DNA from: Nordella sp. HKS 07
Lineage (GTDB): Bacteria; Pseudomonadota; Alphaproteobacteria; Rhizobiales; Aestuariivirgaceae
Direction: 5' to 3'
Length of the DNA: 64,000 nt
Assembly (NCBI RefSeq): GCF_011046735.1
Contig: NZ_CP049258.1
Span: forward strand, 62,001 to 126,000
Part shown: positions 1-64,000 of the stretch, one piece after another
Numbering within the stretch: the first letter of the stretch is position 1
Layout of the letters: every line of letters starts with the position of its first letter
Translations under genes and position numbers: made by a program
Notes under the pieces: model-generated
What the model saw: only the letters and a program-made list of their open reading frames with translations
Database searches by the model: none
Told to the model about the DNA's origin: nothing

Positions 1-115
1 GCATGGCACGACACGTTCCGTGCCGCTCGCGCGGCGGTCCAGACGATCGGAGCCAGGGATCGGGCGTAAGAACCACCCGCCCGGGAACCAACTGCGCGCT
101 CTGCCGTTTCCCTGT

Positions 116-952
116 ATGCGTGCATTCTGGAAGGGACATCTGCGTCTATCCCTCGTCACCATCGCCGTCGAGCTTCACACGGCGACGGAAGCTTCGGCGC
201 GTCCCAGCCTGCATCAGATCGACAGGAAGACCGGCAAGCGCATCCGCTACGAGAAGATCGTGCCGGGCAAGGGCAAGATCGATGATGAAAACATAGTGAA
301 GGGCTTCGAGTTCGGTTCCGGCAAGCATGTGATCCTGACTCCCGAAGAGCTCGACAAGATCAAGCTCGAAACGAGGCACAGCATCGATCTTGTGCAGTTC
401 GTCGACTATTGCGACATTGATCCGCGCTATTTCGAGCGGCCCTACTATCTCACTCCTGCCGACGACGTGTCGGCGGAGGGCTATGTCGTCATACGCGAAG
501 CGTTGAAATCCGCGAAGAAGGCGGGCATCGGCCAGATTGCCATGCGCGGCAAGGAGAACCTGGTCGCTGTCCGGCCATGTGGCGACGGGCTTCTGCTCGA
601 AACCTTGCGCTACGCCGATGAACTGAAGAAGTCCGACAAGGTCTTCTCTCACGTTCCGGGCAAGCGTCCGGCCAAGGAGATGGTCGAGCTCGCCACGGAG
701 CTGATCGAGCGTAAATCCGGCCCCTTCAAGCCCACCGCCTTCAAGGATCATTATGGCGCGGCGCTCAAGGCGCTGGTGGCAGAGAAGCGCAAGCATGGCA
801 CGGTCACCGATGCCGAAGAAGACGAAGCGCCGCGACCCAAGGGCGATAATGTCATCGATCTGATGGAGGCCTTGAAGAAGAGCATTGGCGGCAAGGGCGC
901 CGGCGCGCCGAAACCGCGTAAAGCGGCGGCGAAAAAGAAAGCGCGCCGCTGA
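116..952 (+). CDS. ku: Ku DNA end-binding protein (bacterial NHEJ)
   Basis: Homodimeric Ku ring that binds double-strand DNA ends and recruits LigD for non-homologous end joining. The start is placed at the ATG giving MRAFWKGHLRLSLV, the typical Ku beginning; upstream in-frame codons encode a non-conserved extension. The beta-barrel/bridge core follows (KxxxPY-like turn 'ERPYYLTPAD', then 'GIGQIAMRGKENLVAV'). The C-terminus is a Lys/Ala-rich basic tail after 'DNVIDLMEALKKSI', as in rhizobial Ku proteins, where the tail aids DNA binding. The length, about 278 residues, is normal. It is followed after 2 bases by the ligase gene, so Ku and the LigD parts form one operon. Confidence 0.95.
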   Translation: MRAFWKGHLRLSLVTIAVELHTATEASARPSLHQIDRKTGKRIRYEKIVPGKGKIDDENIVKGFEFGSGKHVILTPEELDKIKLETRHSIDLVQFVDYCDIDPRYFERPYYLTPADDVSAEGYVVIREALKSAKKAGIGQIAMRGKENLVAVRPCGDGLLLETLRYADELKKSDKVFSHVPGKRPAKEMVELATELIERKSGPFKPTAFKDHYGAALKALVAEKRKHGTVTDAEEDEAPRPKGDNVIDLMEALKKSIGGKGAGAPKPRKAAAKKKARR

Positions 953-954
953 CC

Positions 955-2520
955 ATGTCCCCGCTAAGCCCCGATACGCTGAAGGTCTATCACCGCAAGC
1001 GCGATTTCACCGCGACGCCAGAGCCGCGCGGCCGCATCTCACCCCGCAAGGGCCGCTCTTTCGTCATTCAGAAGCATGATGCCTCGCGCCTCCATTTCGA
1101 CTTCCGTCTCGAGCTCGACGGCGTCCTCAAGAGCTGGGCGGTCGCGCGCGGCCCGAGCCTCGATCCCGAGGAGAAACGCCTGGCGGTGCGCGTCGAGGAT
1201 CATCCTCTCGACTATGGCGCCTTCGAAGGCACGATCCCAAAGGGTCAGTATGGCGGCGGCACTGTCATGCTGTGGGACGAAGGCGAATGGGAGCCCGAAG
1301 GCGATCCCCATATTGGTCTCAGCAAGGGCAAGCTCAGCTTTACTTTGCATGGCAAGCGGCTCAAAGGCGGCTTCGCTTTGGTGCGCATGCGCAAGGACCG
1401 CGCCGGCGGCAAACGCGAGAACTGGCTTCTGATCAAGCAGCGCGACGATGAGGCCGACGCGAAGCTCGACCCGGTAAAGGCCTGGCAGACCAGCGTCAGG
1501 ACCAGGCGCAGCATGGCCGGTATCGCCGGCAAGGCCAAGCGCAAGACCGGCGGCCCGCTGGAAGCCTCGGCATCTATCCTTCCGCCTTTCATCGCACCCC
1601 AGCTCGCTTTTCTTAAGGAGCGGCCGCCGGAAGGAAAGCAGTGGATCCACGAGATCAAATATGACGGTTACCGCATTCTCGCCGCGGTGGCTGGCGACGA
1701 GGTCCGTCTCTATACCCGCAGCGGCCAGGACTGGACCCGCAAATTCACTGCCATCGCCGATGCCTTGCGGAAGCTGAAGGTGCGGGCCTTGATCGACGGC
1801 GAGGTGGTCGTCTTCGGCGCGAGCGGACGCACCAGCTTCTCCGCCCTTCAGCAGGCTCTGTCGGAGGGTGATGACGCGGCCTTGCGCTATGTGGTCTTCG
1901 ATCTCTTGATTTTGAATGGCGAAGATCTGCGCCGTCAGCCCCTGAGCGATCGCAAGAAGAAGCTGAAGGTCCTCTTCGGCAGGAGGACAGCGCCGCTTCT
2001 TTATGGCGACCACCTTACCGGCAACAGCGACAAGGTTCTGCGCGAGGCCTGCCGTCTCGGCGTCGAGGGCCTCGTGTCCAAGGACAAGACCAGCCCTTAT
2101 GTGACGCAGCGCGCTCTGACCTGGATCAAGAGCAAGTGCCTCGGACGCTCCGAATTCGTCATTGGCGGCTATCGCCCCTCGGACAAGAAACGCAGCTTCG
2201 CCTCGCTGCTCGTCGGCGAATATGACAAAGGCGGCCGGCTTCTCTATCGCGGCCGTGTCGGCACCGGTTACAACGAGGCGATCCTGCGCTCGCTCGGCGC
2301 CAAGCTCAATGCGCGGGAGATCGCCAAGCCGCCTTTCCTCGAAGTGCCCCGCGCCATTCGCGGTCGCGCCCGCTGGGTGAAACCCGATCTCGTTGCCGAG
2401 ATCTCCTTCACCGAACGCACCCGCGACGGCATCCTGCGCCATCCTGTTTTTCTGGGGCTGCGCGCCGACAAGCGGGCGCGCGAGGTGACCGGCGTCGATC
2501 GAAAGGAAGCGGAGACATGA
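955..2520 (+). CDS. ligD: LigD-type phosphoesterase plus ATP-dependent DNA ligase
   Basis: End-processing and sealing enzyme of bacterial NHEJ. Residues about 1-190 are the LigD 3'-phosphoesterase domain, with 'FVIQKHDASRLHFDFRLEL' and 'DHPLDYGAFEGTIPKGQYGGG' carrying the His/Asp catalytic residues. Residues about 200-515 are an ATP-dependent ligase: motif I 'IKYDGYR' has the adenylated Lys, followed by 'LIDGEVVVF' and the OB-fold end 'VAEISFTERTRDGILRHPVF'. The polymerase domain is absent here and is encoded by the next gene. The order PE-LIG-(POL) matches the Pseudomonas/Agrobacterium layout. The stop overlaps the next start by 4 bases (ATGA). Confidence 0.95.
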   Translation: MSPLSPDTLKVYHRKRDFTATPEPRGRISPRKGRSFVIQKHDASRLHFDFRLELDGVLKSWAVARGPSLDPEEKRLAVRVEDHPLDYGAFEGTIPKGQYGGGTVMLWDEGEWEPEGDPHIGLSKGKLSFTLHGKRLKGGFALVRMRKDRAGGKRENWLLIKQRDDEADAKLDPVKAWQTSVRTRRSMAGIAGKAKRKTGGPLEASASILPPFIAPQLAFLKERPPEGKQWIHEIKYDGYRILAAVAGDEVRLYTRSGQDWTRKFTAIADALRKLKVRALIDGEVVVFGASGRTSFSALQQALSEGDDAALRYVVFDLLILNGEDLRRQPLSDRKKKLKVLFGRRTAPLLYGDHLTGNSDKVLREACRLGVEGLVSKDKTSPYVTQRALTWIKSKCLGRSEFVIGGYRPSDKKRSFASLLVGEYDKGGRLLYRGRVGTGYNEAILRSLGAKLNAREIAKPPFLEVPRAIRGRARWVKPDLVAEISFTERTRDGILRHPVFLGLRADKRAREVTGVDRKEAET

Positions 2521-3422
2521 GCGAGGAGAAAGCCGTCATTGTGGGCGTCACCCTCACCCATCCCGACAAGGTTCTCTATCCCGAGGTCGGGCTCACTAAG
2601 CGCGAGCTTGCCGCCTATCTGGCCGCGGTCGCGAAGCCGTTGCTGTCCCACGCCGCGAACCACCCTTTGAGTCTGGTGCGCTGCCCGGATGGCATCGGCG
2701 ACAAATGCTTCTACCAGAAGCACCTGAGCGCCAGGATGCCGCGCGGCTTCAAGATGGTGAGCATTCGCGAGAAGGACGGCGGCAAGGCGGACTATCTCTA
2801 TATCGACGACACGGCGGGCCTCGTCGGCGCCGCCCAGATCGGCGCCTTGGAGCTGCATGTCTGGGGCGCCCCGAAGGACGATCTCGAGCACCCCGACCGC
2901 CTGGTCTTCGACCTCGATCCGGATGAAGGGCTCCCCTTCGCCGAAGTCAGGACGGCGGCGGGTGATCTGCATGACGTGCTCGCCGCCGCCGATCTCGAGA
3001 GCTTCGCCATGATCACCGGTGGCAAGGGCATTCATGTCATCGCCCCGCTCTCCGGCCGCAATGATTGGGACGAGGTGAAGACCTTCGCTCAAGGTATCGC
3101 CCAGGGCTTTGCCGACCGTGAACCCGATCGTTTCGTCGCCACCGCCAGCAAGGCCAAGCGCAAAGGCCGCATCTTCATCGACTGGCTGCGCAATGAGCGC
3201 GGCGCCACGGCGATTGCCCCCTATTCGCCGCGTGCCCGCAAGGGCGCCCCGGTCGCCGCACCCGTCGGCTGGAAGGAGCTCGCCCGGCTGGGCGGCGCCA
3301 ATGCCTTCGACACCGTTTCCATGCTCAAACGGTTGAAGCGGCTGAAGGCGGATCCCTGGCACGGCTACAAGCACGACCAGCGTATTGGCAAGGCGACGAT
3401 CGCGGCCGTCGCCGCTGCGTAA
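2517..3422 (+). CDS. ligD: LigD-type polymerase/primase domain protein (stand-alone)
   Basis: Archaeo-eukaryotic-primase-like polymerase that fills gaps or adds ribonucleotides at breaks held by Ku. Nearly the whole protein (301 residues) is the LigD POL domain. 'HPDKVLYPEVGLTKRELAAY' begins it, 'LVFDLDPDEG' holds the metal-binding DxD, and 'TGGKGIHV' and 'DWLRNERGATAIAPYS' are conserved nucleotide-binding motifs. It overlaps the ligase gene by ATGA and is probably translationally coupled. The split from the ligase is complete, with no residual domain on either side, so it is a stable two-gene LigD rather than a broken one. Confidence 0.93.
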   Translation: MSEEKAVIVGVTLTHPDKVLYPEVGLTKRELAAYLAAVAKPLLSHAANHPLSLVRCPDGIGDKCFYQKHLSARMPRGFKMVSIREKDGGKADYLYIDDTAGLVGAAQIGALELHVWGAPKDDLEHPDRLVFDLDPDEGLPFAEVRTAAGDLHDVLAAADLESFAMITGGKGIHVIAPLSGRNDWDEVKTFAQGIAQGFADREPDRFVATASKAKRKGRIFIDWLRNERGATAIAPYSPRARKGAPVAAPVGWKELARLGGANAFDTVSMLKRLKRLKADPWHGYKHDQRIGKATIAAVAAA

Positions 3423-3426
3423 AATC

Positions 3427-3474
3427 GTGCGTGATCAGGAAAAGTGGACGCCGGTTTTCCGTCCGATCACGCAC
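3427..3474. repeat. GGAAAA-type palindromic element, copy 1
   Basis: Inverted repeat GTGCGTGATC...GATCACGCAC with inner GGAAAA/TTTTCC arms, just past the polymerase stop. The same design (outer arms, GGAAAAGT, GC-rich middle, TTTTCC) recurs at 31455, 34031 and 51140. Probably a dispersed rhizobial intergenic palindrome that may also act as a terminator. Confidence 0.7.
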
Positions 3475-3487
3475 CTCACTTGAGATT

Positions 3488-3536
3488 CCGATCACGATCA
3501 CTTCAGATCGAGGCAACGTGAAGTGATCGTGATCGG
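3488..3536. terminator. Long perfect hairpin downstream of ku-ligD
   Basis: CCGATCACGATCACTTC and its exact 17-base complement GAAGTGATCGTGATCGG are separated by a 15-base loop. It lies between the end-joining operon and the next gene. There is no U-run, so it could equally be an RNA-stabilising or repeat element. Confidence 0.45.
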
Positions 3537-3599
3537 TCGCCATAGCGCCGCCGTAATCGGTCCCCATGTGATGAGCCGGTTCATACCAGGAGTTTCTTC

Positions 3600-4321
3600 A
3601 TGGATCGCCGCTCGCTCGCTGCTCTGGGTCTTACCGGCCTTGTAGCCGCCGCAACTTTCGCCACCCCGTCCCAAGCCCAGGAGTCCAAGACCATGCCGCG
3701 CGTTTTTCCCTCACCGGTCACGGCGAGGTGAAGTCCAAGCCCGACATGGCGGTCGTCAATGTCGGCGTCATGTCGCAGGCCAAGACCGCGCGCGAGGCGC
3801 TGACCGAGAACACCGCGGCCATGCAGAAGATCTTCGCCGCCCTCAAGGCCGCCGGCATCGAGGACAAGGACATCCAGACCTCGAATTTCAACGTCAATCC
3901 GCGTTACCAGTACGATCAGAATAATGCCCAGCCGCCGCGCGTAGTAGGCTATGATGTGTCCAACATGGTCTCGGTGTCGGTGCGCAAACTCGACACTTTG
4001 GGTCAGGTGCTCGACACGATGGTGAGTGAAGGGTCGAACCAGATCAACGGCATCGGCTTCGTCATTTCCGATGACGAGAAGCTTCAGGACGAGGCGCGCA
4101 AACTCGCCGTCGCCGACGCCGAGCGCAAGGCCAAGCTCTATGCCGCGACTGTCGGAGTCACGCTCGGCCAGATCATGTCGGTGAGCGAAGGCAACTTCCA
4201 GCCGCCGCAGCCCGTATTCTACGGCAAGGCGGTGCGCCAGGATTCCGCCGGCAATGTTCCGGTCGCCGCCGGCGAGCTGACCGTCGCCGCGGATGTGAAC
4301 ATCACATGGGAGATCAAGTAA
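3600..4321 (+). CDS. SIMPL-domain (DUF541) exported protein, frameshifted near the N-terminus
   Basis: Periplasmic SIMPL-family protein of unclear biochemical role. The ATG at 3600 follows AGGAG and encodes a signal peptide (MDRRSLAALGLTGLVAATAF, then ATPSQAQ), but that frame stops at 3731. The family motif 'SLTGHGEVKSKPD' lies one frame over, immediately after a run of five T at 3703-3707. One extra T, or a -1 slip on TTT, joins signal peptide and domain into about 240 residues, the usual size. The remainder (to 'ITWEIK') is intact. It may be a sequencing error, real decay or slippage; without correction only a signal-less fragment from GTG 3728 would be made. Confidence 0.8.
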
Positions 4322-4402
4322 CGGTAATAGACCGTTGATTTGACTCGGATATTGCGGATCGGCCGGGAGGCGTCCCGGCCGGGCCGTTCAAGGAGGTAGA
4401 TC

Positions 4403-4696
4403 ATGGCTATCCGTCACTTGATCATCTGCGCGATGCTCGCAGCCTTCATGCCGGTCGCGGTGCCGGTCTTTTCCGACACGGCCCAGGCCGCGACGCAAAC
4501 CACCACCAAGAAAAAGAAGAAGAAGCCGGCGCCTAAGAAGACTGCGGAGCCGCAGGTAAAGAAGAACTTCGGGGCGCCGCGTCCTGGCGAGCCGAATGCC
4601 GGCTGGACCGATGATTGCCTGTTCTATTACCAGGTCTATGGCCGCACGCCGCCCATCTGCGGCAAATATGGCCGCTCCTTCATGACGTGGGATTGA
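4403..4696 (+). CDS. Small exported Lys-rich protein of unknown function
   Basis: 97 residues with a good ribosome site (AAGGAGG) before the ATG. Residues 1-29 form a signal peptide ending near 'AQAA'. Next comes a Lys/Pro-rich stretch (KKKKKKPAPKK), then a short conserved-looking C-terminal part with two Cys (DDCLFYYQ...PPICGKYG) that could form a disulfide in the periplasm. I do not recognise a named family. It is downstream of the SIMPL gene on the same strand and might be cotranscribed with it. Confidence 0.7.
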   Translation: MAIRHLIICAMLAAFMPVAVPVFSDTAQAATQTTTKKKKKKPAPKKTAEPQVKKNFGAPRPGEPNAGWTDDCLFYYQVYGRTPPICGKYGRSFMTWD

Positions 4697-4797
4697 GCAT
4701 CAATTCTATACGGAACAGGATTACCGCTGCTGACTTGTCTTGTCACTGAATTGGGATAACTCTTTCGCCTTCCGCTCAACCAGCGCAGAGCCCCCTC

Positions 4798-5766
4798 ATG
4801 CCCGTCTGTGAAGCAGACCCCTGGCGCCTGCAATATTTCGAGAACGTCCCTTGCCCGGCCGATGTCAATATCCCGACCGAGGATTGCGACGCCTGGATCT
4901 GGAATCCGCGCGAGAACTGGATCTACGACAAGTTATGCGTGGCGCAGAGCCAGGGGCTCGATTGCGGGCCGCACGGCGTCATGCCGAAGCGCTTCCCTGT
5001 CTTCTCCAAGCCCATCATCAATTTGAAAGGCATGGGGGTGGCGAGCGGCGCGTTTCGCTCTCTCTCCGACTATGAGAGGGGCTACACACCCGGCCATTTC
5101 TGGACGGCACTTCTGACCGGCGAGCATGTCTCGACCGATTGCGCCATCGTCAAGGGCGACATCCGCTGGATCAGGCACACGACCGGCACGCCCTTCGGCG
5201 ATAATGGCATGTTCGATTACTGGACCATCCATGCCGCGGACCGCGGGGACCTCGAAGCCTATATTCGCGGCTGGGCCGGCGAGCATCTCGACCGCTACAC
5301 CGGCATGCTCAATGTCGAGACCATCGGCGGCCGCATCATCGACGCCCATCTGCGTTTCGCCGATCAATGGCCCGACCTCTATGGTCCGGGCTGGGTCGCC
5401 GCGCTGGTCAGACTCTATGCGGAGAAGCGCTGGTTTTTCCCCGAGGAAGGCGAGCGGCGCGACGGCTATTCCGTCGTGCTCTTCGGCCGCCATGGCCGCA
5501 ATCACCGCCACCCCTCGCCGGCAAGCGTCGCCGCGGTGCGCGCCATGCCCGGAATATCGAGCGTACAGATCACCTTTCACGAGACGAAGCCGGCCGAAGA
5601 CCATGCCGCACCGCCGGGCGGCTTCCGCCTTGCCATCATCAATGCACATGATCGCGAGATGGGTTTCGCCGCCCGCCGGCTTCTCGCCAAGGCCTTTCCG
5701 GCGGAGGACCTGCACGTCCCCGCCGAGGACAACTGGCCGGTTGAACAGACGGCACAAGTATTATAA
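4798..5766 (+). CDS. Conserved hypothetical protein, possibly ATP-grasp-like
   Basis: 322 residues, no signal peptide, no membrane segment. The layout is faintly reminiscent of ATP-grasp enzymes: 'FPVFSKPIINLKGMG' resembles a nucleotide-binding Lys strand, 'HVSTDCAIVKGDIRW' a central strand, and 'GMLNVETIGGRIIDAHLRF' the acidic/Asn metal-binding end. That reading is only pattern resemblance, and an AlphaFold/Foldseek comparison would decide it. The start lacks a clear ribosome site. The last codons overlap the AT-rich operator-like site at 5759-5774, which lies in front of the SDR gene. Confidence 0.65.
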   Translation: MPVCEADPWRLQYFENVPCPADVNIPTEDCDAWIWNPRENWIYDKLCVAQSQGLDCGPHGVMPKRFPVFSKPIINLKGMGVASGAFRSLSDYERGYTPGHFWTALLTGEHVSTDCAIVKGDIRWIRHTTGTPFGDNGMFDYWTIHAADRGDLEAYIRGWAGEHLDRYTGMLNVETIGGRIIDAHLRFADQWPDLYGPGWVAALVRLYAEKRWFFPEEGERRDGYSVVLFGRHGRNHRHPSPASVAAVRAMPGISSVQITFHETKPAEDHAAPPGGFRLAIINAHDREMGFAARRLLAKAFPAEDLHVPAEDNWPVEQTAQVL

Positions 5767-5774
5767 TAGCATAA
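5759..5774. promoter_or_regulatory. AT-rich palindromic operator candidate, site A (SDR pair)
   Basis: TATTATAATAGCATAA is identical over all 16 bases to the reverse complement of site B at 18797-18812, and shares 10-13 bases with sites C and D. The core TATTATAATA is a perfect palindrome. It lies 26 bases before the SDR start. The GntR/UTRA regulator at 22374 is the likely binder (inference). The core also contains a TATAAT -10-like hexamer. Confidence 0.6.
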
Positions 5775-5799
5775 GGACTCTCGGGGAGGAGCCCGCTTC

Positions 5800-6579
5800 A
5801 TGCGCTGTGATTTGAGCGGCCAGGTTGCTTTCGTCACCGGCGGCGCGGGTGCGATCGGCCGCGTCGCGGCACGGCGGCTGGCCGACAATGGCGCCAGCCT
5901 CGTCATTGCCGACATAGATGGCGACGGCGCCCGAGAGATCGCTTCCGGCCTCCCCGACGCCTTGGCGGTCGCTGTCGATATCCGCGACGGCACTGCCGCC
6001 GACCGCGCTGTCGCCGCCACGCTCGAGCGCTTCGGCCGCCTCGACATCCTTATCAACAATGCCGGGGTCAACACGCTGAGCCACCGCGTCGCCATCGACG
6101 AATTCCCGCCCGAAGAGTGGGAGCGCATCACCGGCATCGATCTCGACGGCCTCTATGTGATGAGCCGCGCGGCGCTGCAACCCATGCTCGCCTCCGGGCG
6201 CGGCGGCCGCATCGTCAATATCGCCTCCGTCGTCGGTCTCGCCGCCATGCGCCTGCAAAGTCCCTTTGTTGCCGCCAAGGCCGGCATCATCCATCTCACC
6301 CGTTCGATGGCGCTCGAGCTCGGATCGCGCGGCATTCTCGTCAACGCCATAGCACCCGGCTCCGTCCTTACCGAGCTCACGGCAAAGCTCTTTTATGGCG
6401 AGGACGGCAAGTTCGCGAGCCGGGCGCGCGATTTCATGGCCCATGTACCGCTCGGCCGCCCCGCCGAGCCGCGCGAGATCGCCGAAACCATCTTGTTTCT
6501 CGCCTCCCCAGGTGCGAGCTACGTCAATGGCCAGGTCCTCGCCATCGATGGCGGCTGGACGGCGGGATATATGATGTGA
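5800..6579 (+). CDS. SDR-family oxidoreductase with Phe in place of the catalytic Tyr
   Basis: 259-residue short-chain dehydrogenase/reductase. The Rossmann motif 'TGGAGAIG' (13-20), NNAG (86-89), Ser143 and the C-terminal 'NGQVLAIDGGW' are intact. The YxxxK motif, however, reads F156-VAA-K160, so the general acid/base Tyr is missing. A strong ribosome site (GGGAGGAG) precedes the ATG. The family uses NAD(P) to oxidise sugars or hydroxyacids. With Tyr lost it may be inactive alone, act by another mechanism, or work with the downstream SDR-like protein, whose gene starts 8 bases on, or overlaps by GTGA if GTG 6576 is used. Confidence 0.85.
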   Translation: MRCDLSGQVAFVTGGAGAIGRVAARRLADNGASLVIADIDGDGAREIASGLPDALAVAVDIRDGTAADRAVAATLERFGRLDILINNAGVNTLSHRVAIDEFPPEEWERITGIDLDGLYVMSRAALQPMLASGRGGRIVNIASVVGLAAMRLQSPFVAAKAGIIHLTRSMALELGSRGILVNAIAPGSVLTELTAKLFYGEDGKFASRARDFMAHVPLGRPAEPREIAETILFLASPGASYVNGQVLAIDGGWTAGYMM

Positions 6580-6587
6580 CCGCCGCC

Positions 6588-7166
6588 ATGCAGATCGATC
6601 TTCTGGATACAGCGATTGCTGTTCTGGGTGAAAACAATGCCATCGCACGCGCCGCGACCGCGGCCCTCACCGCCAATGGTGGCCGGATCGTCGCGGACGC
6701 GCCGCGCGCCGACATTCTGCTCGTCTCCTGTCCGCTTGTTGCCGCCGCACCGCAAGGCGATCTCTCTGCGCTGCTGCGGGACGCGCGGGCCGCCGCGACC
6801 GCGATGAGCGCGCGCGACCATGGCCGCATCCTGTTCCTGCTGCCGGCGCTCGCCGCCTTGCCCATGCGCCGCCATCCCCTCTATGGCGCCGAGATGGCCG
6901 GAATACTGGCTTTGATGCGCGGCCTCGCGATGCAATTCGGGCCCCGCGTCCTCGTCAATGCGGTGGGCCTCGGCCCGATCGCGGAAGAGACCCTGATTGC
7001 GGGCGATCCGGCCCAGCTCAGCCATATACCGCAGGGCCGCCCCGGCACGATCGCCGAGGCCGTGGCGGCGATCCTGTTTTTCTGCGATCCGCTCAACACC
7101 TATACGACCGGGCAGATGCTCGCCGTCGACGGCGGCTGGAGCGCCGGCTACGGGCGTAACTTCTAA
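6588..7166 (+). CDS. Degenerate SDR-like protein (probable pseudoenzyme or partner subunit)
   Basis: About 192 residues with an SDR-like second half ending 'TTGQMLAVDGGWSAGY', but the dinucleotide motif is replaced (VLGENNAIA), NNAG and the catalytic Ser are gone, and YxxxK reads Y99-GAE-M103. The full fold is about 60 residues shorter than a normal SDR. It is coupled to the preceding SDR gene: GTG at 6576 overlaps that stop, while the ATG at 6588 is the more usual codon. SDR heteromers with one non-catalytic subunit are known in other systems. A role as a structural or allosteric partner is inference. Confidence 0.75.
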   Translation: MQIDLLDTAIAVLGENNAIARAATAALTANGGRIVADAPRADILLVSCPLVAAAPQGDLSALLRDARAAATAMSARDHGRILFLLPALAALPMRRHPLYGAEMAGILALMRGLAMQFGPRVLVNAVGLGPIAEETLIAGDPAQLSHIPQGRPGTIAEAVAAILFFCDPLNTYTTGQMLAVDGGWSAGYGRNF

Positions 7167-7214
7167 CCTTCATCACGCTTGGCGGCGCCGTCGTGATGAG
7201 GCTACAAGCGAGCC

Positions 7215-8240
7215 ATGGTGGAGAAAAACGGCAAACGCGGCACGGCCAAGCTCGGGGTGCGCGAGATCGCCAAGCGCGTCGGCGTGGCGCCGATGACGGT
7301 GTCGCGCGCGCTGTCCAATCCCGACATGGTCTCGCCCGAGACCCGCGCCAAGGTGCTCGCCGCCATCGACAAGGCCGGTTTCGTCCCGAACCGTCTCGCC
7401 TCGAGCATGCGCGGCAATGGCCGCATGATCGGCACCGTCGTGCCGCCGCTCATCAATTCCGGCATTGCCGATCAGGTGCAGGGCATGTCGGACGAATGCC
7501 ACGAAGGCGGCTATTCGATGCTGCTGGTCCAGGGAGAATTCACCCAGGAAGCCGAGGAGACGGCGATCCGCGCCCTGCTCGGCTGGCGCCCCGCCGGCAT
7601 GATCCTGCAGAGCTTTGTGCAAAGTGCCGCGGCGCGCGCCTTGCTCGCCGGCGGCGGCGCGCCGGTGGTCGAGATCTCCGAGATCAAGGGCCGCAAGCCG
7701 ATCGACATGGCGGTCGGCGTGTCCAATTTCGAAACCGCCTATGCCATGACCATGCATCTGGCGGCCAAGGGCTATAAGCGCATCGGCTTCGTCTCGACCC
7801 CGATCCACGGCAATGACCGCCTGCGCCAGCGCCGCACCGGCTATCATGCCGCACTGGCCGAGCTCGGCATCGCCAACCATGACGACATGGAAGTCGAGGT
7901 GCCGATCACCGCCAAGGGCGGCGCCGACGCCTTGCTCGAGCTCATCGCGCGCCATGCCGATATCGACGCCATTTTCTTTTCAAGCGACACGCTGGCTGTG
8001 GGCGCGGTGCAGGAATGCCACCGCCGCGGCTGGGCGGTGCCCGGACGTATCGCCATCGCCGGCTATGGCGACATGGACATCGCCGCGCAGCTCTTCCCGC
8101 CTCTCACCACGGTCAGGGTCGACCGCTACGAGATGGGACGGCGCGCCGTGCGCCAGCTCCTGGCCCGTTTGAATGGCGATGCCAAGGTGCCGACCGTCAC
8201 CAGCATCGGCTTCGAGATCGTCGACCGCGACAGCGCGTGA
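7215..8240 (+). CDS. LacI-family transcriptional regulator
   Basis: 341 residues. The N-terminal helix-turn-helix 'GVREIAKRVGVAPMTVSRALSN' plus hinge 'VPNRLASSMRG' precedes a periplasmic-binding-protein-like sensor domain (residues about 70-335), as in GntR/LacI regulators. The sensor probably binds the pathway sugar or sugar acid. LacI proteins recognise palindromes with a central CG. Two such sites, TGGTACCGGTATCA on opposite strands, lie in the promoters at 12282 and 23524, and they resemble the E. coli GntR operator core TTACCGGTAA. It is therefore the likely local repressor (inference). Confidence 0.92.
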   Translation: MVEKNGKRGTAKLGVREIAKRVGVAPMTVSRALSNPDMVSPETRAKVLAAIDKAGFVPNRLASSMRGNGRMIGTVVPPLINSGIADQVQGMSDECHEGGYSMLLVQGEFTQEAEETAIRALLGWRPAGMILQSFVQSAAARALLAGGGAPVVEISEIKGRKPIDMAVGVSNFETAYAMTMHLAAKGYKRIGFVSTPIHGNDRLRQRRTGYHAALAELGIANHDDMEVEVPITAKGGADALLELIARHADIDAIFFSSDTLAVGAVQECHRRGWAVPGRIAIAGYGDMDIAAQLFPPLTTVRVDRYEMGRRAVRQLLARLNGDAKVPTVTSIGFEIVDRDSA

Positions 8241-8266
8241 AACGGGCCCCAGACTCGTTTAATTTT

Positions 8267-8420
8267 CCCTTCTCCCGCCTGCGGGAGAAGGTGGCGCGAA
8301 GCGCCGGATGAGGGTGTACTTTGCGAAGCGAAACGAAGGTCGTTGAAGAAGCCGCACTATTGAGACAACACCCTCACCCGCCCTGTCGGGCACCCTCTCC
8401 CGCCAAGCGGGAGAGGGGGA
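8267..8420. repeat. CTCCCGC/GGGAG dispersed palindromic element, copy 1
   Basis: Left half CCCTTCTCCCGCCTGCGGGA...GGATGAGGGTG, right half CACCCTCACCCG...GCGGGAGAGGGGGA. The halves are inverted versions of each other and each contains its own stem. Further copies are at 23193, 45292 and 62191, with a variant at 60308. Here it lies between two convergent genes and may terminate both. Confidence 0.8.
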
Positions 8421-8461
8421 ATACTTGAGACAGCTCGCAGGTAGGGAACGTCACAGAAGTT

Positions 8462-9625
8462 TCACTTCTCCCGCCGCCCCAGCCGCCTTTCCCAGCCTCC
8501 CTCATGCACATTGAGATAGGCGTTGGGATCGTAGGGATGCCGGTCGATCTCATCGATATTGAGATCGATGCCGAGGCCTGGCGCATCGGGCAAGGACAGA
8601 TGGCCGTTCGCCGGATCGATCCCGGGATGCCAGGTGACGAGATCGCGCGTCCAGGGATCGTTGAAGGCGTCGAAATGCTCCTGGATCAGGAAATTCGGCA
8701 CCGCGGCGGCAAGCTGCAGGCAGACCGCGGTCGCTACCGGCCCGCCGCTCTGATGCGGCGCGATATGGCTGCCATGGGCGAAGGCCAGATTGGCCACTTG
8801 CAGGCTCGGCGCGATGCCGCCGAGCGACATCGGCTCGGGCTGAAAGATATTGACGCCGCCGCCCGCCGCCAGGGTGTAGAACTGCCCGACCGTGTCATAC
8901 ATCTCGCCCGTCGCCACCGGAATGGGCGAGCGACGCGCTACCTCGTGCACCGTCTCCTGCCGGTCGCGTGAGGTCGGCTCCTCCCACCAATAGATGTCGA
9001 GATCGGCGAAGCGCTCCGCCGCCTGAAGCGCCGCGATCTCGGTGAAGCGCGCATGCACGTCGATAAGGATCCGCGTGTCGCCCGGCAGGCCGTCGCGCAG
9101 TTTGCGGCAGATCGCATAGGAAAGCTCGAGCTCCTCGCGCGACAGAAAACCCTGCGCCGCACCGAAGGGATCGAGCTTGAGCGCCTTGAAGCCCTTGTCG
9201 ATCACAGCTTTCGCCGCTTCCAGGAAGGCTTCCGGCGTGCGTTCGGTGCGATACCAGCCATTGGCATAGCCCAGCACCGCGTCGCGCATCCGCCCGCCCA
9301 GAAGCTGGTGGATCGGCACGCCGAGGCTCTTGCCGAGAATGTCCCAGCTGGCGACCTCGATCGCGGCGATCACAGTGCGATGGATGTGGCCGCCGTCGAG
9401 CGACACGCTGTCGAGCAGGCGCTTCGCCAGCGCATTGATGCGGCGCGGATCTTGTCCGATGGCCAGGTGCTTGAGCTCATGCACCCCCGCTTCGGTCGTC
9501 TTGATGAAACCGTTGAGCGTTCCCTCGCCCACGCCATGGATCCCCTTGTCGGTATGGACCTTCACGAACAGCCAGTTCTTCCAGCCGGCGCCGACGGTGA
9601 AGGTTTCGATCTCCGTGATCTTCAT
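8462..9625 (-). CDS. Enolase-superfamily sugar-acid dehydratase (galactonate-dehydratase-like)
   Basis: 387 residues of the mandelate racemase/muconate lactonizing group. The N-terminal capping domain starts MKITEIETF. The barrel carries 'ALKLDPFG', the metal ligands Asp (in 'ILIDVHAR'), Glu (in 'WWEEP') and Glu (in 'ATGEMYD'), and a C-terminal 'APHQSGG' His. The Asp-x-His and barrel-end His match the D-galactonate dehydratase type, which removes water from an aldonate to give a 2-keto-3-deoxy acid. It is the last gene of a minus-strand operon with the split transketolase and an SDR. Substrate unknown. Confidence 0.9.
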   Translation of the reverse strand: MKITEIETFTVGAGWKNWLFVKVHTDKGIHGVGEGTLNGFIKTTEAGVHELKHLAIGQDPRRINALAKRLLDSVSLDGGHIHRTVIAAIEVASWDILGKSLGVPIHQLLGGRMRDAVLGYANGWYRTERTPEAFLEAAKAVIDKGFKALKLDPFGAAQGFLSREELELSYAICRKLRDGLPGDTRILIDVHARFTEIAALQAAERFADLDIYWWEEPTSRDRQETVHEVARRSPIPVATGEMYDTVGQFYTLAAGGGVNIFQPEPMSLGGIAPSLQVANLAFAHGSHIAPHQSGGPVATAVCLQLAAAVPNFLIQEHFDAFNDPWTRDLVTWHPGIDPANGHLSLPDAPGLGIDLNIDEIDRHPYDPNAYLNVHEGGWERRLGRREK

Positions 9626-9635
9626 GGCAAGCTTC

Positions 9636-10625
9636 CTATCTCACGGCAGTGATCTTCTCGACGATCGCCGCCGTCGTCAAACCGTAGCGCGCCTGCAGCG
9701 TCGGTACCGCACCGCATTCGATATAGCGGTCCGGCAGGCCGATCCGGGTGATCTTGCGCGCCACGCCGGCGTCGAACAGGGTCTCGGCGACGAGGCTCGC
9801 AAGCCCGCCCGCCACGACATGGTTCTCCGCGGTGACGAGATGATCGACATGCGCCGCGAAATCCGCCACGGCGTCGTGATCGAAGGGCTTGATCGTCGGC
9901 ACATGCAGGACGCCGACGCTGATGCCGCGCTTTTCGAGCTCCGCCGCCGCATCGAGCGCGCGTTCCGTCATCAACCCCGTCGCGATGATGCCGACATCTT
10001 TGCCTTCGCGCAGCTTGCGCGCCTTGCCGATTTCGAAGCGATAGCCGGGATCGAGAACGACCGGTACATTGCCGCGCAGCAGCCGCATATAGACGGGGCC
10101 CGGATGATCGGTGATCGCCGCCGTCGCCGCCATGATCTCGGTCGCATCGCAGGGATCGATGACGACGAGGCCGGGGATCATCCGCATCAGCGCCAGATCC
10201 TCGATCGCCTGATGCGTGCCGCCATAGCCGGTGGTGATCCCCGGCAAGCCGGCGATGATCTTCACATTCAGGTTGGAATGGGCGAGCGCTATGGCCACGA
10301 AATCATAAGCGCGCCGGGTCGCAAAGACGCCATAGGTGGTGGCGAAAGGCTGCTTGCCGGCCCGCGCCAGTCCTGCCGCCACCGCCACGAGATTCTGCTC
10401 TGCCATGCCGACATTGAAGAAGCGCTCCGGGAAGGCGTCGCGGAACGGATGGATGTCGGTATATTTGCCGAGATCGGCGGTGAGGCCGACGATCTCCGGC
10501 CGCGTCTGGGCCAGCTTCGCCAGGGCCTGGCCGAAGGGCGCGGTGATGTTCTGCCGTCCGCCGCCGGTCGCCTCGTCCTGCCCCATGGCGAGGGTGCGGC
10601 CGGCCTGTTTCGTTGGTGCACTCAT
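9636..10625 (-). CDS. Transketolase C-terminal subunit
   Basis: 329 residues: the pyrimidine-binding half of a transketolase followed by the transketolase C domain. 'VGLTADLGKYT', 'FNVGMAEQNLVAVAAGLARAGK' with the catalytic Glu, and 'GVFATRRAYDF' mark the Pyr domain; 'KDVGIIATGLMTERAL' opens the C domain. It pairs with the N-terminal subunit encoded just upstream (3 bases between genes) to form a thiamine-diphosphate enzyme moving two-carbon ketol units. Split transketolases in sugar operons usually act on unusual sugar phosphates or sugar acids rather than in the general pentose phosphate pathway. Confidence 0.92.
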   Translation of the reverse strand: MSAPTKQAGRTLAMGQDEATGGGRQNITAPFGQALAKLAQTRPEIVGLTADLGKYTDIHPFRDAFPERFFNVGMAEQNLVAVAAGLARAGKQPFATTYGVFATRRAYDFVAIALAHSNLNVKIIAGLPGITTGYGGTHQAIEDLALMRMIPGLVVIDPCDATEIMAATAAITDHPGPVYMRLLRGNVPVVLDPGYRFEIGKARKLREGKDVGIIATGLMTERALDAAAELEKRGISVGVLHVPTIKPFDHDAVADFAAHVDHLVTAENHVVAGGLASLVAETLFDAGVARKITRIGLPDRYIECGAVPTLQARYGLTTAAIVEKITAVR

Positions 10626-10628
10626 GGC

Positions 10629-11471
10629 TCAGCCCCTCACGCTGTCTTCGAATTCGGCGATGATGCTGTCCCATTGCGCCACATCGACACTGAAGAAATG
10701 CGATTTCGGGCTCGCCTCGATGCGCGCCGCACCCTTGCCGGGCTTGGTGCGCAGCACGATCGCCTTGGGTTTGCCGTTGCGGCTGCGCGTGCGCGCCAGG
10801 GCATCGCTCACCGCTTGCATGTCGTTGCCGTCGATTTCGATCGTCTCCCAGCCGAAGGCACGCCATTTGTCGGCGACCGGCTCCATGTCGAGCACCATCG
10901 GCCCGTCCGCCTGGATGCCGTTGCAATCGATCAGCGCGACCAGGCGGTCGAGACCGAAATGGCTTCCCGCCATCGCCGCCTCCCAGGTCGAGCCCTCCTG
11001 CATCTCACCGTCCGACAGTTCGACGAAGACGCGCGCGTCGGAAGCAGACAGCCTGACGCCGAGGGCTTGGCCTACGCCCTGCCCGAGACCATGGCCGAGC
11101 GAGCCGCCGATCACCTCGACGCCTGGCGTCGTGTCGAGCGTCGACATTTCGAGCCGGCTGTCATCGGCGCCATAGGTGGAAAGCTCGGAGAGCGGGATGA
11201 TCCCCGCTTCGGCGAGGGCCGCCCACAAGGCGATCGAATAATGTCCGGTCGAGAGCAGGAATCGGTCGCGGTCCGCCCAGTCGAGATTGCCGGCGTCATA
11301 GCGCATTTCATGGAAGTAGAGCGCCGCCAGGAGATCGGCGATGCCGAGCCCCTGGCCGATATAGCCCTGCCCCTGGCCGCGCGCCATGGTGAGCATGTGG
11401 CGGCGCAGGCTGGTCGCGCGCCGCTTGAGATCTGCGACATCGGCGTCGCCGGGTGGAGAATTGCGTGCCAT
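10629..11471 (-). CDS. Transketolase N-terminal subunit
   Basis: 280 residues: the diphosphate-binding half. 'SLRRHMLTMARGQGQGYIGQGLGIADLLAALYF' includes the usual start of the domain; in 'QGQGYIGQG' the common 'GHIGGS' signature is altered to Y-I-G-Q. 'DRFLLSTGHYSIALWAAL' and 'GSLGHGLGQGVG' follow, then the metal/ThDP motif 'SDGEMQEGSTWEA', ending in the 'NG' of 'DCNGIQADG'. It is directly between the SDR and the C-terminal subunit gene, all on the minus strand, so the four genes form one operon. The altered substrate-side loop fits a specialised donor. Confidence 0.92.
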   Translation of the reverse strand: MARNSPPGDADVADLKRRATSLRRHMLTMARGQGQGYIGQGLGIADLLAALYFHEMRYDAGNLDWADRDRFLLSTGHYSIALWAALAEAGIIPLSELSTYGADDSRLEMSTLDTTPGVEVIGGSLGHGLGQGVGQALGVRLSASDARVFVELSDGEMQEGSTWEAAMAGSHFGLDRLVALIDCNGIQADGPMVLDMEPVADKWRAFGWETIEIDGNDMQAVSDALARTRSRNGKPKAIVLRTKPGKGAARIEASPKSHFFSVDVAQWDSIIAEFEDSVRG

Positions 11472-11475
11472 GAGA

Positions 11476-12270
11476 TCAGTCCTTGTCGAGTCCGCCGGAC
11501 ATATTGAGCCGCTCGGCGGTCATGTAGGCGGGCGCATCGAGCGCCAGCCAGACGACGGCTTTCGCCACTTCGCCGATCTCGGCGCGCCGGCCGAGCGGAA
11601 TGCGCCGGGTGCGCTCGTCCAGAAAGGCCTGCAGATCGTCGCGGCCGTTGATGCGGGCGAGTTCGACCTCGGTCGAGCGCTGCATGTCGGTGTCCATCAT
11701 GCCGGGCGCCAGGCTGTTGACCAGAACGCCATAGGGCGCGAGTGCCACGGCGAGCGCGCGCGTGATCGAATCGACGCCAGCCTTGCTCGCCGTGTAGGCC
11801 GTATAATCGGGCAATGCCATGCGCGAGCCGGGCGAGGTGATATTGACGATGCGCCCCGAACGTTGATCACGCATCACCCGCCCCGCCGCCTTGCAGGCCA
11901 TGGCGAGTGCCGTGACATTGAGCGCCATGGTGCGCGTCCAGCAGGCGAAGGTGGACTCGAGAAAGGGCTCGATGGCGCCATAGCCCGCATTGTTGATGAG
12001 GATATCGATGCCGCCCCAGCGCGTGACGACCTTCTCCACCGCGGCCTCGGGCGCGCCCTCACGGGTGAAGTCGCTGACGATCGCCTCCGCCTCGGCCCCT
12101 TCAGCGCGCACGAGTTGCGCTGTCTCGGCGATGCCGGCTTCATTGATGTCGGTGATGGCGACGGCGGCACCCCGCCTTGCCAGTTGCAGTGCCACTTCGC
12201 GGCCGAGCCCGCCGGCGGCGCCCGTGACGAGCGCCCGTGGGCGCGTCTCATTCTTCGGTTTGTCGGTCAT
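11476..12270 (-). CDS. SDR-family dehydrogenase (canonical)
   Basis: About 264 residues with every classical SDR motif: 'ALVTGAAGGLG' for NAD(P), 'INNAGYG', Ser in 'NITSPGS', 'YTASK', and 'NSLAPGMMDTDM'. It is likely to oxidise a sugar, aldonate or keto-deoxy acid in the local pathway. An ATG nine codons upstream (12297) is also in frame, but the operator and -10 region at 12282-12296 cover it, so the ATG at 12270 is preferred; the transcript would then have a very short leader. It is the first gene of the minus-strand operon with the split transketolase and dehydratase. Confidence 0.9.
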   Translation of the reverse strand: MTDKPKNETRPRALVTGAAGGLGREVALQLARRGAAVAITDINEAGIAETAQLVRAEGAEAEAIVSDFTREGAPEAAVEKVVTRWGGIDILINNAGYGAIEPFLESTFACWTRTMALNVTALAMACKAAGRVMRDQRSGRIVNITSPGSRMALPDYTAYTASKAGVDSITRALAVALAPYGVLVNSLAPGMMDTDMQRSTEVELARINGRDDLQAFLDERTRRIPLGRRAEIGEVAKAVVWLALDAPAYMTAERLNMSGGLDKD

Positions 12271-12281
12271 CTTGACGATGA

Positions 12282-12310
12282 CTGATACCGGTACCATAAA
12301 TCTCTGTCAA
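12282..12310 (-). promoter_or_regulatory. Promoter with LacI-type operator, upstream of the SDR-transketolase operon
   Basis: On the minus strand TTGACA (12310-12305), 17 bases, then TATCAG (12287-12282). The 14-base near-palindrome TGGTACCGGTATCA (12296-12283) covers the spacer end and -10. The ABC operon at 23524 has exactly the same arrangement. It sits between divergent genes, so it may also affect the dehydratase at 12373. The regulator is probably the LacI protein at 7215. Confidence 0.7.
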
Positions 12311-12372
12311 CGGAGAGGTCGCGCATCCTGCAAGGTTCGCTATCATTGGCGACGCATTCGGAGAGGGAAAAC

Positions 12373-13593
12373 ATGAAGATCGTCGCCATCGAGACCGTGC
12401 AGATCGCGGAGTTTCCTTTCCTCTTCTGGCTGCGGCTCTATACCGATGCCGGTATCGTCGGCACCGGCGAGACCTTCTGGGCGCCGGGGCCGGTGGCGAG
12501 CTACATTCACGATCATGTCGCCTCCTATCTCCTCGGCAAGGATCCGCGCGACATCGAGCTGCATGATCGCACGCTGGCCAGCGTCTATGTCGGCGCCCGC
12601 GACTCGGGCGCCGAACTGCGCGGCAATTCGGCCGTCAATATCGCGCTCTGGGATATTTACGGCCAGGCGCTTGGCGAGCCCGTCTGGCGCCTGCTCGGCG
12701 GGCGCACCCACCATAGTGTCCCGATCTACAACACCTGCGCCGGTTATGGTCATGTCAGGGCGACGAAGCGCAACGCTCTCTTCGAGCGCACCGAGGACTG
12801 GTCGCTGAAGCCCGGGGATTCGGCCGAAGGGCCTTACGAGGATCTTCTGGCCTGGCGTTACAATGCCGGCGAGTTGGCCAAGAGCCTGTTTTCCGAAGGC
12901 ATCGGCGCCATGAAGATCTGGCCCTTCGACATCGCCGCCGAGGCGTCCAACGGCACGCGCCTGTCGCTGGCCGATCTCGACAAGGCGCTCGCGCCCTTCG
13001 CGAAGATTCGTGAGGCCGTCGGCCGCGAGATGGAGATCATGGTGGAGCTCCACGGCCTGTGGACCCTGCCGCCCGCTCTGCGCATCGCCGAAGCGCTGAA
13101 GCCCTATGACGTGGCATGGCTCGAGGAGCCGATCCGCTACAACGAGCTCGACGCCTTGGCCGAGCTCGCCCGCCACACGACCATTCCGATCGCCGCGAGC
13201 GAGCGGCTCGCCACGCGCCAGATGTTCAAGCAGCTGATCGACAGGCGCGGCGCCTCGGTGATCATGATCGACCTGGCCTGGTGCGGCGGCCTTTCCGAAG
13301 CCCGCAAGATCGCCAACATGGCCGAAGCGAGCGAGCTTCCGGTGACCTTGCATGATTGCACCGGGCCCGTCGTCTACGCCGCGAGTTGCGCCCTGTCCGC
13401 CACGCTGCCTAATGTAAATTACCAGGAAGCGGTGCGCGCTTATTACACCGGCTGGTACCGCGAGATCACCGACGACATCCCGGTTGTGACCGCCGGAAAA
13501 GTGGCGCCTTTGGAAGGACCGGGCCTTGGCCTCAGCCTCAAGCCGGAGCTGTTCCGAAGATCGGATGCAACGGTCCGCAAGACCGCGCTGTGA
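12373..13593 (+). CDS. Second enolase-superfamily sugar-acid dehydratase
   Basis: 406 residues, mandelate racemase/muconate lactonizing family. The start MKIVAIETVQ follows GGAGAGGG; an earlier in-frame ATG adds only nine non-conserved residues. The barrel has 'AMKIWPFD', the metal ligands Glu (in 'IMVELHGLW'), Glu (in 'WLEEP') and Glu (in 'AASERLA'), and a His-Asp pair in 'LHDCTGP'. It is a different subgroup from the dehydratase at 8462, so two dehydration steps or two substrates are possible. It is transcribed away from the SDR-transketolase operon, with a LacI-type operator between them. Confidence 0.9.
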   Translation: MKIVAIETVQIAEFPFLFWLRLYTDAGIVGTGETFWAPGPVASYIHDHVASYLLGKDPRDIELHDRTLASVYVGARDSGAELRGNSAVNIALWDIYGQALGEPVWRLLGGRTHHSVPIYNTCAGYGHVRATKRNALFERTEDWSLKPGDSAEGPYEDLLAWRYNAGELAKSLFSEGIGAMKIWPFDIAAEASNGTRLSLADLDKALAPFAKIREAVGREMEIMVELHGLWTLPPALRIAEALKPYDVAWLEEPIRYNELDALAELARHTTIPIAASERLATRQMFKQLIDRRGASVIMIDLAWCGGLSEARKIANMAEASELPVTLHDCTGPVVYAASCALSATLPNVNYQEAVRAYYTGWYREITDDIPVVTAGKVAPLEGPGLGLSLKPELFRRSDATVRKTAL

Positions 13594-13635
13594 TCCCCTC
13601 TCCCAATTTGGCCGAAGTCGGGGTGAGGGCTCCAT

Positions 13636-14001
13636 CTACTTTGCGGCATCAATGGCCGCAAGCAACGCCGCGTTGCTGAACGGTTTCGAAAAAAATGCAA
13701 TGGCACCGGCAGCTTCGCAACGTTCTCGTGTTCCGGCATCGCCGCGCGCAGTAATGATGATCGCCGGGACTTCCACACTCGTGAGTTTCAGATGCTGAAG
13801 GAGTTCGAGGCCCGTCATCCCGGGCAGCTGCAGATCGATAATCACGCATCTCGGCAACCCATCCGGCAGCGCGGCGACGAACTCCTCCGCTGTAGCATAC
13901 GTCTTCGCTTGAATTCCGCGAACACGTAGCAAGCGTCTCAGAGCCTTCAACACGGACGGGTCATCATCGACAATAGCGATCCAACCGGAAGCCTTCGCCA
14001 T
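13636..14001 (-). CDS. Single-domain response regulator (CheY-like receiver)
   Basis: 121 residues consisting only of a receiver domain: acidic pocket 'VDDD' (11-14), phosphoacceptor Asp56 in 'IIDLQLPG', conserved Thr and Lys in 'ITARG' and 'FFSKPF'. There is no output domain, so it probably works as a phosphate relay or sink for the kinase encoded at 14686. It is the last of three minus-strand signalling genes. Codon use here is visibly less GC-ended than in the flanking sugar genes. Confidence 0.9.
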   Translation of the reverse strand: MAKASGWIAIVDDDPSVLKALRRLLRVRGIQAKTYATAEEFVAALPDGLPRCVIIDLQLPGMTGLELLQHLKLTSVEVPAIIITARGDAGTRERCEAAGAIAFFSKPFSNAALLAAIDAAK

Positions 14002-14071
14002 AAGCCGGATTATGCGGCTGCTCTATCCGGGATGTCGATCTGATCCTTGGACCAGTAGGCTCCATCTCCTC

Positions 14072-14689
14072 CTATTTTGTAATGCCGGCCTTTTGCGCCA
14101 TTCGCACGAGTTCGGCAACTGTCCTCACCCCCAGCTTCCTCATCACGGCACCGCGGTGCAACTTGATGGTGTTTAAGACCGTGCCAAGATCGCCGGCGAT
14201 TTGCTTATTGAGACGTCCGGCGACAACGTGGGCGAAGACCTCGCGTTGACGAGGAGTCAAAGTCGCAATCTTCGCTGCAATCGATGCCAGTTCGGTGTCC
14301 ATCTGACGAGTCTTCGCATCCTCTTCCTGGGCGCGGGCTATCGCTGCCAACAAGTCCTGGTTGCTCATGGGTTTGGTGAGGAAATCGATGGCGCCGGCCC
14401 TCATCGCGCGTACAGTTATCGGAATATCGCCCTTTCCGCTGAGAAAAATGACTGGTCGATGCGATCCGCCTATGGTCAATGCCTGCTGGAGCTCGAGACC
14501 GTCGAGGCCGGGCATGGCGACGTCCAATATGGCGCACCCTGGAATCGTCGCATCGTGGTCTGCGAGAAACTCGTGAGGCGAGGTATATGATTGAACATGA
14601 TACCCCTTGGTACGCAGCAGTCGTGACAACGCCTTGATCAGTCTGGCGTCATCATCGACAATGAATACCGTGAACGTCCTTTCCATCAC
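14072..14689 (-). CDS. FixJ/NarL-type response regulator
   Basis: 205 residues. The receiver domain has 'VDDDAR', Asp56 in 'AILDVAMPG' and Lys in 'FLTKPMS'; the FixJ-like linker is followed by a LuxR-type helix-turn-helix '[25 protein letters not shown]'. It is the DNA-binding output of the adjacent sensor kinase, whose stop it overlaps by four bases. A probable target is the intergenic region at 16693-16924, where a CCCTAGGG palindrome precedes the sulfatase gene; this is inferred from position only. Confidence 0.93.
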
Positions 14690-16692
14690 TTAGCCGTCGC
14701 GAACATTTGCTCGGTCGGCAGCGACAGTTCTGCGACCGCCCCGCCAGCCACATCGTTCGAAAGTGCCAGACTTCCGCCATGAGCCCGAACGATCGTTGAA
14801 CAGATGGTCAGGCCGAGGCCAAGACCATGAGGCTTGGTGGTATGGAACCGCTCGAACAATCGGCCCTGCTCCGAAAGGGGGATACCAGTACCGCAATCCT
14901 TCACAAGCACTTTAACCCTCCCAGCTCCAGCCGCGTGCGTCGAAAGCATGACGAGCCGCCGCTCCTGGGGTGTGGAGGCCATAGCATCCATTGCGTTCAT
15001 GATGAGATTCAGGAGGACCTGCTGCAGCTGGACCGGATTGCCGAAGGTCACCGGAAGGGCGTCTGCGAGATCAAGCTTGACATTGATCCTGCGGCTGATC
15101 AACTCGCTGTGAAGCAATGCGAGGGTTGATTTGATCGTATCATTGATATCGACCTCTTCGAACTTCCTTTCGCTCTTTCTCAGGAGGTTGCGCATACGCT
15201 CGATGACTTCGCTCGCCCTGCGATTGTCGTGAACGATATCCTCGAGAACACCGCGAACCTCGCCGAGGTCCGGCGAGTTCTCCGCCAGCAGATCGAGCCC
15301 TGTTTCGGCGTTCGACTGGACTGCAGTGAGAGGCTGGTTGATTTCATGGGCGATCGCGCCCGAGAGCTCGCCTAGCGCGGAGATACGGGTCAGATGCGCA
15401 AGCTCCTGGCGTTGCGCTGCCGCTTCGTTTTCTGCTCGTCGTCGTCTGCGGTTCTGAAAGAGAACGTAGGCAATCAGGAATGTCTGTGCGATGATGAGCG
15501 CTGCGGCAGCCGCGATGTGCCAGCGGTATTGCTTCCAGGCGGGTGGCGACCAATTCACGATGTCGCTGCCCTCGGGAAGGTTCGCGAAAGACAGCGACAG
15601 ACGTTCCAATACGGCTCCATCCACGACATTGTGACTGGTATCCCCGATATAGGGCCGGATGCTGGATGCTTTCTCGCCGCCGAGCACGCGCAGGGCTAGT
15701 CGTGCGGTCTCTTGTCCCACTGCCTCGAAACTATCGGCATAAACGCCAGCAACTCCGGTGCCAAGGAAGGAATCGTAGGGCCCAAAGATCGGCGCCGGCG
15801 AGACCTCGGCAAGCATACGGAGGACATCGCGAGGTACGAATTGCCTACCTGCGCCATCTTCGAACACGCTGAGATAAATGACGATGGTCTGAGGCGGCAG
15901 CGCCTTGATTTTATCGAGCAGCTCCCCGACTGGAAGTCCGGCAAGATAGGTCACGCGGTAGCGATCCTCGAAAGGCTTGAACGCTTCGTGCGCAGTTTTT
16001 TTCCAGTTACGGTCGAACTCGGCGGCACCGCTCACGACGACGATATCCATCGCGTCGGGCATCAGCCGCCTGGCAAGTTCGACTACCTTTCGAACGTCGA
16101 GCTCGCTCAGAATTCCAGTACTGTTCGATAGGTTTGCAATGGACGGATCGTCAGGGGGGACTTGGGTGAAGATGATCGGTGCCTCGGGGGCGAGCGTGCT
16201 CCGTTCCCTACTCAGTAGCATGATTGCATCGTCCGCTATCCCAATCATCAGGTCAATTTTGAGATCCCGATACTTGTCGCGGAGGTATCGGGAATAATTG
16301 CCGGACGTCCAAATCTTTGGGAAGCGCATTTCATCGAAATACTCGGTGTAAAGACGGACAGTGGAGCTTTCAGAAAATCCCGATCGCAGTCCGCGCGCAA
16401 CAAGTTGCATGGCCGGCAGCTCGGAGTCGGCCGAAAAGACGATGAGTACGTTCGGCTGACGGCTATCCGCCTCGGCATGGGCCTCGATCGCCGTAAGACA
16501 GTTGATCGCAAAAGCTAAAACGATGAGAGATGCCTTGTGAGCGCCATTCGGCGAATGTATGCGTCGCCGGGGTGCACCCGCGCATTTAATTGAGCCAAAC
16601 CAAGGAGATGCAAAGACCGACAGCCGGGTCTCGGCGAACGTGCGGAGCGCGCGCTCTACGCTAAGGGCAAGAGAACGACGGCGGACCCGCAT
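14686..16692 (-). CDS. Membrane sensor histidine kinase with ABC-substrate-binding-like sensor
   Basis: 668 residues. A hydrophobic export segment lies near 54-72. A periplasmic domain of the ABC_sub_bind type (about 78-375) resembles a small-molecule binding protein. One membrane helix lies near 391-413. The HisKA region has His449 in '[17 protein letters not shown]', and a HATPase_c domain follows with '[19 protein letters not shown]' and '[10 protein letters not shown]'. It senses an unknown ligand outside the membrane and phosphorylates the two regulators downstream. The N-terminal 50 residues before the export segment look non-conserved, so the true start may lie further in. Divergent from the sulfatase gene. 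Confidence 0.9.
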
Positions 16693-16767
16693 GTCACCCT
16701 ACTGGCCGGGATGATACCCACGCCCATCATACGCGATCCGAAGACTTCAATGAATACCAGTGGCGTC

Positions 16768-16784
16768 GTCCCCTAGGGACCCCA
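16768..16784. promoter_or_regulatory. CCCTAGGG palindrome in the kinase-sulfatase divergent region
   Basis: GTCCCCTAGGGACCCC contains the perfect palindrome CCCTAGGG (16771-16778) in a 232-base region between the divergent kinase and sulfatase genes. It is an operator candidate for the FixJ-type regulator. I see no clear sigma-70 promoter beside it. Confidence 0.35.
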
Positions 16785-16924
16785 GCGGGTTTATCGTGGG
16801 CGGTATCGGGCTGATCCTGGTCCAAGGTCCACTGGTCCAAGGCACAGTAGCGCCCCGTAATTTTGTTTGGAATCATCCGGGAAGGCCGCACCACATGGTG
16901 CCTTACGACCGAAGGAGCACGGTG

Positions 16925-18612
16925 ATGAGCAACAGTGTTGCCCCCGACCGTTCCCAGCCCCCCGCAGCCTCAGCCGGCGCAATCTTCTCCTGGCCGGCAC
17001 TACGCTTGCCGCAGTGACCGCCCTTGGTGACGGAAGTGTATCGCCGATCAGGAAAGCAATGGCCCAAGTGAAACGTCCCAACATCCTTGTCATCTGGGGT
17101 GATGACATCGGCATGTGGAACGTCGGTGCGTATTGCAACAGCATGATGGGCAAAACGCCGAACATTGACCGGATCGGCAAGGAAGGGATTATCTTCACGG
17201 ATCACTACGGTCAACCGAGCTGCACCGCGGGACGCGCGGCCTTCATCACCGGTCAACTGCCCGTGAGGACAGGCATGACCACGGTCGGAATACCAGGGTC
17301 GAAGCGAGGAATACAGAAGGAAGACCCAACTCTGGCCGAGGTGCTGAAAAGTCAGGGATACGCCACCGCCCAGTTCGGCAAGAACCATCTCGGCGATCGC
17401 AATGAACATCTGCCGACCGCCCATGGTTTCGACTACTGGTTCGGCAACCTCTATCACCTCAACGCAGAGGAAGAACCTGAAGAGCTTGACTATCCCGGCC
17501 AGAAGAATCCGGAATACACAAAGATGTTTGGGCCACGTGGCGTTCTTCGCGTTAGCGTGATCGACATCGATGATCCAAGCGAGGATCCGAAATTCGGCCG
17601 GGTCGGCAAACAAAAGATCGAGGACACCGGTCCCCTGACGCGCAAGCGCATGGAAACTATCGACGCCGAGGTGCTTGATGAGACATTGAAGTGGCTGGAT
17701 ACCAACGGCAAGGCAGACAAGCCACTCTTTGTATGGTTCAACACCACTGCTGTCCACATCTGGTCGCACCCGCCACAGAAATACATCCAGATGGCGGTAG
17801 ACGAGGGCCGTGCTGAAGAAGACGTCCTGCGCGCCAAGATGATCGAGCACGATGAGCATGTCGGCAAGCTGCTGCAGAAGCTGGATGATCTCGGCGTTTC
17901 CGATAATACCATCGTCATATACTCCACCGATAACGGCTTCGAGCTGCTGTTTTGGCCGGACGGAGGTTACGCGCCCTTCCGCGGAGAGAAGGGCACCACG
18001 TGGGAGGGCGGCGTTCGGGTGCCGTGCATGGTCCGGTGGCCCGGAAAGATTCCAGCTGGCCAGGTGTCCAACGAGCTCCAGAGTCACGAAGACGTCTATG
18101 TGACCCTTGCATCTGCCGCTGGACTGCCGGATCTCAAGGAAAAAGCACTCACCGGCGTCGAGCTCGGATCAACAACTTATAAGGTCCACCTAGATGGCTA
18201 TGACAATCTCGATCATTGGACCGGCAAGTCGCAGAAGTCGGCACGTCGCGAATACTTCTACTATGACGAGACGGATCTGATGGCCATCCGCGTGGATGCG
18301 TGGAAACTCGCCTTCGGCGTGAAGAAGGACGGTCTATGGTGGAATGAAAAGAGTTACCCCAGCGTTCCTTATGTCTTCAACCTGAAGATGGATCCGATGG
18401 AGAAGATGGATCCTGAATCGCACGAATGGGGTTACATCGGGCGCAAGTTTGTTGCCTCGAAACTGTGGGCGCCGACAGCTGCCGGCCCGTTCTTGCAGAT
18501 CCACCTTAAGAGTCTTGCTGACTATCCACCTCGCCAGGGTGCCGACACGTTGAGCATGAAGAAGGCCGTAGAGGATGCAATGAACAAGACCGCGAAGAAA
18601 GTCGGAGAGTAA
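16925..18612 (+). CDS. Cys-type sulfatase with Tat signal, frameshifted near the N-terminus
   Basis: Arylsulfatase-like enzyme cleaving sulfate esters in the periplasm. The catalytic Cys codon is at 17221 in 'PSCTAGRAAF' (C-x-A-x-R, converted to formylglycine); 'LVIWGDDIGMWNVG' binds metal and 'STDNGFE' continues the metal site. An ATG at 16925 follows AAGGAG, but its frame ends at 17017. The twin-Arg signal 'SLSRRNLLLAGTT' lies in another frame, directly after a run of six C near 16960. One extra C, or a -1 slip, fuses them. In the domain frame the only earlier start is a TTG at 16867 without a ribosome site. The catalytic domain is intact. Confidence 0.85.
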
Positions 18613-18874
18613 CCTCGGCCGACCGCCGTGCAGCTTCGAGATATACATCGCCCAGGTCATCTCCCATTGCGCCGCATGTTTGGCTTTCCGAAACTTGCGC
18701 CGGCCGGTGACTCCTTACATTGTCGTCGGCAAAAGTCCGGAAGGTGTCTGAATACATTGTGCGGAGCGCCGAAGAACCTTTGTACGCCTATAGACATTAT
18801 GCTATTATAATATATCATTGCACCGGTGGCGGACAGAACAAGCCTGCGGGAAGCGGGCGGCAAGGGAGTTTTTG
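18613..18874. other. Gene-free region upstream of the E1-lipoyl fusion
   Basis: 262 bases with no credible gene. It holds operator site B (18797-18812) and, overlapping it, a possible promoter TTGTAC (18780-18785), 17 bases, TATTAT (18803-18808). The start of the next gene has a ribosome site AAGGGAG at 18862. Confidence 0.5.
18797..18812. promoter_or_regulatory. AT-rich palindromic operator candidate, site B (E1-lipoyl gene)
   Basis: TTATGCTATTATAATA is the exact reverse complement of site A (5759-5774). It overlaps a possible -10 element and lies about 60 bases before the start of the dehydrogenase gene. A protein bound here would block transcription. The GntR/UTRA regulator at 22374 is the suggested binder. 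Confidence 0.6.
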
Positions 18875-21268
18875 GTGTCCATTCCGGCGGCGCGCAGTCT
18901 CTATTCCACGGGCCAGCAGAATCTGCCCGACAGGCAGGTCCTGCTTGATCTCTTCGAGCGCATGGTCCTGCTGCGCCGCTTCGAGAGCGTCGCTCAGATC
19001 GCCTGCCGCAAGGGTGAAACGCCGGGCTTCCTGCACCTCTACCTGGGTCAGGAAGCGACAGGCACCGGCATATGCGCGCATCTGCGTCCCACCGACTGGG
19101 TGACTTCGACCCATCGCGGCCATGGTCATGCCCTGGCGAAGGGCGCCGATCCCGGCCGCGTGATGGCGGAGCTCTTCGGCAAGGTGGATGGGATCTGCGG
19201 CGGGCGTGGCGGCACCATGCATCTCTATGACCGCTCCGTCGGCCTGTTCGGCACCAACGGCATCGTCGCCGCGGGCATCGGCCACGCGGTCGGCATCGCG
19301 ATGAGCGCGCGCCGGCGTGGTAGCAACGATATCGGCGTCGCCTTCTTCGGCGATGGCGCGGCCAATCATGGCGGCTTCCATGAGGCGCTCAATTTCGCGG
19401 CGGTGCAGAAGGCTCCCGCCGTCTTCGTCTGCGAGAACAATCTCTATGCGACGGCGACGCCGCTCAGATCCATTACCCTCAATCCGGAGATCGCCACCAA
19501 GGCCGCCTCCTATGGCATGCCGGGCGTCGCGGTCGACGGCAATGACGTCTTCGCGGTGTGGCTCGCGATGAAGGAGGCCGCCGAACGCGCCCGCGCCGGC
19601 AAGGGCCCGACGCTGATCGAGGCAAAGACGTATCGCACAGTCGGCCATCACGAGGGTGATCCGGTCATCGGCACCTACCGCAGCCAGGAGGAACTCGACG
19701 CCTGGATCAGGCGAGACCCGATCGACATGTTCCGCCAGCGCCTCATCGGGGAATATGGCATCGCCGATGCCGAAACGCTCGCCGGCATCGAGGATCGTAT
19801 CGAAATGATCGTCGCCGGCGCGCTGGACTTCGCCCGCGCGTCGCCCGAGCCTGATCCTGCCAGCGTGCGCCGCCATGTCTTTGCCGATCCGATCAACCCG
19901 CCCGAGGCCCTTGCCCCCAGGGTAACCGGCGAGACGCGCCTGCAGGGTTGGCTCGAGGCGGTGCGCGACGGCATTGCCGAGGAGATGCGCGCCAATCCCT
20001 TCATCCTCTATTTCGGCGAGGGCACCGGCGAGCGCGGCGGCAGCTTCGCCCACACCAAGAATCTCTGGCAGGAATTCGGGCCCGAGCGGATGGTCGACAC
20101 GCCGATCTCCGAACAGGGCTTCACTGCCGCCGCGATCGGCGCTTCGGCGACCGGTGCCCGCACCGTCTCCGATCTGATGTTCGCGGATTTCGCCTTCGAG
20201 ACCGCCGGTCAGATAATCCTTCAGGCGGCGAAATTGCGCTACATGAGCAACGGCCAGATGAGCGCGCCCATGGTGGTGCGCGCCGGCGCCGGCGCGTTAC
20301 GGAGTTCCGGGCCGCATCACAGCGGCATCTATCATCCGTTCTTCGCCCAGATGCCGGGCCTCGTCGTCTGCGTCCCCTCCACCCCGGCCGACGCCAAGGG
20401 CCTGATGAAGACGGCGCTGCGCGCTTCGGATCCCGTGATTTTGCTCGAGCCCAAGGCGCTCTTCGCCTCCAAGGGCGAGGTGCCGGTGGGCGATCATTAC
20501 GTGCCCTTTGGCGTCGCCCGCATCGCCCGCGAAGGCTCCGACATCACCATCGTCGCCGCCGGCCAGATGGTGCAGCGCGCCCTCGAGGCGGCCGACGCGC
20601 TCCACGCCAGGGGCGTCGAGGCCGAAGTCATCGACCCGCGCACCATCATGCCCTTCGATATCGAGACGATCGTCGCCAGCGTGCGCAAGACGCATCGCCT
20701 TCTCGTCGTCGACGAGGCCTGGGCCATGTGCGGCATCGGCGGCGAGATCGCCCAGGCCATCAACGAGCTCGCTTTCGACGAGCTCGATGCGCCGCCGGGC
20801 CGGCTCCATACCGCGCCGACATCGCATCCTTTCGCGCCGGTGCTCGAGCGCGCGATGCTCATCGACTCGGGCCGCATCGAGCAAGGCGCCCTCGATGTCA
20901 TCGCCGGCACGCCGCCCGTGCCCGATCACTGGTACGTCACCGGACTCAGGAGCGGGACGATAGCGCCGGCCGCCCCTGCCCGTCCGGCGCCGCAGGCGCC
21001 TGCTCTCGCACCCATTCCCGCAACGCCGTCCGACGACGAGCCGGTCACTATGCCCTTCGGCGACTTGACGGTCAGCGAAGGCAAGGTGGTGCGCTGGCTG
21101 AAGGCGGTGGGCGATGCGGTCAAGGCGGGGGAGCTGATCGCCGAGATCGAGACCGACAAGGCCGTCGTCGAAATCGAAGCCCCGTCCGCCGGCACGCTTC
21201 ACCGCATCGATCAGCCGGTCGGCGCCGTCGTGCCGATGGGCGGGCGTATCGGCGGCATCAGAAAATAG
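18875..21268 (+). CDS. Single-chain E1alpha-E1beta-lipoyl 2-oxoacid/acetoin dehydrogenase
   Basis: About 797 residues joining three parts usually encoded separately. Residues 10-330 are a ThDP-dependent E1alpha ('RGHGHALAKG', ThDP motif starting GDG159-161 and ending NN188-189). Residues 335-670 are E1beta ('ISEQGFTAAAIG', 'SGPHHSGIYH'). After a Pro/Ala linker (680-715) comes a lipoyl domain with lipoyl-Lys762 in 'EIETDKAVVEIEAP'. It resembles acetoin dehydrogenase AcoA/AcoB, which decarboxylates or cleaves a ketone and passes the acyl group to lipoate. No E2 acyltransferase or E3 is nearby. The GTG start follows AAGGGAG; an upstream TTG at 18818 overlaps the operator region. Confidence 0.88.
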   Translation: MSIPAARSLYSTGQQNLPDRQVLLDLFERMVLLRRFESVAQIACRKGETPGFLHLYLGQEATGTGICAHLRPTDWVTSTHRGHGHALAKGADPGRVMAELFGKVDGICGGRGGTMHLYDRSVGLFGTNGIVAAGIGHAVGIAMSARRRGSNDIGVAFFGDGAANHGGFHEALNFAAVQKAPAVFVCENNLYATATPLRSITLNPEIATKAASYGMPGVAVDGNDVFAVWLAMKEAAERARAGKGPTLIEAKTYRTVGHHEGDPVIGTYRSQEELDAWIRRDPIDMFRQRLIGEYGIADAETLAGIEDRIEMIVAGALDFARASPEPDPASVRRHVFADPINPPEALAPRVTGETRLQGWLEAVRDGIAEEMRANPFILYFGEGTGERGGSFAHTKNLWQEFGPERMVDTPISEQGFTAAAIGASATGARTVSDLMFADFAFETAGQIILQAAKLRYMSNGQMSAPMVVRAGAGALRSSGPHHSGIYHPFFAQMPGLVVCVPSTPADAKGLMKTALRASDPVILLEPKALFASKGEVPVGDHYVPFGVARIAREGSDITIVAAGQMVQRALEAADALHARGVEAEVIDPRTIMPFDIETIVASVRKTHRLLVVDEAWAMCGIGGEIAQAINELAFDELDAPPGRLHTAPTSHPFAPVLERAMLIDSGRIEQGALDVIAGTPPVPDHWYVTGLRSGTIAPAAPARPAPQAPALAPIPATPSDDEPVTMPFGDLTVSEGKVVRWLKAVGDAVKAGELIAEIETDKAVVEIEAPSAGTLHRIDQPVGAVVPMGGRIGGIRK

Positions 21269-21282
21269 GAAAGAGCATACCC

Positions 21283-22293
21283 ATGAAGATCCTGTGCGCC
21301 AACTGGCAGGCGGATGATGATGCCGAGCTCGAACGTGAGCACTTTCCCGGCATCGACTTCATCCTCGCCCGCTCGACGAACGACAGGCCGGCCGAGATTT
21401 CCACCGCGATGTGTCAGGCCGCCGATGCGGTGATCAACTATTCACCCGCCCACAATATCGCCGCCCCGGCAGCCGCTTTTCCCAATGTGAGGATCGCGGT
21501 GCGCTCGGGCGTCGGCTTCGACAATATTGACGCCCCTGGCTGGGGCGCCCGCGGAATCCCCGCCTGCAACGTTCCCGATTATGGCACCACCGAGGTCGCC
21601 GATCACGCTCTGGCATTGGCGCTGGCGCTGACCCGCGGCACCTTCACCTATGCCAATGAGATCGCACGCGATGGGGCCTCGGGCTGGCATTTCGCCAAGG
21701 CGCCGCTGCTGCGGCGCCACAAGGGCGCGGTCTTCGGCATTGTCGGGCTCGGCCGCATCGGGCTTGCGGCGGCGCGCCGTGCCGCCGCTTTCGACATGCG
21801 CGTGATCTTCTATGATCCGCATCTTCTCTCGGGCGTCGATCTCTCGACCGGTTATGAACGCGTCCACGCGCTCGCCGATCTCATGCAGCTGTCCGATATC
21901 GTCAGCATTCACGCGCCTTTGAGTGAGGAGACGCGCGGCCTGATCGGCGCCGCGGCACTGGCGGCGGCGAAGCCCGGCCTCGTGCTCGTCAATACGGCGC
22001 GCGGCCCTATCGTCGAGCTCGACGCGCTGGAGAAGGCGCTGCGCCAGGGAAACGCGGCCGGAGCCGCGCTCGACGTATTGCCGAACGAGCCCGGCGATCT
22101 TGATCACCCGCTCATCGCTGCATGGCGCCGGCGCGAGCCCTGGATCGCCGACAGGCTCATCGTCACGCCGCATGCCGCATTCTACAGCCCCGCCGCCATG
22201 CGCGATCTCAGGCTCAAGGCGATCGAGGTCGTGCGCGCCTATCTCGCCGACGGGCGACTGACCAACTGCATCAACGGCGAGTTTCTAAGGTGA
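21283..22293 (+). CDS. NAD-dependent D-2-hydroxyacid dehydrogenase
   Basis: 336 residues of the D-isomer 2-hydroxyacid dehydrogenase family, C-terminal-binding-protein-like subgroup. It has 'RSGVGFDNID' (substrate loop), the NAD motif 'GIVGLGRIGLAAARRA', the catalytic Arg in 'NTARGPIVE', an acidic residue near 'VLPNEP', and the catalytic His in 'TPHAAFYS'. It oxidises a 2-hydroxyacid or reduces a 2-ketoacid. It begins 14 bases after the E1-lipoyl gene and is probably cotranscribed with it, so it may supply or dispose of the ketoacid handled by that enzyme. Confidence 0.9.
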   Translation: MKILCANWQADDDAELEREHFPGIDFILARSTNDRPAEISTAMCQAADAVINYSPAHNIAAPAAAFPNVRIAVRSGVGFDNIDAPGWGARGIPACNVPDYGTTEVADHALALALALTRGTFTYANEIARDGASGWHFAKAPLLRRHKGAVFGIVGLGRIGLAAARRAAAFDMRVIFYDPHLLSGVDLSTGYERVHALADLMQLSDIVSIHAPLSEETRGLIGAAALAAAKPGLVLVNTARGPIVELDALEKALRQGNAAGAALDVLPNEPGDLDHPLIAAWRRREPWIADRLIVTPHAAFYSPAAMRDLRLKAIEVVRAYLADGRLTNCINGEFLR

Positions 22294-22327
22294 CCAAGCG
22301 GCAAAAGGCTGGCCTCGACTTCGCGAA

Positions 22328-22337
22328 GCTATTATAA
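22328..22337. promoter_or_regulatory. AT-rich operator candidate, site C (GntR gene)
   Basis: GCTATTATAA matches 10 bases of sites A and B and contains one full half of CTATTATAATAG. It lies 37 bases before the GntR start, as expected for autoregulation. Confidence 0.45.
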
Positions 22338-22373
22338 GGCCTCACAATGCGTGGCTGTCATGTGGATTGACCG

Positions 22374-23132
22374 GTGTCCAATATAGGCTTTCTTCCCAAG
22401 CGAAACCTCGCCCGGAAGAATGGGCCGCTCTACCGCCAACTGGCCGATGTGCTGCGCGAGCCGATCGCCAACGGCACGCTTGCCATAGGCGCCGAGCTGC
22501 CCAAGGAAGCCGCCCTCGCCGAGCATTACGGCGTCAGCCTCATCACCGTGCGCCAGGCCTTGCGCGATCTCGAGGCCGACGGCCTCGTCAGGAAGCGCTC
22601 GGCCAAGCCCACCATCGTCGCCGCGCGCAATCCGCCGCCCAATCTTGGCTGGAACTTCAAGAATTTCGCCGATATGGCGGCCTTCACCAGGGACGCGCAG
22701 CTCAAGATCATTTCCTATCGCCGGGAAGTCTCGCCGGTGCTGGAGCGCCATTTCGACATGCGCAAGAACGAGGCGGGCTATTGCCTGCGCAGCATCCTGT
22801 CCGTCGGCGCGCAGAAGAAGGCGCAGATCACTACCTATTTCCCGCCCGATATCGGCGCGAAGCTCAAGCGCGCCGACTTCTCCGACGTCCTCATCTTCCG
22901 CTCGGTGCAGCAGCATCTGGGACTGCGCCTCACTGTCGCGCATGTGACGGTCAGGGCCGAGATCGCCGATGATGCGCTCGCCGCCGATCTCGACATCTCC
23001 TCCGGCGAAGCCATCCTGACGGTTGAGATGCTTTATCAATCGGCAGATCAGAGAAACATCGAATTCTCGATTGCCCGCCATCCCGCGAGCCTGTTCAGCA
23101 TCACCTACGACGCCCCCAACGACCTCGCTTGA
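22374..23132 (+). CDS. GntR-family (HutC/UTRA type) transcriptional regulator
   Basis: 252 residues. The winged helix-turn-helix (about 15-85) has 'PLYRQLADVLREPI', 'LPKEAALAEHYGVSLITVRQ' and 'LEADGLVRKR'. A UTRA ligand-binding domain follows (about 95-245). The start is GTG; no ATG fits. UTRA regulators sense sugars, sugar phosphates or organic acids. Four related AT-rich palindromes lie before the SDR pair (5759), the E1-lipoyl gene (18797), this gene (22328) and the ABC operon (23414), which suggests it controls the whole locus (inference). Confidence 0.9.
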   Translation: MSNIGFLPKRNLARKNGPLYRQLADVLREPIANGTLAIGAELPKEAALAEHYGVSLITVRQALRDLEADGLVRKRSAKPTIVAARNPPPNLGWNFKNFADMAAFTRDAQLKIISYRREVSPVLERHFDMRKNEAGYCLRSILSVGAQKKAQITTYFPPDIGAKLKRADFSDVLIFRSVQQHLGLRLTVAHVTVRAEIADDALAADLDISSGEAILTVEMLYQSADQRNIEFSIARHPASLFSITYDAPNDLA

Positions 23133-23192
23133 GGGGGACACGCGAGATGCGCCGCGAGTTTCGTCGACAATATCTCAGGGCCTCCAGTTCTT

Positions 23193-23360
23193 CCCTTCTC
23201 CCGCCTGCGGGAGAAGGTGGCCGACAGGCCGGATGAGGGTGTCCTTCAACCTGAATGAGCGCGATGAGTTTTGCTTTCTCGGAATCGCAGTCGCATACTG
23301 AACCAACACCCTCATCCGCGCTTCGCGCACCTTCTCCCGCAAGCAAGCGGGGGAAGGGAA
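23193..23360. repeat. CTCCCGC/GGGAG dispersed palindromic element, copy 2
   Basis: Left half CCCTTCTCCCGCCTGCGGGA then GGATGAGGGTG; right half ACACCCTCATCCGC then CTCCCGCAAGCAAGCGGG. Same bipartite inverted design as the copy at 8267. It lies after the GntR stop. Confidence 0.8.
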
Positions 23361-23413
23361 ATGTTGGTCGACACCACCTCCGCCGCAGCAGACGCATGGA
23401 CAAGGCCATAAAA

Positions 23414-23427
23414 TTATAATAGCATGA
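23414..23427. promoter_or_regulatory. AT-rich operator candidate, site D (sugar ABC operon)
   Basis: TTATAATAGCATGA matches site A (TTATAATAGCATAA) at 13 of 14 bases. It is about 110 bases upstream of the -35 of the ABC operon promoter. Confidence 0.5.
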
Positions 23428-23523
23428 TAGCTGGCTCGAGGGCATGCTGCCTGTTGCAGGTATCTAACCCGGGCCGAGCAAGGATCGTTATTGAGCCATG
23501 GACGCTCCGCCGCCGGTCGAAAA

Positions 23524-23552
23524 TTGACAAGGAGAATTGGTACCGGTATCAA
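23524..23552 (+). promoter_or_regulatory. Promoter with LacI-type operator, sugar ABC operon
   Basis: TTGACA (23524-23529), 17 bases, TATCAA (23547-23552). The operator TGGTACCGGTATCA occupies 23538-23551, in the same position relative to -35 and -10 as in the promoter at 12282. Repression by the LacI protein at 7215 is the natural reading. Confidence 0.75.
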
Positions 23553-23629
23553 AAATAGCCCCTTCTTCGAGGCAAGACGGCGAAGTCCGCATGAAGCTGA
23601 ACCAGGAAACGCAAGCAGGGAGGAACACC

Positions 23630-24697
23630 ATGAAGCTGAGGAATATTTGCGCGGGGCTCGCCGCGCTCGCGGCCGTCGTGACATCCGCGACGGTCACGCC
23701 TGCGGTGGCGCAGGACAAGAAGCCCTATGTCATCTATCTCTCCAACAACTTCGTCGCCAATGACTGGCGCCAGCAGATGGAGCGCGTCGCCGTCGTCTCG
23801 GTGAACAAGGGCCCGCTCAAGGGCCGCGTCGATCTCAGGATCGAGAATGTCGAGAACACCGTCCAGGCGCAGATCAACTCGCTCAACAACATCATCCGCC
23901 AGAAACCCGACGCCATCCTTGTCGATGCGGGCTCTGACTCGGCCCTCAATCCAACCATCAAGAAGGCCTGCGACTCCGGCATCCTGGTCATCAGCTTCGA
24001 TCAGGTCGTCACCGAACCCTGCGCTTTCGCCGTCGCGTCCGACTGGGACCGCATCCCCACCGTCATGGCCGAGTGGATGGTCAAGCAGCTCGGCGGCAAG
24101 GGCAATGTCATTCTCGACCGCGGCCTCGCCGGGGCGCCGATCTCGGCGCAGCTCCAGCAGGGCTATGAGAAGGTCCTCGCCAAATATCCCGACATCAAGG
24201 TCGTCGGCTATTACAACGGCGACTACGCCTTGGGACCCGAACAGTCGGGCGTCGCCGCCCTCCTCGCCGCCAATCCGCAAGTCGACGGCGTTCTGACCCA
24301 GGGCTATGGCTCGGGCGCCATTCAGGCGCTCAAGGACGCCGGCCGCCCGATCGTTCCCGTCATCGCCTTCTCCTACAATGTGTCGGCCGTCACCTGTGCC
24401 CAGACGGAGGGCGCCAAGTGCATACTCGGCTCCAATCCGGCCTATCTCTCCTCCGAGGCGATCAAGCTCGCTGTCGATATCCTCGACACCGGAAACCGCC
24501 CCGCCGAGCGTTCGGTGTCGGTCAAGGGTGATTTCGTGACCACCGATCCCTTCGAGTCGCAGCTTTATCCGGGCACGAAGATGATCAAGATCGCTATCGG
24601 CGAGAATGCGTTCCCCGATCAGGCGCCCGGCCTGACGCTGCCGATCACTCCCGACTGGGTCGAGATCACCGCCGCAGAAGCAGCCGGCACCAAATAA
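23630..24697 (+). CDS. Sugar ABC transporter substrate-binding protein (ribose type)
   Basis: 355 residues. The signal peptide 'MKLRNICAGLAALAAVVTSA' runs to about residue 28 (VAQ). The mature part is a periplasmic-binding-protein-like type I fold: 'PYVIYLSNNFVANDWRQQME', 'NIIRQKPDAILVDAGSDSAL' and 'VDGVLTQGYGSGAIQAL'. It captures the sugar for the importer encoded downstream. GGGAGG precedes this ATG; another in-frame ATG at 23591 would add 13 residues before the signal and is less likely. First gene of a six-gene operon ending with the lactonase or beyond. Confidence 0.92.
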   Translation: MKLRNICAGLAALAAVVTSATVTPAVAQDKKPYVIYLSNNFVANDWRQQMERVAVVSVNKGPLKGRVDLRIENVENTVQAQINSLNNIIRQKPDAILVDAGSDSALNPTIKKACDSGILVISFDQVVTEPCAFAVASDWDRIPTVMAEWMVKQLGGKGNVILDRGLAGAPISAQLQQGYEKVLAKYPDIKVVGYYNGDYALGPEQSGVAALLAANPQVDGVLTQGYGSGAIQALKDAGRPIVPVIAFSYNVSAVTCAQTEGAKCILGSNPAYLSSEAIKLAVDILDTGNRPAERSVSVKGDFVTTDPFESQLYPGTKMIKIAIGENAFPDQAPGLTLPITPDWVEITAAEAAGTK

Positions 24698-24751
24698 CCG
24701 GCCTGTGAAATTGGGCCCTTCGGAGTCAGGTCCGGAGGGCCGTCGCCTGGG

Positions 24752-26260
24752 ATGCCCATGGATCTCATTGAAGCCACCGGCCTGTCCAAGCGCTTTGGCG
24801 GCATCGTCGCGCTGAGCGAGGTCGCTTTCAGCGCCGCCGCCGGCGAGGTGCACGCGCTTCTGGGCGAGAATGGCGCCGGCAAGAGCACCTTCATCCAGAT
24901 TCTCTCCGGCGCCATCAGACACGATGCCGGATCGATCCTGATCGATAACCGCGACTATCGGCCCGCCGACCCCGACGCGGCCCGCGCCCGCGGCATCGCA
25001 GCGGTGTTCCAGGAACTCTCGCTGATCCCCGATCTCACCGTCGAGCAGAATATCTGGTTCCGCCAGGAGCCGCGCGGCGTGCTGCGCACCGTGGACAAGC
25101 GCGTGATGCGCCGCAAAACCGAGAAGCTTCTGGCGAAATACGACTTTCCCGAGCTGCGGGCGGGCCAGGAATTGCGCCACCTGACGCTCGCCGAGCGCCA
25201 GATCGTCGAGATTGCCAAAGGTCTCGCCAAGGAGCCCCGTATCCTGATCCTCGACGAAGCCACCTCGGCCTTGCCCGCCCGCGAGGCGGAATGGCTGCTC
25301 AATCTTACGCGCCAACTGGCCGCCGAAGGCCGACTTGTCATCTTTATCTCGCACCGCATGACCGAGATCCGGGCCATCGCCGACCGGCTCACCATCTTCC
25401 GCAATGGCCGCACCGTCGGCGCGCACAAGGCGGACGCCGTATCCGACGCCGAGATCGTCACCCAGATGATCGGCCGCAATATCGATCGGCTCTACCCTGA
25501 GCGTGTCGCCACCGCGACGGACCGCCTGGCGCTGAGTGTGCGGAATCTGTCGAGCGGAACGAGACTCGACCGCATCACGTTCGACTTGCGCGAAGGCGAG
25601 GTCCTGGGTGTCGGCGGCCTGCAGGGCCACGGCCAGCGTGAGCTCTTCCAGGCGCTCTTCGGCGCTGCCAAAGCCGGCGGCACGGTGGAGCTCTGGGGCA
25701 AGCCTGCTTCGCTCACGAGCCCGCGCGCGGCCCTGACGGGACGCGACGGCATTGCGCTCGTGCCGGAGGACCGGCGCGGCCAGGGACTGCTTCTCGCCAA
25801 GAGCGTGCGCGAAAATCTGACCTTGGCCGTCATCCGGCGCTTCACCGAGAAGGGTCTGCTCAGCCGCCGCAAGGAAGCCGCCCTCGTCCAGGAGATGGTC
25901 GATTTCCTGCGCATCAAGGCCGAGACGCCCGAGCAGCTCGCCGGCACCTTGTCGGGCGGCAATCAGCAGAAGGTGATCTTCGGCAAGATGCTTCTGACGG
26001 AAGCACGCGTGCTCCTGCTCTATGATCCGACGCGCGGCGTCGATGTCGGCACCAAGAGCGAGATCTTCCAGCTGATGCGCGACCTCGCCGCCAAGGGTTA
26101 CGCCATCCTCTTCCATTCAAGCGACTTGTCCGAGCTGGTACATGTCGCCGACCGCGTGCTGGTGATGCGCAACGGCCGCATCGCGGCGACGCTTTCCGGC
26201 GAATTTATTTCCGAGGAAGGCATTCTCGGTGCGGCGATGCTCGACAGCGAGGCGGCGTGA
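24752..26260 (+). CDS. Sugar ABC transporter ATP-binding protein (RbsA/MglA type)
   Basis: 502 residues with two ABC domains. The first has Walker A 'GENGAGKST', an altered signature 'LRHLTLAERQIVEIAKGL' and Walker B 'ILILDEATSAL'. The second has a degenerate Walker A ('GLQGHGQREL'), the signature 'LSGGNQQKVIFGKML' and Walker B-like 'VLLLYDPTRGVD'. This pairing of one good and one degenerate site is usual for RbsA. It powers sugar uptake with the two permeases that follow. The stop TGATG overlaps the next start. Confidence 0.95.
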   Translation: MPMDLIEATGLSKRFGGIVALSEVAFSAAAGEVHALLGENGAGKSTFIQILSGAIRHDAGSILIDNRDYRPADPDAARARGIAAVFQELSLIPDLTVEQNIWFRQEPRGVLRTVDKRVMRRKTEKLLAKYDFPELRAGQELRHLTLAERQIVEIAKGLAKEPRILILDEATSALPAREAEWLLNLTRQLAAEGRLVIFISHRMTEIRAIADRLTIFRNGRTVGAHKADAVSDAEIVTQMIGRNIDRLYPERVATATDRLALSVRNLSSGTRLDRITFDLREGEVLGVGGLQGHGQRELFQALFGAAKAGGTVELWGKPASLTSPRAALTGRDGIALVPEDRRGQGLLLAKSVRENLTLAVIRRFTEKGLLSRRKEAALVQEMVDFLRIKAETPEQLAGTLSGGNQQKVIFGKMLLTEARVLLLYDPTRGVDVGTKSEIFQLMRDLAAKGYAILFHSSDLSELVHVADRVLVMRNGRIAATLSGEFISEEGILGAAMLDSEAA

Positions 26261-27267
26261 TGGCCGAACCCTTGAGCCGGATGGCCGGCATCGGCCCCCG
26301 CCCGTCGCTCGCCGACTGGCGCGCCCGGCTGCTCGACCGGGCTCCTTTCCTGGTCGCCTGCCTGATGCTGGCCGTCATCGTGCTCATTTATGGCAGCTAT
26401 CAGACCGGTGTCTTCACGCTCGATGAGCTCAATCTCGACACCGCCGCGGCGATGACCTTGATGCTGGCGGCCACCGGCCAGACGATCGTGCTCTTGCGCG
26501 GCGGCATCGATCTGTCGATCGGCGGCATGATCAGCCTCGGCACGGTGATCGCCGCGACCCGTTTCGGCGACGACCCGGCCCAGGTGGTGCTGTGGTCGCT
26601 GCTCATCCTCGCCCTCGGCTTCGCCATCGGCGCGTTGAACGGCCTGATGATCTCCGCCTTGAAGCTCCAGCCCTTCCTGGTGACGCTCGCCACCTGGTCG
26701 ATCCTGAGCGGCACCGCCATGCTCATCCTGCCGACTGACGGCGGCAGCGTGCCGGGCTGGTGGCTCGGCTTCGGCTATATGCATTTCCTCGGCCTGTCGG
26801 GCCCGGTCTGGATGCTGATCGCGCTCATCCTCTTCTGGTTTTGGTTCCGCGCCACGCGCATGGGCATCACCATTCAGGCCACCGGCTCCAACGAGAAATC
26901 GGCCTTCCTGTCCGGAGTCTCGATCACCAGGGTCAACATCGTCACCTATGGCCTGTCCGGTCTGTTCGCGGCGGGTGCCGCTCTCTATCTCACCACCCAG
27001 ACGGGAGCCGGCTCTCCGACCATTGGCAAGGACTACATCCTGCCGTCAGTCGCCGCCGCGGTGATCGGCGGCGTCAGCCTGTTCGGCGGGCGCGGCCATC
27101 TCGCCGGCACGCTCATCGGCGCCTTCATCCTCACCCTCATCGGCAATCTGGTCTTCGTGCTCAAGATCTCGAGCTACTGGCAGCCCGTGGCCTCGGGCGC
27201 GATTCTCCTTCTGTCGGTCCTGGCGAGCTCACTTGCCGAGAAGGCCGCACGTGGGCGCGGCGCATGA
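26260..27267 (+). CDS. Sugar ABC transporter permease 1 (RbsC type)
   Basis: 335 residues, eight or more membrane helices. It carries the BPD_transp_2 features 'TIVLLRGGIDLSIGGMISLG' and 'GAVIGG'-like 'AAVIGGVSLFGGRGHLAGTL'. It starts at the ATG overlapping the ATPase stop (TGATG), which indicates coupled translation. It forms a heterodimeric pore with permease 2, whose start overlaps this stop (ATGA). Confidence 0.93.
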   Translation: MAEPLSRMAGIGPRPSLADWRARLLDRAPFLVACLMLAVIVLIYGSYQTGVFTLDELNLDTAAAMTLMLAATGQTIVLLRGGIDLSIGGMISLGTVIAATRFGDDPAQVVLWSLLILALGFAIGALNGLMISALKLQPFLVTLATWSILSGTAMLILPTDGGSVPGWWLGFGYMHFLGLSGPVWMLIALILFWFWFRATRMGITIQATGSNEKSAFLSGVSITRVNIVTYGLSGLFAAGAALYLTTQTGAGSPTIGKDYILPSVAAAVIGGVSLFGGRGHLAGTLIGAFILTLIGNLVFVLKISSYWQPVASGAILLLSVLASSLAEKAARGRGA

Positions 27268-28250
27268 GCGCGTTCCTCATCCGCAACCGGTCGATCGTGC
27301 TGGCCTATGCCGGCATGGCGGTCCTGCTGCTCGTCACCTCGCTGTTCTCGCCTGGCTTCCTCTCCGCCGCCAATATGAGCTCAACGCTGGTGCTTGCCAC
27401 CTTTATCGGGATCGTCGCGCTCGGCCAGACTCTGGTGATCATCGGCGCCGGCATCGACCTTTCGGTACCCTGGGTGCTGAATGCCGCCGCGATCATCATG
27501 ACCCTGCTCTGCGCCGGCCAGGACACGCCGCTTCTCTGGGTGGCGCCCCTGGTTCTCGCCGGCGCCGCCGGCATCGGCCTCATCAATGGCATCGGCGTAG
27601 CGCATTTCGGCGTGCCGCCGATCATCATGACGCTCGCCACCAATGTCATTCTGCAGGGGCTGGTTCTGGTCGTCACCGGTGGCTCGCCCACGCCTTCGGC
27701 TCCCGATTTGATCAAGTTCCTCTCCGTCGGGCGCATCGGCGGCTTTCCCGTCATCGCCTTCATCTGGATCTTTCTGGCACTCCTCGCCACGCTGCTGCTG
27801 TCGAAGACCGCTTTCGGCCGTCATCTCTATGCCGTCGGCTGCAACCGCACGGTCGCCGAATTCTCCGGCGTCCCGGTGGCCCGCACCACGCTGCTCACTT
27901 ATGTGATCTCCGCCCTCGCCGCCGCAACGGCGGGCATGCTGCTGACCGGTTATTCGGGACAGGCCTATCTCGGCATGGGCGATGCCTATCTCTTTACCTC
28001 GGTCGCCGCCGTCGCCATTGGCGGCGCCTCGATCCTCGGCGGCAGCGGGCACTATCTTGGCACCATCGCGGGCGCGCTTGTCCTGACGATCCTCACCGGT
28101 CTCCTGCCGGCGCTCAATCTGTCGAGCGGTGCGCTGCTCATCGTCTATGGCGCGGTGATCCTCATCACGGTCACGATCGGCAGCGAGGTCTTCACCGGTC
28201 TCGCGCGCGCTTTCGGCAGCGAAAACAACAAAGGCAAGAAGGAGAGCTGA
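27264..28250 (+). CDS. Sugar ABC transporter permease 2 (RbsC type)
   Basis: 328 residues, multiple membrane helices. Conserved permease segments are 'QTLVIIGAGIDLSVPWVLNA' and 'VAIGGASILGGSGHYLGTI', with the cytoplasmic coupling region 'GRHLYAVGCNRTVAEFSGV'. It overlaps permease 1 by four bases and is followed after one base by the SMP-30 gene, so import and lactone opening are co-expressed. Confidence 0.93.
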   Translation: MSAFLIRNRSIVLAYAGMAVLLLVTSLFSPGFLSAANMSSTLVLATFIGIVALGQTLVIIGAGIDLSVPWVLNAAAIIMTLLCAGQDTPLLWVAPLVLAGAAGIGLINGIGVAHFGVPPIIMTLATNVILQGLVLVVTGGSPTPSAPDLIKFLSVGRIGGFPVIAFIWIFLALLATLLLSKTAFGRHLYAVGCNRTVAEFSGVPVARTTLLTYVISALAAATAGMLLTGYSGQAYLGMGDAYLFTSVAAVAIGGASILGGSGHYLGTIAGALVLTILTGLLPALNLSSGALLIVYGAVILITVTIGSEVFTGLARAFGSENNKGKKES

Positions 28251-28251
28251 C

Positions 28252-29133
28252 ATGGTGGACATCACATGCGTCGTCGACGCCAAGGCGGAACTGGGCGAAG
28301 GCACGCTGTGGGATCCCAAGGCCGGCGTCCTGTGGTGGATCGATATCTGGAGCAAGCTGATCCATCGCTACGACCCGCGCACCGGCAGAGATGAAACCTT
28401 CGAAGCGCCCCATTATCTCGGCTGCCTGGGCCTGCGCGAGAAGGGTGGCCTGGTGCTCACCATGGCCGACGGCTTCCATTTCTTCGATCCCGCGACCGGC
28501 AGGTTCACGGCGATCGCCGATCCCGAGAACCATATGCCCGAGACGCGCTTCAATGACGGCAAGCCCGACCGCCAGGGCCGCTTCTGGTCGGGTTCGATGT
28601 TCGAGGTGCCGGGCCGACCGATAGAGTTCGTCGGCGCCCTCTACCGGATGGATCATGATCTTTCGATCCATCGCATGATCGAGGGCATTGGCTGCTCCAA
28701 CGGCCTCGCCTGGAGTCCGGACAGCCGCACAATGTATTTTTCCGACAGCCATGCCGGCGCCGTGTGGGCCTATGATTTCGATCCCGCCACCGGCGATATC
28801 GAGAACCGCCGCACCTTCATCGACATGACCGTCACCGGCGGCGTCGCCGACGGCGCCACCGTCGATGCGGAGGGTTGCTACTGGGTCACTATCCCCGTCA
28901 CCAGCAAGGTCTGCCGTTACGACCCAAAGGGCAAGCTGATGCAGACGGTGATGCTGCCGACCGATCTGCCGACCTGCTGCGAATTCGGCGGCGAAAATCT
29001 CGACATCCTCTATGTCACCTCCGCCGTTCTCCGGCGTCCACCCGGGCATTTCAAGGGCCAGAAAAATCCAGGCGGACTCTTCGCGCTCGATGTCGGTGTC
29101 AAGGGACTCACTCTGCCGGCATTCAGGGGCTAG
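28252..29133 (+). CDS. SMP-30/gluconolactonase/LRE-family lactonase
   Basis: 293 residues, six-bladed propeller. The metal-binding Glu is in 'ELGEGTLWDP', the Asn in 'RFNDGKPDRQGRFW', the second Asn in 'GCSNGLAWSPDS', and the Asp near 'VADGATVDAEGCYW'. It hydrolyses a sugar lactone to the aldonate, which links the SDR oxidation step to the dehydratases. It is one base after permease 2. A close relative of senescence marker protein 30/regucalcin, as is usual in bacterial sugar operons. Confidence 0.92.
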   Translation: MVDITCVVDAKAELGEGTLWDPKAGVLWWIDIWSKLIHRYDPRTGRDETFEAPHYLGCLGLREKGGLVLTMADGFHFFDPATGRFTAIADPENHMPETRFNDGKPDRQGRFWSGSMFEVPGRPIEFVGALYRMDHDLSIHRMIEGIGCSNGLAWSPDSRTMYFSDSHAGAVWAYDFDPATGDIENRRTFIDMTVTGGVADGATVDAEGCYWVTIPVTSKVCRYDPKGKLMQTVMLPTDLPTCCEFGGENLDILYVTSAVLRRPPGHFKGQKNPGGLFALDVGVKGLTLPAFRG

Positions 29134-29230
29134 CTATTAACCCGCGAGGCTGGACATGACGCGTCAACGGGTGACCTGCGCCCGCACGCTGACGCTCAAC
29201 AATGGCGCATTCGATGCATGGGAGGAAAAC

Positions 29231-30034
29231 ATGCGGATATTGCTGAAATGGCTGATGGCCTCGGGGCTCATGATCGTCATGGCTTTTGGGCTGGGCACAA
29301 TGGCTTCGGCGCAGACCGTCGATGAGATCATCGCCCGGGGCAAGCTCATTGTCGCCATCGATACCACCACGCCACCCTACGGATTTCTGGACGCGGAACT
29401 GAAGCCGACGGGTTTCGACATCGAGGTCGCCAACAAGATGGGCGAAGCGCTCGGCGTTCCCGTCGAATTCGTAACCGTCACGTCCCCCGGCCGCATTCCC
29501 GCGCTCTTGACCAAACAGGTCGACGCGGTGATCTCGATCTTCTCGATCACGCCGGCGCGCGCCATCCAGATCGACTATTCGATCCCCTATGCCGGACAAT
29601 CGGCGGTGGTGATCGCGCCCAAGAGCACCGTTATCAAGGGCCACGCCGATCTCGTCGGCAAGAAGATCGGGCTGACCCGCGGCACCGGTGAGGACGGACT
29701 CCTGACCGCCGCGGCCAAGGCCAATCCCGGCATCGAGATCCTGCGCTTCGACGATTACTCCTCATTGCTGCAGGCGATGGTCTCCGGCCAGATCGACGCC
29801 ATGGGCGGCGGCGATTACGGCGAGATCTATCTGAAGAAGAGCGAGAAGGGCGACGACTTCGAGCAGAAATACATCCTCAAGACCTTCTATTTCGGCATCG
29901 GCGTCGCCAAGGGCAACGACAATCTGCGCCAGTGGGTGAATACTTGGCTATTCAGCATGAAGACCGACGGCACGCTCGAGGCCATGTCGATGAAATACCG
30001 CAATCAGCCACTGCCCGCTTTGCCGGTGTTCTGA
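29231..30034 (+). CDS. Amino-acid-type ABC transporter substrate-binding protein
   Basis: 267 residues of SBP family 3. A signal peptide ends near 'MASAQ' (residue about 28). The binding domain reads 'GKLIVAIDTTTPPYGFLDAELKPTGFDIEVANKMGEAL', with the ligand Arg in 'RIPALLTKQVDAVIS'. The start at 29231 is chosen for its GGAGG site; an upstream ATG lacks one. It is probably specific for a polar amino acid or an opine/acidic compound. Followed by two permease genes but no ATPase. Confidence 0.9.
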   Translation: MRILLKWLMASGLMIVMAFGLGTMASAQTVDEIIARGKLIVAIDTTTPPYGFLDAELKPTGFDIEVANKMGEALGVPVEFVTVTSPGRIPALLTKQVDAVISIFSITPARAIQIDYSIPYAGQSAVVIAPKSTVIKGHADLVGKKIGLTRGTGEDGLLTAAAKANPGIEILRFDDYSSLLQAMVSGQIDAMGGGDYGEIYLKKSEKGDDFEQKYILKTFYFGIGVAKGNDNLRQWVNTWLFSMKTDGTLEAMSMKYRNQPLPALPVF

Positions 30035-30087
30035 TTCTCCTCATGAAGCGGGGCCGATAGCGCCCCGCTTCTCCTATCTTTCGAGGC

Positions 30088-30762
30088 ATGTCCATGCAAA
30101 GCACCCTGCAGTTCGGCCCGATCCTGGCGCATTTCGACCTCTTGCTCCTGGGCCTTGCCTATACATTTCAACTCGCCGTCCTCTCCATCCTGTTCGGCAC
30201 TGTCATCGGCGTATTGGGCGCCGTCGCGCGCAGCTTCGGCCCGCGCCCGCTGTCCTGGCTCGTCGGCGCGTATGTCGAGATCATCCGCAACACGCCTTTG
30301 CTCATCCAGCTCTATTTCGTCTTCTTCTCGCTGCCGCTCTTCGGGCTCAAGCTTTCGAGCAACATGGCGGCCATCGTGGCGCTCTCCATTCATCTGGGCG
30401 CCTATGCGACCGAGATCCTGCGCGCCGGCATCGCCTCCATATCGCAAGGCCAGATCGAGGCGGCCAAGGCATTGGGCCTCGGTCCTTACCGCATCATTCG
30501 CCATGTCGTGCTGGCGCCGGCAGTCCGCGCCGTCTATCCCGCACTGACCGCGCAATTCATCCTCCAGCTGCTCGGCACCTCGATCGTCGGCGCCATTGCC
30601 GCCGAGGAACTGACGGCGATTGCCAACAACCTTGTCATGCAGACATTCCGCAGTTTCGAGGTCTACATCCTCATCGCCGTGATCTATTTCGCCCTCGTTC
30701 AGCTGGCGAGCCTCGTCTTCGCCGGCATCGCCCGCCTTTTGTTCCGCTGGAAATCATCATGA
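30088..30762 (+). CDS. Amino-acid-type ABC transporter permease 1
   Basis: 224 residues, HisM/GlnP-like. It has about five helices with 'GLAYTFQLAVLSILFGTVIG' near the start and the EAA loop 'GQIEAAKALGLGPYRIIRHV', which contacts an ATPase. 'YVEIIRNTPLLIQLYFVFFS' is the family's typical second motif. The stop overlaps the next start by four bases. Confidence 0.92.
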   Translation: MSMQSTLQFGPILAHFDLLLLGLAYTFQLAVLSILFGTVIGVLGAVARSFGPRPLSWLVGAYVEIIRNTPLLIQLYFVFFSLPLFGLKLSSNMAAIVALSIHLGAYATEILRAGIASISQGQIEAAKALGLGPYRIIRHVVLAPAVRAVYPALTAQFILQLLGTSIVGAIAAEELTAIANNLVMQTFRSFEVYILIAVIYFALVQLASLVFAGIARLLFRWKSS

Positions 30763-31439
30763 GCCTGCGCGATTTCGGCCCCAACGAACTGATGTTCCTG
30801 CTTCTCGCGACGCGCTGGACCATCATGCTCGCGCTGATCGCCTTCGTAGGTGGTGGTGCTCTCGGTCTCGTCATCGCCGCGGCCCGCATCGCGCCGGCGC
30901 GGCCGCTGCGCTGGCTGGCCCTGGGCTACATCCAGTTCTTCATGGGCACGCCGATATTGATCCAGCTGTTCATGGCCTATTACGGCGCCTCGCTCCTAGG
31001 GTTCCGGCCCGATCCATGGTTCGCCGCCGCGCTCACCTTCTGTCTCAATGCCGGGGCCTTCTTCGGCGAGATATTTCGTGGCGCGATCACCGCCATCCCC
31101 AAGGGCCAGTGGGAAGCTTCGGCAACTCTCGGCTTTCGTTTCCTGCGCACCTTGCGGCTGGTGATCATTCCGCAGGCGATGCGGCTCATGCTGCCGCCCA
31201 CCGTCGGCTTCATGGCGCAGATCGTGAAGACAACGTCGGTCGCCTCGCTGATCGGGCTCACCGAGCTCGCACGCGCCGCGACACAGGTCAACACCGTCAC
31301 CTTTCAGCCGGTGATGGTGTTCGGCACGGTCTCGGTGATCTATTTCGCCTTGTGCTGGCCCCTGTCGCTTTATGCCGCCAGGCTCGAGGGACGTCTCGCC
31401 GGCCATGTGATACGCAAGCCGGCGCTGCCCGCCGCATGA
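30759..31439 (+). CDS. Amino-acid-type ABC transporter permease 2
   Basis: 226 residues, same family as the preceding gene: 'GYIQFFMGTPILIQLFMAYY' and the EAA loop 'GQWEASATLGFRFLRTLRLV'. It overlaps permease 1 (ATGA). The operon ends here: a palindromic repeat and then minus-strand genes follow, so the ATP-binding subunit must come from elsewhere in the genome. Confidence 0.92.
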   Translation: MSLRDFGPNELMFLLLATRWTIMLALIAFVGGGALGLVIAAARIAPARPLRWLALGYIQFFMGTPILIQLFMAYYGASLLGFRPDPWFAAALTFCLNAGAFFGEIFRGAITAIPKGQWEASATLGFRFLRTLRLVIIPQAMRLMLPPTVGFMAQIVKTTSVASLIGLTELARAATQVNTVTFQPVMVFGTVSVIYFALCWPLSLYAARLEGRLAGHVIRKPALPAA

Positions 31440-31454
31440 CGCATTACACCTGGA

Positions 31455-31499
31455 GCATGATCCGGAAAAGTGCGAAGCGGTTTTCCGAAAAGATCATGC
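31455..31499. repeat. GGAAAA-type palindromic element, copy 2
   Basis: GCATGATC CGGAAAAGT ... TTTTCCG ... GATCATGC, directly after the permease operon. Same design as the copies at 3427, 34031 and 51140. It lies between convergent genes and could terminate both. Confidence 0.75.
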
Positions 31500-31542
31500 G
31501 CAACCAAAAGATAAAGCGCGATGGCGACTCGTTCTAAAGCCA

Positions 31543-31842
31543 TCACGCTTGAGCGACCGCCTTGCCATAATGCTCGACGAGCGGGAACGGCGAATAGAAA
31601 TGATGCAGCCGTCGCTTCCACTCGGCATAGCGCTCCGAACCGCGGAACCCCTCCGTATGGGCTTCGAGCGTTTCCCACTCGACGAGCAGAAGATATTTGC
31701 CCCGGCTCTCGAGGCACGGCCTGACGCTGAGCCTGATGAAGCCGGGCGTCGCCTGGATCAGCGGCAGCGCGTCGCGCATCGCCTGCTCGAACTCGTCATC
31801 GAGACCCGGCTTCACCTCGAGCAGCGCATGTTCGAGGATCAT
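31543..31842 (-). CDS. Antibiotic-biosynthesis-monooxygenase (ABM) domain protein
   Basis: 99 residues, a single dimeric alpha-beta barrel domain: 'MILEHALLEVKPGLDDEFE' at the start, 'LIQATPGFIRLSV' and 'YLLLVEWETLEAHTEGF'. The family covers small monooxygenases and haem-degrading or stress proteins; no more specific role is visible. The start at 31842 is preferred because it follows the carbonic anhydrase stop by one base and begins the conserved domain. Last of four minus-strand genes. Confidence 0.85.
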   Translation of the reverse strand: MILEHALLEVKPGLDDEFEQAMRDALPLIQATPGFIRLSVRPCLESRGKYLLLVEWETLEAHTEGFRGSERYAEWKRRLHHFYSPFPLVEHYGKAVAQA

Positions 31843-31843
31843 C

Positions 31844-32476
31844 CTACACCACCGTCCAGCGCCGCACAGTCTCGTCATAGACATTGAGCTCGCCCAGTGA
31901 GATGTCGAACCAGGCGCCATGTAGCGTGATCTGCTCCTTGCCCTCGCGCGCCCGCACCCACGGAAAAGTGCGCAGATTGGCGAGCGAATGCTCGACGGAA
32001 GCCTGCTCGACCAGCGTCAGCCTTTGCGCCGCGCTGAGCTTCTCGTCATCTACGGTCGCCACTACGTCGCGCACACTGGCCAGCCACTTGCCGATGAAGT
32101 CGCCGGTGCTCAACGGATCGCCCGGCTCGGTGATCGCCCTGATGCCGCCGCAGCGGCCATGACCCATAATGACGATATGCTGGACGCCCAGCTGCAGCAC
32201 CGCGAATTCGAGCGCCGCACTCGTCGAATGATGCCGCCCGTCCGGCGCGTAGGGCGGCACCAGATTGGCGACATTGCGCACGACGAAGATCTCGCCCGGT
32301 CCCGCATCGAAGATCGTCTCGGGTGCCGCGCGCGAGTCGCAGCAGGCGATCATCATGATGGTCGGCCTCTGCTGGCCTTCGCCGAGCCGCCGGTAGCGCT
32401 CGGCCTCGGACGCATAGCGTCCGGCGCGGAAGCTGGCATAACCCTCGAGCAGCCTTTGCGGAAAGTTGATCGTCAT
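31844..32476 (-). CDS. Beta-class carbonic anhydrase
   Basis: 210 residues. The zinc ligands are Cys46 in 'CCDSR' (46-49 with the Asp-Arg dyad), His106 and Cys109 in 'GHGRCGG'. It interconverts CO2 and bicarbonate in the cytoplasm. The ATG overlaps the stop of the amidohydrolase gene by four bases, so the four genes from 33986 to 31543 appear to be one operon. Confidence 0.95.
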   Translation of the reverse strand: MTINFPQRLLEGYASFRAGRYASEAERYRRLGEGQQRPTIMMIACCDSRAAPETIFDAGPGEIFVVRNVANLVPPYAPDGRHHSTSAALEFAVLQLGVQHIVIMGHGRCGGIRAITEPGDPLSTGDFIGKWLASVRDVVATVDDEKLSAAQRLTLVEQASVEHSLANLRTFPWVRAREGKEQITLHGAWFDISLGELNVYDETVRRWTVV

Positions 32477-33399
32477 TCAGCTGCCTCCGCCACCTTGGCT
32501 GAAAGATCGACAAGACCGGCGCGCGGCAAGGCGCCGGCGCCCGGCTGCTCGCCCCAATGCCGATAGGTCTGCACGCCCCCCGTCTCGCGCACCTTCTTCA
32601 GAAGATCGAGATCGACCTTGGCGGTGACCCACTGCGGCCTGTTGAGTTCGCCCAGCGCGATGACGCCGCCCGGTGGAAAACCTTGATCCGACGGCGCGAA
32701 GATGCCGGCCGACCCGCAATTGTTCTCGACCGCGCTGCAGAAGGGCGCCGGCCCGACGGTGGGCGAATGGACGGTATAGACCTGGTTTTCGAGGGCGCGC
32801 GCCATGGCGCCGGTGCGCACCCGCCAGTAGCCATGCTCGGTTTCGGTGTTGGAAGGCGCCAGGATGACCTCGGCACCCGCTTCCGCGAGGGCCCGCGACA
32901 GGAGCGGGAACTCGATGTCGTAGCAGATGACGAGACCCACTCTGGCGGGTCCGATATCGAAGACGGTGAGCTGGCGCCCGGCCGCGATCTTCCACGGATC
33001 GCGCTCCCAGGGCGTCATCATTAGCTTGGCATAACGGCCCATGGCCCCCGAGGGACCGAAGATGCGTGCCACATTGAGGGTCGAGCCGTCGCTTTGGCGC
33101 TCGGGCGCGCTCGCCGCGACGATCGCAACGCCATGAAGGCGCGCGAGCCGCGCATGGACGCGGTCGGCTTCGGGCAGGCGCATCGAGACGGCATCGATCG
33201 AGCGCTTGAGGTCATGGCCCGCTTCCGGGCCTTCCAGTGCCACCAGCTCCATCGCGGCATATTCCGGGAAGACGAGGAGCTCGGCGCCCTGCCCAACGGC
33301 ATCTTCGACCCAGCGCGTGATCTTGGCTTCGTATTCGGCGAAGGAGCCCAGGGCATCGAGCGGATATTGCGCGGCAGCGATCGTCAGGCTTCGGCTCAT
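32473..33399 (-). CDS. Carbon-nitrogen hydrolase (nitrilase superfamily)
   Basis: 308 residues. The Glu-Lys-Cys triad is visible: Glu46 in 'VFPEYAAME', Lys125 in 'YAKLMMTPWE', Cys159 in 'LVICYDIEFP'. It hydrolyses an amide or nitrile; substrate unknown. The start MSRSLTIAAAQYP overlaps the acetyltransferase stop (ATGA), and an upstream extension in the same frame has no family features. With the carbonic anhydrase next to it, it may release ammonia and CO2-related products together (inference). Confidence 0.92.
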   Translation of the reverse strand: MSRSLTIAAAQYPLDALGSFAEYEAKITRWVEDAVGQGAELLVFPEYAAMELVALEGPEAGHDLKRSIDAVSMRLPEADRVHARLARLHGVAIVAASAPERQSDGSTLNVARIFGPSGAMGRYAKLMMTPWERDPWKIAAGRQLTVFDIGPARVGLVICYDIEFPLLSRALAEAGAEVILAPSNTETEHGYWRVRTGAMARALENQVYTVHSPTVGPAPFCSAVENNCGSAGIFAPSDQGFPPGGVIALGELNRPQWVTAKVDLDLLKKVRETGGVQTYRHWGEQPGAGALPRAGLVDLSAKVAEAAE

Positions 33400-33986
33400 A
33401 GATCCCTCATCCAGAATTGCAGTGTCTGCTCGCTCTCGGTCTCGGCACCGATCTCGGTCCAGCGATAGGCCGTAACCAGTCCCTTTACAGGATGGTATTG
33501 CCTTTTTGTCCAGAACCCGTCGAGCGGGCGATAGTCGGCCGGCCGGCGCGGATCGTCCTCTGCTCGCACGACGGCGCAGAAGGTCGAGCGGCTGTGCCCC
33601 AGTTTGCGCGCCTGCGCCTCGCGGGAATCGAAAAAGGCGTGCCCGAGGCCCCGCCCCCGATATTCGGCGGAAAGCACGGATTCGGCGCAATAGAAGATGG
33701 TCGCGATGTCGAAGCCTTGGGCGAGGAAAGGCGCCTTGAACTCGTCATGCTCGTTGGCGAGCGGCAGACCAGTCGAGGCGCCGACGATCCGCTTGCCGTC
33801 CCGCGCCACGACGATCACCGCCCCAGGTGCCGCCGCCAGCTTGGTGAGATAGCGCCGCTCATAGTCGAGCGAGCCTTCATAGAGATAGGGAAAGGCGCGG
33901 AAAACCTCGATCCGCAGACCTACCACCGCGTCAAGCCCCTTTTCGAGCCTGGCGCCCGTCAGTATTTCCGTGGTGATCCCGCTCAT
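33396..33986 (-). CDS. GNAT-family acetyltransferase
   Basis: About 196 residues. The acetyl-CoA fold is seen in 'VVARDGKRIVGASTGLPL', 'AESVLSAEYRGRGLGHAFFD' (the R/Q-x-x-G-x-G/A loop) and 'STFCAVVRAEDDPRRPADYR'. The start MSGITTEILTG is the conserved one; an upstream ATG would run back through the palindromic repeat at 34031. First gene of the nitrilase-carbonic anhydrase operon; it may acylate the same nitrogen compound the hydrolase acts on (speculative). Confidence 0.85.
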   Translation of the reverse strand: MSGITTEILTGARLEKGLDAVVGLRIEVFRAFPYLYEGSLDYERRYLTKLAAAPGAVIVVARDGKRIVGASTGLPLANEHDEFKAPFLAQGFDIATIFYCAESVLSAEYRGRGLGHAFFDSREAQARKLGHSRSTFCAVVRAEDDPRRPADYRPLDGFWTKRQYHPVKGLVTAYRWTEIGAETESEQTLQFWMRDL

Positions 33987-34030
33987 CTCAGGTGGCGAGC
34001 TAAAGCAAAAGTGCGGGTGCTGCAAGCACC

Positions 34031-34074
34031 GCATCGGCCCGAAAAGTTGCAGACTTTTCGGACAAAGCCGATGC
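34031..34074. repeat. GGAAAA-type palindromic element, copy 3
   Basis: GCATCGGC CCGAAAAGT ... ACTTTTCGG ... GCCGATGC, upstream of the acetyltransferase. It is closest to the copy at 51140, with the same inner arms and middle TTGCAG. Confidence 0.75.
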
Positions 34075-34249
34075 GCCAAAAAAGCAAAGCGTCGCTCTGG
34101 TCAGGCGACGCTCTGCAATCCTGCCCCTCATTCCGCAGTCGCTACGCAAACCTGCCGCGAAACGAGGGCTCTCTTGAAGTCCCGGGCATCATCGCCTGCT
34201 TTCACGACAGGCCGATGTCACCTTTCGGACATTTCCGTTTCGAATCTGA

Positions 34250-34282
34250 TTTCAATGACTTGAGCCGGTCACTTGAATCATT
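34250..34282. repeat. phoX-flanking repeat, right (3') copy
   Basis: TTTCAATGACTTG, 11 variable bases, TGAATCATT. An element of the same length with the same outer 13 and 9 bases lies at 36349-36381 on the other side of phoX. Here it overlaps the gene's downstream end. Confidence 0.65.
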
Positions 34283-34291
34283 TTGCGAGGA

Positions 34292-36232
34292 TCAGCCACC
34301 GATCGGCCCGCCGCCGTCGCGGGTGATCGCCATGACCGAAGGCCGGGGCGGCATCTTGTCGTTGAAGTCGGGCCAGCGCGTGGTGAGCTTCTCGATCGTC
34401 TCCGAGCCTTCCGCCGGATGCTGCACCGACACGAACATCGTGGTGCCGTCGGGCGTGAAGGCCGGACCCGTCGCTTCGGCATCGGTCGGACAGCAGAACA
34501 GCGCTTTGGGCAACGCGCGCGCCGGGCCGTCCGTGTCGACGGCGAAGATGCCGTCGGCGAGGTCGAAGTCGTTCATGCCGTCGGTCGCCACGAACAGGCG
34601 GCCCTTGGGATCGAAGGCGATATTGTCGGGCGTCATGAAGAAACCGTCGGCCGTCGTCTCCGGATGGAATTTGGCGCCGGTTTCCCGCTTCGAGGGATCG
34701 CCGCACAGAATGAGGATGTCCCATTTGTACCGGGCCGCCGTGTGGTCGGCGTCCTTGCCATCGCCCGGCGGGATCATCTCGATGATATGGCCCCATTTGT
34801 TTTCAGGCCGCGGATTGGCGGCATCAACCTTGTCCGGCTTGCGCTTGGCCGACTTGGTAAGCACCGCATAGACGCGGCCCGAAATCGGGTTGGTTTCGAA
34901 ATCCTCCGGCCGGTCCATGCCGGTGGCGCCGAGCTTGTCCGCGGCGAGTTGCGTCTTGATCAGCACTTCGCCCTGATCGGCAAAGCCGTTTTCCGGCGTG
35001 AGCGGGCCCTGGCCATGGACGAGCGGCAGCCAGGTGAGCGTGCCGTCGGCATCGAATTTGGCGACTGACAGTTCGCCCTCGTCGAGAAGGCCGATATTGG
35101 CTTTGCGGTCATTCGGATTGAAGGCCTTGGCGGAGACGAAGCGATAGAGATATTCCTGGTGGTCGTCATCGCCCATATAGACGACGACGCGGCCATCCTT
35201 GTTGACGACGACGGTCGCGCCCTCATGGCCCATGCGGCCGAGGGCCGTCCGCTTCACCGGCACCGAGCCCGCCTCATAGGGGTCGATCTCGACCACCCAT
35301 TGGAAGCGATTCACCTCATTGGGTTCCTTTTCGACATTGAAGCGGTCGTCGAAGCGGGCGAAGCCGTAATAGTCGGCCGGCTCATAGCCGATCCGCTCCA
35401 TGATCTCCTTGTTGGGCGTCTTGGCCGCATCGCCGCCGAAGAACTCATAGGCGAATTCCTCGCAGGTGAGGATCGTGCCCCAGGGCGTGTAGCCGCCGCC
35501 GCAATTGGCCATCGTCCCCTTGACCTTGGTGCCGGTCGGATCGGCGGAGGTCTTGAGCTGGGCGTGGCCGGCGGCCGGTCCTGAGATCGTCATCTCGGTT
35601 TCGGCCGTGATGCGCCGGTTGAGCGGCGAATTGGCGACCAGCGACCACTTGCCGTCCTTCTTCTCGATCTCGGCCACGCTGTGGCCCATGGCCGACTTGC
35701 AGATCTCGACCAGTTCCGCCGTCATCGCCTTGCCGAGCGTCTCGTCGTCCTTGGCGATGAAACCCGGGACCATGATATGCGGATTGGGATATTCGTGATT
35801 GACGCAGAGCAGTCCGCGCTCCGATGAGGCCGAGGCGAAGGGCAGCGGCAGATAGCCGACGAAGTCGTTATTGTAGCCGAACTGGCGGGCCTGTACCGTG
35901 CCCGACTGCTGGGTGGGGTCGAAGTCGGTTGCGTCCGCCGCCAGCTTGTCGCCCCAGCGCAGTAGCACTTGCGCTGTGTAGCCCGGTGCCACGTGATGGG
36001 TCTGGTCATAGACCCGCTTGAGTTCGGTGAAGGTAAGCGATGACTGCGTGCCACCCGCCATCGCCTCGCCGCCGAAGATCGAGCCGGTGAAGCCCGGCAC
36101 GATAGCGGAGGCCGCCGTAAGCGCGGCGCCGCCCCTCAGCATGTCGCGGCGCGACAGGCGCTCCCTGAGCACGCTCCGGAAATTGGGCGAGCCGGATTTG
36201 GAACGGATATGGTCGCGATCGTGGCGGGTCAT
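34292..36232 (-). CDS. phoX: PhoX-family alkaline phosphatase (Tat-exported)
   Basis: 646 residues. The N-terminus carries a twin-Arg signal 'SRRDMLRGGAALTAASAIVP'. The PhoX/DUF839 domain follows: 'CVNHEYPNPHIMVPG', 'TMANCGGGYTPWGTILTCEE' with the Cys and Glu typical of the iron-calcium site, and 'GRMGHEGATVVVNKDGRVVV'. It releases phosphate from organic phosphates in the periplasm using Fe/Ca cofactors. The length is normal. I see no clear Pho box upstream. Flanked on both sides by a 33-base repeat. Confidence 0.93.
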   Translation of the reverse strand: MTRHDRDHIRSKSGSPNFRSVLRERLSRRDMLRGGAALTAASAIVPGFTGSIFGGEAMAGGTQSSLTFTELKRVYDQTHHVAPGYTAQVLLRWGDKLAADATDFDPTQQSGTVQARQFGYNNDFVGYLPLPFASASSERGLLCVNHEYPNPHIMVPGFIAKDDETLGKAMTAELVEICKSAMGHSVAEIEKKDGKWSLVANSPLNRRITAETEMTISGPAAGHAQLKTSADPTGTKVKGTMANCGGGYTPWGTILTCEEFAYEFFGGDAAKTPNKEIMERIGYEPADYYGFARFDDRFNVEKEPNEVNRFQWVVEIDPYEAGSVPVKRTALGRMGHEGATVVVNKDGRVVVYMGDDDHQEYLYRFVSAKAFNPNDRKANIGLLDEGELSVAKFDADGTLTWLPLVHGQGPLTPENGFADQGEVLIKTQLAADKLGATGMDRPEDFETNPISGRVYAVLTKSAKRKPDKVDAANPRPENKWGHIIEMIPPGDGKDADHTAARYKWDILILCGDPSKRETGAKFHPETTADGFFMTPDNIAFDPKGRLFVATDGMNDFDLADGIFAVDTDGPARALPKALFCCPTDAEATGPAFTPDGTTMFVSVQHPAEGSETIEKLTTRWPDFNDKMPPRPSVMAITRDGGGPIGG

Positions 36233-36348
36233 CTGCGCCTCCTGGGTTTGCTGGCCTTGGGACTTGCAAACTTGCTGGCGCAGATGGAGCTGGGATGACG
36301 ATTCCGTTACGACTTCATGTCAATCCACAGGGCCATTTTCCGACTCTG

Positions 36349-36381
36349 TTTCAATGACTTGCGGCAATCGCCTGAATCATT
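36349..36381. repeat. phoX-flanking repeat, left (5') copy
   Basis: TTTCAATGACTTG, 11 bases, TGAATCATT, directly oriented with the copy at 34250. It lies between the NTF2-like gene's stop and phoX's start. The outer parts AATGAcT/AaTCATT form an imperfect inverted repeat. Confidence 0.65.
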
Positions 36382-36390
36382 CTCTCAAAT

Positions 36391-36804
36391 TCACTTTCCC
36401 AGCACTTGCTGCGTCCAGTCCTTGAGATTGTAATGCGTCGAGACGCGCGCGATCTTGCCGTTCTTGATCTCGAAGAAGGCGCCGACGCGCAATTTGTAGG
36501 TCTGGCCCTTGGCCTTGGGCAGACCCGCATCGGTGGCGAGATACTTGCCCTTGAGATCGAACTCGGCCGCGGCCCTTGCGCCCGTGGTGTCGGTCATGAC
36601 GACAATATTGGAGAGCGTCTCCTTGTAGCTCTTGTTCATGTGAAGGAGGAATTCCTTGAACAGCGGCTTGCCCTTGCGGCGCTCGCCCTGGCTCACCTCA
36701 TGGACGAAGCCGGTGGCGAGGCAGGCGAGCATGCCCTCGACATCCTGGCTATTGAAGGCGGCATAATAGGTCTGGACGAGCTTGCGGGTCTGGGCGGCAG
36801 TCAC
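36391..36804 (-). CDS. SnoaL/ketosteroid-isomerase-related (NTF2-like) protein
   Basis: 137 residues, whole-length NTF2-like fold: 'LVQTYYAAFNSQDVEGMLAC' at the start, 'GRxxGKPLFKEFLLHM'-type middle and 'FFEIKNGKIARVSTHYNLKDW' at the end. The family includes ketosteroid isomerase-like hydrolases and isomerases and binding proteins; the catalytic role is not clear here. Upstream of phoX on the same strand, with a repeat between. Confidence 0.88.
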   Translation of the reverse strand: MTAAQTRKLVQTYYAAFNSQDVEGMLACLATGFVHEVSQGERRKGKPLFKEFLLHMNKSYKETLSNIVVMTDTTGARAAAEFDLKGKYLATDAGLPKAKGQTYKLRVGAFFEIKNGKIARVSTHYNLKDWTQQVLGK

Positions 36805-36855
36805 TTGGAACTCCTTCGAATGTAAGTCGAAGGCCGCTTTAGCCGCTGCGCCAGG

Positions 36856-37551
36856 CTAAGGCAACGTAATGCCGAAGGTCGTGCGGAAACCCTCGACGCC
36901 CTTCGGTGTGAAGGTGACGGCGCGACTGTCGCGGCCGCGTTTTATCCAGCCAAGATCGAGGCAGTGCTGGCAGAGCGCCGCCCCCAGCCGTCCCGCCAGA
37001 TGCGAGCGCCGCTCGCTCCAATCAAGGCAGGTGCGGCAAAGCGGGCGCGAGCTCTTGGGGTCATCGAGCGCCAGGCCGAAATCGCTGAAGAAGCGATGCC
37101 CCTCCTCGGTGACCGCGGCAGCCCCGTCGGAGAGCACGATGAGCCGGCGGGCGCTCAGACTGTCGGCCATGGAAACGGCGAGCCATCCGGCGAGATGGTC
37201 ATAACAGGTGCGCGCCGTCCGGAGCGCCTGGTCCTTGGGCCCGACCGGCCGGTGGCGCTTCGGGCCGTTGGCGGCGACGAGCATCAGCGCTTCCATCGCC
37301 TCGGCGACCTCGGGCGAGGCCAGGCGGAAATAGCGGTGCCTTCCCTGCTTCTCGAGCGCGATGAGCTGAGCCTCGGTCAGCTTGGCGAGATGTCCGCTCG
37401 TCGTCTGGGCGCTCACCCCGGCATGCCAGGCGAGCTCGCCCGCCGTCAGGGCCCGGCCGTCGGCGAGTGCCTGCAGGATATTGGCGCGCGCCGGATCGCC
37501 GATGAGGGCCGCCACTTCGGCCAGGCTGTTGCCGGAAACGAAATTGCTCAT
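36856..37551 (-). CDS. ArsR-family transcriptional regulator
   Basis: 231 residues. A winged helix-turn-helix (about 5-85) contains 'ALIGDPARANILQALADGRALTAGELAW' and 'SGHLAKLTEAQLIALEKQGRHRYFRL'. The long C-terminal part has four Cys ('LCRTCLDWSERR' and 'LCQHCLDLGW'), which could bind a metal, but I do not know a named function. The start MSNFVSGNSLAEV is the conserved one. Divergent from the EamA transporter at 37685, which is a likely target. Confidence 0.9.
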   Translation of the reverse strand: MSNFVSGNSLAEVAALIGDPARANILQALADGRALTAGELAWHAGVSAQTTSGHLAKLTEAQLIALEKQGRHRYFRLASPEVAEAMEALMLVAANGPKRHRPVGPKDQALRTARTCYDHLAGWLAVSMADSLSARRLIVLSDGAAAVTEEGHRFFSDFGLALDDPKSSRPLCRTCLDWSERRSHLAGRLGAALCQHCLDLGWIKRGRDSRAVTFTPKGVEGFRTTFGITLP

Positions 37552-37684
37552 GGGCCGACTATACGCTCTGGCACCTTGCCGGTCGCCTGCAAATGCTACG
37601 GCCGCGGCCGAAGCATTCGCGGGCGACAAGGGCGCGTGACCCATGTCACAGATCGCGGCCATCGCAAAAGTTAGGATGACCGCC

Positions 37685-38593
37685 ATGACCGCTTCCCGCT
37701 CCCTGACCCCTGAGCTTTTGCTCCTGGCCTTGCTCGCCACTCTCTGGGGTGCGTCCTACACCTTCATCAAGATCGGCGTCGCCACCATTCCGCCTATCAC
37801 CTTCATCGCGGCGCGCACCCTTATCGCCGCGCTCATCCTTCTCGCGGTGCTGCGGCTCAGGGGTCTCAGCCTGCCGCGCGACAAGGCGACCTGGCGGCGC
37901 TTCGCCATCCAGGCGACCATCAACAGCGTCATGCCCTTCACTCTCATCGCCTGGGCCGAGCTCACCATCGATGCCGGCCTCGCCGCCATCCTCAATTCCA
38001 CCACGCCGATCTTCACCTTCCTCATCACCATCGCCATCACACGACACGAGCCGGCCGGGTGGCGCAAATTCCTCGGCGTCCTCGCCGGCCTCGCCGGCAT
38101 CTGCCTGATCATCGGCGTCGAGGCCCTGAACGGTCTCGGCCGCGAGCTCCTGTCGCAGCTCGCCATGCTGCTGGCCACCTTCAGCTATGCCATCGCCGCC
38201 ATCTTCGGGCGCAACTTCAAGGAACTCGACCCGATGATGCCGGCGGCCGGCTCGATGCTCTGCGGCGCCCTGATCCTCATCCCGGCGAGCCTAGTCGTCG
38301 ACCAGCCCTGGACGCTCACCCCGTCGGTGGACTCGCTTCTGGCGCTGCTCGCCCTCGCGGTCTTTTCGACGGCACTCGCCTTCTGCATTTTCTTCCGCCT
38401 GGTCCACACGCTGGGCTCGGTCGGCACCACGGCGCAGGCCTATCTGCGGGTGCCGATCGGCGTCGCCATTGGCGCCTGGTTCCTGGGGGAGCAGCTCAGC
38501 GACACCGCCTGGATCGGTCTCGTCTGCGTGGTCCTGGGCGTCGCCGCCATGACCATCCCGGCGCGCAAGCGCGAGGCTGCGGTCACTTCTTAG
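37685..38593 (+). CDS. EamA/DMT-family transporter
   Basis: 302 residues, ten predicted membrane helices in two EamA repeats ('LLALLATLWGASYTFIKIG' and 'LAMLLATFSYAIAAIFGRN'). It probably exports a small metabolite. The start at 37685 is chosen because AGGA precedes it; in-frame ATGs at 37643 and 37676 are alternatives. It overlaps the convergent next gene by 11 bases. Likely controlled by the divergent ArsR regulator. Confidence 0.9.
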   Translation: MTASRSLTPELLLLALLATLWGASYTFIKIGVATIPPITFIAARTLIAALILLAVLRLRGLSLPRDKATWRRFAIQATINSVMPFTLIAWAELTIDAGLAAILNSTTPIFTFLITIAITRHEPAGWRKFLGVLAGLAGICLIIGVEALNGLGRELLSQLAMLLATFSYAIAAIFGRNFKELDPMMPAAGSMLCGALILIPASLVVDQPWTLTPSVDSLLALLALAVFSTALAFCIFFRLVHTLGSVGTTAQAYLRVPIGVAIGAWFLGEQLSDTAWIGLVCVVLGVAAMTIPARKREAAVTS

Positions 38594-38984
38594 GCGTCTT
38601 GGGCGCGGGACGAGGGCGGCTGGCCTGGGCCTCCGCCTGCAAATGGAAGCGATGCAGCGTGCGGTGGAACACCGGCAGCAGCGCCAGGCCGGCAATGCCG
38701 AAGACGAAGATGCCCGAGAAGATCGCATAGAGGCCGGCGAAGATCTTGCCGGCATTGGTCGCCAATGTGCCGATCGGCCCCATGCCGGAGAGTATCATCG
38801 CCGCATTGACGAAGGCATCGACACTGCTCATGCCCTCGAATCCCATATAGCCGGCCATGCCGATGATGAGCCAGACGATGATGAGGCCCAAGCTCCACAG
38901 AATATTGCGCGCCTGGCGCAGGAAGAAGACGCGCCGCGGGGCGAGTGGATGGGTTTTGGACTCGAAATGATAGAGCTGGTCCAC
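38583..38984 (-). CDS. Two-helix membrane protein resembling an ion-channel pore domain
   Basis: 133 residues. Two long hydrophobic helices (about 28-50 and 84-108) flank a short re-entrant-like stretch 'DAFVNAAMILSGMGPIG', a layout like the pore domain of potassium channels. The selectivity filter TVGYGD is absent, with GMGPIG at the equivalent place. The C-terminal end is 'HRTLHRFHLQAEAQ' and a basic tail. I know no named family; the channel reading is structural inference. Convergent with, and overlapping the end of, the EamA gene. Confidence 0.7.
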   Translation of the reverse strand: MDQLYHFESKTHPLAPRRVFFLRQARNILWSLGLIIVWLIIGMAGYMGFEGMSSVDAFVNAAMILSGMGPIGTLATNAGKIFAGLYAIFSGIFVFGIAGLALLPVFHRTLHRFHLQAEAQASRPRPAPKTPKK

Positions 38985-39045
38985 CCCTTATTTGGTGGCA
39001 TGGACAGGTGGTGACGTCAATCACCGCCCATGGCAGACTGCCGCC

Positions 39046-39921
39046 ATGACAGCATCCTTGGCCGGATCGGGCGACCGCGTCATCCGCCACCTCGCCTATG
39101 ACGGCGAGGCCGGGCAGTGGGAGATGTTGCGCACCCATCCCCATCAAGCGCTCAAATCTTATGTCATCGACTATTCGGGTTATCGCGAGACGCAAGGCTC
39201 CGAGATCTGGCGGCGCGAGCTGCCCTGCAGCTTCGTGCCGCTGATTATCAATTTCGGCCCGGCCTTCCATTTCCGCGACGACCCGCGCAGCCCGGCCACC
39301 CAGACGAGCTTCACCGCCGGCGTCTATACGCGGGCGGTGATCGTCGGCTCGCGCGGTGCCGCCTTCTGTGTGCAAGTGAACTTCACCCCGTTCGGCGCCT
39401 GGCGCTTCTTCCGTCTCTCGCAGTCGGAGCTCGAGAGCCGCACCGTTTCTCTGGACGACCTTTTGGGTGCGCAAGGCCGCAGCCTCATCGCCGAGCTTCA
39501 CGACGCGCCCGGCTGGCCCGAGCGTTTCGCTTTGCTCGATGATTTCATCGCCAGGCGCATTCTCGCCGCGCGCGAGCCTGACGCCAATGTGCGCGAGGTG
39601 TGGCGGGCCTTGACGGCGAGCCACGGCACAGCCTCGATCGTCGCCCTCGCGCGGACGAGCGGCATCAGCCGCCGCCATCTGGCGAAACTCTTCCGCGCCG
39701 AGATCGGCGCCACGCCGAAGACCATGGCGCGCATCCTGCGTTTCGAGCATGCGCGCGATCTGGCGCATAAGGTGCCGCGCCTCGGCTGGGCCGATCTCGC
39801 TTATGCGGCGGGCTATGCCGACCAGGCCCATCTCGCCCGCGAATTCAAGGATCTGTCGGGCCTGACGCCGCAGGAATTGTTGCGCCGTGACCGCGCCGAG
39901 ACCGGTATTCTTGAGCAATAA
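39046..39921 (+). CDS. AraC-family transcriptional regulator
   Basis: 291 residues. The C-terminal double helix-turn-helix (about 190-285) has 'SIVALARTSGISRRHLAKLF' and 'WADLAYAAGYADQAHLAREF' followed by 'LTPQELLR', a clear AraC signature. The N-terminal half is a variable sensing domain. The start MTASLAGSG is chosen; an earlier in-frame codon adds 18 residues without support. Upstream of murA by 71 bases; it may act on that gene or elsewhere. Confidence 0.9.
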   Translation: MTASLAGSGDRVIRHLAYDGEAGQWEMLRTHPHQALKSYVIDYSGYRETQGSEIWRRELPCSFVPLIINFGPAFHFRDDPRSPATQTSFTAGVYTRAVIVGSRGAAFCVQVNFTPFGAWRFFRLSQSELESRTVSLDDLLGAQGRSLIAELHDAPGWPERFALLDDFIARRILAAREPDANVREVWRALTASHGTASIVALARTSGISRRHLAKLFRAEIGATPKTMARILRFEHARDLAHKVPRLGWADLAYAAGYADQAHLAREFKDLSGLTPQELLRRDRAETGILEQ

Positions 39922-39992
39922 AATAGGCTCTAACCCTTCCATTCCCGCCCGAATCTCTTGATTCGACCCCGTTTACGCAACAAGGAGCCGCA

Positions 39993-41276
39993 GTGACCCG
40001 TTTCCTGATCGACGGACGCCAGCCGATCTCGGGGGCGATCGAGCCCAAAGGCAGCAAGAATGCCGCCCTGCCCGCCATCGCCGCCACCCTTCTCACTGAC
40101 GAAGCGGTCACCCTGACCCGCCTTCCCGACATCGCCGATGTGCGTGTGATGGCGAATCTGGTGCAGGAGATGGGAGCGAGCGTCAGCAGCATCTGCGGCA
40201 ACCGCTGCACCTTCAAGGCCGCCTCCATCCATCACTCGGCGCCCGACCTTATGCTGTCGCAGCTGATCCGCGCCTCCTTCCTTCTGGCGGGTCCGCTCCT
40301 CGCCCGCACCGGCAGCGCTATCCTGCCGCGCCCCGGCGGCGACCGCATCGGCCGCCGCCCGCTCGACGCCCATATCCTCGCCTTCCAGGAAATGGGGGCG
40401 GAGGTCGAGATCTCGCCCGACAGCTATCGCCTCACCGCACCCAAAGGCCTCAAGCCCGCCGACATCTTCCTCGTCGAGATGAGCGTGATGGCGACGGAGA
40501 ATATCCTCATGGCCGCGGTGCTGACCCCCGGCACGACCCATATCCACAACGCCGCCAGCGAGCCCCATATCCAGGACCTGTGCCGCCTCCTCATCGCCAT
40601 GGGGGCGCGCATCGAAGGCGTCGGCTCCAATGTGCTGACCGTCGAAGGCGTCCCTTCTCTGCATGGCGCCACCCATGAGATTGGCCCCGATTATCTCGAG
40701 GTCGGCAGCTTCATCGGGCTCGCCGCCGCGACCGGCGGCGATCTCCTGATCCGCAATTGCCGGCCACGCGAGCACCGCATGACGGCAATTGCCTTCGGAC
40801 GGCTCGGAATAGAATGGGAGGTGCGCGGTAACGACATTTACGTTCCGCGCCACGCCCGTCTCGAGATCCGCGAGGACATGCATGGCGCCTTGACCAAGAT
40901 CGATGACGGCCCGTGGCCGGCTTTCCCAGCCGATCTCGTCTCGATCGCGCTCGTTATTGCGACCCAGGCCGCCGGCACCATCCTGATCCATGAAAAGATG
41001 TTCGAGAGCCGCCTGTTCTGGGTCGACAAACTGATCTCCATGGGCGCCCGCATCATTCTGTGCGACCCGCATCGCGCCGTGGTGGTGGGCCCCTCGCCGC
41101 TTTTTGCCCAACGCCTGTCGAGCCCTGATATCCGCGCCGGCATGGCGCTCGTCATCGCGGCACTTTGCGCCGAAGGCCAGAGCGAGATCCAGAATGTCGA
41201 GCAGATCGATCGCGGCTATGAAAAGCTTGACGAGCGCTTGCGCGCCTTAGGGGCCAGGATCGAGCGGGTTGACTGA
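39993..41276 (+). CDS. murA: UDP-N-acetylglucosamine 1-carboxyvinyltransferase (MurA), Cys-to-Asp variant
   Basis: 427 residues catalysing the first committed step of peptidoglycan synthesis, enolpyruvyl transfer from PEP to UDP-GlcNAc. The GTG start follows AAGGAG. Conserved are Lys22-Asn23 in 'GSKNAALP', the loop '[14 protein letters not shown]', and '[17 protein letters not shown]' near the end. In the loop, Asp117 stands where E. coli has catalytic Cys115, the target of fosfomycin. Asp at this position is known in mycobacterial and chlamydial MurA and gives resistance. The last 61 bases overlap the convergent LysR gene. A second, paralogous murA elsewhere cannot be excluded. Confidence 0.9.
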
Positions 41277-42169
41277 CCCGCGAACGCTGCAATGAGCCAT
41301 TGCTCGAGCGCCCGTGCCGCCGGCGCCTGCTCCGTCTCCGGCGGTGCGATCAGATAATAGGGAAAGGCCGCCGGCACCGAGAGTCGGAAGGGCCGCACGA
41401 GGCGCTTCTTCGCGAGATCGTCGCGCACCGTCGCCATGTCTCCCATCGCCACGCCATAGCCGGCGCGTGCTGCCTCGAGGGAGAGATGCGCGCTGTCGAA
41501 ATAGACGCCGCGGGTCGAGCCCGTCGGTGTGAGACCCGCGGCGGCGAACCAGCGCGACCATGCCTCGTCGCTATATTCATGCAGCAGCGTGAGATCGAGG
41601 AGATCCTTTGGCGCCTTGAGCCCCGGCTTGCGCCGCTTGAGCATGGGGCTGCAGACCGGAAAGAACTCGGCATGGCTCAGTCGCACCACGCGTTTGCCGG
41701 GATGCTCGGCGCTGCCATAGGCGATCGCCAGATCGGCCCGGTCGGCGATCTTGGGATGACGCCAATATTCGGTCACCACATGGACGGCGACATTGGAATG
41801 AAGTGAAAGAAATTCACCGAGCCTCGGCACCAGCCAATTGGCGGCGAGCCCCGGCACGCAGGACAAGGTGATCTCACCTTCGATCTCCCCGCTCTTGATG
41901 GCGCTCGCCGCCCGCGTCAGGCGCTCGAAGGACTCGTGCACCGCCGCCAGCAGCTGCGCCCCCGCCGGCGTCAGCCCCATCGGCCGCTGGCCACGGTCGA
42001 AGAGAGGGCTCGCCAATTGCTCTTCCAGCGCCCGGATCTGATGCGAGATGGCGCCATGGGTCACCGCCAGTTCCTCCGCCGCGCGCACCAGATTGCGATG
42101 CCGCGCCGCCGCCTCGAAGGCGCGCAGCGCATTGAGCGGCAGTCGGTTGCGCGAGATCGAGGGCGGCAT
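41216..42169 (-). CDS. LysR-family transcriptional regulator (GcvA-like)
   Basis: 317 residues. The N-terminal helix-turn-helix '[35 protein letters not shown]' is followed by a substrate-binding domain (about 95-300). The start is at [11 protein letters not shown]; a much longer reading in the same frame continues back over the neighbouring gene and is rejected. Divergent from the DDAH-like gene with a dyad of LysR type between them, so it probably controls that gene. Its 3' end overlaps murA by 61 bases. Confidence 0.9.
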
Positions 42170-42183
42170 CTTGGTAGGCCCAC

Positions 42184-42200
42184 TGTGAACAAAGCTCACA
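42184..42200. promoter_or_regulatory. LysR-type dyad between lysR and the DDAH-like gene
   Basis: TGTGAACAAAGCTCACA, with 5-base arms TGTGA/TCACA, fits the T-N11-A pattern (T42186, A42198). It is 15 bases upstream of the regulator's ATG and 84 upstream of the DDAH-like start. Confidence 0.55.
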
Positions 42201-42283
42201 TTAGCGCAGAAGTTTTCTCGTTTTGCAATGCGAAGCCCGGGTGAGACCATAGCTCCGTCAACGGACAAAAAGGGATGCAAGGC

Positions 42284-43177
42284 ATGAGCGGATCGAATGG
42301 TGCGGTGCCCTGGGGTGTCGCGGCGCAGACCGGTGAGCTGACCGACGTTCTTCTGGGCAAACCTGATTTTTTCCGCTGGGTGCCGCTCAACTCCATCTCG
42401 GCCGTGACCTTCGCCAATCAGGAGCAGATGGGCCACCGCTTCGACAAGCAGAAGGCCATGCGTCAGCACCGTCTGATGGTCGACGCCTATGAGAAAGCCG
42501 GCGTGCGCTGTCATTTCGCCGAGGCCGATGAGGGCCTGCCCTCCAGCGTCTTCACCCGCGACTCGAGCTTCATGACGCCCTGGGGCGCGGTGATCACCTC
42601 GATCCAGACGCCACCGCGCCGGCGCGATTATGCCGTCGCCTCGGAGTTCTACCGCAACGCCGGCATCCCGATCTGGAAATGGGTGACGGCCGGCCATTTC
42701 GAGGGCGGCGACTTCGTCATCCTGAAGCCCGGCGTCGCCCTGCTCGGCTGGTCGGGCGACCGCTCGACCAAGGAAGGCGCCGAACAGGTCGCCGGCTGGC
42801 TGCGCGAAAAGTCCTGGGAAGTGGCCATCGTGCCGATCCCGCCGCAATTCGTGCATATGGATGCGGTGGTGGTGATGCTGGAAAAGGGACTGGCGCTGGT
42901 CTGCGAGGACGCCCTGCCGCCCTATGGCCTTGACTACATCAAGCAGAAGCACAAGATCGAGGTGATCAAGGTTTCCTATGCCGACTGTGTGAAGCTCGGC
43001 GGCAATGTGGTGAGTCTCGGCAGAAAGCGTGTTCTGTCGATGAGCCACAATGTCAATGTGAACCGCCAGCTGAAAGAGGCGGGCTTCGACGTCGTCGCCG
43101 TCGACTACGACATGTTCGCGCTGGGCGGCGGCGGCGTGCATTGCTCCTGCCATGAATTGCGCCGCAATCCCGACTGA
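42284..43177 (+). CDS. Dimethylarginine dimethylaminohydrolase (DDAH)-like amidinohydrolase
   Basis: About 297 residues, pentein fold. Conserved guanidine-modifying features are 'VFTRDSSFMTPWGAVI', 'WKWVTAGHFEGGDFVIL', the catalytic His in 'PPQFVHMDAVVVML', and the catalytic Cys near the end in 'GGGGVHCSCHEL'. Family members hydrolyse methylated arginine or related guanidines to citrulline plus amine. The exact substrate is not resolvable. The start at 42284 is spaced better from AAGGG than an ATG nine bases earlier. Regulated probably by the divergent LysR protein; next to a peptide-type binding protein. Confidence 0.85.
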   Translation: MSGSNGAVPWGVAAQTGELTDVLLGKPDFFRWVPLNSISAVTFANQEQMGHRFDKQKAMRQHRLMVDAYEKAGVRCHFAEADEGLPSSVFTRDSSFMTPWGAVITSIQTPPRRRDYAVASEFYRNAGIPIWKWVTAGHFEGGDFVILKPGVALLGWSGDRSTKEGAEQVAGWLREKSWEVAIVPIPPQFVHMDAVVVMLEKGLALVCEDALPPYGLDYIKQKHKIEVIKVSYADCVKLGGNVVSLGRKRVLSMSHNVNVNRQLKEAGFDVVAVDYDMFALGGGGVHCSCHELRRNPD

Positions 43178-43212
43178 ACCTGAATAATCAAAATAGAACT
43201 GGGGAGGATAGA

Positions 43213-44757
43213 ATGACCAACAGCATCCTGACGAACCGCCGCCAGCTTCTGGCCGGCATGTCGGCCTTCGCAGCGGCGGGCCTCCTGCACGGCATGCCGA
43301 CACACGCGCAGGCGTCGCGCCAGGGCGGCAAGTTCAGATATGCCATCGTCGGCGCTTCCATATCTGACGCTTTCGATCCCTCGACCTTCGCCGATATCGC
43401 GCCCGGCATGATGAGCTGGCAGAGCCGCAGCAATCTGGTCGAGCTCGGCGCCGATCTCAAGCTCAAGCCGGAATTGGCCGAAAGCTTCGAAGGCACCGAC
43501 CAGGCGCGCAAATGGGTGTTCAAATTGCGCAAGGGCGTAGAATTCCACAATGGCAAGTCGCTCACCCCCGAGGACGTAATCTTCTCCTTGAGCCTTCACA
43601 CAAGGCCCGACTCGAAGTCCTCCATCAAGCCGACGCTCGACGGCATCGCCGACATGAAGGCCGACGGCAAGGACACGCTGATCATCACGCTCAAGGAGCC
43701 GAATGCCGACTTTCCCTTCGCGCTCGCCGATTATCACGCCCAGATCGTGCCCGCGGGGACGACGAATTTCAACGACGGCATCGGCACCGGCCCTTATGTG
43801 ATGAAGGCGTTCGATCCGGGCGTGCGCTGCACCGGCACGCGCTTCGCCAATTACTGGAAGGAGGGCCATGGCAATTTCGACGAGGTCGAATGCCTCGCCA
43901 TTTCCGACAGCACGGCGCGCATGAATGCGCTCTCGACCGGCGATCTCGATGCCGTGATGTTTGTCGATCTCAAGACCTTGGGATTAATCGAGCGCAACCC
44001 GGCCATCAAGGTCATCAAGGTGCAGAGCGGCGCCCATATGACCTTGCCGATGCATGTCAATGTCGCGCCCTTCGACAACAACGACGTGCGCCAGGCGCTG
44101 AAATATGCGCTCGACCGCCAGGAGCTGGTCGACAAGCTTCTGCGCGGCAATGCGGTGGTCGGCAATGACCATCCGATCCCGCCCTCGAGCCCTTATTATG
44201 CCGCCGACATTCCCCAGCGCGCCTACGATCCGGAGAAGACGCGCTTCCATCTGAAGAAGGCCGGTCTCGACAAGCTCAGCGTGCAGCTCAGCGCCTCCAA
44301 TGTCATCCTCGATATCGGTTCCGACACCGCCTCGCTCTATCGCGAGAGCGCCGCCAAGGCCGGCATCGACATCGAGATCGTCCAGGAACCGGCGGACAGC
44401 TATTGGTCGAATGTCTGGCAGAAGAAGCCCTTCTGCAAGAGCTATTTCGGGGCGCGGCCCACCCCCGATGGGATATTCTCGCTGGCCTATGGCACCAACG
44501 CGCCGTGGAATGAGAGCTTCTGGTCCAATGCGCGCTTCGACGAGCTGATGAAGCAGGGCCGCGCCGAGCTCGACGAGGCCAAGCGCAAGGAGATCTATGG
44601 TGAGATGCAGCGCATCCTCAATGAGGAAGGCGGCACCATCATTCCGTTGTTCCCGGCGGTGATCGACGCCACCTCCGACAAGATCGCGACGGGCACGGTC
44701 GCCGGCAATCTCAATATGGATGGCGGGCGCGCCGCCGATCGCTGGTGGTTCGCTTAA
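43213..44757 (+). CDS. Oligopeptide-type ABC transporter substrate-binding protein (SBP_bac_5)
   Basis: 514 residues. A Tat-like signal 'NRRQLLAGMSAFAAAGLLHG' is followed by the SBP family 5 domain with 'KWVFKLRKGVEFHNGKSLTP' and 'GTGPYVMKAFDPG', and ends 'DRWWFA'. It captures a peptide, opine or other solute. No permease or ATPase is next to it, so it must pair with a transporter elsewhere. It is 35 bases after the DDAH-like gene on the same strand; the two may bring in and process one guanidino compound (inference). Confidence 0.9.
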   Translation: MTNSILTNRRQLLAGMSAFAAAGLLHGMPTHAQASRQGGKFRYAIVGASISDAFDPSTFADIAPGMMSWQSRSNLVELGADLKLKPELAESFEGTDQARKWVFKLRKGVEFHNGKSLTPEDVIFSLSLHTRPDSKSSIKPTLDGIADMKADGKDTLIITLKEPNADFPFALADYHAQIVPAGTTNFNDGIGTGPYVMKAFDPGVRCTGTRFANYWKEGHGNFDEVECLAISDSTARMNALSTGDLDAVMFVDLKTLGLIERNPAIKVIKVQSGAHMTLPMHVNVAPFDNNDVRQALKYALDRQELVDKLLRGNAVVGNDHPIPPSSPYYAADIPQRAYDPEKTRFHLKKAGLDKLSVQLSASNVILDIGSDTASLYRESAAKAGIDIEIVQEPADSYWSNVWQKKPFCKSYFGARPTPDGIFSLAYGTNAPWNESFWSNARFDELMKQGRAELDEAKRKEIYGEMQRILNEEGGTIIPLFPAVIDATSDKIATGTVAGNLNMDGGRAADRWWFA

Positions 44758-44835
44758 GAGCATCCTGGTCACATTTCTTCAAGACGGAAGAGCAGCAGGA
44801 GTCCATGATCGTCTCACACTGAATGGAGAACGATC

Positions 44836-45267
44836 ATGGACAAGATACCGACCACCGACACGCCGATCGTCTATGCCGGCGTGTGTTGCTACCGCGATGC
44901 GCCGAAGATGCTCGACTGGCTCGAACGCGCTTTTGGCTTCAGGAAGCATGCCGCCTATACGGGCGATGACGGCAAGATCGTTCACGCCGAGATGGTCTTC
45001 GGCAAGTCGATCCTGATGATGGCGAGCCAGCGCGACGACGGCGTGCTGGGCAAACTGGTGCGCCCACCCAACGAGCTCGGCGCCAACAGCCAGGCCATCT
45101 ACATCGCCGTGCCCGATGCCGATGCCGTGCATGCGACAGCGACAGCGGCGGGGGCCGAGATCGTGATGGGCCTGTCGGACCAGCCCTATGGCAGCCGCGA
45201 TTTCATCTGCAAGGACCCGGAAGGCCACATCTGGTGCTTCGGGACATATGCGCCGCAGGTGACTTGA
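44836..45267 (+). CDS. VOC-family (glyoxalase/bleomycin resistance-like) protein
   Basis: 143 residues, paired beta-alpha-beta-beta-beta units of the vicinal oxygen chelate fold: 'VYAGVCCYRDAPKMLDWLERAFGF' and 'FICKDPEGHIWCFGTY' at the ends. It may be a small dioxygenase, lyase or binding protein. The ribosome site 'GGAG' lies just ahead. Followed by a dispersed palindromic repeat. Confidence 0.88.
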   Translation: MDKIPTTDTPIVYAGVCCYRDAPKMLDWLERAFGFRKHAAYTGDDGKIVHAEMVFGKSILMMASQRDDGVLGKLVRPPNELGANSQAIYIAVPDADAVHATATAAGAEIVMGLSDQPYGSRDFICKDPEGHIWCFGTYAPQVT

Positions 45268-45291
45268 CCCACCCGCATTTTCCCCTTCTCC

Positions 45292-45434
45292 CGCTTGCGG
45301 GAGAAGGTGGCCGAAGGGCGGATGAGGGTGTTCGTGACGCACGTGCAGAATCTGCAAGCACTAGGCATTCTGGATCGAAGACCCCTCACCCGGCCTTCGG
45401 CCACCCTCTCCCGCTCAAGCGCGGGAGAGGGGGA
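45292..45434. repeat. CTCCCGC/GGGAG dispersed palindromic element, copy 3
   Basis: CCCCTTCTCCCGCTTGCGGG then GGATGAGGGTG on the left, CCCCTCACCCGGCC then CTCCCGCTC...GCGGGAGAGGGGG on the right. It occupies most of the gap between two convergent genes. Confidence 0.8.
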
Positions 45435-45489
45435 AAATGAGAGGCACCGCCGCAGGCCTTAACCTGTCAGGGGCGCTCGTTGTAACACT

Positions 45490-46071
45490 TCAGGTATCGT
45501 TCCATCGCCGCAACACCGGCTCGCTCATGTCATGCTCGTAGCCGAGCACCGATAGGCTTGCCGTCTCCAGCACGAACAGCGCGCCGTCCGCGGCGGCAAG
45601 GCCGAGCCAGCGCGCGGTAAGGGTGCGCAGGAAATGCGCCGAGGAGAACACCAGCACATTGCCGCCGACCGCGCGCAACGCCGCCACCACGAGGTCGGCG
45701 CGGGCTTGGGCCGCGGCCACGCTCTCGCCGTCCGGGCAGCCGTCACGGAACAGGCTCCAGCCGGGACGCGCGCTGAGGATCTCTGCCGTCTTCAGACCTT
45801 CATAGGCGCCGTAGTCCCATTCGGCGAGATCGGGCTTCACCTCGGCTACAGCGCCGAAACCGGCCAGCTCCGCGGTGCGGCGGGCGCGCATGGATGGGCT
45901 CGACCAGACCGCGGCGAAGCGTCTGTCGCGCAGCCTTTCGCCGAGCCCGAGCGCGGCATCCTCGCCCTTGGCGTTGAGCGGAATGTCGCTGCGCCCGGTA
46001 TGCTTGCCGCTGGCGCTCCATTCGGTCTCGCCATGCCGCACCAGGGTGATTTCGGGATAAGAACTGGCCAT
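45490..46071 (-). CDS. Histidine phosphatase (phosphoglycerate-mutase-like)
   Basis: 193 residues. The catalytic motif is 'LVRHGETEW' (phospho-accepting His13); further 'GRSDIPLNAKG', 'SSPSMRARRTAEL', the acid/base Glu in 'EWDYGAYEG', and the second His in 'FSSAHFLRTL'. It removes phosphate from small metabolites; substrate unknown. Upstream lies an AT-rich inverted repeat containing a TATAAT on its strand. Confidence 0.9.
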   Translation of the reverse strand: MASSYPEITLVRHGETEWSASGKHTGRSDIPLNAKGEDAALGLGERLRDRRFAAVWSSPSMRARRTAELAGFGAVAEVKPDLAEWDYGAYEGLKTAEILSARPGWSLFRDGCPDGESVAAAQARADLVVAALRAVGGNVLVFSSAHFLRTLTARWLGLAAADGALFVLETASLSVLGYEHDMSEPVLRRWNDT

Positions 46072-46097
46072 GTGTCGTCCTCGCGCACTGACGGCGA

Positions 46098-46125
46098 GAT
46101 TATAAGGAGTTCGGTTCCTATAATC
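46098..46125. promoter_or_regulatory. AT-rich inverted repeat upstream of the phosphatase
   Basis: GATTATAAGGA and TTCCTATAATC are separated by six bases. The outer seven pair perfectly. It carries TATAAT on the minus strand, 27 bases from the phosphatase start, and lies 3 bases after the preceding gene's stop. Operator, -10 or terminator are all possible. Confidence 0.4.
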
Positions 46126-46128
46126 AGC

Positions 46129-46506
46129 CTACCCCTTGATCCGCCAGGGCGGATTCTTGCGGTTCTCGCCCGCCCGATAGAGACATAGGCGATTGCCGGC
46201 GGGGTCCTTCAGCCATGCTTCGCGCCATAACCAGCGCTGAACCTTCGGATCATTCTCGAAGATGATGCCCCGGGCCTTGAGCGCCTTCACGCGCTCATCG
46301 AGATCGACGCATTCGAAATAGACATAGACGCCCTCGTCGCCGAGCTTCGCATCCGTCCTGTGCAGCGACATCGTCGCCTCGCCATCCGGCATTTCGAAGC
46401 GCGCATAGATCTCGGTCTCGACGATCAGCCTCAGGCCCAGCGTCTGATAGAAGGCGATCGATACCTTGATATCCTTCGTCGGCAGGCTGATCTCGTTGAG
46501 GTTCAT
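46129..46506 (-). CDS. VOC-family (glyoxalase-like) protein
   Basis: 125 residues with 'ISLPTKDIKVSIAFYQTLGL', 'ARFEMPDGEATMSLH' and 'WREAWLKDPAGNRLCLY', typical of one VOC chain that dimerises. The start overlaps the stop of the Fe-S flavoenzyme by four bases, so the two are coexpressed and may act on the same compound. Exact activity unknown. Confidence 0.88.
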   Translation of the reverse strand: MNLNEISLPTKDIKVSIAFYQTLGLRLIVETEIYARFEMPDGEATMSLHRTDAKLGDEGVYVYFECVDLDERVKALKARGIIFENDPKVQRWLWREAWLKDPAGNRLCLYRAGENRKNPPWRIKG

Positions 46507-48449
46507 ACCGCCATGCCCGCTTTGAGCCCCTCATAGACAGCTTCTTCCGCGGTGCGCGCGGCAAGACAGTCGCCGATGAGATAATGCTCGAAGCTTTGCA
46601 CCGTCTCGGTGAGTGAATCCTCGGGCGCGTTCGGACAGGCGAGCACGATCGTGTCGACGTCTTCCAGCACCACCGGCTCCTGCGCTGTCGTATGGACGAA
46701 ATAGGCGGTGGTTGCATCGGCGCCATAGAGCCGCATCATCGGCAGGATCTTTACCCCGGCCCGATGGAGCCGCGCCAGATGCGCATCGCGCGTATAGTTC
46801 TGGATCGCCATGCCGGCATTGAGCCCGTTGACGGCGAGCCGCACATCGGCCCCTTCGCTGGCGAGCTTCTCGGCGACGCCGAGGCCGATCCAATCGCACA
46901 GCCAGTCATAAATGACGACACGCGCGCCGGTCTTGGCGCCTTTGAGCACGTCGACCGCAAACACGACATGCGCATCGTCGCCGATCTCGGCCGGCGGCCG
47001 CTGCGGCAGCGAACCCGAAGCGAGGATGACCGCATCCGGAGCTTCGCTCTTCAGGAAGTCCGGCGTCACCGCCTTGCCTTTGACAATGCGGGCCCCGGCG
47101 CGTTCCGCCTCGCGGGTCAGATTGGTGATGATGCCGCCGAATTCGGCGCGCGCGGGAAGCAACTGCGCGAAGCGCGCCTGGCCGCCGAGCTGCGTCTCCT
47201 TCTCATAGAGCGTCACGTCGTGGCCGCGCTCCGCCGCCACCGCCGCCGCCTTGAGCCCGCCGGGTCCACCGCCGACCACCATCACGCGTTTGCGCATCGC
47301 CGCTTTCGGTTTGCTGCCATAGGCGAGCTCGCGTCCGGTCTCGGGATGCTGGATGCAGGAGATCGACAGACCGAGCTGGAAATGCCCGATGCAGGCCTGG
47401 TTGCAGGCGATGCAGGCGCGGATGTCATCGGTGGCGCTGGCCTTGGCCTTGTTGGGCATTTGGGGATCGCAGATCATCGCCCGCGTCATGCCGCACATAT
47501 CGGCAGCCCCCTCGGCGATCACCTTCTCCGCCTCATGCGGCTGGTTGATGCGCCCCGCCACGAAGACCGGCTTGCCGATGGCCTGCTTGAGCTTGCGCGC
47601 ATAGGGCGCCACATAGGCATTCTCGATCAGCATCGGCGGAACGATATGAATGGCGCCGCCTTGCGAGGCCGAGGTGCCGGCGATGACGTTGAAATAGTCG
47701 AGATCGTCCTTGAGGAGACGGCAGGCGGCGAGCGTCTCATCCTCCTGCAGCCCGTCGACATCGAGCTCGTCGCCGGACAGCCGCATGCCGATGATGAAAT
47801 CATCATGCACCAGAGCGCGTGCCCGTTGCGCCGCTTCCTTGACAAAGCGGATGCGGTTCTCGAGCGTGCCGCCGAAGCGATCCTCGCGGCGGTTGACGCG
47901 CGGATTGAGGAACTGCGCCGGCAGATAGCCGTGGCTGCCGACGATCTCGACGCCGTCGGCTCCCGCTTCCGCCATGCGCCGCGCCACCTGGCCGTAACCT
48001 TCGATGATCTCCTCGACCAGCGCCAGCGACATCGGCCGGGGCGCGGTCCGGAAGCGTTCGGAGGGGGAGAAGGACGGCGCGAATGCCGCCTGCGCCACCC
48101 CTTCCGGCCGGCCCAGCAATTCGCGGCCCGGATGGAAGAGCTGGACGAAAACCTTGGTGCCTTCATTGTGAATGGCATCGATCATCTTCGCGAAGGGCTT
48201 GATGCAGCTGTCCTCGGTCCCCATCAGGAGATCGTCCGTGTAGCGCGCCGTTTCATGCACGCCGACGACCTGCACCACGATGAGCCCGGCGCCGCCTCTG
48301 GCGCGTGCCAGGTGATAGGCGGTGAGCGCCTCCGACGGCAGGTAGTTCTCCGGCAGGTAGGTGTCGTGCCCGGTCGAGAAGATCCGGTTGCGGAATTCGG
48401 TTTTCTTGACCTGATAGGGGGTGTAGAGATGCGGGAAGAGCTTGGACAT
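46503..48449 (-). CDS. Old-yellow-enzyme family FMN/Fe-S/FAD oxidoreductase
   Basis: 648 residues, built like 2,4-dienoyl-CoA reductase or trimethylamine dehydrogenase. The N-terminal TIM barrel binds FMN ('LGRPEGVAQ', 'GADGVEIVGSHGYLPAQFLNPRVNRR'). Four Cys in 'CIACNQACIG...SCIQHP' hold a 4Fe-4S cluster. The C-terminal half has 'RVMVVGGGPGGLKAAAVAAE' for FAD and a second nucleotide domain. It may reduce an enal/enoyl compound or demethylate an N-methyl amine; which one is not visible. The start overlaps nothing; it is upstream of, and coupled to, the VOC gene. Confidence 0.92.
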   Translation of the reverse strand: MSKLFPHLYTPYQVKKTEFRNRIFSTGHDTYLPENYLPSEALTAYHLARARGGAGLIVVQVVGVHETARYTDDLLMGTEDSCIKPFAKMIDAIHNEGTKVFVQLFHPGRELLGRPEGVAQAAFAPSFSPSERFRTAPRPMSLALVEEIIEGYGQVARRMAEAGADGVEIVGSHGYLPAQFLNPRVNRREDRFGGTLENRIRFVKEAAQRARALVHDDFIIGMRLSGDELDVDGLQEDETLAACRLLKDDLDYFNVIAGTSASQGGAIHIVPPMLIENAYVAPYARKLKQAIGKPVFVAGRINQPHEAEKVIAEGAADMCGMTRAMICDPQMPNKAKASATDDIRACIACNQACIGHFQLGLSISCIQHPETGRELAYGSKPKAAMRKRVMVVGGGPGGLKAAAVAAERGHDVTLYEKETQLGGQARFAQLLPARAEFGGIITNLTREAERAGARIVKGKAVTPDFLKSEAPDAVILASGSLPQRPPAEIGDDAHVVFAVDVLKGAKTGARVVIYDWLCDWIGLGVAEKLASEGADVRLAVNGLNAGMAIQNYTRDAHLARLHRAGVKILPMMRLYGADATTAYFVHTTAQEPVVLEDVDTIVLACPNAPEDSLTETVQSFEHYLIGDCLAARTAEEAVYEGLKAGMAV

Positions 48450-48515
48450 AGGGCGAGGCTAACGCAAAAAGGCGCTGCTGCGGAAGGGGAATAGCCCTGT
48501 GACTGTTTGGCTCCC

Positions 48516-49031
48516 CTAAACCCTTTCGAGCAGGATCACCTCGCTGCTCATGAAGGTTGTACGCTGATATTCGCGGAAACCGTTCTTGGCCGCGATACGT
48601 AAAGACGGCGTATTTTCGGGGTCGATGATGCAGACGCTGCGGCCCTTGCCCGCCGCATCGAGCCAGCCGAGCGCCGCCGCCACGGCTTCAGACGCATAGC
48701 CCTTGCCGTGGAAGTCAGGGCTGACCACCCAGCCTGCCTCCGGAAAACCATGGATCGGCGGCTCGATCATGCGGTGGAAATCGCCGAAGCCGACATCGCC
48801 GACGAAGCGCCCGCTGTCCTTCTCTTCCACCGCCCAATAGCCGAAGCCGACCAGCGGCCACAGGCCGCGATATCGCAGGATCCGGGTCCAGCATTCATCC
48901 GGCCGCATCGGTTTGCCGCTGATATAGTGGATGACCGCATCCTGGGACCACATCGCCATGACGGCGGGAAAATCACCGACCACATGCGCGCGCAGCCTGA
49001 GCCGCGGCGTCTCCAGAACCGGAACGTCCAT
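48516..49031 (-). CDS. GNAT-family acetyltransferase (RimJ/RimL type)
   Basis: 171 residues. 'LETPRLRLRAHVVGDFPAVM' opens the domain, and the acetyl-CoA loop is in 'WVVSPDFHGKGYASEAVAAAL'. 'IIDPENTPSLRIAAKNGF' is the usual end strand. It acetylates an amine of unknown nature. Nine bases before the GFA gene's stop region on the same strand, so likely cotranscribed downstream of it. Confidence 0.88.
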   Translation of the reverse strand: MDVPVLETPRLRLRAHVVGDFPAVMAMWSQDAVIHYISGKPMRPDECWTRILRYRGLWPLVGFGYWAVEEKDSGRFVGDVGFGDFHRMIEPPIHGFPEAGWVVSPDFHGKGYASEAVAAALGWLDAAGKGRSVCIIDPENTPSLRIAAKNGFREYQRTTFMSSEVILLERV

Positions 49032-49039
49032 TTACCCGC

Positions 49040-49399
49040 CTATTTGCTGCGCCCGTCGAATTTCTTGATCGTGACCTGCTCAGGCGCGAAGCCCTCGACA
49101 CAGCGCATATTGATCGACGCCATGGCGGCGCCATTGGGCGCCCTGCCCTCGCCGAAAGGTCCGACGCCGCAGGTCGCGCAGAAATGATGGCGGATGCGAT
49201 GGGTATTGAAGGTGTAGGTGGCGAGATCCTTCTCCGCCGTCTTCAAAGTGAGCTTGTCGCGCTGCACGAAAGCGAGCAGATGGCCGCGCTTTGCGCACAG
49301 TGAACAGTTGCATTCAATGACTTCAGCAACCGGCGCATCGGTCTCGAAATCGAAGGCGATCCGTCCGCAATGGCATCCGCCGCTATATTGCATGCCCAT
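49040..49399 (-). CDS. GFA-family (glutathione-dependent formaldehyde-activating-like) zinc protein
   Basis: 119 residues with the zinc-binding Cys pattern of the GFA/CENP-V fold: 'GGCHCGRI', 'CNCSLCAKRG' and 'FCATCGVGPFG'. The family includes S-hydroxymethylglutathione synthase homologues; many members have other or unknown roles. The start could also be the second Met, two codons in. Upstream of the acetyltransferase gene. Confidence 0.9.
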   Translation of the reverse strand: MGMQYSGGCHCGRIAFDFETDAPVAEVIECNCSLCAKRGHLLAFVQRDKLTLKTAEKDLATYTFNTHRIRHHFCATCGVGPFGEGRAPNGAAMASINMRCVEGFAPEQVTIKKFDGRSK

Positions 49400-49419
49400 C
49401 TCCTGTCTTTCATATCCCT

Positions 49420-50373
49420 CTAATCTCGTGTGACGTCGCCATCAAGGTCGGCCGGCAGGAGGCCGTCGGGGGCGGCCTCGTTGAAGCAGCCGAGCTTGCT
49501 TTTGAATATATCGATCAGCCAGGAAGCGGCTGGCCCCGGCTGGCGGTCGGTGCGGTGCATGGCGAAGAACGGCCCCTGCACCTGGCCGTAAGGCTCGAGA
49601 TCGAGCTCGACCAGAAGGCCCTGACGCAGATCCTCGGCGATGATCCAGCCCGGCAGGCCACCCCAGCCGAGGCCGGCCCGGATCATGAGATGCTTCGTAT
49701 GCATGTCGGTGAGTCGCCAGATGCGGAAAGCGAAGACGCTGAAATCCCGTCCACGCGTGCGCTGCGACGGGTCGGTGACGACGAGTTGCGTATGCTCGCG
49801 CAGATCCTCGAGCGGCACCGGACCCTTCAGGCGGGCGAGCGGATGGTCAGGTGACGCCACCGGCACCATGGTGACGAGCCCGATCTCGATGAGACGCACA
49901 TCCGCCTCTCCCGGAACGGCGCCGATGCCGATATCCGCCTCCCCTTTCACCACCTGATCGACGATAGATCCGAGCGAGCCGACATTGAGGCGCAGGCCCA
50001 CAGTTGGGAATTCTTGCGCGAAAGCTCTCAGTGTGCGGATCAGCACCGGCGCCGGCAGCACCGGATCGATGGCGACGGCGACCTCACTTTCAAGTCCGCG
50101 ATTGAAACCTTCGACGCGGGCACGGATGCGCTGCATGACGCCCGCCATGCGCCTCGCATCCTCGAGGATCGCCTTGCCCATCTCGGTGAGCTGCGGTTCG
50201 CGCGTGCCTTCGCGCTCGAAGAGCTTCACGCCGAGCTGCGCCTCGAGATTGGCGATGCCGTAACTGATGACGGACTGGGCCCGATTGAGCTTGCGGCCGG
50301 CACCCGAGAAGCTCCCGGTCTCGGCCACGGCGAGCAGGATCTGAAGCTGGTCCAGCGTGGGATTTGGCTGCAT
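49420..50373 (-). CDS. LysR-family transcriptional regulator (azoreductase regulator)
   Basis: 317 residues. 'LDQLQILLAVAETGSFSGAGRKLNRAQSVISYGI' is the helix-turn-helix, followed by the effector domain. The start MQPNPTLDQLQ lies 3 bases from a LysR dyad; an upstream in-frame ATG at 50439 would read through that operator. Divergent from the azoreductase gene, which it probably controls in response to a quinone or electrophile, as for related LysR-azoreductase pairs. Confidence 0.9.
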   Translation of the reverse strand: MQPNPTLDQLQILLAVAETGSFSGAGRKLNRAQSVISYGIANLEAQLGVKLFEREGTREPQLTEMGKAILEDARRMAGVMQRIRARVEGFNRGLESEVAVAIDPVLPAPVLIRTLRAFAQEFPTVGLRLNVGSLGSIVDQVVKGEADIGIGAVPGEADVRLIEIGLVTMVPVASPDHPLARLKGPVPLEDLREHTQLVVTDPSQRTRGRDFSVFAFRIWRLTDMHTKHLMIRAGLGWGGLPGWIIAEDLRQGLLVELDLEPYGQVQGPFFAMHRTDRQPGPAASWLIDIFKSKLGCFNEAAPDGLLPADLDGDVTRD

Positions 50374-50375
50374 AT

Positions 50376-50390
50376 ATCTAAATAATAGAT
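50376..50390. promoter_or_regulatory. LysR-type dyad between lysR and the azoreductase gene
   Basis: ATCTAAATAATAGAT, arms ATCTA/TAGAT, meets T-N11-A (T50377, A50389). It is 3 bases before the regulator's ATG and about 90 before the azoreductase start. Confidence 0.6.
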
Positions 50391-50480
50391 GGATTGTATG
50401 GAAATTATACCAGTTTTCCAGATGGATGGCCAGGCACATATTGACAGCGTCAGTTCCCCTTCAACGCGAAAGTCAAAACC

Positions 50481-51128
50481 ATGTCCATCCTCCTCGTCAC
50501 GTCCAGCCCCCGCGGCAGCGCCTCGCATTCGACCCGCATCGCCACGGAGCTCGCCCATAAGCTCCAGGAAGCCGACCCTTCGGCGTCACTGGTGCTGCGC
50601 GACCTTGCCGCCCATCCGCTGCCCCATATCGATTCCGACTATGCGTCGGGCATCCACACGCCGCCTGAGAAGCGCAATGCCCGCCAGGCCGAACTGGTCC
50701 GCGCCTCCGACGCCGCGGTCGATGAACTCGCCGCCGCCGACACGATCATCCTCGCCACCGGCTTCATCAATTTCAGCATCTCTTCGACGCTGAAATCCTG
50801 GATCGATCATGTCGCCCGCGCCGGGCGCACCTTTTCCTATGGCGAGAGCGGCCCCAAGGGCCATCTCACCGGCAAGAAGGTCTATATCGTGCTGGCGTCC
50901 GGCGGAGTCTATTCGGAAGGTGCTGCCGTTCAATTTGATCATGCGATCCCCTATCTGCGCACGGCGCTCGCCTTCATCGGTCTGACCGATGTCGAGATCG
51001 TCCGCATCGAGGGTGTTGCCATGGGCCCGGAGGCCGCTGACACCGCGTTGAAGAAAGCGACGGCCCGGGTCACTCAACTGGCCTTGGCGGCAGGAAATCC
51101 CCATCCCGCCGCCGCCGTCGCCGCCTGA
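50481..51128 (+). CDS. azoR: FMN-dependent NADH:quinone oxidoreductase/azoreductase
   Basis: 215 residues of the flavodoxin-like AcpD/AzoR family. 'SILLVTSSPRGSASHSTRIA' binds the FMN phosphate, 'TGFINFSISSTLKSWIDHVARAGRTFSY' is the conserved central region, and 'LASGGVYSEGAA' the third. It carries two-electron reduction of quinones and azo compounds, protecting against redox stress. The divergent LysR gene is its probable regulator. Confidence 0.92.
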   Translation: MSILLVTSSPRGSASHSTRIATELAHKLQEADPSASLVLRDLAAHPLPHIDSDYASGIHTPPEKRNARQAELVRASDAAVDELAAADTIILATGFINFSISSTLKSWIDHVARAGRTFSYGESGPKGHLTGKKVYIVLASGGVYSEGAAVQFDHAIPYLRTALAFIGLTDVEIVRIEGVAMGPEAADTALKKATARVTQLALAAGNPHPAAAVAA

Positions 51129-51139
51129 CGAGGCCCTAA

Positions 51140-51182
51140 GCATCAGCCCGAAAAGTTGCAGACTTTTCGGATAAGCTGATGC
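51140..51182. repeat. GGAAAA-type palindromic element, copy 4
   Basis: GCATCAGC CCGAAAAGT ... ACTTTTCGG ... GCTGATGC, right after the azoreductase stop. Nearly the same inner part as the copy at 34031. Confidence 0.75.
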
Positions 51183-51191
51183 GCCTGCAAA

Positions 51192-51227
51192 AACGCCGCT
51201 TCGGCACCTTTTCGCCGGAGCGGCGTT
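51192..51227. terminator. GC-rich hairpin before udgX
   Basis: AACGCCGCT and AGCGGCGTT pair perfectly around an 18-base loop, followed by TTATT. It could terminate the azoreductase transcript. It ends 8 bases before the udgX ATG and so also sits where that gene's ribosome site should be. Confidence 0.5.
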
Positions 51228-51234
51228 GTTATTC

Positions 51235-51855
51235 ATGGCCGATACTGTCGAAAAGCCATCCAGTCCTGCGGCGCGGACGATTGCACAATTGAGCCGCGAA
51301 GCTCAGTCCTGCCGCCGTTGCGCGCTTTACAAGAACGCCACTCAGACCGTGTTCGGCGAGGGATCACCCCGCGCCGCGATCATGTTTGTCGGCGAGCAGC
51401 CGGGCGATCAGGAAGATCGTCAGGGTCGGCCCTTTGTCGGTCCGGCGGGGCGGCTCTTCGACCAAGCCCTCGCTGAAGCTGGCATTGACCGCGAAGAGAC
51501 CTATGTCACCAATGCGGTGAAGCACTTCAAATATGAACCGCGCGGCAAGAAGCGCATCCACAAGCGCCCCGATCGCGGCGAGATCGAAGCCTGCCGCTGG
51601 TGGCTCCATGCCGAGATCAGGCTCATCAAGCCGAAGCTCATCGTGGCGCTTGGCGCCACCGCGGCGCGCGCACTCAGCGGCCGTACCGTCACCATCTCGA
51701 AATTGCGGGGCGAAACGCTTGAGTTCCAAGGACATATGGGCCTAGTCACCGTGCATCCCTCCTTTCTGCTGCGCGTGCCTGACGCAGCTTCTCGTGCAGA
51801 GGAATATCGCAAGTTCATCACAGACCTGAAGCGCGCCGCCCGCCTCGGCGCGTGA
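51235..51855 (+). CDS. udgX: UdgX: covalent uracil-binding DNA glycosylase homologue
   Basis: 206 residues, 4Fe-4S uracil-DNA glycosylase superfamily. Motif A 'GEQPGDQEDRQGRPFVGPAG' is that of UdgX, and 'RGKKRIHKRP' is the UdgX R-loop, whose His109 (same number as in the mycobacterial protein) forms a covalent bond to the deoxyribose after uracil removal. Cys at 26 and 29 ('CRRC') begin the cluster. The 'VTVHPSFLLR' motif closes the active site. It tags or traps uracil in DNA rather than freeing it. No clear ribosome site; a hairpin sits just upstream. Confidence 0.9.
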   Translation: MADTVEKPSSPAARTIAQLSREAQSCRRCALYKNATQTVFGEGSPRAAIMFVGEQPGDQEDRQGRPFVGPAGRLFDQALAEAGIDREETYVTNAVKHFKYEPRGKKRIHKRPDRGEIEACRWWLHAEIRLIKPKLIVALGATAARALSGRTVTISKLRGETLEFQGHMGLVTVHPSFLLRVPDAASRAEEYRKFITDLKRAARLGA

Positions 51856-51856
51856 G

Positions 51857-52288
51857 TCACTCGCCGATCAGATGCAGCAGCACCCGGCGCCGGTGCGGCG
51901 CGTCGCGATGTTCGAAAAGATAGATGCCTTGCCAGGTTCCGAGAACCAGCTCGCCAGCACTGATCGGGATCGTCAGCGACACCTGCGTCAGCGCCGATTT
52001 GATATGAGCCGGCATGTCGTCGGGCCCTTCGCTGCGATGGATCATCCAGCTCGCCCCTTCCGGCACCAGCCTGCGGAAGAACTCGCCGAGATCGCGGCGC
52101 ACATCGGGATCGGCATTTTCCTGGATAAGCAGCGAAGCCGATGTATGCTGCACGAAGAGCGTGAGCTGGCCGGTCAGGATGCCGCTCACCTTGACGAAAT
52201 GCCGAGCCTCCCCGGTGATCTCGGTAAAACCTTGACCTCGGGTAGTGATCGCGATCTCGTCCTGAAGCTGGCGCATCTGGGAAACCAT
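51857..52288 (-). CDS. YjbQ-family protein (secondary thiamine-phosphate synthase-like)
   Basis: 143 residues, single UPF0047 domain: 'QHTSASLLIQENADPDVRRDL', 'PAHIKSALTQVSLTIPI' and 'LGTWQGIYLFEHRD'. Members bind metal and some rescue thiamine-phosphate synthesis; the physiological function is unsettled. Convergent with udgX, the stops being one base apart. A second Met four codons in is an alternative start. Confidence 0.92.
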   Translation of the reverse strand: MVSQMRQLQDEIAITTRGQGFTEITGEARHFVKVSGILTGQLTLFVQHTSASLLIQENADPDVRRDLGEFFRRLVPEGASWMIHRSEGPDDMPAHIKSALTQVSLTIPISAGELVLGTWQGIYLFEHRDAPHRRRVLLHLIGE

Positions 52289-52336
52289 TGCTGATGCTGT
52301 GAGTTACATCATGGGATGTACGATAAGGAGGATTGA

Positions 52337-52798
52337 ATGGCCGTCGATCGCCTCAAATACAAGGACTGGATTGTCGCCACCGATGGTGGACGCGCGCTGA
52401 TCTTGCGCAATGACGGTACGACAGCGCAACCCAAGCTCACAATGCTGCGCAAGCACGACCAGAATGTGCCGCCGACGCGCGATCTGGGCACCGACAAGCC
52501 GGGCCGCACGCATTCAGGAATGGGCCCGGGCCGTGCGGCCATCGAGCCGACCGACCTGCATCAGCAGGCGGAGGACCGCCTGATGAAGGAAGTGGCGGAT
52601 GCCTTGGCCGAGGATCTGCGGCTACGGAAATTCTCGACATTGATCGTGGCGGCAGCACCCACATCCTTGGGGGCCTTGCGCAAGGCCATGAGCGATGAGC
52701 TAAGAAAGACCGTCGCCGCCGAGGTACCGAAGAACTTCACCGGCATGGACATCGCCACACTTGGCGATGCGCTCAGCCAGGCCCTCGAAGCCGCGTGA
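52337..52798 (+). CDS. Host attachment family protein
   Basis: 153 residues matching the family named for an Agrobacterium attachment gene: 'DWIVATDGGRALILRNDG' at the start, 'HQQAEDRLMKEVADALAEDL' and 'LIVAAAPTSLGALRKAMSDE', ending 'GDALSQAL'. The fold resembles eRF1-like domain 3; the biochemical role is unknown. AAGGAGG precedes the ATG closely. Confidence 0.9.
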   Translation: MAVDRLKYKDWIVATDGGRALILRNDGTTAQPKLTMLRKHDQNVPPTRDLGTDKPGRTHSGMGPGRAAIEPTDLHQQAEDRLMKEVADALAEDLRLRKFSTLIVAAAPTSLGALRKAMSDELRKTVAAEVPKNFTGMDIATLGDALSQALEAA

Positions 52799-52859
52799 CA
52801 TTTCCCCTCGCCCCTCGAAGGGGGGCGAGGGCCAAAAGCGAACTGGCGACGAAACCTCC

Positions 52860-53048
52860 CTAACCACTCGCCGTGAATCCCAGATAAGCGAGAAAGCCCG
52901 CCACGACCGCGCCCACCCAACTCACCCAGATAGGTATGCTCTCCGCGCCGATCGCGATATCGAGCCCGGCCGCGGCGCGCAGCAGATGCGCCAATGCCAC
53001 GATGGCGAAAATGACGGCGGCAAGGCGTGAGAAACCCCGAGCACTCAT
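52860..53048 (-). CDS. Small two-helix membrane protein
   Basis: 62 residues, with helices at about 7-26 and 38-58 ('AAVIFAIVALAHLLRAAAG' and 'WVSWVGAVVAGFLAYLGF'). The start at 53048 follows GGAGAG; an ATG four codons upstream is possible. I recognise no named family. It lies on the opposite strand to its neighbours and is probably transcribed alone or with the HlyU-like gene. Confidence 0.65.
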   Translation of the reverse strand: MSARGFSRLAAVIFAIVALAHLLRAAAGLDIAIGAESIPIWVSWVGAVVAGFLAYLGFTASG

Positions 53049-53108
53049 GCAACTCTCCATCGCGCATCAAGCCGAACCGACGCTGACTTTCCGGACGACC
53101 GGATGCGC

Positions 53109-53402
53109 TTATTTGAACATCCTGTCGCCCTGCTCGTCGACGATCTGGCGTCCTTTCGACAGAGACAGGTCGGCGGCTTCCTCGAGCGTCGAGAAGCGAT
53201 CAGCGCGCACAAATTTGTACTCCTTCATCTCGCCGTCGATCTCCTTAGAGATCGTGCCGGCGGTCTGGAATTGTCCGCCTTCCTTGTACGGCGTGGCGCG
53301 GATGATGAAGCCCTTGTGCTCGGCCTCCTTCGCCGCCGCGACCGGGCCGTCGCCCCCCGCTTTGCCGCCACCCAGACCGAACAGGGATTTCAGAAATGAC
53401 AT
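53109..53402 (-). CDS. HlyU-family protein
   Basis: 97 residues. The core 'EHKGFIIRATPYKEGGQFQTAGTI' and 'ADRFSTLEEAADLSLSKGRQIVDEQGDRMF' are the HlyU family. HlyU of Vibrio is named as a haemolysin activator, but the fold is widespread in alphaproteobacteria with no clear DNA-binding motif. The start 'MSFLKSLFGLGGG' follows AGGA. An earlier reading in frame starts from the toxin-antitoxin promoter area and is not used. Confidence 0.88.
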   Translation of the reverse strand: MSFLKSLFGLGGGKAGGDGPVAAAKEAEHKGFIIRATPYKEGGQFQTAGTISKEIDGEMKEYKFVRADRFSTLEEAADLSLSKGRQIVDEQGDRMFK

Positions 53403-53550
53403 AAGATTCCTCGTGATTGCGTGGACTGCAGATTGGACCAAGGTTCTACCGCTTGCAACGCCCAGGCGGACAGGCCGACATTCTATCACATATTGGCGGG
53501 GCGGCGATACCGTGGTACCAATAGATCATAGGCCGGTCGAGAAGTCGCAT

Positions 53551-53790
53551 ATGAAAAATACATCGGTTGTGCTTGGCAAGCAGCACACGGCTTTCATCAA
53601 GAAGCAGGTGCGCAAGGGCCGCTTCGGCTCGGCGAGCGAGGCGGTGCGCGCCGGCTTGCAACTGCTCGAAGAGCAGGAACTGCGGATGGAGCGGTTGCGT
53701 ACGGCGATAAACGAAGGTGACGCCAGCGGCGAGCCTGAGCCTTTCGACATTGAGGAATTTATCGCGGAGAAGAAGAAAGCGGCGCGATGA
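53551..53790 (+). CDS. parD: ParD-type antitoxin
   Basis: 79 residues. The N-terminal ribbon-helix-helix 'SVVLGKQHTAFIKKQVRKGR' and 'SASEAVRAGLQLLEEQE' bind DNA and autoregulate; the charged C-terminus 'EPFDIEEFIAEKKKAAR' wraps the toxin. The gene overlaps parE by four bases (ATGA). Upstream, TATTGG and CCAATA arms (53491-53523) around a GGTACC core could be its operator. A longer upstream reading in this frame is not conserved. Confidence 0.9.
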   Translation: MKNTSVVLGKQHTAFIKKQVRKGRFGSASEAVRAGLQLLEEQELRMERLRTAINEGDASGEPEPFDIEEFIAEKKKAAR

Positions 53791-54077
53791 TCGCGCTGCG
53801 ATTTACACCGCGCGCCCGTGCCGATTTCGACGGCATTTGGGACTATACCGCCGAAAACTGGAATCTGGATCAGGCCGAGGCCTATTTGCGGGCGATCAAC
53901 CAAGCTCTGAATTTACTGAGGGCGAATCCGCGACTGGGCCGGAGCGCCAGCGACATCGGGCAAGGCCTGTTCAAGTTTCCCGTCGCTTCGCACATCATCT
54001 ACTACAGGTTCGCGTCAAGCACACTTATCGTTGTTCGCCTCCTGCATAAGAGCATGGATGTTGAACAGCATCTGTAG
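53787..54077 (+). CDS. parE: ParE/RelE-family toxin
   Basis: 96 residues: 'LRFTPRARADFDGIWDYTAENW' at the start, 'RANPRLGRSASDI' and 'HIIYYRFASSTLIVVRLLHKSMD' at the end match ParE, which poisons DNA gyrase. Coupled to parD by the 4-base overlap, which ensures antitoxin is made first. Both genes look intact, so the module is probably functional. Confidence 0.9.
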   Translation: MIALRFTPRARADFDGIWDYTAENWNLDQAEAYLRAINQALNLLRANPRLGRSASDIGQGLFKFPVASHIIYYRFASSTLIVVRLLHKSMDVEQHL

Positions 54078-54101
54078 GCGTCCCAACTCGGAGCTTTCTT
54101 A

Positions 54102-54932
54102 ATGCGCCAAATGCTGCTCGCTTTCTTCTGCGCCCTCCTCCTCGCCGCCGGTCCCGCTGTCGCGCGCGAGCAGTCGGACGCGCCCGACATCGAGATTATC
54201 GGCTTCTCTCCCGACGGGCGCTATTTTGCCTATGAGCAATATGGCTACGACGTGGCGAGCGGCGCGCTCGACGCCGCGATCTTCATCATCGACCGCGAGA
54301 CCAACAAAACGGTGGAGGGATTCCCCTTCGGCTTCATTGCGGATCAACCAGACAACGCGAACCGGCCGGATATCGATCTCGACCGCCTCAGGGCCGAAGA
54401 CGGCGAGCCTGATCTCGGCAAGCTCCGGAAAATGGTGCGCGATGAAGCGACGGCGAAGCTTGTCGCGCTGGAGATCGGCATTGCGGGCCGCCGTCTCGCC
54501 GGCGTGCCGATGACCCAGAGATCCCCGGTCGACGGCAAAGGCGTGCCGCTGAAATTCGTCGTCTGGCCGACCATTCCGAGCGCCATACCGGACCAGCAGC
54601 TTGTTTACTCGATCGAGACGAAATTCACCGACACGCTCGCCGATTGTGCGAATGCCGCCCCTCCAGCGCGCGATCTGCCGGTGACCTTCGCGGTCACAGC
54701 CGACCGCACATACCCTGAGACGAAGACGGTGGCGACGAAGGAACAGACCTATTCCTGGCCGATCGCCAAGGATGATTGTCCGGTCGCCATCTGGATCAGC
54801 GACATCATCGCGCCGCCCGATGCCCGCGGTGACACGCCGGTGCTGCTGGTCGTCTTCTTCACCACCTCATGGTTATCGGCCGTCGACAGCGCCCAGTATC
54901 ACGCGACCTTCATCGAAATGCCGGACGAATGA
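54102..54932 (+). CDS. DUF2259-type predicted secreted protein
   Basis: 276 residues. The signal peptide is MRQMLLAFFCALLLAAGPA. The mature start 'IEIIGFSPDGRYFAYEQYGYD' is the conserved DUF2259 opening, with a propeller-like strand pattern. The rest contains 'DKLRKMVRDEA'-like and 'SWLSAVDSAQYHATFI' segments. Function unknown; periplasmic. It follows the toxin gene by 24 bases but is probably independent. Confidence 0.85.
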   Translation: MRQMLLAFFCALLLAAGPAVAREQSDAPDIEIIGFSPDGRYFAYEQYGYDVASGALDAAIFIIDRETNKTVEGFPFGFIADQPDNANRPDIDLDRLRAEDGEPDLGKLRKMVRDEATAKLVALEIGIAGRRLAGVPMTQRSPVDGKGVPLKFVVWPTIPSAIPDQQLVYSIETKFTDTLADCANAAPPARDLPVTFAVTADRTYPETKTVATKEQTYSWPIAKDDCPVAIWISDIIAPPDARGDTPVLLVVFFTTSWLSAVDSAQYHATFIEMPDE

Positions 54933-54941
54933 AACACCCAT

Positions 54942-55057
54942 CATGTTGAGGCGCTTCGCTGAAGGCGAAGCCTCGAAGCATCCCCCAGGAGAGTGTGAGA
55001 GCATTGCAACACACCCTTCGAGGCCCGCCTTCGGCGGCCGCCTCAGGGTGAGGGTAG
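54942..55057. repeat. CTTCGAGGC/GAGG repeat element
   Basis: The left part CGCTTCGCTGAAGGCGAAGC and the right part CCTTCGAGGCCCGCCTTCGG then CCTCAGGGTGAGG each fold on themselves. It looks like a dispersed palindromic element of the kind common in rhizobia. One copy in this window. Confidence 0.5.
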
Positions 55058-55081
55058 TAGGGACCTCTTTCGGACTTTACC

Positions 55082-55184
55082 CATTCGTCATGGCCGCCCT
55101 CGCGGCGGCCATCCAGCCTATCCACCCAGCAGATGTCTGGTGTCGAGGCTCGATGGCCGGGTCGGTGCCCGGCCATGACGAATG
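55082..55184. repeat. Perfect 14-base inverted repeat pair
   Basis: CATTCGTCATGGCC (55082-55095) and GGCCATGACGAATG (55171-55184) are exact complements. The interior also has CCGCCCTCGCGGCGG and GGCCGGGTCGGTGCCCGGCC stems, giving a branched structure. It resembles a small mobile or repeat element. Confidence 0.55.
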
Positions 55185-55232
55185 GGAGAACTACGTTCGC
55201 GCCTCGTAACCGAGGCAGCGCGGTAGAAAGCG

Positions 55233-55258
55233 AAAAGGCCGGCTTTCGCCGGCCTTTT
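55233..55258. terminator. rpoD terminator (bidirectional)
   Basis: AAAAGGCCGGC, loop TTTC, GCCGGCCTTTT: perfect 11-base arms with A and T runs on both sides, 5 bases after the rpoD stop. It works for the minus-strand rpoD and could also serve rightward transcription. Confidence 0.9.
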
Positions 55259-55262
55259 GCAA

Positions 55263-57329
<2,067 letters not shown>

Positions 57330-57471
57330 GCGTCGCCTATCCTTCTCGTCTCAACTGATTCGGGGCCGTGCGAGGTTGTACCCGCCGGCCCGTTAACCCG
57401 TTCCTAACCTTACCCCACGCGCTTCGGACGGATATCGGTTCCCTCCGATCGCGCCTGATCGATGTACATCC

Positions 57472-59433
57472 CTAGACAGCGTTCGCGCTGCGCCCCGAGG
57501 CCTCGCCAAACCCTTCGATATGGGCTTCCATTCCGACGTGGGATGCCAGCTCTTCGCGGATCTGATTGAGCGCGACGAGCCTCTCCTCCGTCGGATCGGC
57601 GGCGAATTGTGCCTCGGCAGCCTTGAGCTCCCGATCCAGAGTTACGCTTTTCCTGTGCAGGGCGAACATCTGACGAAGCGCTGTCCGGGCGTCCGCAGAC
57701 GCAGCACCGGGGTTCAGGAACCATTCGTTCAGACGTACAGCCTGGCTTTCAAGGCGGGCCACAACCGGGCCGAAACCTTTATCGTTCAGGTGGTCCTTGA
57801 GAGACGATCCGTCAAGACCTTCTCTCAGGGCGGCCATATCTATGATTTGCCGCTTGAGCGAGTCAAGCTCGTGTGAAACGAATTCCGCTGCGGCATAATC
57901 ATCCAGGAAATCATGCAGAAGCTCGGGATGATTGATAATTGCCAGGAGTAAAAGCCGCTCCCGGCGCTCCTGCTCATGCTGGCTGCTGCGTTGCGCCAGC
58001 GGGCTCGACCGCAAGCCGGCGCTGGCGGGAGCGGAATAATCATGCGGGAGCGGCCGGGCCCGGGGCCCCCGCCGCGCCTGAACAAGGGGCTTTGGCAGCG
58101 CATTTTTGCCCCGTCCCCGGCCGAAGGCGCGCTGAGAGGGCCCGCCCTGGGGGGCCAGATGCCGGGCGAGTTTCGCCTTGAAATCCTCGCCATAATATTT
58201 GCGCACCGTCTCATCGCCGATCTCGCGCACCAGGCTCGTGAGCCTCACCTCGAAGGAGGCGCGCCCGTCCGGCGTATCGATCCGGGCCTGATCGGCCTCG
58301 CGGTTCCACAGCACTTCGGCGAGCGGTCGGGCCTCGGCGATCACGTTTTTCAGGGCCTCGGCGCCCTCGTGCTTGAGGAGGTCGTCCGGGTCCTGGCCTT
58401 CCGGCAGCAGCGCGAATTTGAGCGAATGGCCGGGCTTGAGGAGCGGCAGCGCCAGATCGAGCGCCCGATAGGCGGCCTTGAGCCCCGCCGCATCACCATC
58501 GAAGCAGAGGGTGGGAGACGGCGCGATCCGCCACAGGAGGGCCAATTGGTCGGTGGTGAGCGCGGTCCCGAGCGGCGCCACCACATGGCCGATCCCGGCG
58601 CGATGCAGCGCGATCGCATCCATATAGCCCTCGACCGCGATGATCTCGCCCGCCTGGTGGGCGAGTGCGCGCGCTTTGTCGAGATTGTAGAGGACGAAGC
58701 CCTTGTGAAAGAGCGCCGTCTCGGGCGAATTGAGATATTTCGCGAGCGCATCCTTGGACAGCGCCCGGCCGCCAAAGGCGATCACCCTCCCCCGCGGATC
58801 GCGGATCGGGAACATCACCCGGTCGCGGAAGCGGTCATAGGCGACCGGGATATCCTCACCAGTGACGACGAGGCCTGCTTCCGCCATCTGCTCGACGGTC
58901 ACGCCCTTGTCCGCGAGGTGGCTGCGCAAGGCGGATCGGTCGTCGGGTCCGTAGCCCAAGCGGAATTCCTGCTGGATGGCGGCAGTGAGGCCGCGATCGG
59001 CAAGATAGCCGCGCGCTTTGGCGCCTTTGGCCGATTGCAGCATCTCCTCGAAGAACTTCGCCGCGAGTTCCATCACGTCATAAAGACTGGTGCGCAGCTT
59101 TTCGCGCCGCTCATCATCTTCCGACACATTGGGCATCGGCAGGCCGGCTTCCTGCGCCAGTCTTTCGACGGCTTCCGGGAAGCTCACCCCTTCCTTTTCG
59201 GTGAGGAAGGTGAAGATGTCGCCCGACGCCTTGCAGCCGAAGCAGTGATAACGCCCTTTTCGATCCTCGACATGGAAGGAGGCCGTCTTCTCATTGTGGA
59301 AGGGACAGCAGCCCCAGAAATCGCCCCGGCCCGGATTGGACTTGCGCCGGTCCCATTGCACATGCCGGCCCACCACCGTGGACGCCGACACGCGGGCCCT
59401 GATCTCGTCGAGGAAGGTGGGGGAAAATCTCAT
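57472..59433 (-). CDS. dnaG: DNA primase DnaG
   Basis: 653 residues. The CHC2 zinc finger (about 38-70, 'CCPFHNEKTASFHV' and 'YHCFGCKASGD') precedes the TOPRIM catalytic core with Glu in 'IAVEGYMDAIAL' and 'CFDGDAAGLKAAYRAL'. The C-terminal part binds the DnaB helicase. It synthesises RNA primers for replication. Upstream of rpoD, 142 bases between them, likely cotranscribed. Confidence 0.97.
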   Translation of the reverse strand: MRFSPTFLDEIRARVSASTVVGRHVQWDRRKSNPGRGDFWGCCPFHNEKTASFHVEDRKGRYHCFGCKASGDIFTFLTEKEGVSFPEAVERLAQEAGLPMPNVSEDDERREKLRTSLYDVMELAAKFFEEMLQSAKGAKARGYLADRGLTAAIQQEFRLGYGPDDRSALRSHLADKGVTVEQMAEAGLVVTGEDIPVAYDRFRDRVMFPIRDPRGRVIAFGGRALSKDALAKYLNSPETALFHKGFVLYNLDKARALAHQAGEIIAVEGYMDAIALHRAGIGHVVAPLGTALTTDQLALLWRIAPSPTLCFDGDAAGLKAAYRALDLALPLLKPGHSLKFALLPEGQDPDDLLKHEGAEALKNVIAEARPLAEVLWNREADQARIDTPDGRASFEVRLTSLVREIGDETVRKYYGEDFKAKLARHLAPQGGPSQRAFGRGRGKNALPKPLVQARRGPRARPLPHDYSAPASAGLRSSPLAQRSSQHEQERRERLLLLAIINHPELLHDFLDDYAAAEFVSHELDSLKRQIIDMAALREGLDGSSLKDHLNDKGFGPVVARLESQAVRLNEWFLNPGAASADARTALRQMFALHRKSVTLDRELKAAEAQFAADPTEERLVALNQIREELASHVGMEAHIEGFGEASGRSANAV

Positions 59434-59650
59434 AGCCTACCAATGACCACATATGTCGGGGCGAAGCGTTAAGCCAAATCCGCCCATGCACAGCCTTTCA
59501 ACATAAAAGCGGCGAACAAAGGGAGAAACCAGATAGATCGTCGCCCTGGCAAAAGCCGGGGCTCACTAAATTCCTGCCACACGACCAGCACCAGCCGTTT
59601 TGTGCGTATTGAAACGGCCCCGGCTTTCGTAAGGGCAACGAGGGAAGACG

Positions 59651-60244
59651 CTACCCACTTCCCTGGATTTCAGGCTTGGGCTGACGTCGTAGCAACCTGC
59701 GAATCGTCATCACCGCGAACCAGCAGAACAGGATCACGACGCCGAGCGCCACGAAGGGCACGGCCAGCGCCAGCAACGACACCAGCGCCGCCCCGCCCAG
59801 TTCCCCGGTCGCCACCACCGGATTGCCGAGCCCGCCGGTGAAGACGGTGGAATTGGCCCGGATGAAGGCGGTGACACCTTGCGTGATGCCGGCCGCACCG
59901 CCACCCGCGATGACGGCGGCCGTCCATTTCACCAAAGGGGGCAGATCCGCCATCACGGCGGCGGAAACCAGCGTGCCGGCCACCAGGGCCGTAGGTGTGG
60001 CGATCGTGTCGAGCAGATTGTCGACGCCCGGAATATAGAAAGCGAGAATCTCGGCGAGCGCGGCGACACCCAGCATGATCACGGCGGCCGGGCTCGCGAG
60101 CCAGGCGAAGCCGTCACTGATCGGAATATATCCGCCATAGGCGGCGACGCTGGTGATGAGAAGCGGCAGGAAGACCCGGAAGCCCACCCCCGAGGCGAGC
60201 CCGACGCCGAGGGCGATCGAAACCGCGTAATCGAAAGGTGTCAT
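59651..60244 (-). CDS. DUF4126 membrane protein
   Basis: About 197 residues with five or six hydrophobic helices and glycine-rich loops: 'SIALGVGLASGVGFRVFLP', 'VIAGGGAAGITQGVTA' and 'FTGGLGNPVVATGELGGAAL'. The DUF4126 family is of unknown function and is found in many bacteria. GAGGAG lies the right distance before the ATG at 60244, which is preferred to the two codons just upstream. Confidence 0.88.
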   Translation of the reverse strand: MTPFDYAVSIALGVGLASGVGFRVFLPLLITSVAAYGGYIPISDGFAWLASPAAVIMLGVAALAEILAFYIPGVDNLLDTIATPTALVAGTLVSAAVMADLPPLVKWTAAVIAGGGAAGITQGVTAFIRANSTVFTGGLGNPVVATGELGGAALVSLLALAVPFVALGVVILFCWFAVMTIRRLLRRQPKPEIQGSG

Positions 60245-60655
60245 GGCCATCACTCCTCAACCGCCGACAATATAGTGAGTCTCAGATCCGAATGCATGCA
60301 CACCAATCCTCCCTCCGCCGCGCGAAGCGCGGGAGGGTGGCGCGCGGAACGCGCGACGGGTGGGGTCTCTCCGCAAGCGAGATCTTTCAAGCAAGATGAT
60401 TGCAAGCTGTTCAGACTAATTGATGAACACGTGTCGGCGGCGAGCCCGCACCCGTCCGCCCTGTGGGCGGACACCCTCCCCGCGCTGCGCGCGGCGGAGG
60501 GACATTGCGTTATCCTCGCACCTGTGTGGCCGAGGGTAGAAGCGCATTCGTCATGAGATGCGTGAATGTGCGACCCCACGACCCATGCGGCGGGCGCATG
60601 CTATCCGCCCGCTCCCTGCTCTGGCTTGCCGAGCGCCGCTCTGCGACCATGGCGC
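60245..60655. other. Gene-free region with a variant palindromic repeat
   Basis: 411 bases without a convincing gene. The bipartite repeat at 60308-60502 fills the middle. The last 100 bases lead into a small reading frame. Confidence 0.5.
60308..60502. repeat. CTCCC/GGGAG dispersed palindromic element, variant copy
   Basis: Left CTCCCTCCGCCGCGCG, then GGGAGGGTGGCGCGCG and GGGTGGGG; right GCACCCGTCCGCCC, then ACACCCTCCCCGCGC...CGGCGGAGGGA. The order of parts is the same as in the 8267 family, but the sequence has drifted. Confidence 0.6.
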
Positions 60656-60820
60656 ATGCAGAGACTCGGCTGGCATGACAATGATCTGAAACAGGTCGGC
60701 GCCGATTTCGGTGTTGCGGCCGAAGTCGCGGCCTGTGACGAGCAGGCCCGGCTCGCGCTCCAGTTGGCGGAATATTCCAACAGCGTCTATGCCGACCATA
60801 TCGCGGTGCGCCCTTCATGA
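60656..60820 (+). CDS. Small protein of unknown function coupled to an EamA gene
   Basis: 54 residues, starting MQRLGWHDNDLKQVGADFGV and ending 'SNSVYADHIAVRPS'. The stop overlaps the EamA start by four bases (ATGA), the pattern of a translationally coupled pair. Upstream codons in frame run into the repeat and do not look coding. No signal peptide or membrane helix. I recognise no family; it could be a leader or small partner protein. Confidence 0.5.
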   Translation: MQRLGWHDNDLKQVGADFGVAAEVAACDEQARLALQLAEYSNSVYADHIAVRPS

Positions 60821-61713
60821 ATGAGACATCCTCTGCGTCGGGCCGCCCGCTCTGGCTGCTGCTCGCGCCCGCCATCTTTCTCGTTCTCTGGTCGGGCGGC
60901 TACAGCATCGCCAAGCTCGGCATCCTGCATGCCGAGCCGCTGACCTTCCTCGCTTTGCGCTACGCCGCCGTGCTGATCATCCTGGCGCCCTTCGCCATCG
61001 CCATGAAGCCCGCCTGGCCGACGAAGCCGGCGCAATGGTTCCACATCGCTTTTGTCGGCTTCCTGATCCAGGGCGTCTATTTCGGCCTCTGCTATCTCGC
61101 CTTCAATGCAGGTGCGTCCGCCGGCACCGTCGCCATCATCGTCTGCCTGCAGCCGATCCTGGTCGGACTGATCGCGCCCTACTTCGCGCGTGAACGCGTC
61201 AGCGCGCTGCGCTGGCTGGGCCTCGTCCTCGGGCTCGCCGGCGCGGCCACCGTTATTCTCGGCCAGTCGGCGGTCAAGGCGGAAAGCATCTTCGGCATCC
61301 TGTGCTCCATCGGCGCGCTCATCGGCATCACAGCCGGCACCTTGTGGGAGAAGCGCTTCGGTGTCAGCCATCATCCGATCGTGTCGAACATGGTCCAATA
61401 TGTGGCAGGCCTCGCCAGCACCTTGCCCCTGGCGCTCGCCACCGAAACGCTCGCCGTCGACTGGACCTCGCCGGAATTCTACGCGTCCTTCGCCTATCTT
61501 GTGATCGCCAATTCGCTGATCTCGATGACCTTGCTGCTGGCGATGATCCGGGCCGGCGAGGTCTCGCGCGTTTCGTCTCTCTTTTATCTTGTGCCACCGG
61601 TCGCGACGCTGATGGCCTGGCCGATCCTCGGCGAAGCGATGCCGCCCTTGGCCTGGCTCGGCATGGGCATCGCCGCGATCGGCGTCGCGATTGCGAGCCG
61701 CCGGTCGGCGTGA
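60817..61713 (+). CDS. EamA/DMT-family transporter
   Basis: 298 residues, ten membrane helices in two EamA repeats ('LWSGGYSIAKLGILHAEPLT' near the start and 'CSIGALIGITAGTLWEKRFG' in the second). Probably an exporter of small metabolites. Overlaps the small upstream gene by ATGA. The following ohr gene begins 36 bases later on the same strand. Confidence 0.92.
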   Translation: MNETSSASGRPLWLLLAPAIFLVLWSGGYSIAKLGILHAEPLTFLALRYAAVLIILAPFAIAMKPAWPTKPAQWFHIAFVGFLIQGVYFGLCYLAFNAGASAGTVAIIVCLQPILVGLIAPYFARERVSALRWLGLVLGLAGAATVILGQSAVKAESIFGILCSIGALIGITAGTLWEKRFGVSHHPIVSNMVQYVAGLASTLPLALATETLAVDWTSPEFYASFAYLVIANSLISMTLLLAMIRAGEVSRVSSLFYLVPPVATLMAWPILGEAMPPLAWLGMGIAAIGVAIASRRSA

Positions 61714-61749
61714 GATAGTCCCCGTCCCCATTTCAAGGAGGTCCCGAAG

Positions 61750-62169
61750 ATGAAAGCACTTTACACCGCTCATGGCAGCGCAACCGGCGGTCGCGACGGA
61801 CAAGGCCGCACCGATGACGGCAAGATCGACGTCAAGCTGACGCTGCCCAAGGAGATGGGCGGCTCCGGCACCGGCACGAATCCGGAGCAGCTGTTCTCGG
61901 TCGGCTATTCCGCCTGCTATCTGGGCGCGCTCAAATTCGTGGCCGGCAAGGAGAATGTGAAAATCTCCGACGCGGCGAAAGTGTCGGCCAATGTCGGCAT
62001 CGGCGAACGTGACGACAAGCAGGGCTTCGGCCTCGTCGTGGCGCTCGAAGTGAGCCTGCCGGGCATCGACAAGGCGAAGGCCGAGGACCTCGTCAAGAAG
62101 GCCCATGTCGTGTGCCCCTACAGCCACGCCACCAAGGGCAATGTCCAGGTCACGACCACGGTCGTGTGA
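61750..62169 (+). CDS. ohr: Organic hydroperoxide resistance protein (Ohr/OsmC)
   Basis: 139 residues. The peroxidatic and resolving cysteines are Cys56 ('YSACYLGAL') and Cys121 ('HVVCPYSHAT'), and the Arg of 'GGRDG' near position 15 supports the active site. It reduces organic peroxides using lipoylated protein partners. AAGGAGG precedes the start. I see no OhrR gene beside it in this window. Confidence 0.94.
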   Translation: MKALYTAHGSATGGRDGQGRTDDGKIDVKLTLPKEMGGSGTGTNPEQLFSVGYSACYLGALKFVAGKENVKISDAAKVSANVGIGERDDKQGFGLVVALEVSLPGIDKAKAEDLVKKAHVVCPYSHATKGNVQVTTTVV

Positions 62170-62190
62170 CCGGGCTCTCGCCCATACCTC

Positions 62191-62341
62191 CCCTTCTCCC
62201 GCTTGCGGGAGAAGGTGGCCGAAGGCCGGATGAGGGTGTATCTCGCCGAGTGATCGGAATCTCATAGAGCACGATATCCCAGCCGACACCCTCACCCGCC
62301 CTATTGGGCACCCTCTCCCGCAAGCAAGCGGGAGAGGGGGA
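62191..62341. repeat. CTCCCGC/GGGAG dispersed palindromic element, copy 4
   Basis: CCCTTCTCCCGCTTGCGGGA then GGATGAGGGTG; right half ACACCCTCACCCGCC then CTCCCGCAAGCAAGCGGG. It lies between ohr and the YciI gene, which face the same way. Confidence 0.8.
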
Positions 62342-62459
62342 AAGCTAGAGAGCGAGGGGAGATCAAAAATCTCGTTTCCGATGTCGATCGGACTTCTGCC
62401 CAAACGACTATGGTTCAGCGATCGAGCCGATCGCCACTGAAGCCCTCAGGAGACGAACC

Positions 62460-62807
62460 ATGAAATACATGCTTTTGCTCTATCGTGACGAAAGCCGCTT
62501 CAAGAAGACGGACACTGACATGTCCGCCCCTTACATCGCCTATACGCAGGCCTTGATGGGCGCCGGCGTGCTGGCCGGCGGCGACCGCCTGCAGCCGGTC
62601 GAAACCGCTTCCACGGTGCGCCAGGTGAACGGCGAGACGTCGGTCCTCGACGGACCCTATGCCGACTCCAAGGAGCAATTGGGCGGCTTCTACATCATCG
62701 ATGTGCCCGACCTCGATTCAGCCCTGAAATGGGCGGCGCGCTGTCCCGGGGCCACGCAAGGCAGCGTCGAGGTCCGTCCGCTGTGGTCGATGCCGCCCCC
62801 CAAATGA
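62460..62807 (+). CDS. YciI-like (DGPF-type) protein
   Basis: 115 residues of the YCII/DGPF fold: 'MKYMLLLYRDESRFKK' at the start and 'VLDGPYADSKEQLGGFYIIDVP', which carries the DGPF-type signature (DGPY here). These small proteins are regularly encoded next to ECF sigma factors of group ECF42. Its stop overlaps the sigma factor start by four bases. Enzymatic role unproven. Confidence 0.9.
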   Translation: MKYMLLLYRDESRFKKTDTDMSAPYIAYTQALMGAGVLAGGDRLQPVETASTVRQVNGETSVLDGPYADSKEQLGGFYIIDVPDLDSALKWAARCPGATQGSVEVRPLWSMPPPK

Positions 62808-64000
62808 GCGATGCGGCCAGCCTGTCGCCTGCCGCCGTCGAGCATGTCGCGCGGGCGAGCTACGGCAAGCTGGTCGCCTATCTCTCGGCCCGCACGCGTG
62901 ATGTCGCCAAGGCCGAGGACGCTCTCGCGTTTTCCTTTCTCGAGGCGCTTAGCCGCTGGCCGAAAAGCGGCATTCCGGACAGCCCGGAAGCTTGGCTCCT
63001 CACCGTCGCAAGGCGGCAGCTGGTCGATCAGGCGCGGCGCGCCATGACAGCCGAGCGGGGCATCGATCATCTGACGCTGCTTTCGGAAGAGCTGCGCGAG
63101 GCGCCGCATGACATACCGGATGAACGGCTCAGCCTGATGTTCGCCTGCGCCCATCCGGCGATCGATGTCCGCATGCGCGCACCGCTCATCCTGCAGACCG
63201 TGCTGGGCTTCGATGCGGCAAATATCGCCCGGGCATTTCTGATCGCGCCCGCCACGATGAGCCAGCGCCTGGTGCGCGCCAAGGCCAAGATCAAGGATGC
63301 CGGCATTCCCTTCCGCATCCCCGCGCGCGATGAATTGCCCGAGCGCCTCGAGGCGGTGCTGGCCGCCGCCTACGCCACCTTCAGTGCCGGCTGGGCCGAT
63401 CCGATGGGCGCTGATGCTCAGAGGAAAGGCCTCGCCGATGAGGCCATCTGGCTCGCCCGCCTCATTGTCGAACTTTTGCCGGAGGAGCCCGAAGCACTGG
63501 GCCTCCTGGCGCTGCTGCTCCATATCGACGCGCGCCGCCTCGCCCGCCGTGACGATTTCGGACGCTTCATTCCGCTGATGGAGCAGGATCCGGCCCGCTG
63601 GCGCAGCGGCATGATCGAGGAGGCCGATGCCCTCCTCTCCAGGGCCAGCACATTCCGTTGCATCGGGCGTTATCAGCTCGAAGCGGCGATCCAGTCGGCC
63701 CATGCGATCAGGAGGCGCACCGGCCGCGCCGATTGGGCTGCGCTCGAGCGGCTTTATGACCGGCTTTACGAACTCACCCGCTCGCCCGTCGTGGCACTCA
63801 ATCGTGCTGTCATCATTGCGGAAACACGCGGCGCCCAGGAAGGCCTCGAAGTGCTCGATGCCTTGGCGCAGGACAAGCGCCTCGCCGACTACCAGCCTTA
63901 TTGGGCGGCGCGCGCCGATCTCCTGGCGCGCCTGTCCGACAAAGCGGCCGCCAATGACGCCTATTTGCGCGCCATCGGCCTCGAAGCCGATCCGGCGGTC
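62804..64000 (+). CDS. ECF42-type RNA polymerase sigma factor with C-terminal extension (incomplete)
   Basis: 399 codons are present and the gene runs off the end of the window. Sigma region 2 contains 'VAYLSARTRDVAKAEDALAFSFLEALSRWP' and region 4 'RAFLIAPATMSQRLVRAKAKI'. A long C-terminal domain follows, with repeat-like pairs of helices ('LARLIVELLPEEPEALGLLALLL', 'VVALNRAVIIAETRGAQEGL'), as in ECF42 sigma factors that lack an anti-sigma partner and use this domain for control. Overlaps the YciI gene by ATGA. Confidence 0.92.
   Translation, partial: MSDAASLSPAAVEHVARASYGKLVAYLSARTRDVAKAEDALAFSFLEALSRWPKSGIPDSPEAWLLTVARRQLVDQARRAMTAERGIDHLTLLSEELREAPHDIPDERLSLMFACAHPAIDVRMRAPLILQTVLGFDAANIARAFLIAPATMSQRLVRAKAKIKDAGIPFRIPARDELPERLEAVLAAAYATFSAGWADPMGADAQRKGLADEAIWLARLIVELLPEEPEALGLLALLLHIDARRLARRDDFGRFIPLMEQDPARWRSGMIEEADALLSRASTFRCIGRYQLEAAIQSAHAIRRRTGRADWAALERLYDRLYELTRSPVVALNRAVIIAETRGAQEGLEVLDALAQDKRLADYQPYWAARADLLARLSDKAAANDAYLRAIGLEADPAV

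Follow-up and report, generated by a model that had tools for sequence, protein, structure and literature searches.

Conserved putative sugar import and oxidation genes in Nordella sp. HKS 07: an apparently undescribed system with two ThDP enzymes

Oxidative sugar-acid pathways are usually classed according to whether an aldolase or a hydrolase completes them, and a locus in Nordella sp. HKS 07 raises the question of how such a pathway might end where two ThDP enzymes are found. The window analysed is a stretch of 64,000 nucleotides (contig NZ_CP049258.1, positions 62,001 to 126,000, forward strand). Between 5.8 and 31.4 kb, a first-pass annotation had listed a ribose-type (CUT2) importer, SDRs, an SMP-30 lactonase, two enolase-superfamily dehydratases (MR1 and MR2), a D-2-hydroxyacid dehydrogenase (HDH), a split transketolase (TK) and an E1-lipoyl fusion (E1L), with LacI and GntR/UTRA regulators, and had read them as a possible unrecognised pathway without aldolase or kinase. 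Pfam/NCBIfam scans, used to assign domains to the window ORFs, recovered every named gene (Table 1). Over the ORFs that were scanned between 4798 and 31439, they detected no domain of an aldolase or a sugar kinase, and searching the window for Rfam families and tRNAs gave no matches. Omitted from that annotation were a response regulator/histidine kinase pair (14072-16692, minus strand) and a sulfatase (16867-18612, plus strand), both between MR2 and E1 and, judging from the loci of relatives, outside the conserved set. A sulfoquinovose substrate, suggested by the sulfatase and by the sulfo-TK pathway, was set aside; neither the sulfatase nor the two-component pair is conserved with the set.

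Table 1. Features of the locus, in window coordinates.
Feature	Position	Strand	Basis or remark
ATTATAATAGCAT motif before SDR1, proposed GntR/UTRA operator	5760..5772	+	exact copy
SDR1, short-chain dehydrogenase	5800..6579	+	Pfam/NCBIfam; Phe replaces catalytic Tyr
Small SDR-like protein	6588..7166	+	YxxxK Lys replaced (Met here); conserved beside SDR1
LacI-family regulator	7215..8240	+	closest curated models: gluconate regulators, each below cut-off
MR1, enolase-superfamily acid-sugar dehydratase	8462..9625	-	Pfam/NCBIfam; D-gluconate/D-galactonate-dehydratase-like; system marker
Transketolase C-terminal half	9636..10625	-	Pfam/NCBIfam
Transketolase N-terminal half, ThDP-binding	10629..11471	-	Pfam/NCBIfam
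SDR2, short-chain dehydrogenase adjoining transketolase pair	11476..12297	-	Pfam/NCBIfam, tree
Palindrome TGATACCGGTACCA between SDR2 and MR2, proposed LacI operator	12283..12296	.	one of two genome sites
MR2, second enolase-superfamily dehydratase	12373..13593 (ORF from 12346)	+	Pfam/NCBIfam
ATTATAATAGCAT motif inside promoter-like site before E1L	18799..18811	-	exact copy
E1L: E1alpha, E1beta and lipoyl domain in one chain	18875..21268 (longest ORF from 18818)	+	Pfam/NCBIfam
HDH, D-2-hydroxyacid dehydrogenase	21283..22293 (about 21280 in the domain scan)	+	Pfam/NCBIfam; often, not always, near E1
ATTATAATAGCAT motif, weaker copy before GntR	22326..22338	-	2 mismatches
GntR/UTRA regulator	22374..23132	+	Pfam/NCBIfam
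ATTATAATAGCAT motif before CUT2 importer	23413..23425	+	exact copy
Palindrome TGGTACCGGTATCA before CUT2 importer, proposed LacI operator	23538..23551	.	one of two genome sites
CUT2 sugar-binding protein	23591..24697	+	domain/model match
CUT2 ATPase	24752..26260	+	domain/model match
CUT2 permease 1	26281..27267	+	domain/model match
CUT2 permease 2	27264..28250	+	domain/model match
SMP-30/gluconolactonase-family lactonase	28252..29133	+	Pfam/NCBIfam
Family-3 (amino-acid-type) binding protein	29156..30034	+	adjoins MR1 in Kaistia-type loci
Two amino-acid-type ABC permeases	30088..31439 (30088-30762, 30759-31439)	+	domain match

The first-pass annotation had proposed co-occurrence in other genomes as the check on its reading, and the set does recur in many of them. 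A survey of 79 MR1 loci from six named phyla and one candidate phylum, with presence or absence scored within fetched flanks of about 10 kb around MR1, found TK and E1 together in 33, TK only in 29, E1 only in 9 and neither in 8, so that 71 of 79 have one or both nearby. E1L lies farther out in three Pseudomonadota loci scored as TK only (L097, L100 and L107, on contigs of G698, G667 and G683) and in one scored as neither (L098, G015). With E1L as a second anchor, a close relative was found in 8 other genomes among 297 searched of the order, and in 7 of the 8 MR1 shares its contig, at a start-to-start distance of 8.8-31.8 kb. No paper describing this gene set turned up in searches of an open-access library, judged by title and abstract start. 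The genes constitute one conserved, apparently undescribed system, putatively for sugar import and oxidation.

Two sequence motifs are confined to the cluster in the 7.18-Mb genome: the palindrome TGRTACCGGTAYCA, with two sites (at SDR2-TK-MR1/MR2 and at the importer), and ATTATAATAGCAT, with three exact copies (at SDR1, E1 and the importer). The latter is conserved in relatives before SDR1, E1L and the sugar-binding protein, and the palindrome is likewise conserved. Such a layout suggests two regulated branches with one importer in common, the LacI and GntR/UTRA regulators being the candidate partners of the palindrome and ATTATAATAGCAT, respectively. From its overlap with the palindrome, the true start of SDR2 is probably near 12270.

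Are the two ThDP enzymes then consecutive steps of one route? Outside Pseudomonadota, the fetched flanks of 22 loci held TK only in 13, E1 only in 6, neither in 3 and both in 0; of the 19 with a single ThDP enzyme, 10 have at least 8 kb visible on either side of MR1, and three of the six E1-only loci (L121, L122, L127) show little else of the set. Four Actinomycetota loci share CUT2, MR1, SDR and MR2, and of these L124 has E1alpha/E1beta and L129 an E1 start at the contig end, with TK instead in L130 and L131; the SDRs of all four fall into a single clade (100/100). Because TK and E1 replace each other in this way outside Pseudomonadota and beside one SDR clade, and because each branch has its own motif in this genome, they look like alternative modules rather than consecutive steps. 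Sequential use of both as a general rule is disfavoured by the locus counts within the fetched flanks. The earlier claim of an unrecognised pathway is thereby divided: the conserved set, the cluster-only motifs and the lack of aldolase or kinase speak for it, and the single linear route ending in both ThDP enzymes is not supported. Within Pseudomonadota (with L096) the two occur together in 33 of 57 loci, and for this reason may act on different compounds.

MR1 retains the acid/base His pair and metal ligands of galactonate dehydratase, with D183, H185, E209, E235 and H285 kept in 74/74 sequences (DgoD numbering and roles, with the sequence from the E. coli K-12 record); its nearest solved structure by sequence scores just 184 bits. 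In TK, the ThDP/Mg residues D155 and N185 are present in 59/59 sequences and the catalytic Glu E411 in 58/59, with one gap. The substrate pocket of TktA (H26, H100, R358, S385, H461, D469, R520; TktA numbering and roles, with the sequence again from the E. coli K-12 record) is mostly lost: R520 alone is kept (59/59), H26 is Tyr in 59, H100 Ser/Ala in 59, S385 deleted in 59, H461 Gly in 56 and D469 Tyr in 56. Four other split transketolases have the same pattern, and a single clade for MR1-linked transketolases was rejected (AU p 2.7e-5).

The ETDK motif, with the modified lysine of the lipoyl domain, is found in 36/36 E1L proteins longer than 750 aa; the E1 proteins of L121 and L124 fall outside the E1L group, on long branches. 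No acyltransferase (E2) of the PF00198 type lies beside E1L in the window, the genome's two PF00198 genes both being elsewhere. The Rhizobiales E1 branch has an E2-like partner in which the catalytic His is absent in 31/31; as its predicted structure (11 sequences, mean pLDDT 38.9) was too low in confidence for a fold search, it was compared by profile (probability 98.3, E 1.2e-14, 228 columns). The accompanying SDR has Phe for Tyr in 31/31 rows. SDR1 scores 217.6 on a 'glucose 1-dehydrogenase' model that covers a broad SDR subfamily (cut-off 215), yet because the catalytic Tyr is missing the role of an ordinary alcohol dehydrogenase may not apply. SDR1 and SDR2 belong to different SDR groups in the tree; SDR2-type genes from different phyla group weakly (85/61), and two Comamonadaceae loci with E1 and without TK (L109, L112) carry SDR1-type genes joined to SDR1 at 89/99. 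HDH, at an identity of at least 32%, accompanies 38/42 loci with E1 against 5/29 TK-only loci. Near E1L in seven genomes, a closely similar HDH (58-59%) occurs only in G667 and G087, with a 33% match in G698 and G683 and none in the stretch examined around E1L in G651, G633 and G130; the link between HDH and E1 is not general. The CUT2 genes span 23537-28250 (plus strand), and the nearest PDB match of the binding protein is 4pe6, titled only 'Putative ABC transporter'. No ATPase gene adjoins the amino-acid-type transporter genes here.

Taken together, we favour, at slightly less than even confidence, a single system that breaks down a sugar, or the corresponding aldonic acid, and has two modules as alternatives for C-C cleavage. 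The sugar would enter through the CUT2 importer and be converted to an aldonate by an SDR and the SMP-30 lactonase; MR1/MR2 would form 2-keto-3-deoxy acids by removing water from (2R)-type sugar acids, and an SDR would oxidise a hydroxyl to give an acyloin (alpha-hydroxyketone) for cleavage by a ThDP enzyme: 1) in the LacI branch, SDR2 and the split transketolase would pass a ketol unit (C2) to an aldehyde that acts as acceptor; 2) in the GntR branch, SDR1 and E1L (here with HDH) would cut the same type of bond, as acetoin dehydrogenase does, but E1L would transfer the C2 unit in oxidised form to the lipoyl arm that it carries, and HDH would handle a 2-oxo/2-hydroxy acid. No aldolase or sugar kinase would be needed, because ThDP cleavage would replace them. 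Every chemical step, and the meeting of both enzymes with the same intermediate, is proposed from gene content.

Other readings must be weighed against this one. E1L might work as an ordinary 2-oxoacid dehydrogenase, decarboxylating either the 2-keto-3-deoxy acid or a 2-oxo acid formed later, with TK acting elsewhere in one pathway with variable ends. In Pfam, NCBIfam and the PDB, its E1 domains find their matches among dehydrogenases of pyruvate and of branched-chain 2-oxoacids, MR dehydratases are established producers of 2-oxo acids, and an intact E2 follows E1 in L109, L112 and L118. The loss of the catalytic His from the Rhizobiales partner argues the other way, as does the Actinomycetota exchange of E1 and TK where both the SDR clade and the dehydratases stay the same, which a sequential scheme does not predict, and we consider this reading unlikely. 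That same exchange, in which one SDR clade and one MR1/MR2 set accompany either enzyme, also counts against two independent pathways for related (e.g. stereoisomeric) sugars, with a common importer, adjoining genes and a separate substrate for each ThDP enzyme. Separate regulators and motifs with an importer bearing both would fit such a pair, as would the differing SDR groups, the E1 branch without MR1 in G651, and the extra cassette (HpcH aldolase, MR2-like, HDH-like) that adjoins some relatives' loci; even so, it is unlikely as well.

A chance neighbourhood of catabolic genes, plausible at first sight given that all the families are common, is rejected by the locus counts around MR1 and by motifs whose only copies in the genome lie in the cluster, and its probability is close to nil. 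More speculative, and improbable as a whole, is a reading in which the Rhizobiales E1 branch would be a CoA-independent ThDP-lipoyl acyloin oxidase: E1L would cleave a sugar-derived acyloin and use the lipoyl arm that it carries to oxidise the C2 unit, the catalytically dead E2 relative (none in this genome) would only dock lipoamide dehydrogenase, free acid rather than acyl-CoA would be released, and SDR1 and its Lys-less small partner would have been rewired along with it.

If the two-module system is correct, ThDP cleavage would be a further type of last step, spread over several bacterial phyla and carried out by two interchangeable enzymes; the dehydratase group MR1 would gain a function, and an unmapped route of sugar breakdown would come into view. 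The common importer and two genome-unique motifs make the question directly testable by expression and growth assays, and the degenerate partners would offer a clean case in which to ask how a ThDP-lipoyl enzyme can function when no classical acyltransferase is present.

Among known systems, the oxidative L-fucose/L-rhamnose routes run in the order dehydrogenase, lactonase, dehydratase, as does sulfo-ED, and the cluster likewise unites SDR, lactonase and enolase-superfamily dehydratase. Those routes end in a diketo-acid hydrolase or aldolase, whereas no 2,4-diketo-3-deoxy acid hydrolase (FAA-hydrolase family) or aldolase was found among the scanned cluster ORFs, and the ThDP enzymes may take their place; an FAA-hydrolase gene occurs in relatives L118 (by Pfam) and L094 (by clustering). 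MR1 keeps the DgoD acid/base and metal residues, yet scores under the curated cut-offs for named D-galactonate and D-gluconate dehydratases (257 vs 750; 240 vs 311). In acetoin dehydrogenase (AcoAB-AcoC-AcoL), ThDP cleavage of an acyloin yields an aldehyde and acyl-lipoyl; E1L shares its E1alpha/E1beta and lipoyl domain with the modified-lysine motif, but is a single fused chain linked to sugar-acid genes, and the window lacks a neighbouring acyltransferase of the PF00198 type. An engineered E. coli transketolase cuts 5-keto-D-gluconate at C4-C5 to tartaric semialdehyde, and resembles the proposed TK in taking an oxidised sugar acid; as far as that account covers it, the reaction is engineered or proposed, with no dedicated conserved gene cluster (PMC12016104). 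The sulfo-TK route for sulfoquinovose begins with isomerisation rather than oxidation and dehydration, and the portion of its description considered here includes no enolase-superfamily dehydratase or E1-lipoyl alternative (PMC12890257); among the cluster ORFs in the window, Pfam gave no isomerase domain. Its SqwGH is nevertheless also a two-gene transketolase, which as described cleaves a non-phosphorylated ketose-type sugar derivative and passes a C2 unit to GAP, a precedent for ThDP cleavage (PMC12890257).

Annotation of the cluster ORFs with Pfam and NCBIfam recovered every gene that the first-pass annotation had named for a possible oxidative sugar-acid pathway: a ribose-type (CUT2) importer, LacI and GntR/UTRA regulators, three SDR-type genes (one of them short and degenerate), an SMP-30 lactonase, two enolase-superfamily dehydratases (MR1 and MR2), a D-2-hydroxyacid dehydrogenase (HDH) and two ThDP enzymes, a split transketolase (TK; halves TKN and TKC) and an E1alpha-E1beta-lipoyl fusion (E1L). 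It had also remarked on the lack of an aldolase or kinase, and neither an aldolase nor a sugar kinase is present among the scanned ORFs. A second split transketolase lies elsewhere in the genome (G000:C1 6976376-6977966, L152; N half about 40% identical). The two-component pair and sulfatase stand outside the conserved set at a GC of 0.57-0.58, below the rest, and are probably an insertion; the histidine kinase has a weak ABC-substrate-binding-like match. The amino-acid-type transporter suggests a second substrate, acid or amino-acid-like, and its binding protein and permeases are kept next to MR1 in Kaistia-type loci.

Positions of features in the window
Feature	Position	Remark
Ku gene, then LigD functions divided between two genes (ligase/phosphoesterase; primase-polymerase)	20-3422	
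MR1 dehydratase	8462-9625, minus strand	marker of the system
Response regulator, histidine kinase, sulfatase	14072-18612	between MR2 and E1L
Amino-acid-type binding protein, two permeases	29156-31439	adjoining ATPase gene absent
TGRTACCGGTAYCA	12283 (between SDR2 and MR2), 23538 (before importer)	two sites in whole 7.18-Mb genome
ATTATAATAGCAT	5760 (before SDR1), 18799 (before E1L), 23413 (before importer)	three sites in whole 7.18-Mb genome
ATTATAATAGCAT, weaker copy	22326	before GntR
TTCTCCCGCCTGCGGGAGAA, near-palindrome	8270-8289, 23196-23215	two intergenic gaps of the cluster

The sugar-acid system is real and widespread. Four aligned MR1 proteins, used to scan genome contigs, gave 118 confirmed stretches, the best 80 of which represent 79 distinct loci, held by Mesorhizobium, Devosia, Kaistia, Bosea, Bauldia, Comamonadaceae, Acidobacteriota, Verrucomicrobiota, Planctomycetota, Chloroflexota, Actinomycetota and one candidate phylum. 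Co-occurrence in other genomes, proposed in the first-pass annotation as a check, was borne out by tblastn and gene clustering: the same genes surround MR1, and of the 79 loci MR2 was seen nearby in 56, the short-chain dehydrogenase SDR2 in 59 and HDH in 47. A common Mesorhizobium order, with SBP the sugar-binding protein of the importer and c1 a second CUT2-type importer, is SBP-GntR-(E2-like)-HDH-E1L-MR2 / SDR2-TKN-TKC-MR1 / LacI / (c1 + SDR) / aldose epimerase / small SDR / SDR1, and is close to that of the window. With E1L as a second anchor and three candidates scored per genome, 297 genomes of the order yielded nine with a close E1L, counting that of the window; in seven of the other eight, MR1 shares the contig at a start-to-start distance of 8.8-31.8 kb, and several of these assemblies also supplied MR1 loci. 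The exception, G651, lacks MR1 on the contig of its E1L and keeps the E1 branch without it. MR1 was present in one of 59 other relatives searched and in none of 384 other genomes of a further set (at most five candidates scored per genome). As four searched genomes of the window's genus lack both MR1 (at E 1e-120) and TKN (at E 1e-90), the cluster is sporadic within the genus; it probably arrived by transfer, with a Mesorhizobium-like donor. Some loci carry additional genes: in Kaistia-type loci (L036:12251-18498, L097, L102, L107) the adjoining cassette comprises a CUT1-type importer, an MR2-like dehydratase, a 2-hydroxyacid dehydrogenase, an HpcH/HpaI aldolase and a GntR-FCD regulator, and a creatinase/M24-type protein occurs inside E1-type gene runs of Chloroflexota (L118:8841-10001, Pfam) and Actinomycetota (L129:2847-3980, clustering).

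Numbered by E. coli DgoD, residues D183, H185, E209, E235, H285 and E310 are kept in 74/74 MR1 proteins, with Glu at position 258 in 73; MR2 has H185, E209, E235 and D258 in 53/53, H285 in 52, and Glu at 183. The His base of both dehydratases presumably directs them to (2R)-type aldonates, from enolase-superfamily chemistry. TK keeps D155, N185, H66 and H261 of E. coli TktA in 59/59 (E411 and H473 in 58/59, with one gap) and is without H26, H100, R358, S385, H461 and D469, R520 being the only pocket residue left, which gives no ground to assume the usual donor contacts or an aldose-phosphate acceptor. Four split transketolases from other contexts show the same pattern.

Partners of the E1 branch are degenerate in Rhizobiales. 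In Comamonadaceae locus L109, E1L is followed by a separate E2 whose acyltransferase domain is intact by Pfam, with a counterpart in L112; in both loci the catalytic Tyr is present in the SDR1-type protein. The Rhizobiales counterpart of E2 combines an E3-binding domain with a core that Pfam does not match to an acyltransferase; profile comparison relates it to E2 (98.3%, E 1.2e-14), and its catalytic His, present in all four E2 controls, is replaced in 31/31 (Ala 23, Thr 7, Pro 1). This E2-like gene was not found in the window's genome, where the sole match comes from the E3-binding region of a different E2 and just two acyltransferase genes occur, at 2.06 and 5.86 Mb. Rhizobiales SDR1 has Phe at the catalytic Tyr in 31/31 full-length rows (L059 and L098 being one gene counted twice), and the role of SDR1 is questioned because this Tyr is missing; among the 25 models listed, the window's SDR1 passes just the broad 'glucose 1-dehydrogenase' subfamily (217.6 versus 215). 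In the window, as in almost every copy listed, the small SDR adjoining SDR1 has lost its Lys.

The system is apparently co-regulated. Reversed control patterns of TGRTACCGGTAYCA and ATTATAATAGCAT have no match in the genome, and the ATTATAATAGCAT copy before E1L falls within a promoter-like site. In relatives, TGRTACCGGTAYCA (at least 12/14) precedes SDR2 in 36/52, MR2 in 30/55, SBP in 15/33, LacI in 8/44 and c1 in 7/31, against 0 or 1 match in a control of one shuffle per stretch; the extended ATTATAATAGCAT palindrome (at least 13/18) precedes SBP in 30/33, E1L in 32/47, SDR1-type genes in 26/34, LacI in 12/44 and c1 in 13/31, with shuffles giving 0 at these genes. At three mismatches the five window matches of TGRTACCGGTAYCA, reached by 3/100 shuffles, are near chance; its exact form is rare. 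LacI is predicted to bind TGRTACCGGTAYCA and GntR/UTRA ATTATAATAGCAT, a picture with two putative branches, SDR2-TK-MR1 plus MR2 versus SDR1 plus E1L-HDH, and the importer under both. The near-palindrome TTCTCCCGCCTGCGGGAGAA looks like a dispersed, REP-like repeat.

Transketolase and acetoin-dehydrogenase-type E1 have a common first half-reaction, in which ThDP adds to a ketone, the bond to the adjacent hydroxylated carbon breaks and an aldehyde is freed; they differ in the fate of the C2 unit. Owing to this shared step, TK and E1 would be natural substitutes if an upstream SDR makes an acyloin from a sugar acid, which either ThDP enzyme would then cleave. Two schemes would be consistent with this: a 2-keto-3-deoxyhexonate oxidised at C5 and cleaved between C4 and C5, or the aldonate itself oxidised at C5, cleaved and dehydrated later. 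One report describes an engineered precedent for the latter, cleavage of 5-keto-D-gluconate (PMC12016104), and another a natural transketolase acting on a non-phosphorylated sugar derivative, SqwGH (PMC12890257).

Within flanks of at most 10 kb each side of MR1, the 79 loci comprise 33 with TK and E1, 29 with TK only, nine with E1 only and eight with neither, five of these last (L069, L111, L115, L120, L136) being under 12 kb and cut by a contig end and another, L098, having E1L past the flank (L059); the TK-only loci L097, L100 and L107 share contigs with G698, G667 and G683, where E1L sits farther out. Outside Pseudomonadota, with L096 (no phylum, labelled Bosea) excluded, the same flanks show TK only in 13 of 22 loci, E1 only in six, neither in three (L119, L120, L125; MR1 identity just 62-63%) and both in none, 10 of the 19 one-enzyme loci being seen with at least 8 kb either side. 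Among the 13, L094 (labelled Cephaloticoccus capnophilus, Verrucomicrobiota) shares 75-84% identity with the genes of the window, 84% in MR1, and its SDR2 clusters with a Rhizobiaceae sequence; it may therefore reflect recent transfer, contamination or mis-binning of the contig. The label of either L121 (Chloroflexota, Dehalococcoidia) or L123 (Acidiferrobacteraceae) may be wrong, given their common flanking clusters c40-c43. Besides MR1 and E1, little of the set is present in L121, L122 and L127. The clearest case of TK/E1 exchange is in Actinomycetota, where L124 reads CUT2-MR1-SDR-MR2-HDH-E1alpha-E1beta, L129 follows that order as far as the beginning of E1, where its contig ends, L131 reads CUT2 / MR1-SDR-MR2-TKC-TKN and L130 CUT2 / SDR-TKC-TKN-MR1, the SDRs of all four forming one clade (support 100/100). 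In Comamonadaceae L109 and L112, an SDR1-type gene, grouped with SDR1 at 89/99, accompanies E1 with no TK, and SDR2-type genes of several phyla accompany TK in a weak grouping (85/61).

Several observations count against reading TK and E1 as alternative modules. Both occur together in 33/57 Pseudomonadota loci (L096 included); the MR1-linked transketolases are not monophyletic, a single clade being rejected (AU p 2.7e-5); L121 and L124 have long-branched E1 proteins that are not part of the E1L clade; and the Tyr missing from SDR1 casts doubt on its part in the scheme. On the supporting side, HDH, at a cut-off of at least 32% identity that also takes in HDH-like paralogues, is present in 38/42 loci with E1 versus 5/29 TK-only loci. 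In seven E1L genomes, however, it is close (58-59%) in G667 and G087, reaches 33% at best in G698 and G683, and is absent from the examined stretches of G651, G633 and G130; the HDH-E1 link is patchy, not general, and this, with the E1 branch of G651 lacking MR1, also weighs against alternative modules.

A description of this gene set was not found in searches of an open-access library. Parts of the system are known; as far as those searches show, the way they are combined and the swapping of one ThDP enzyme for the other are new.
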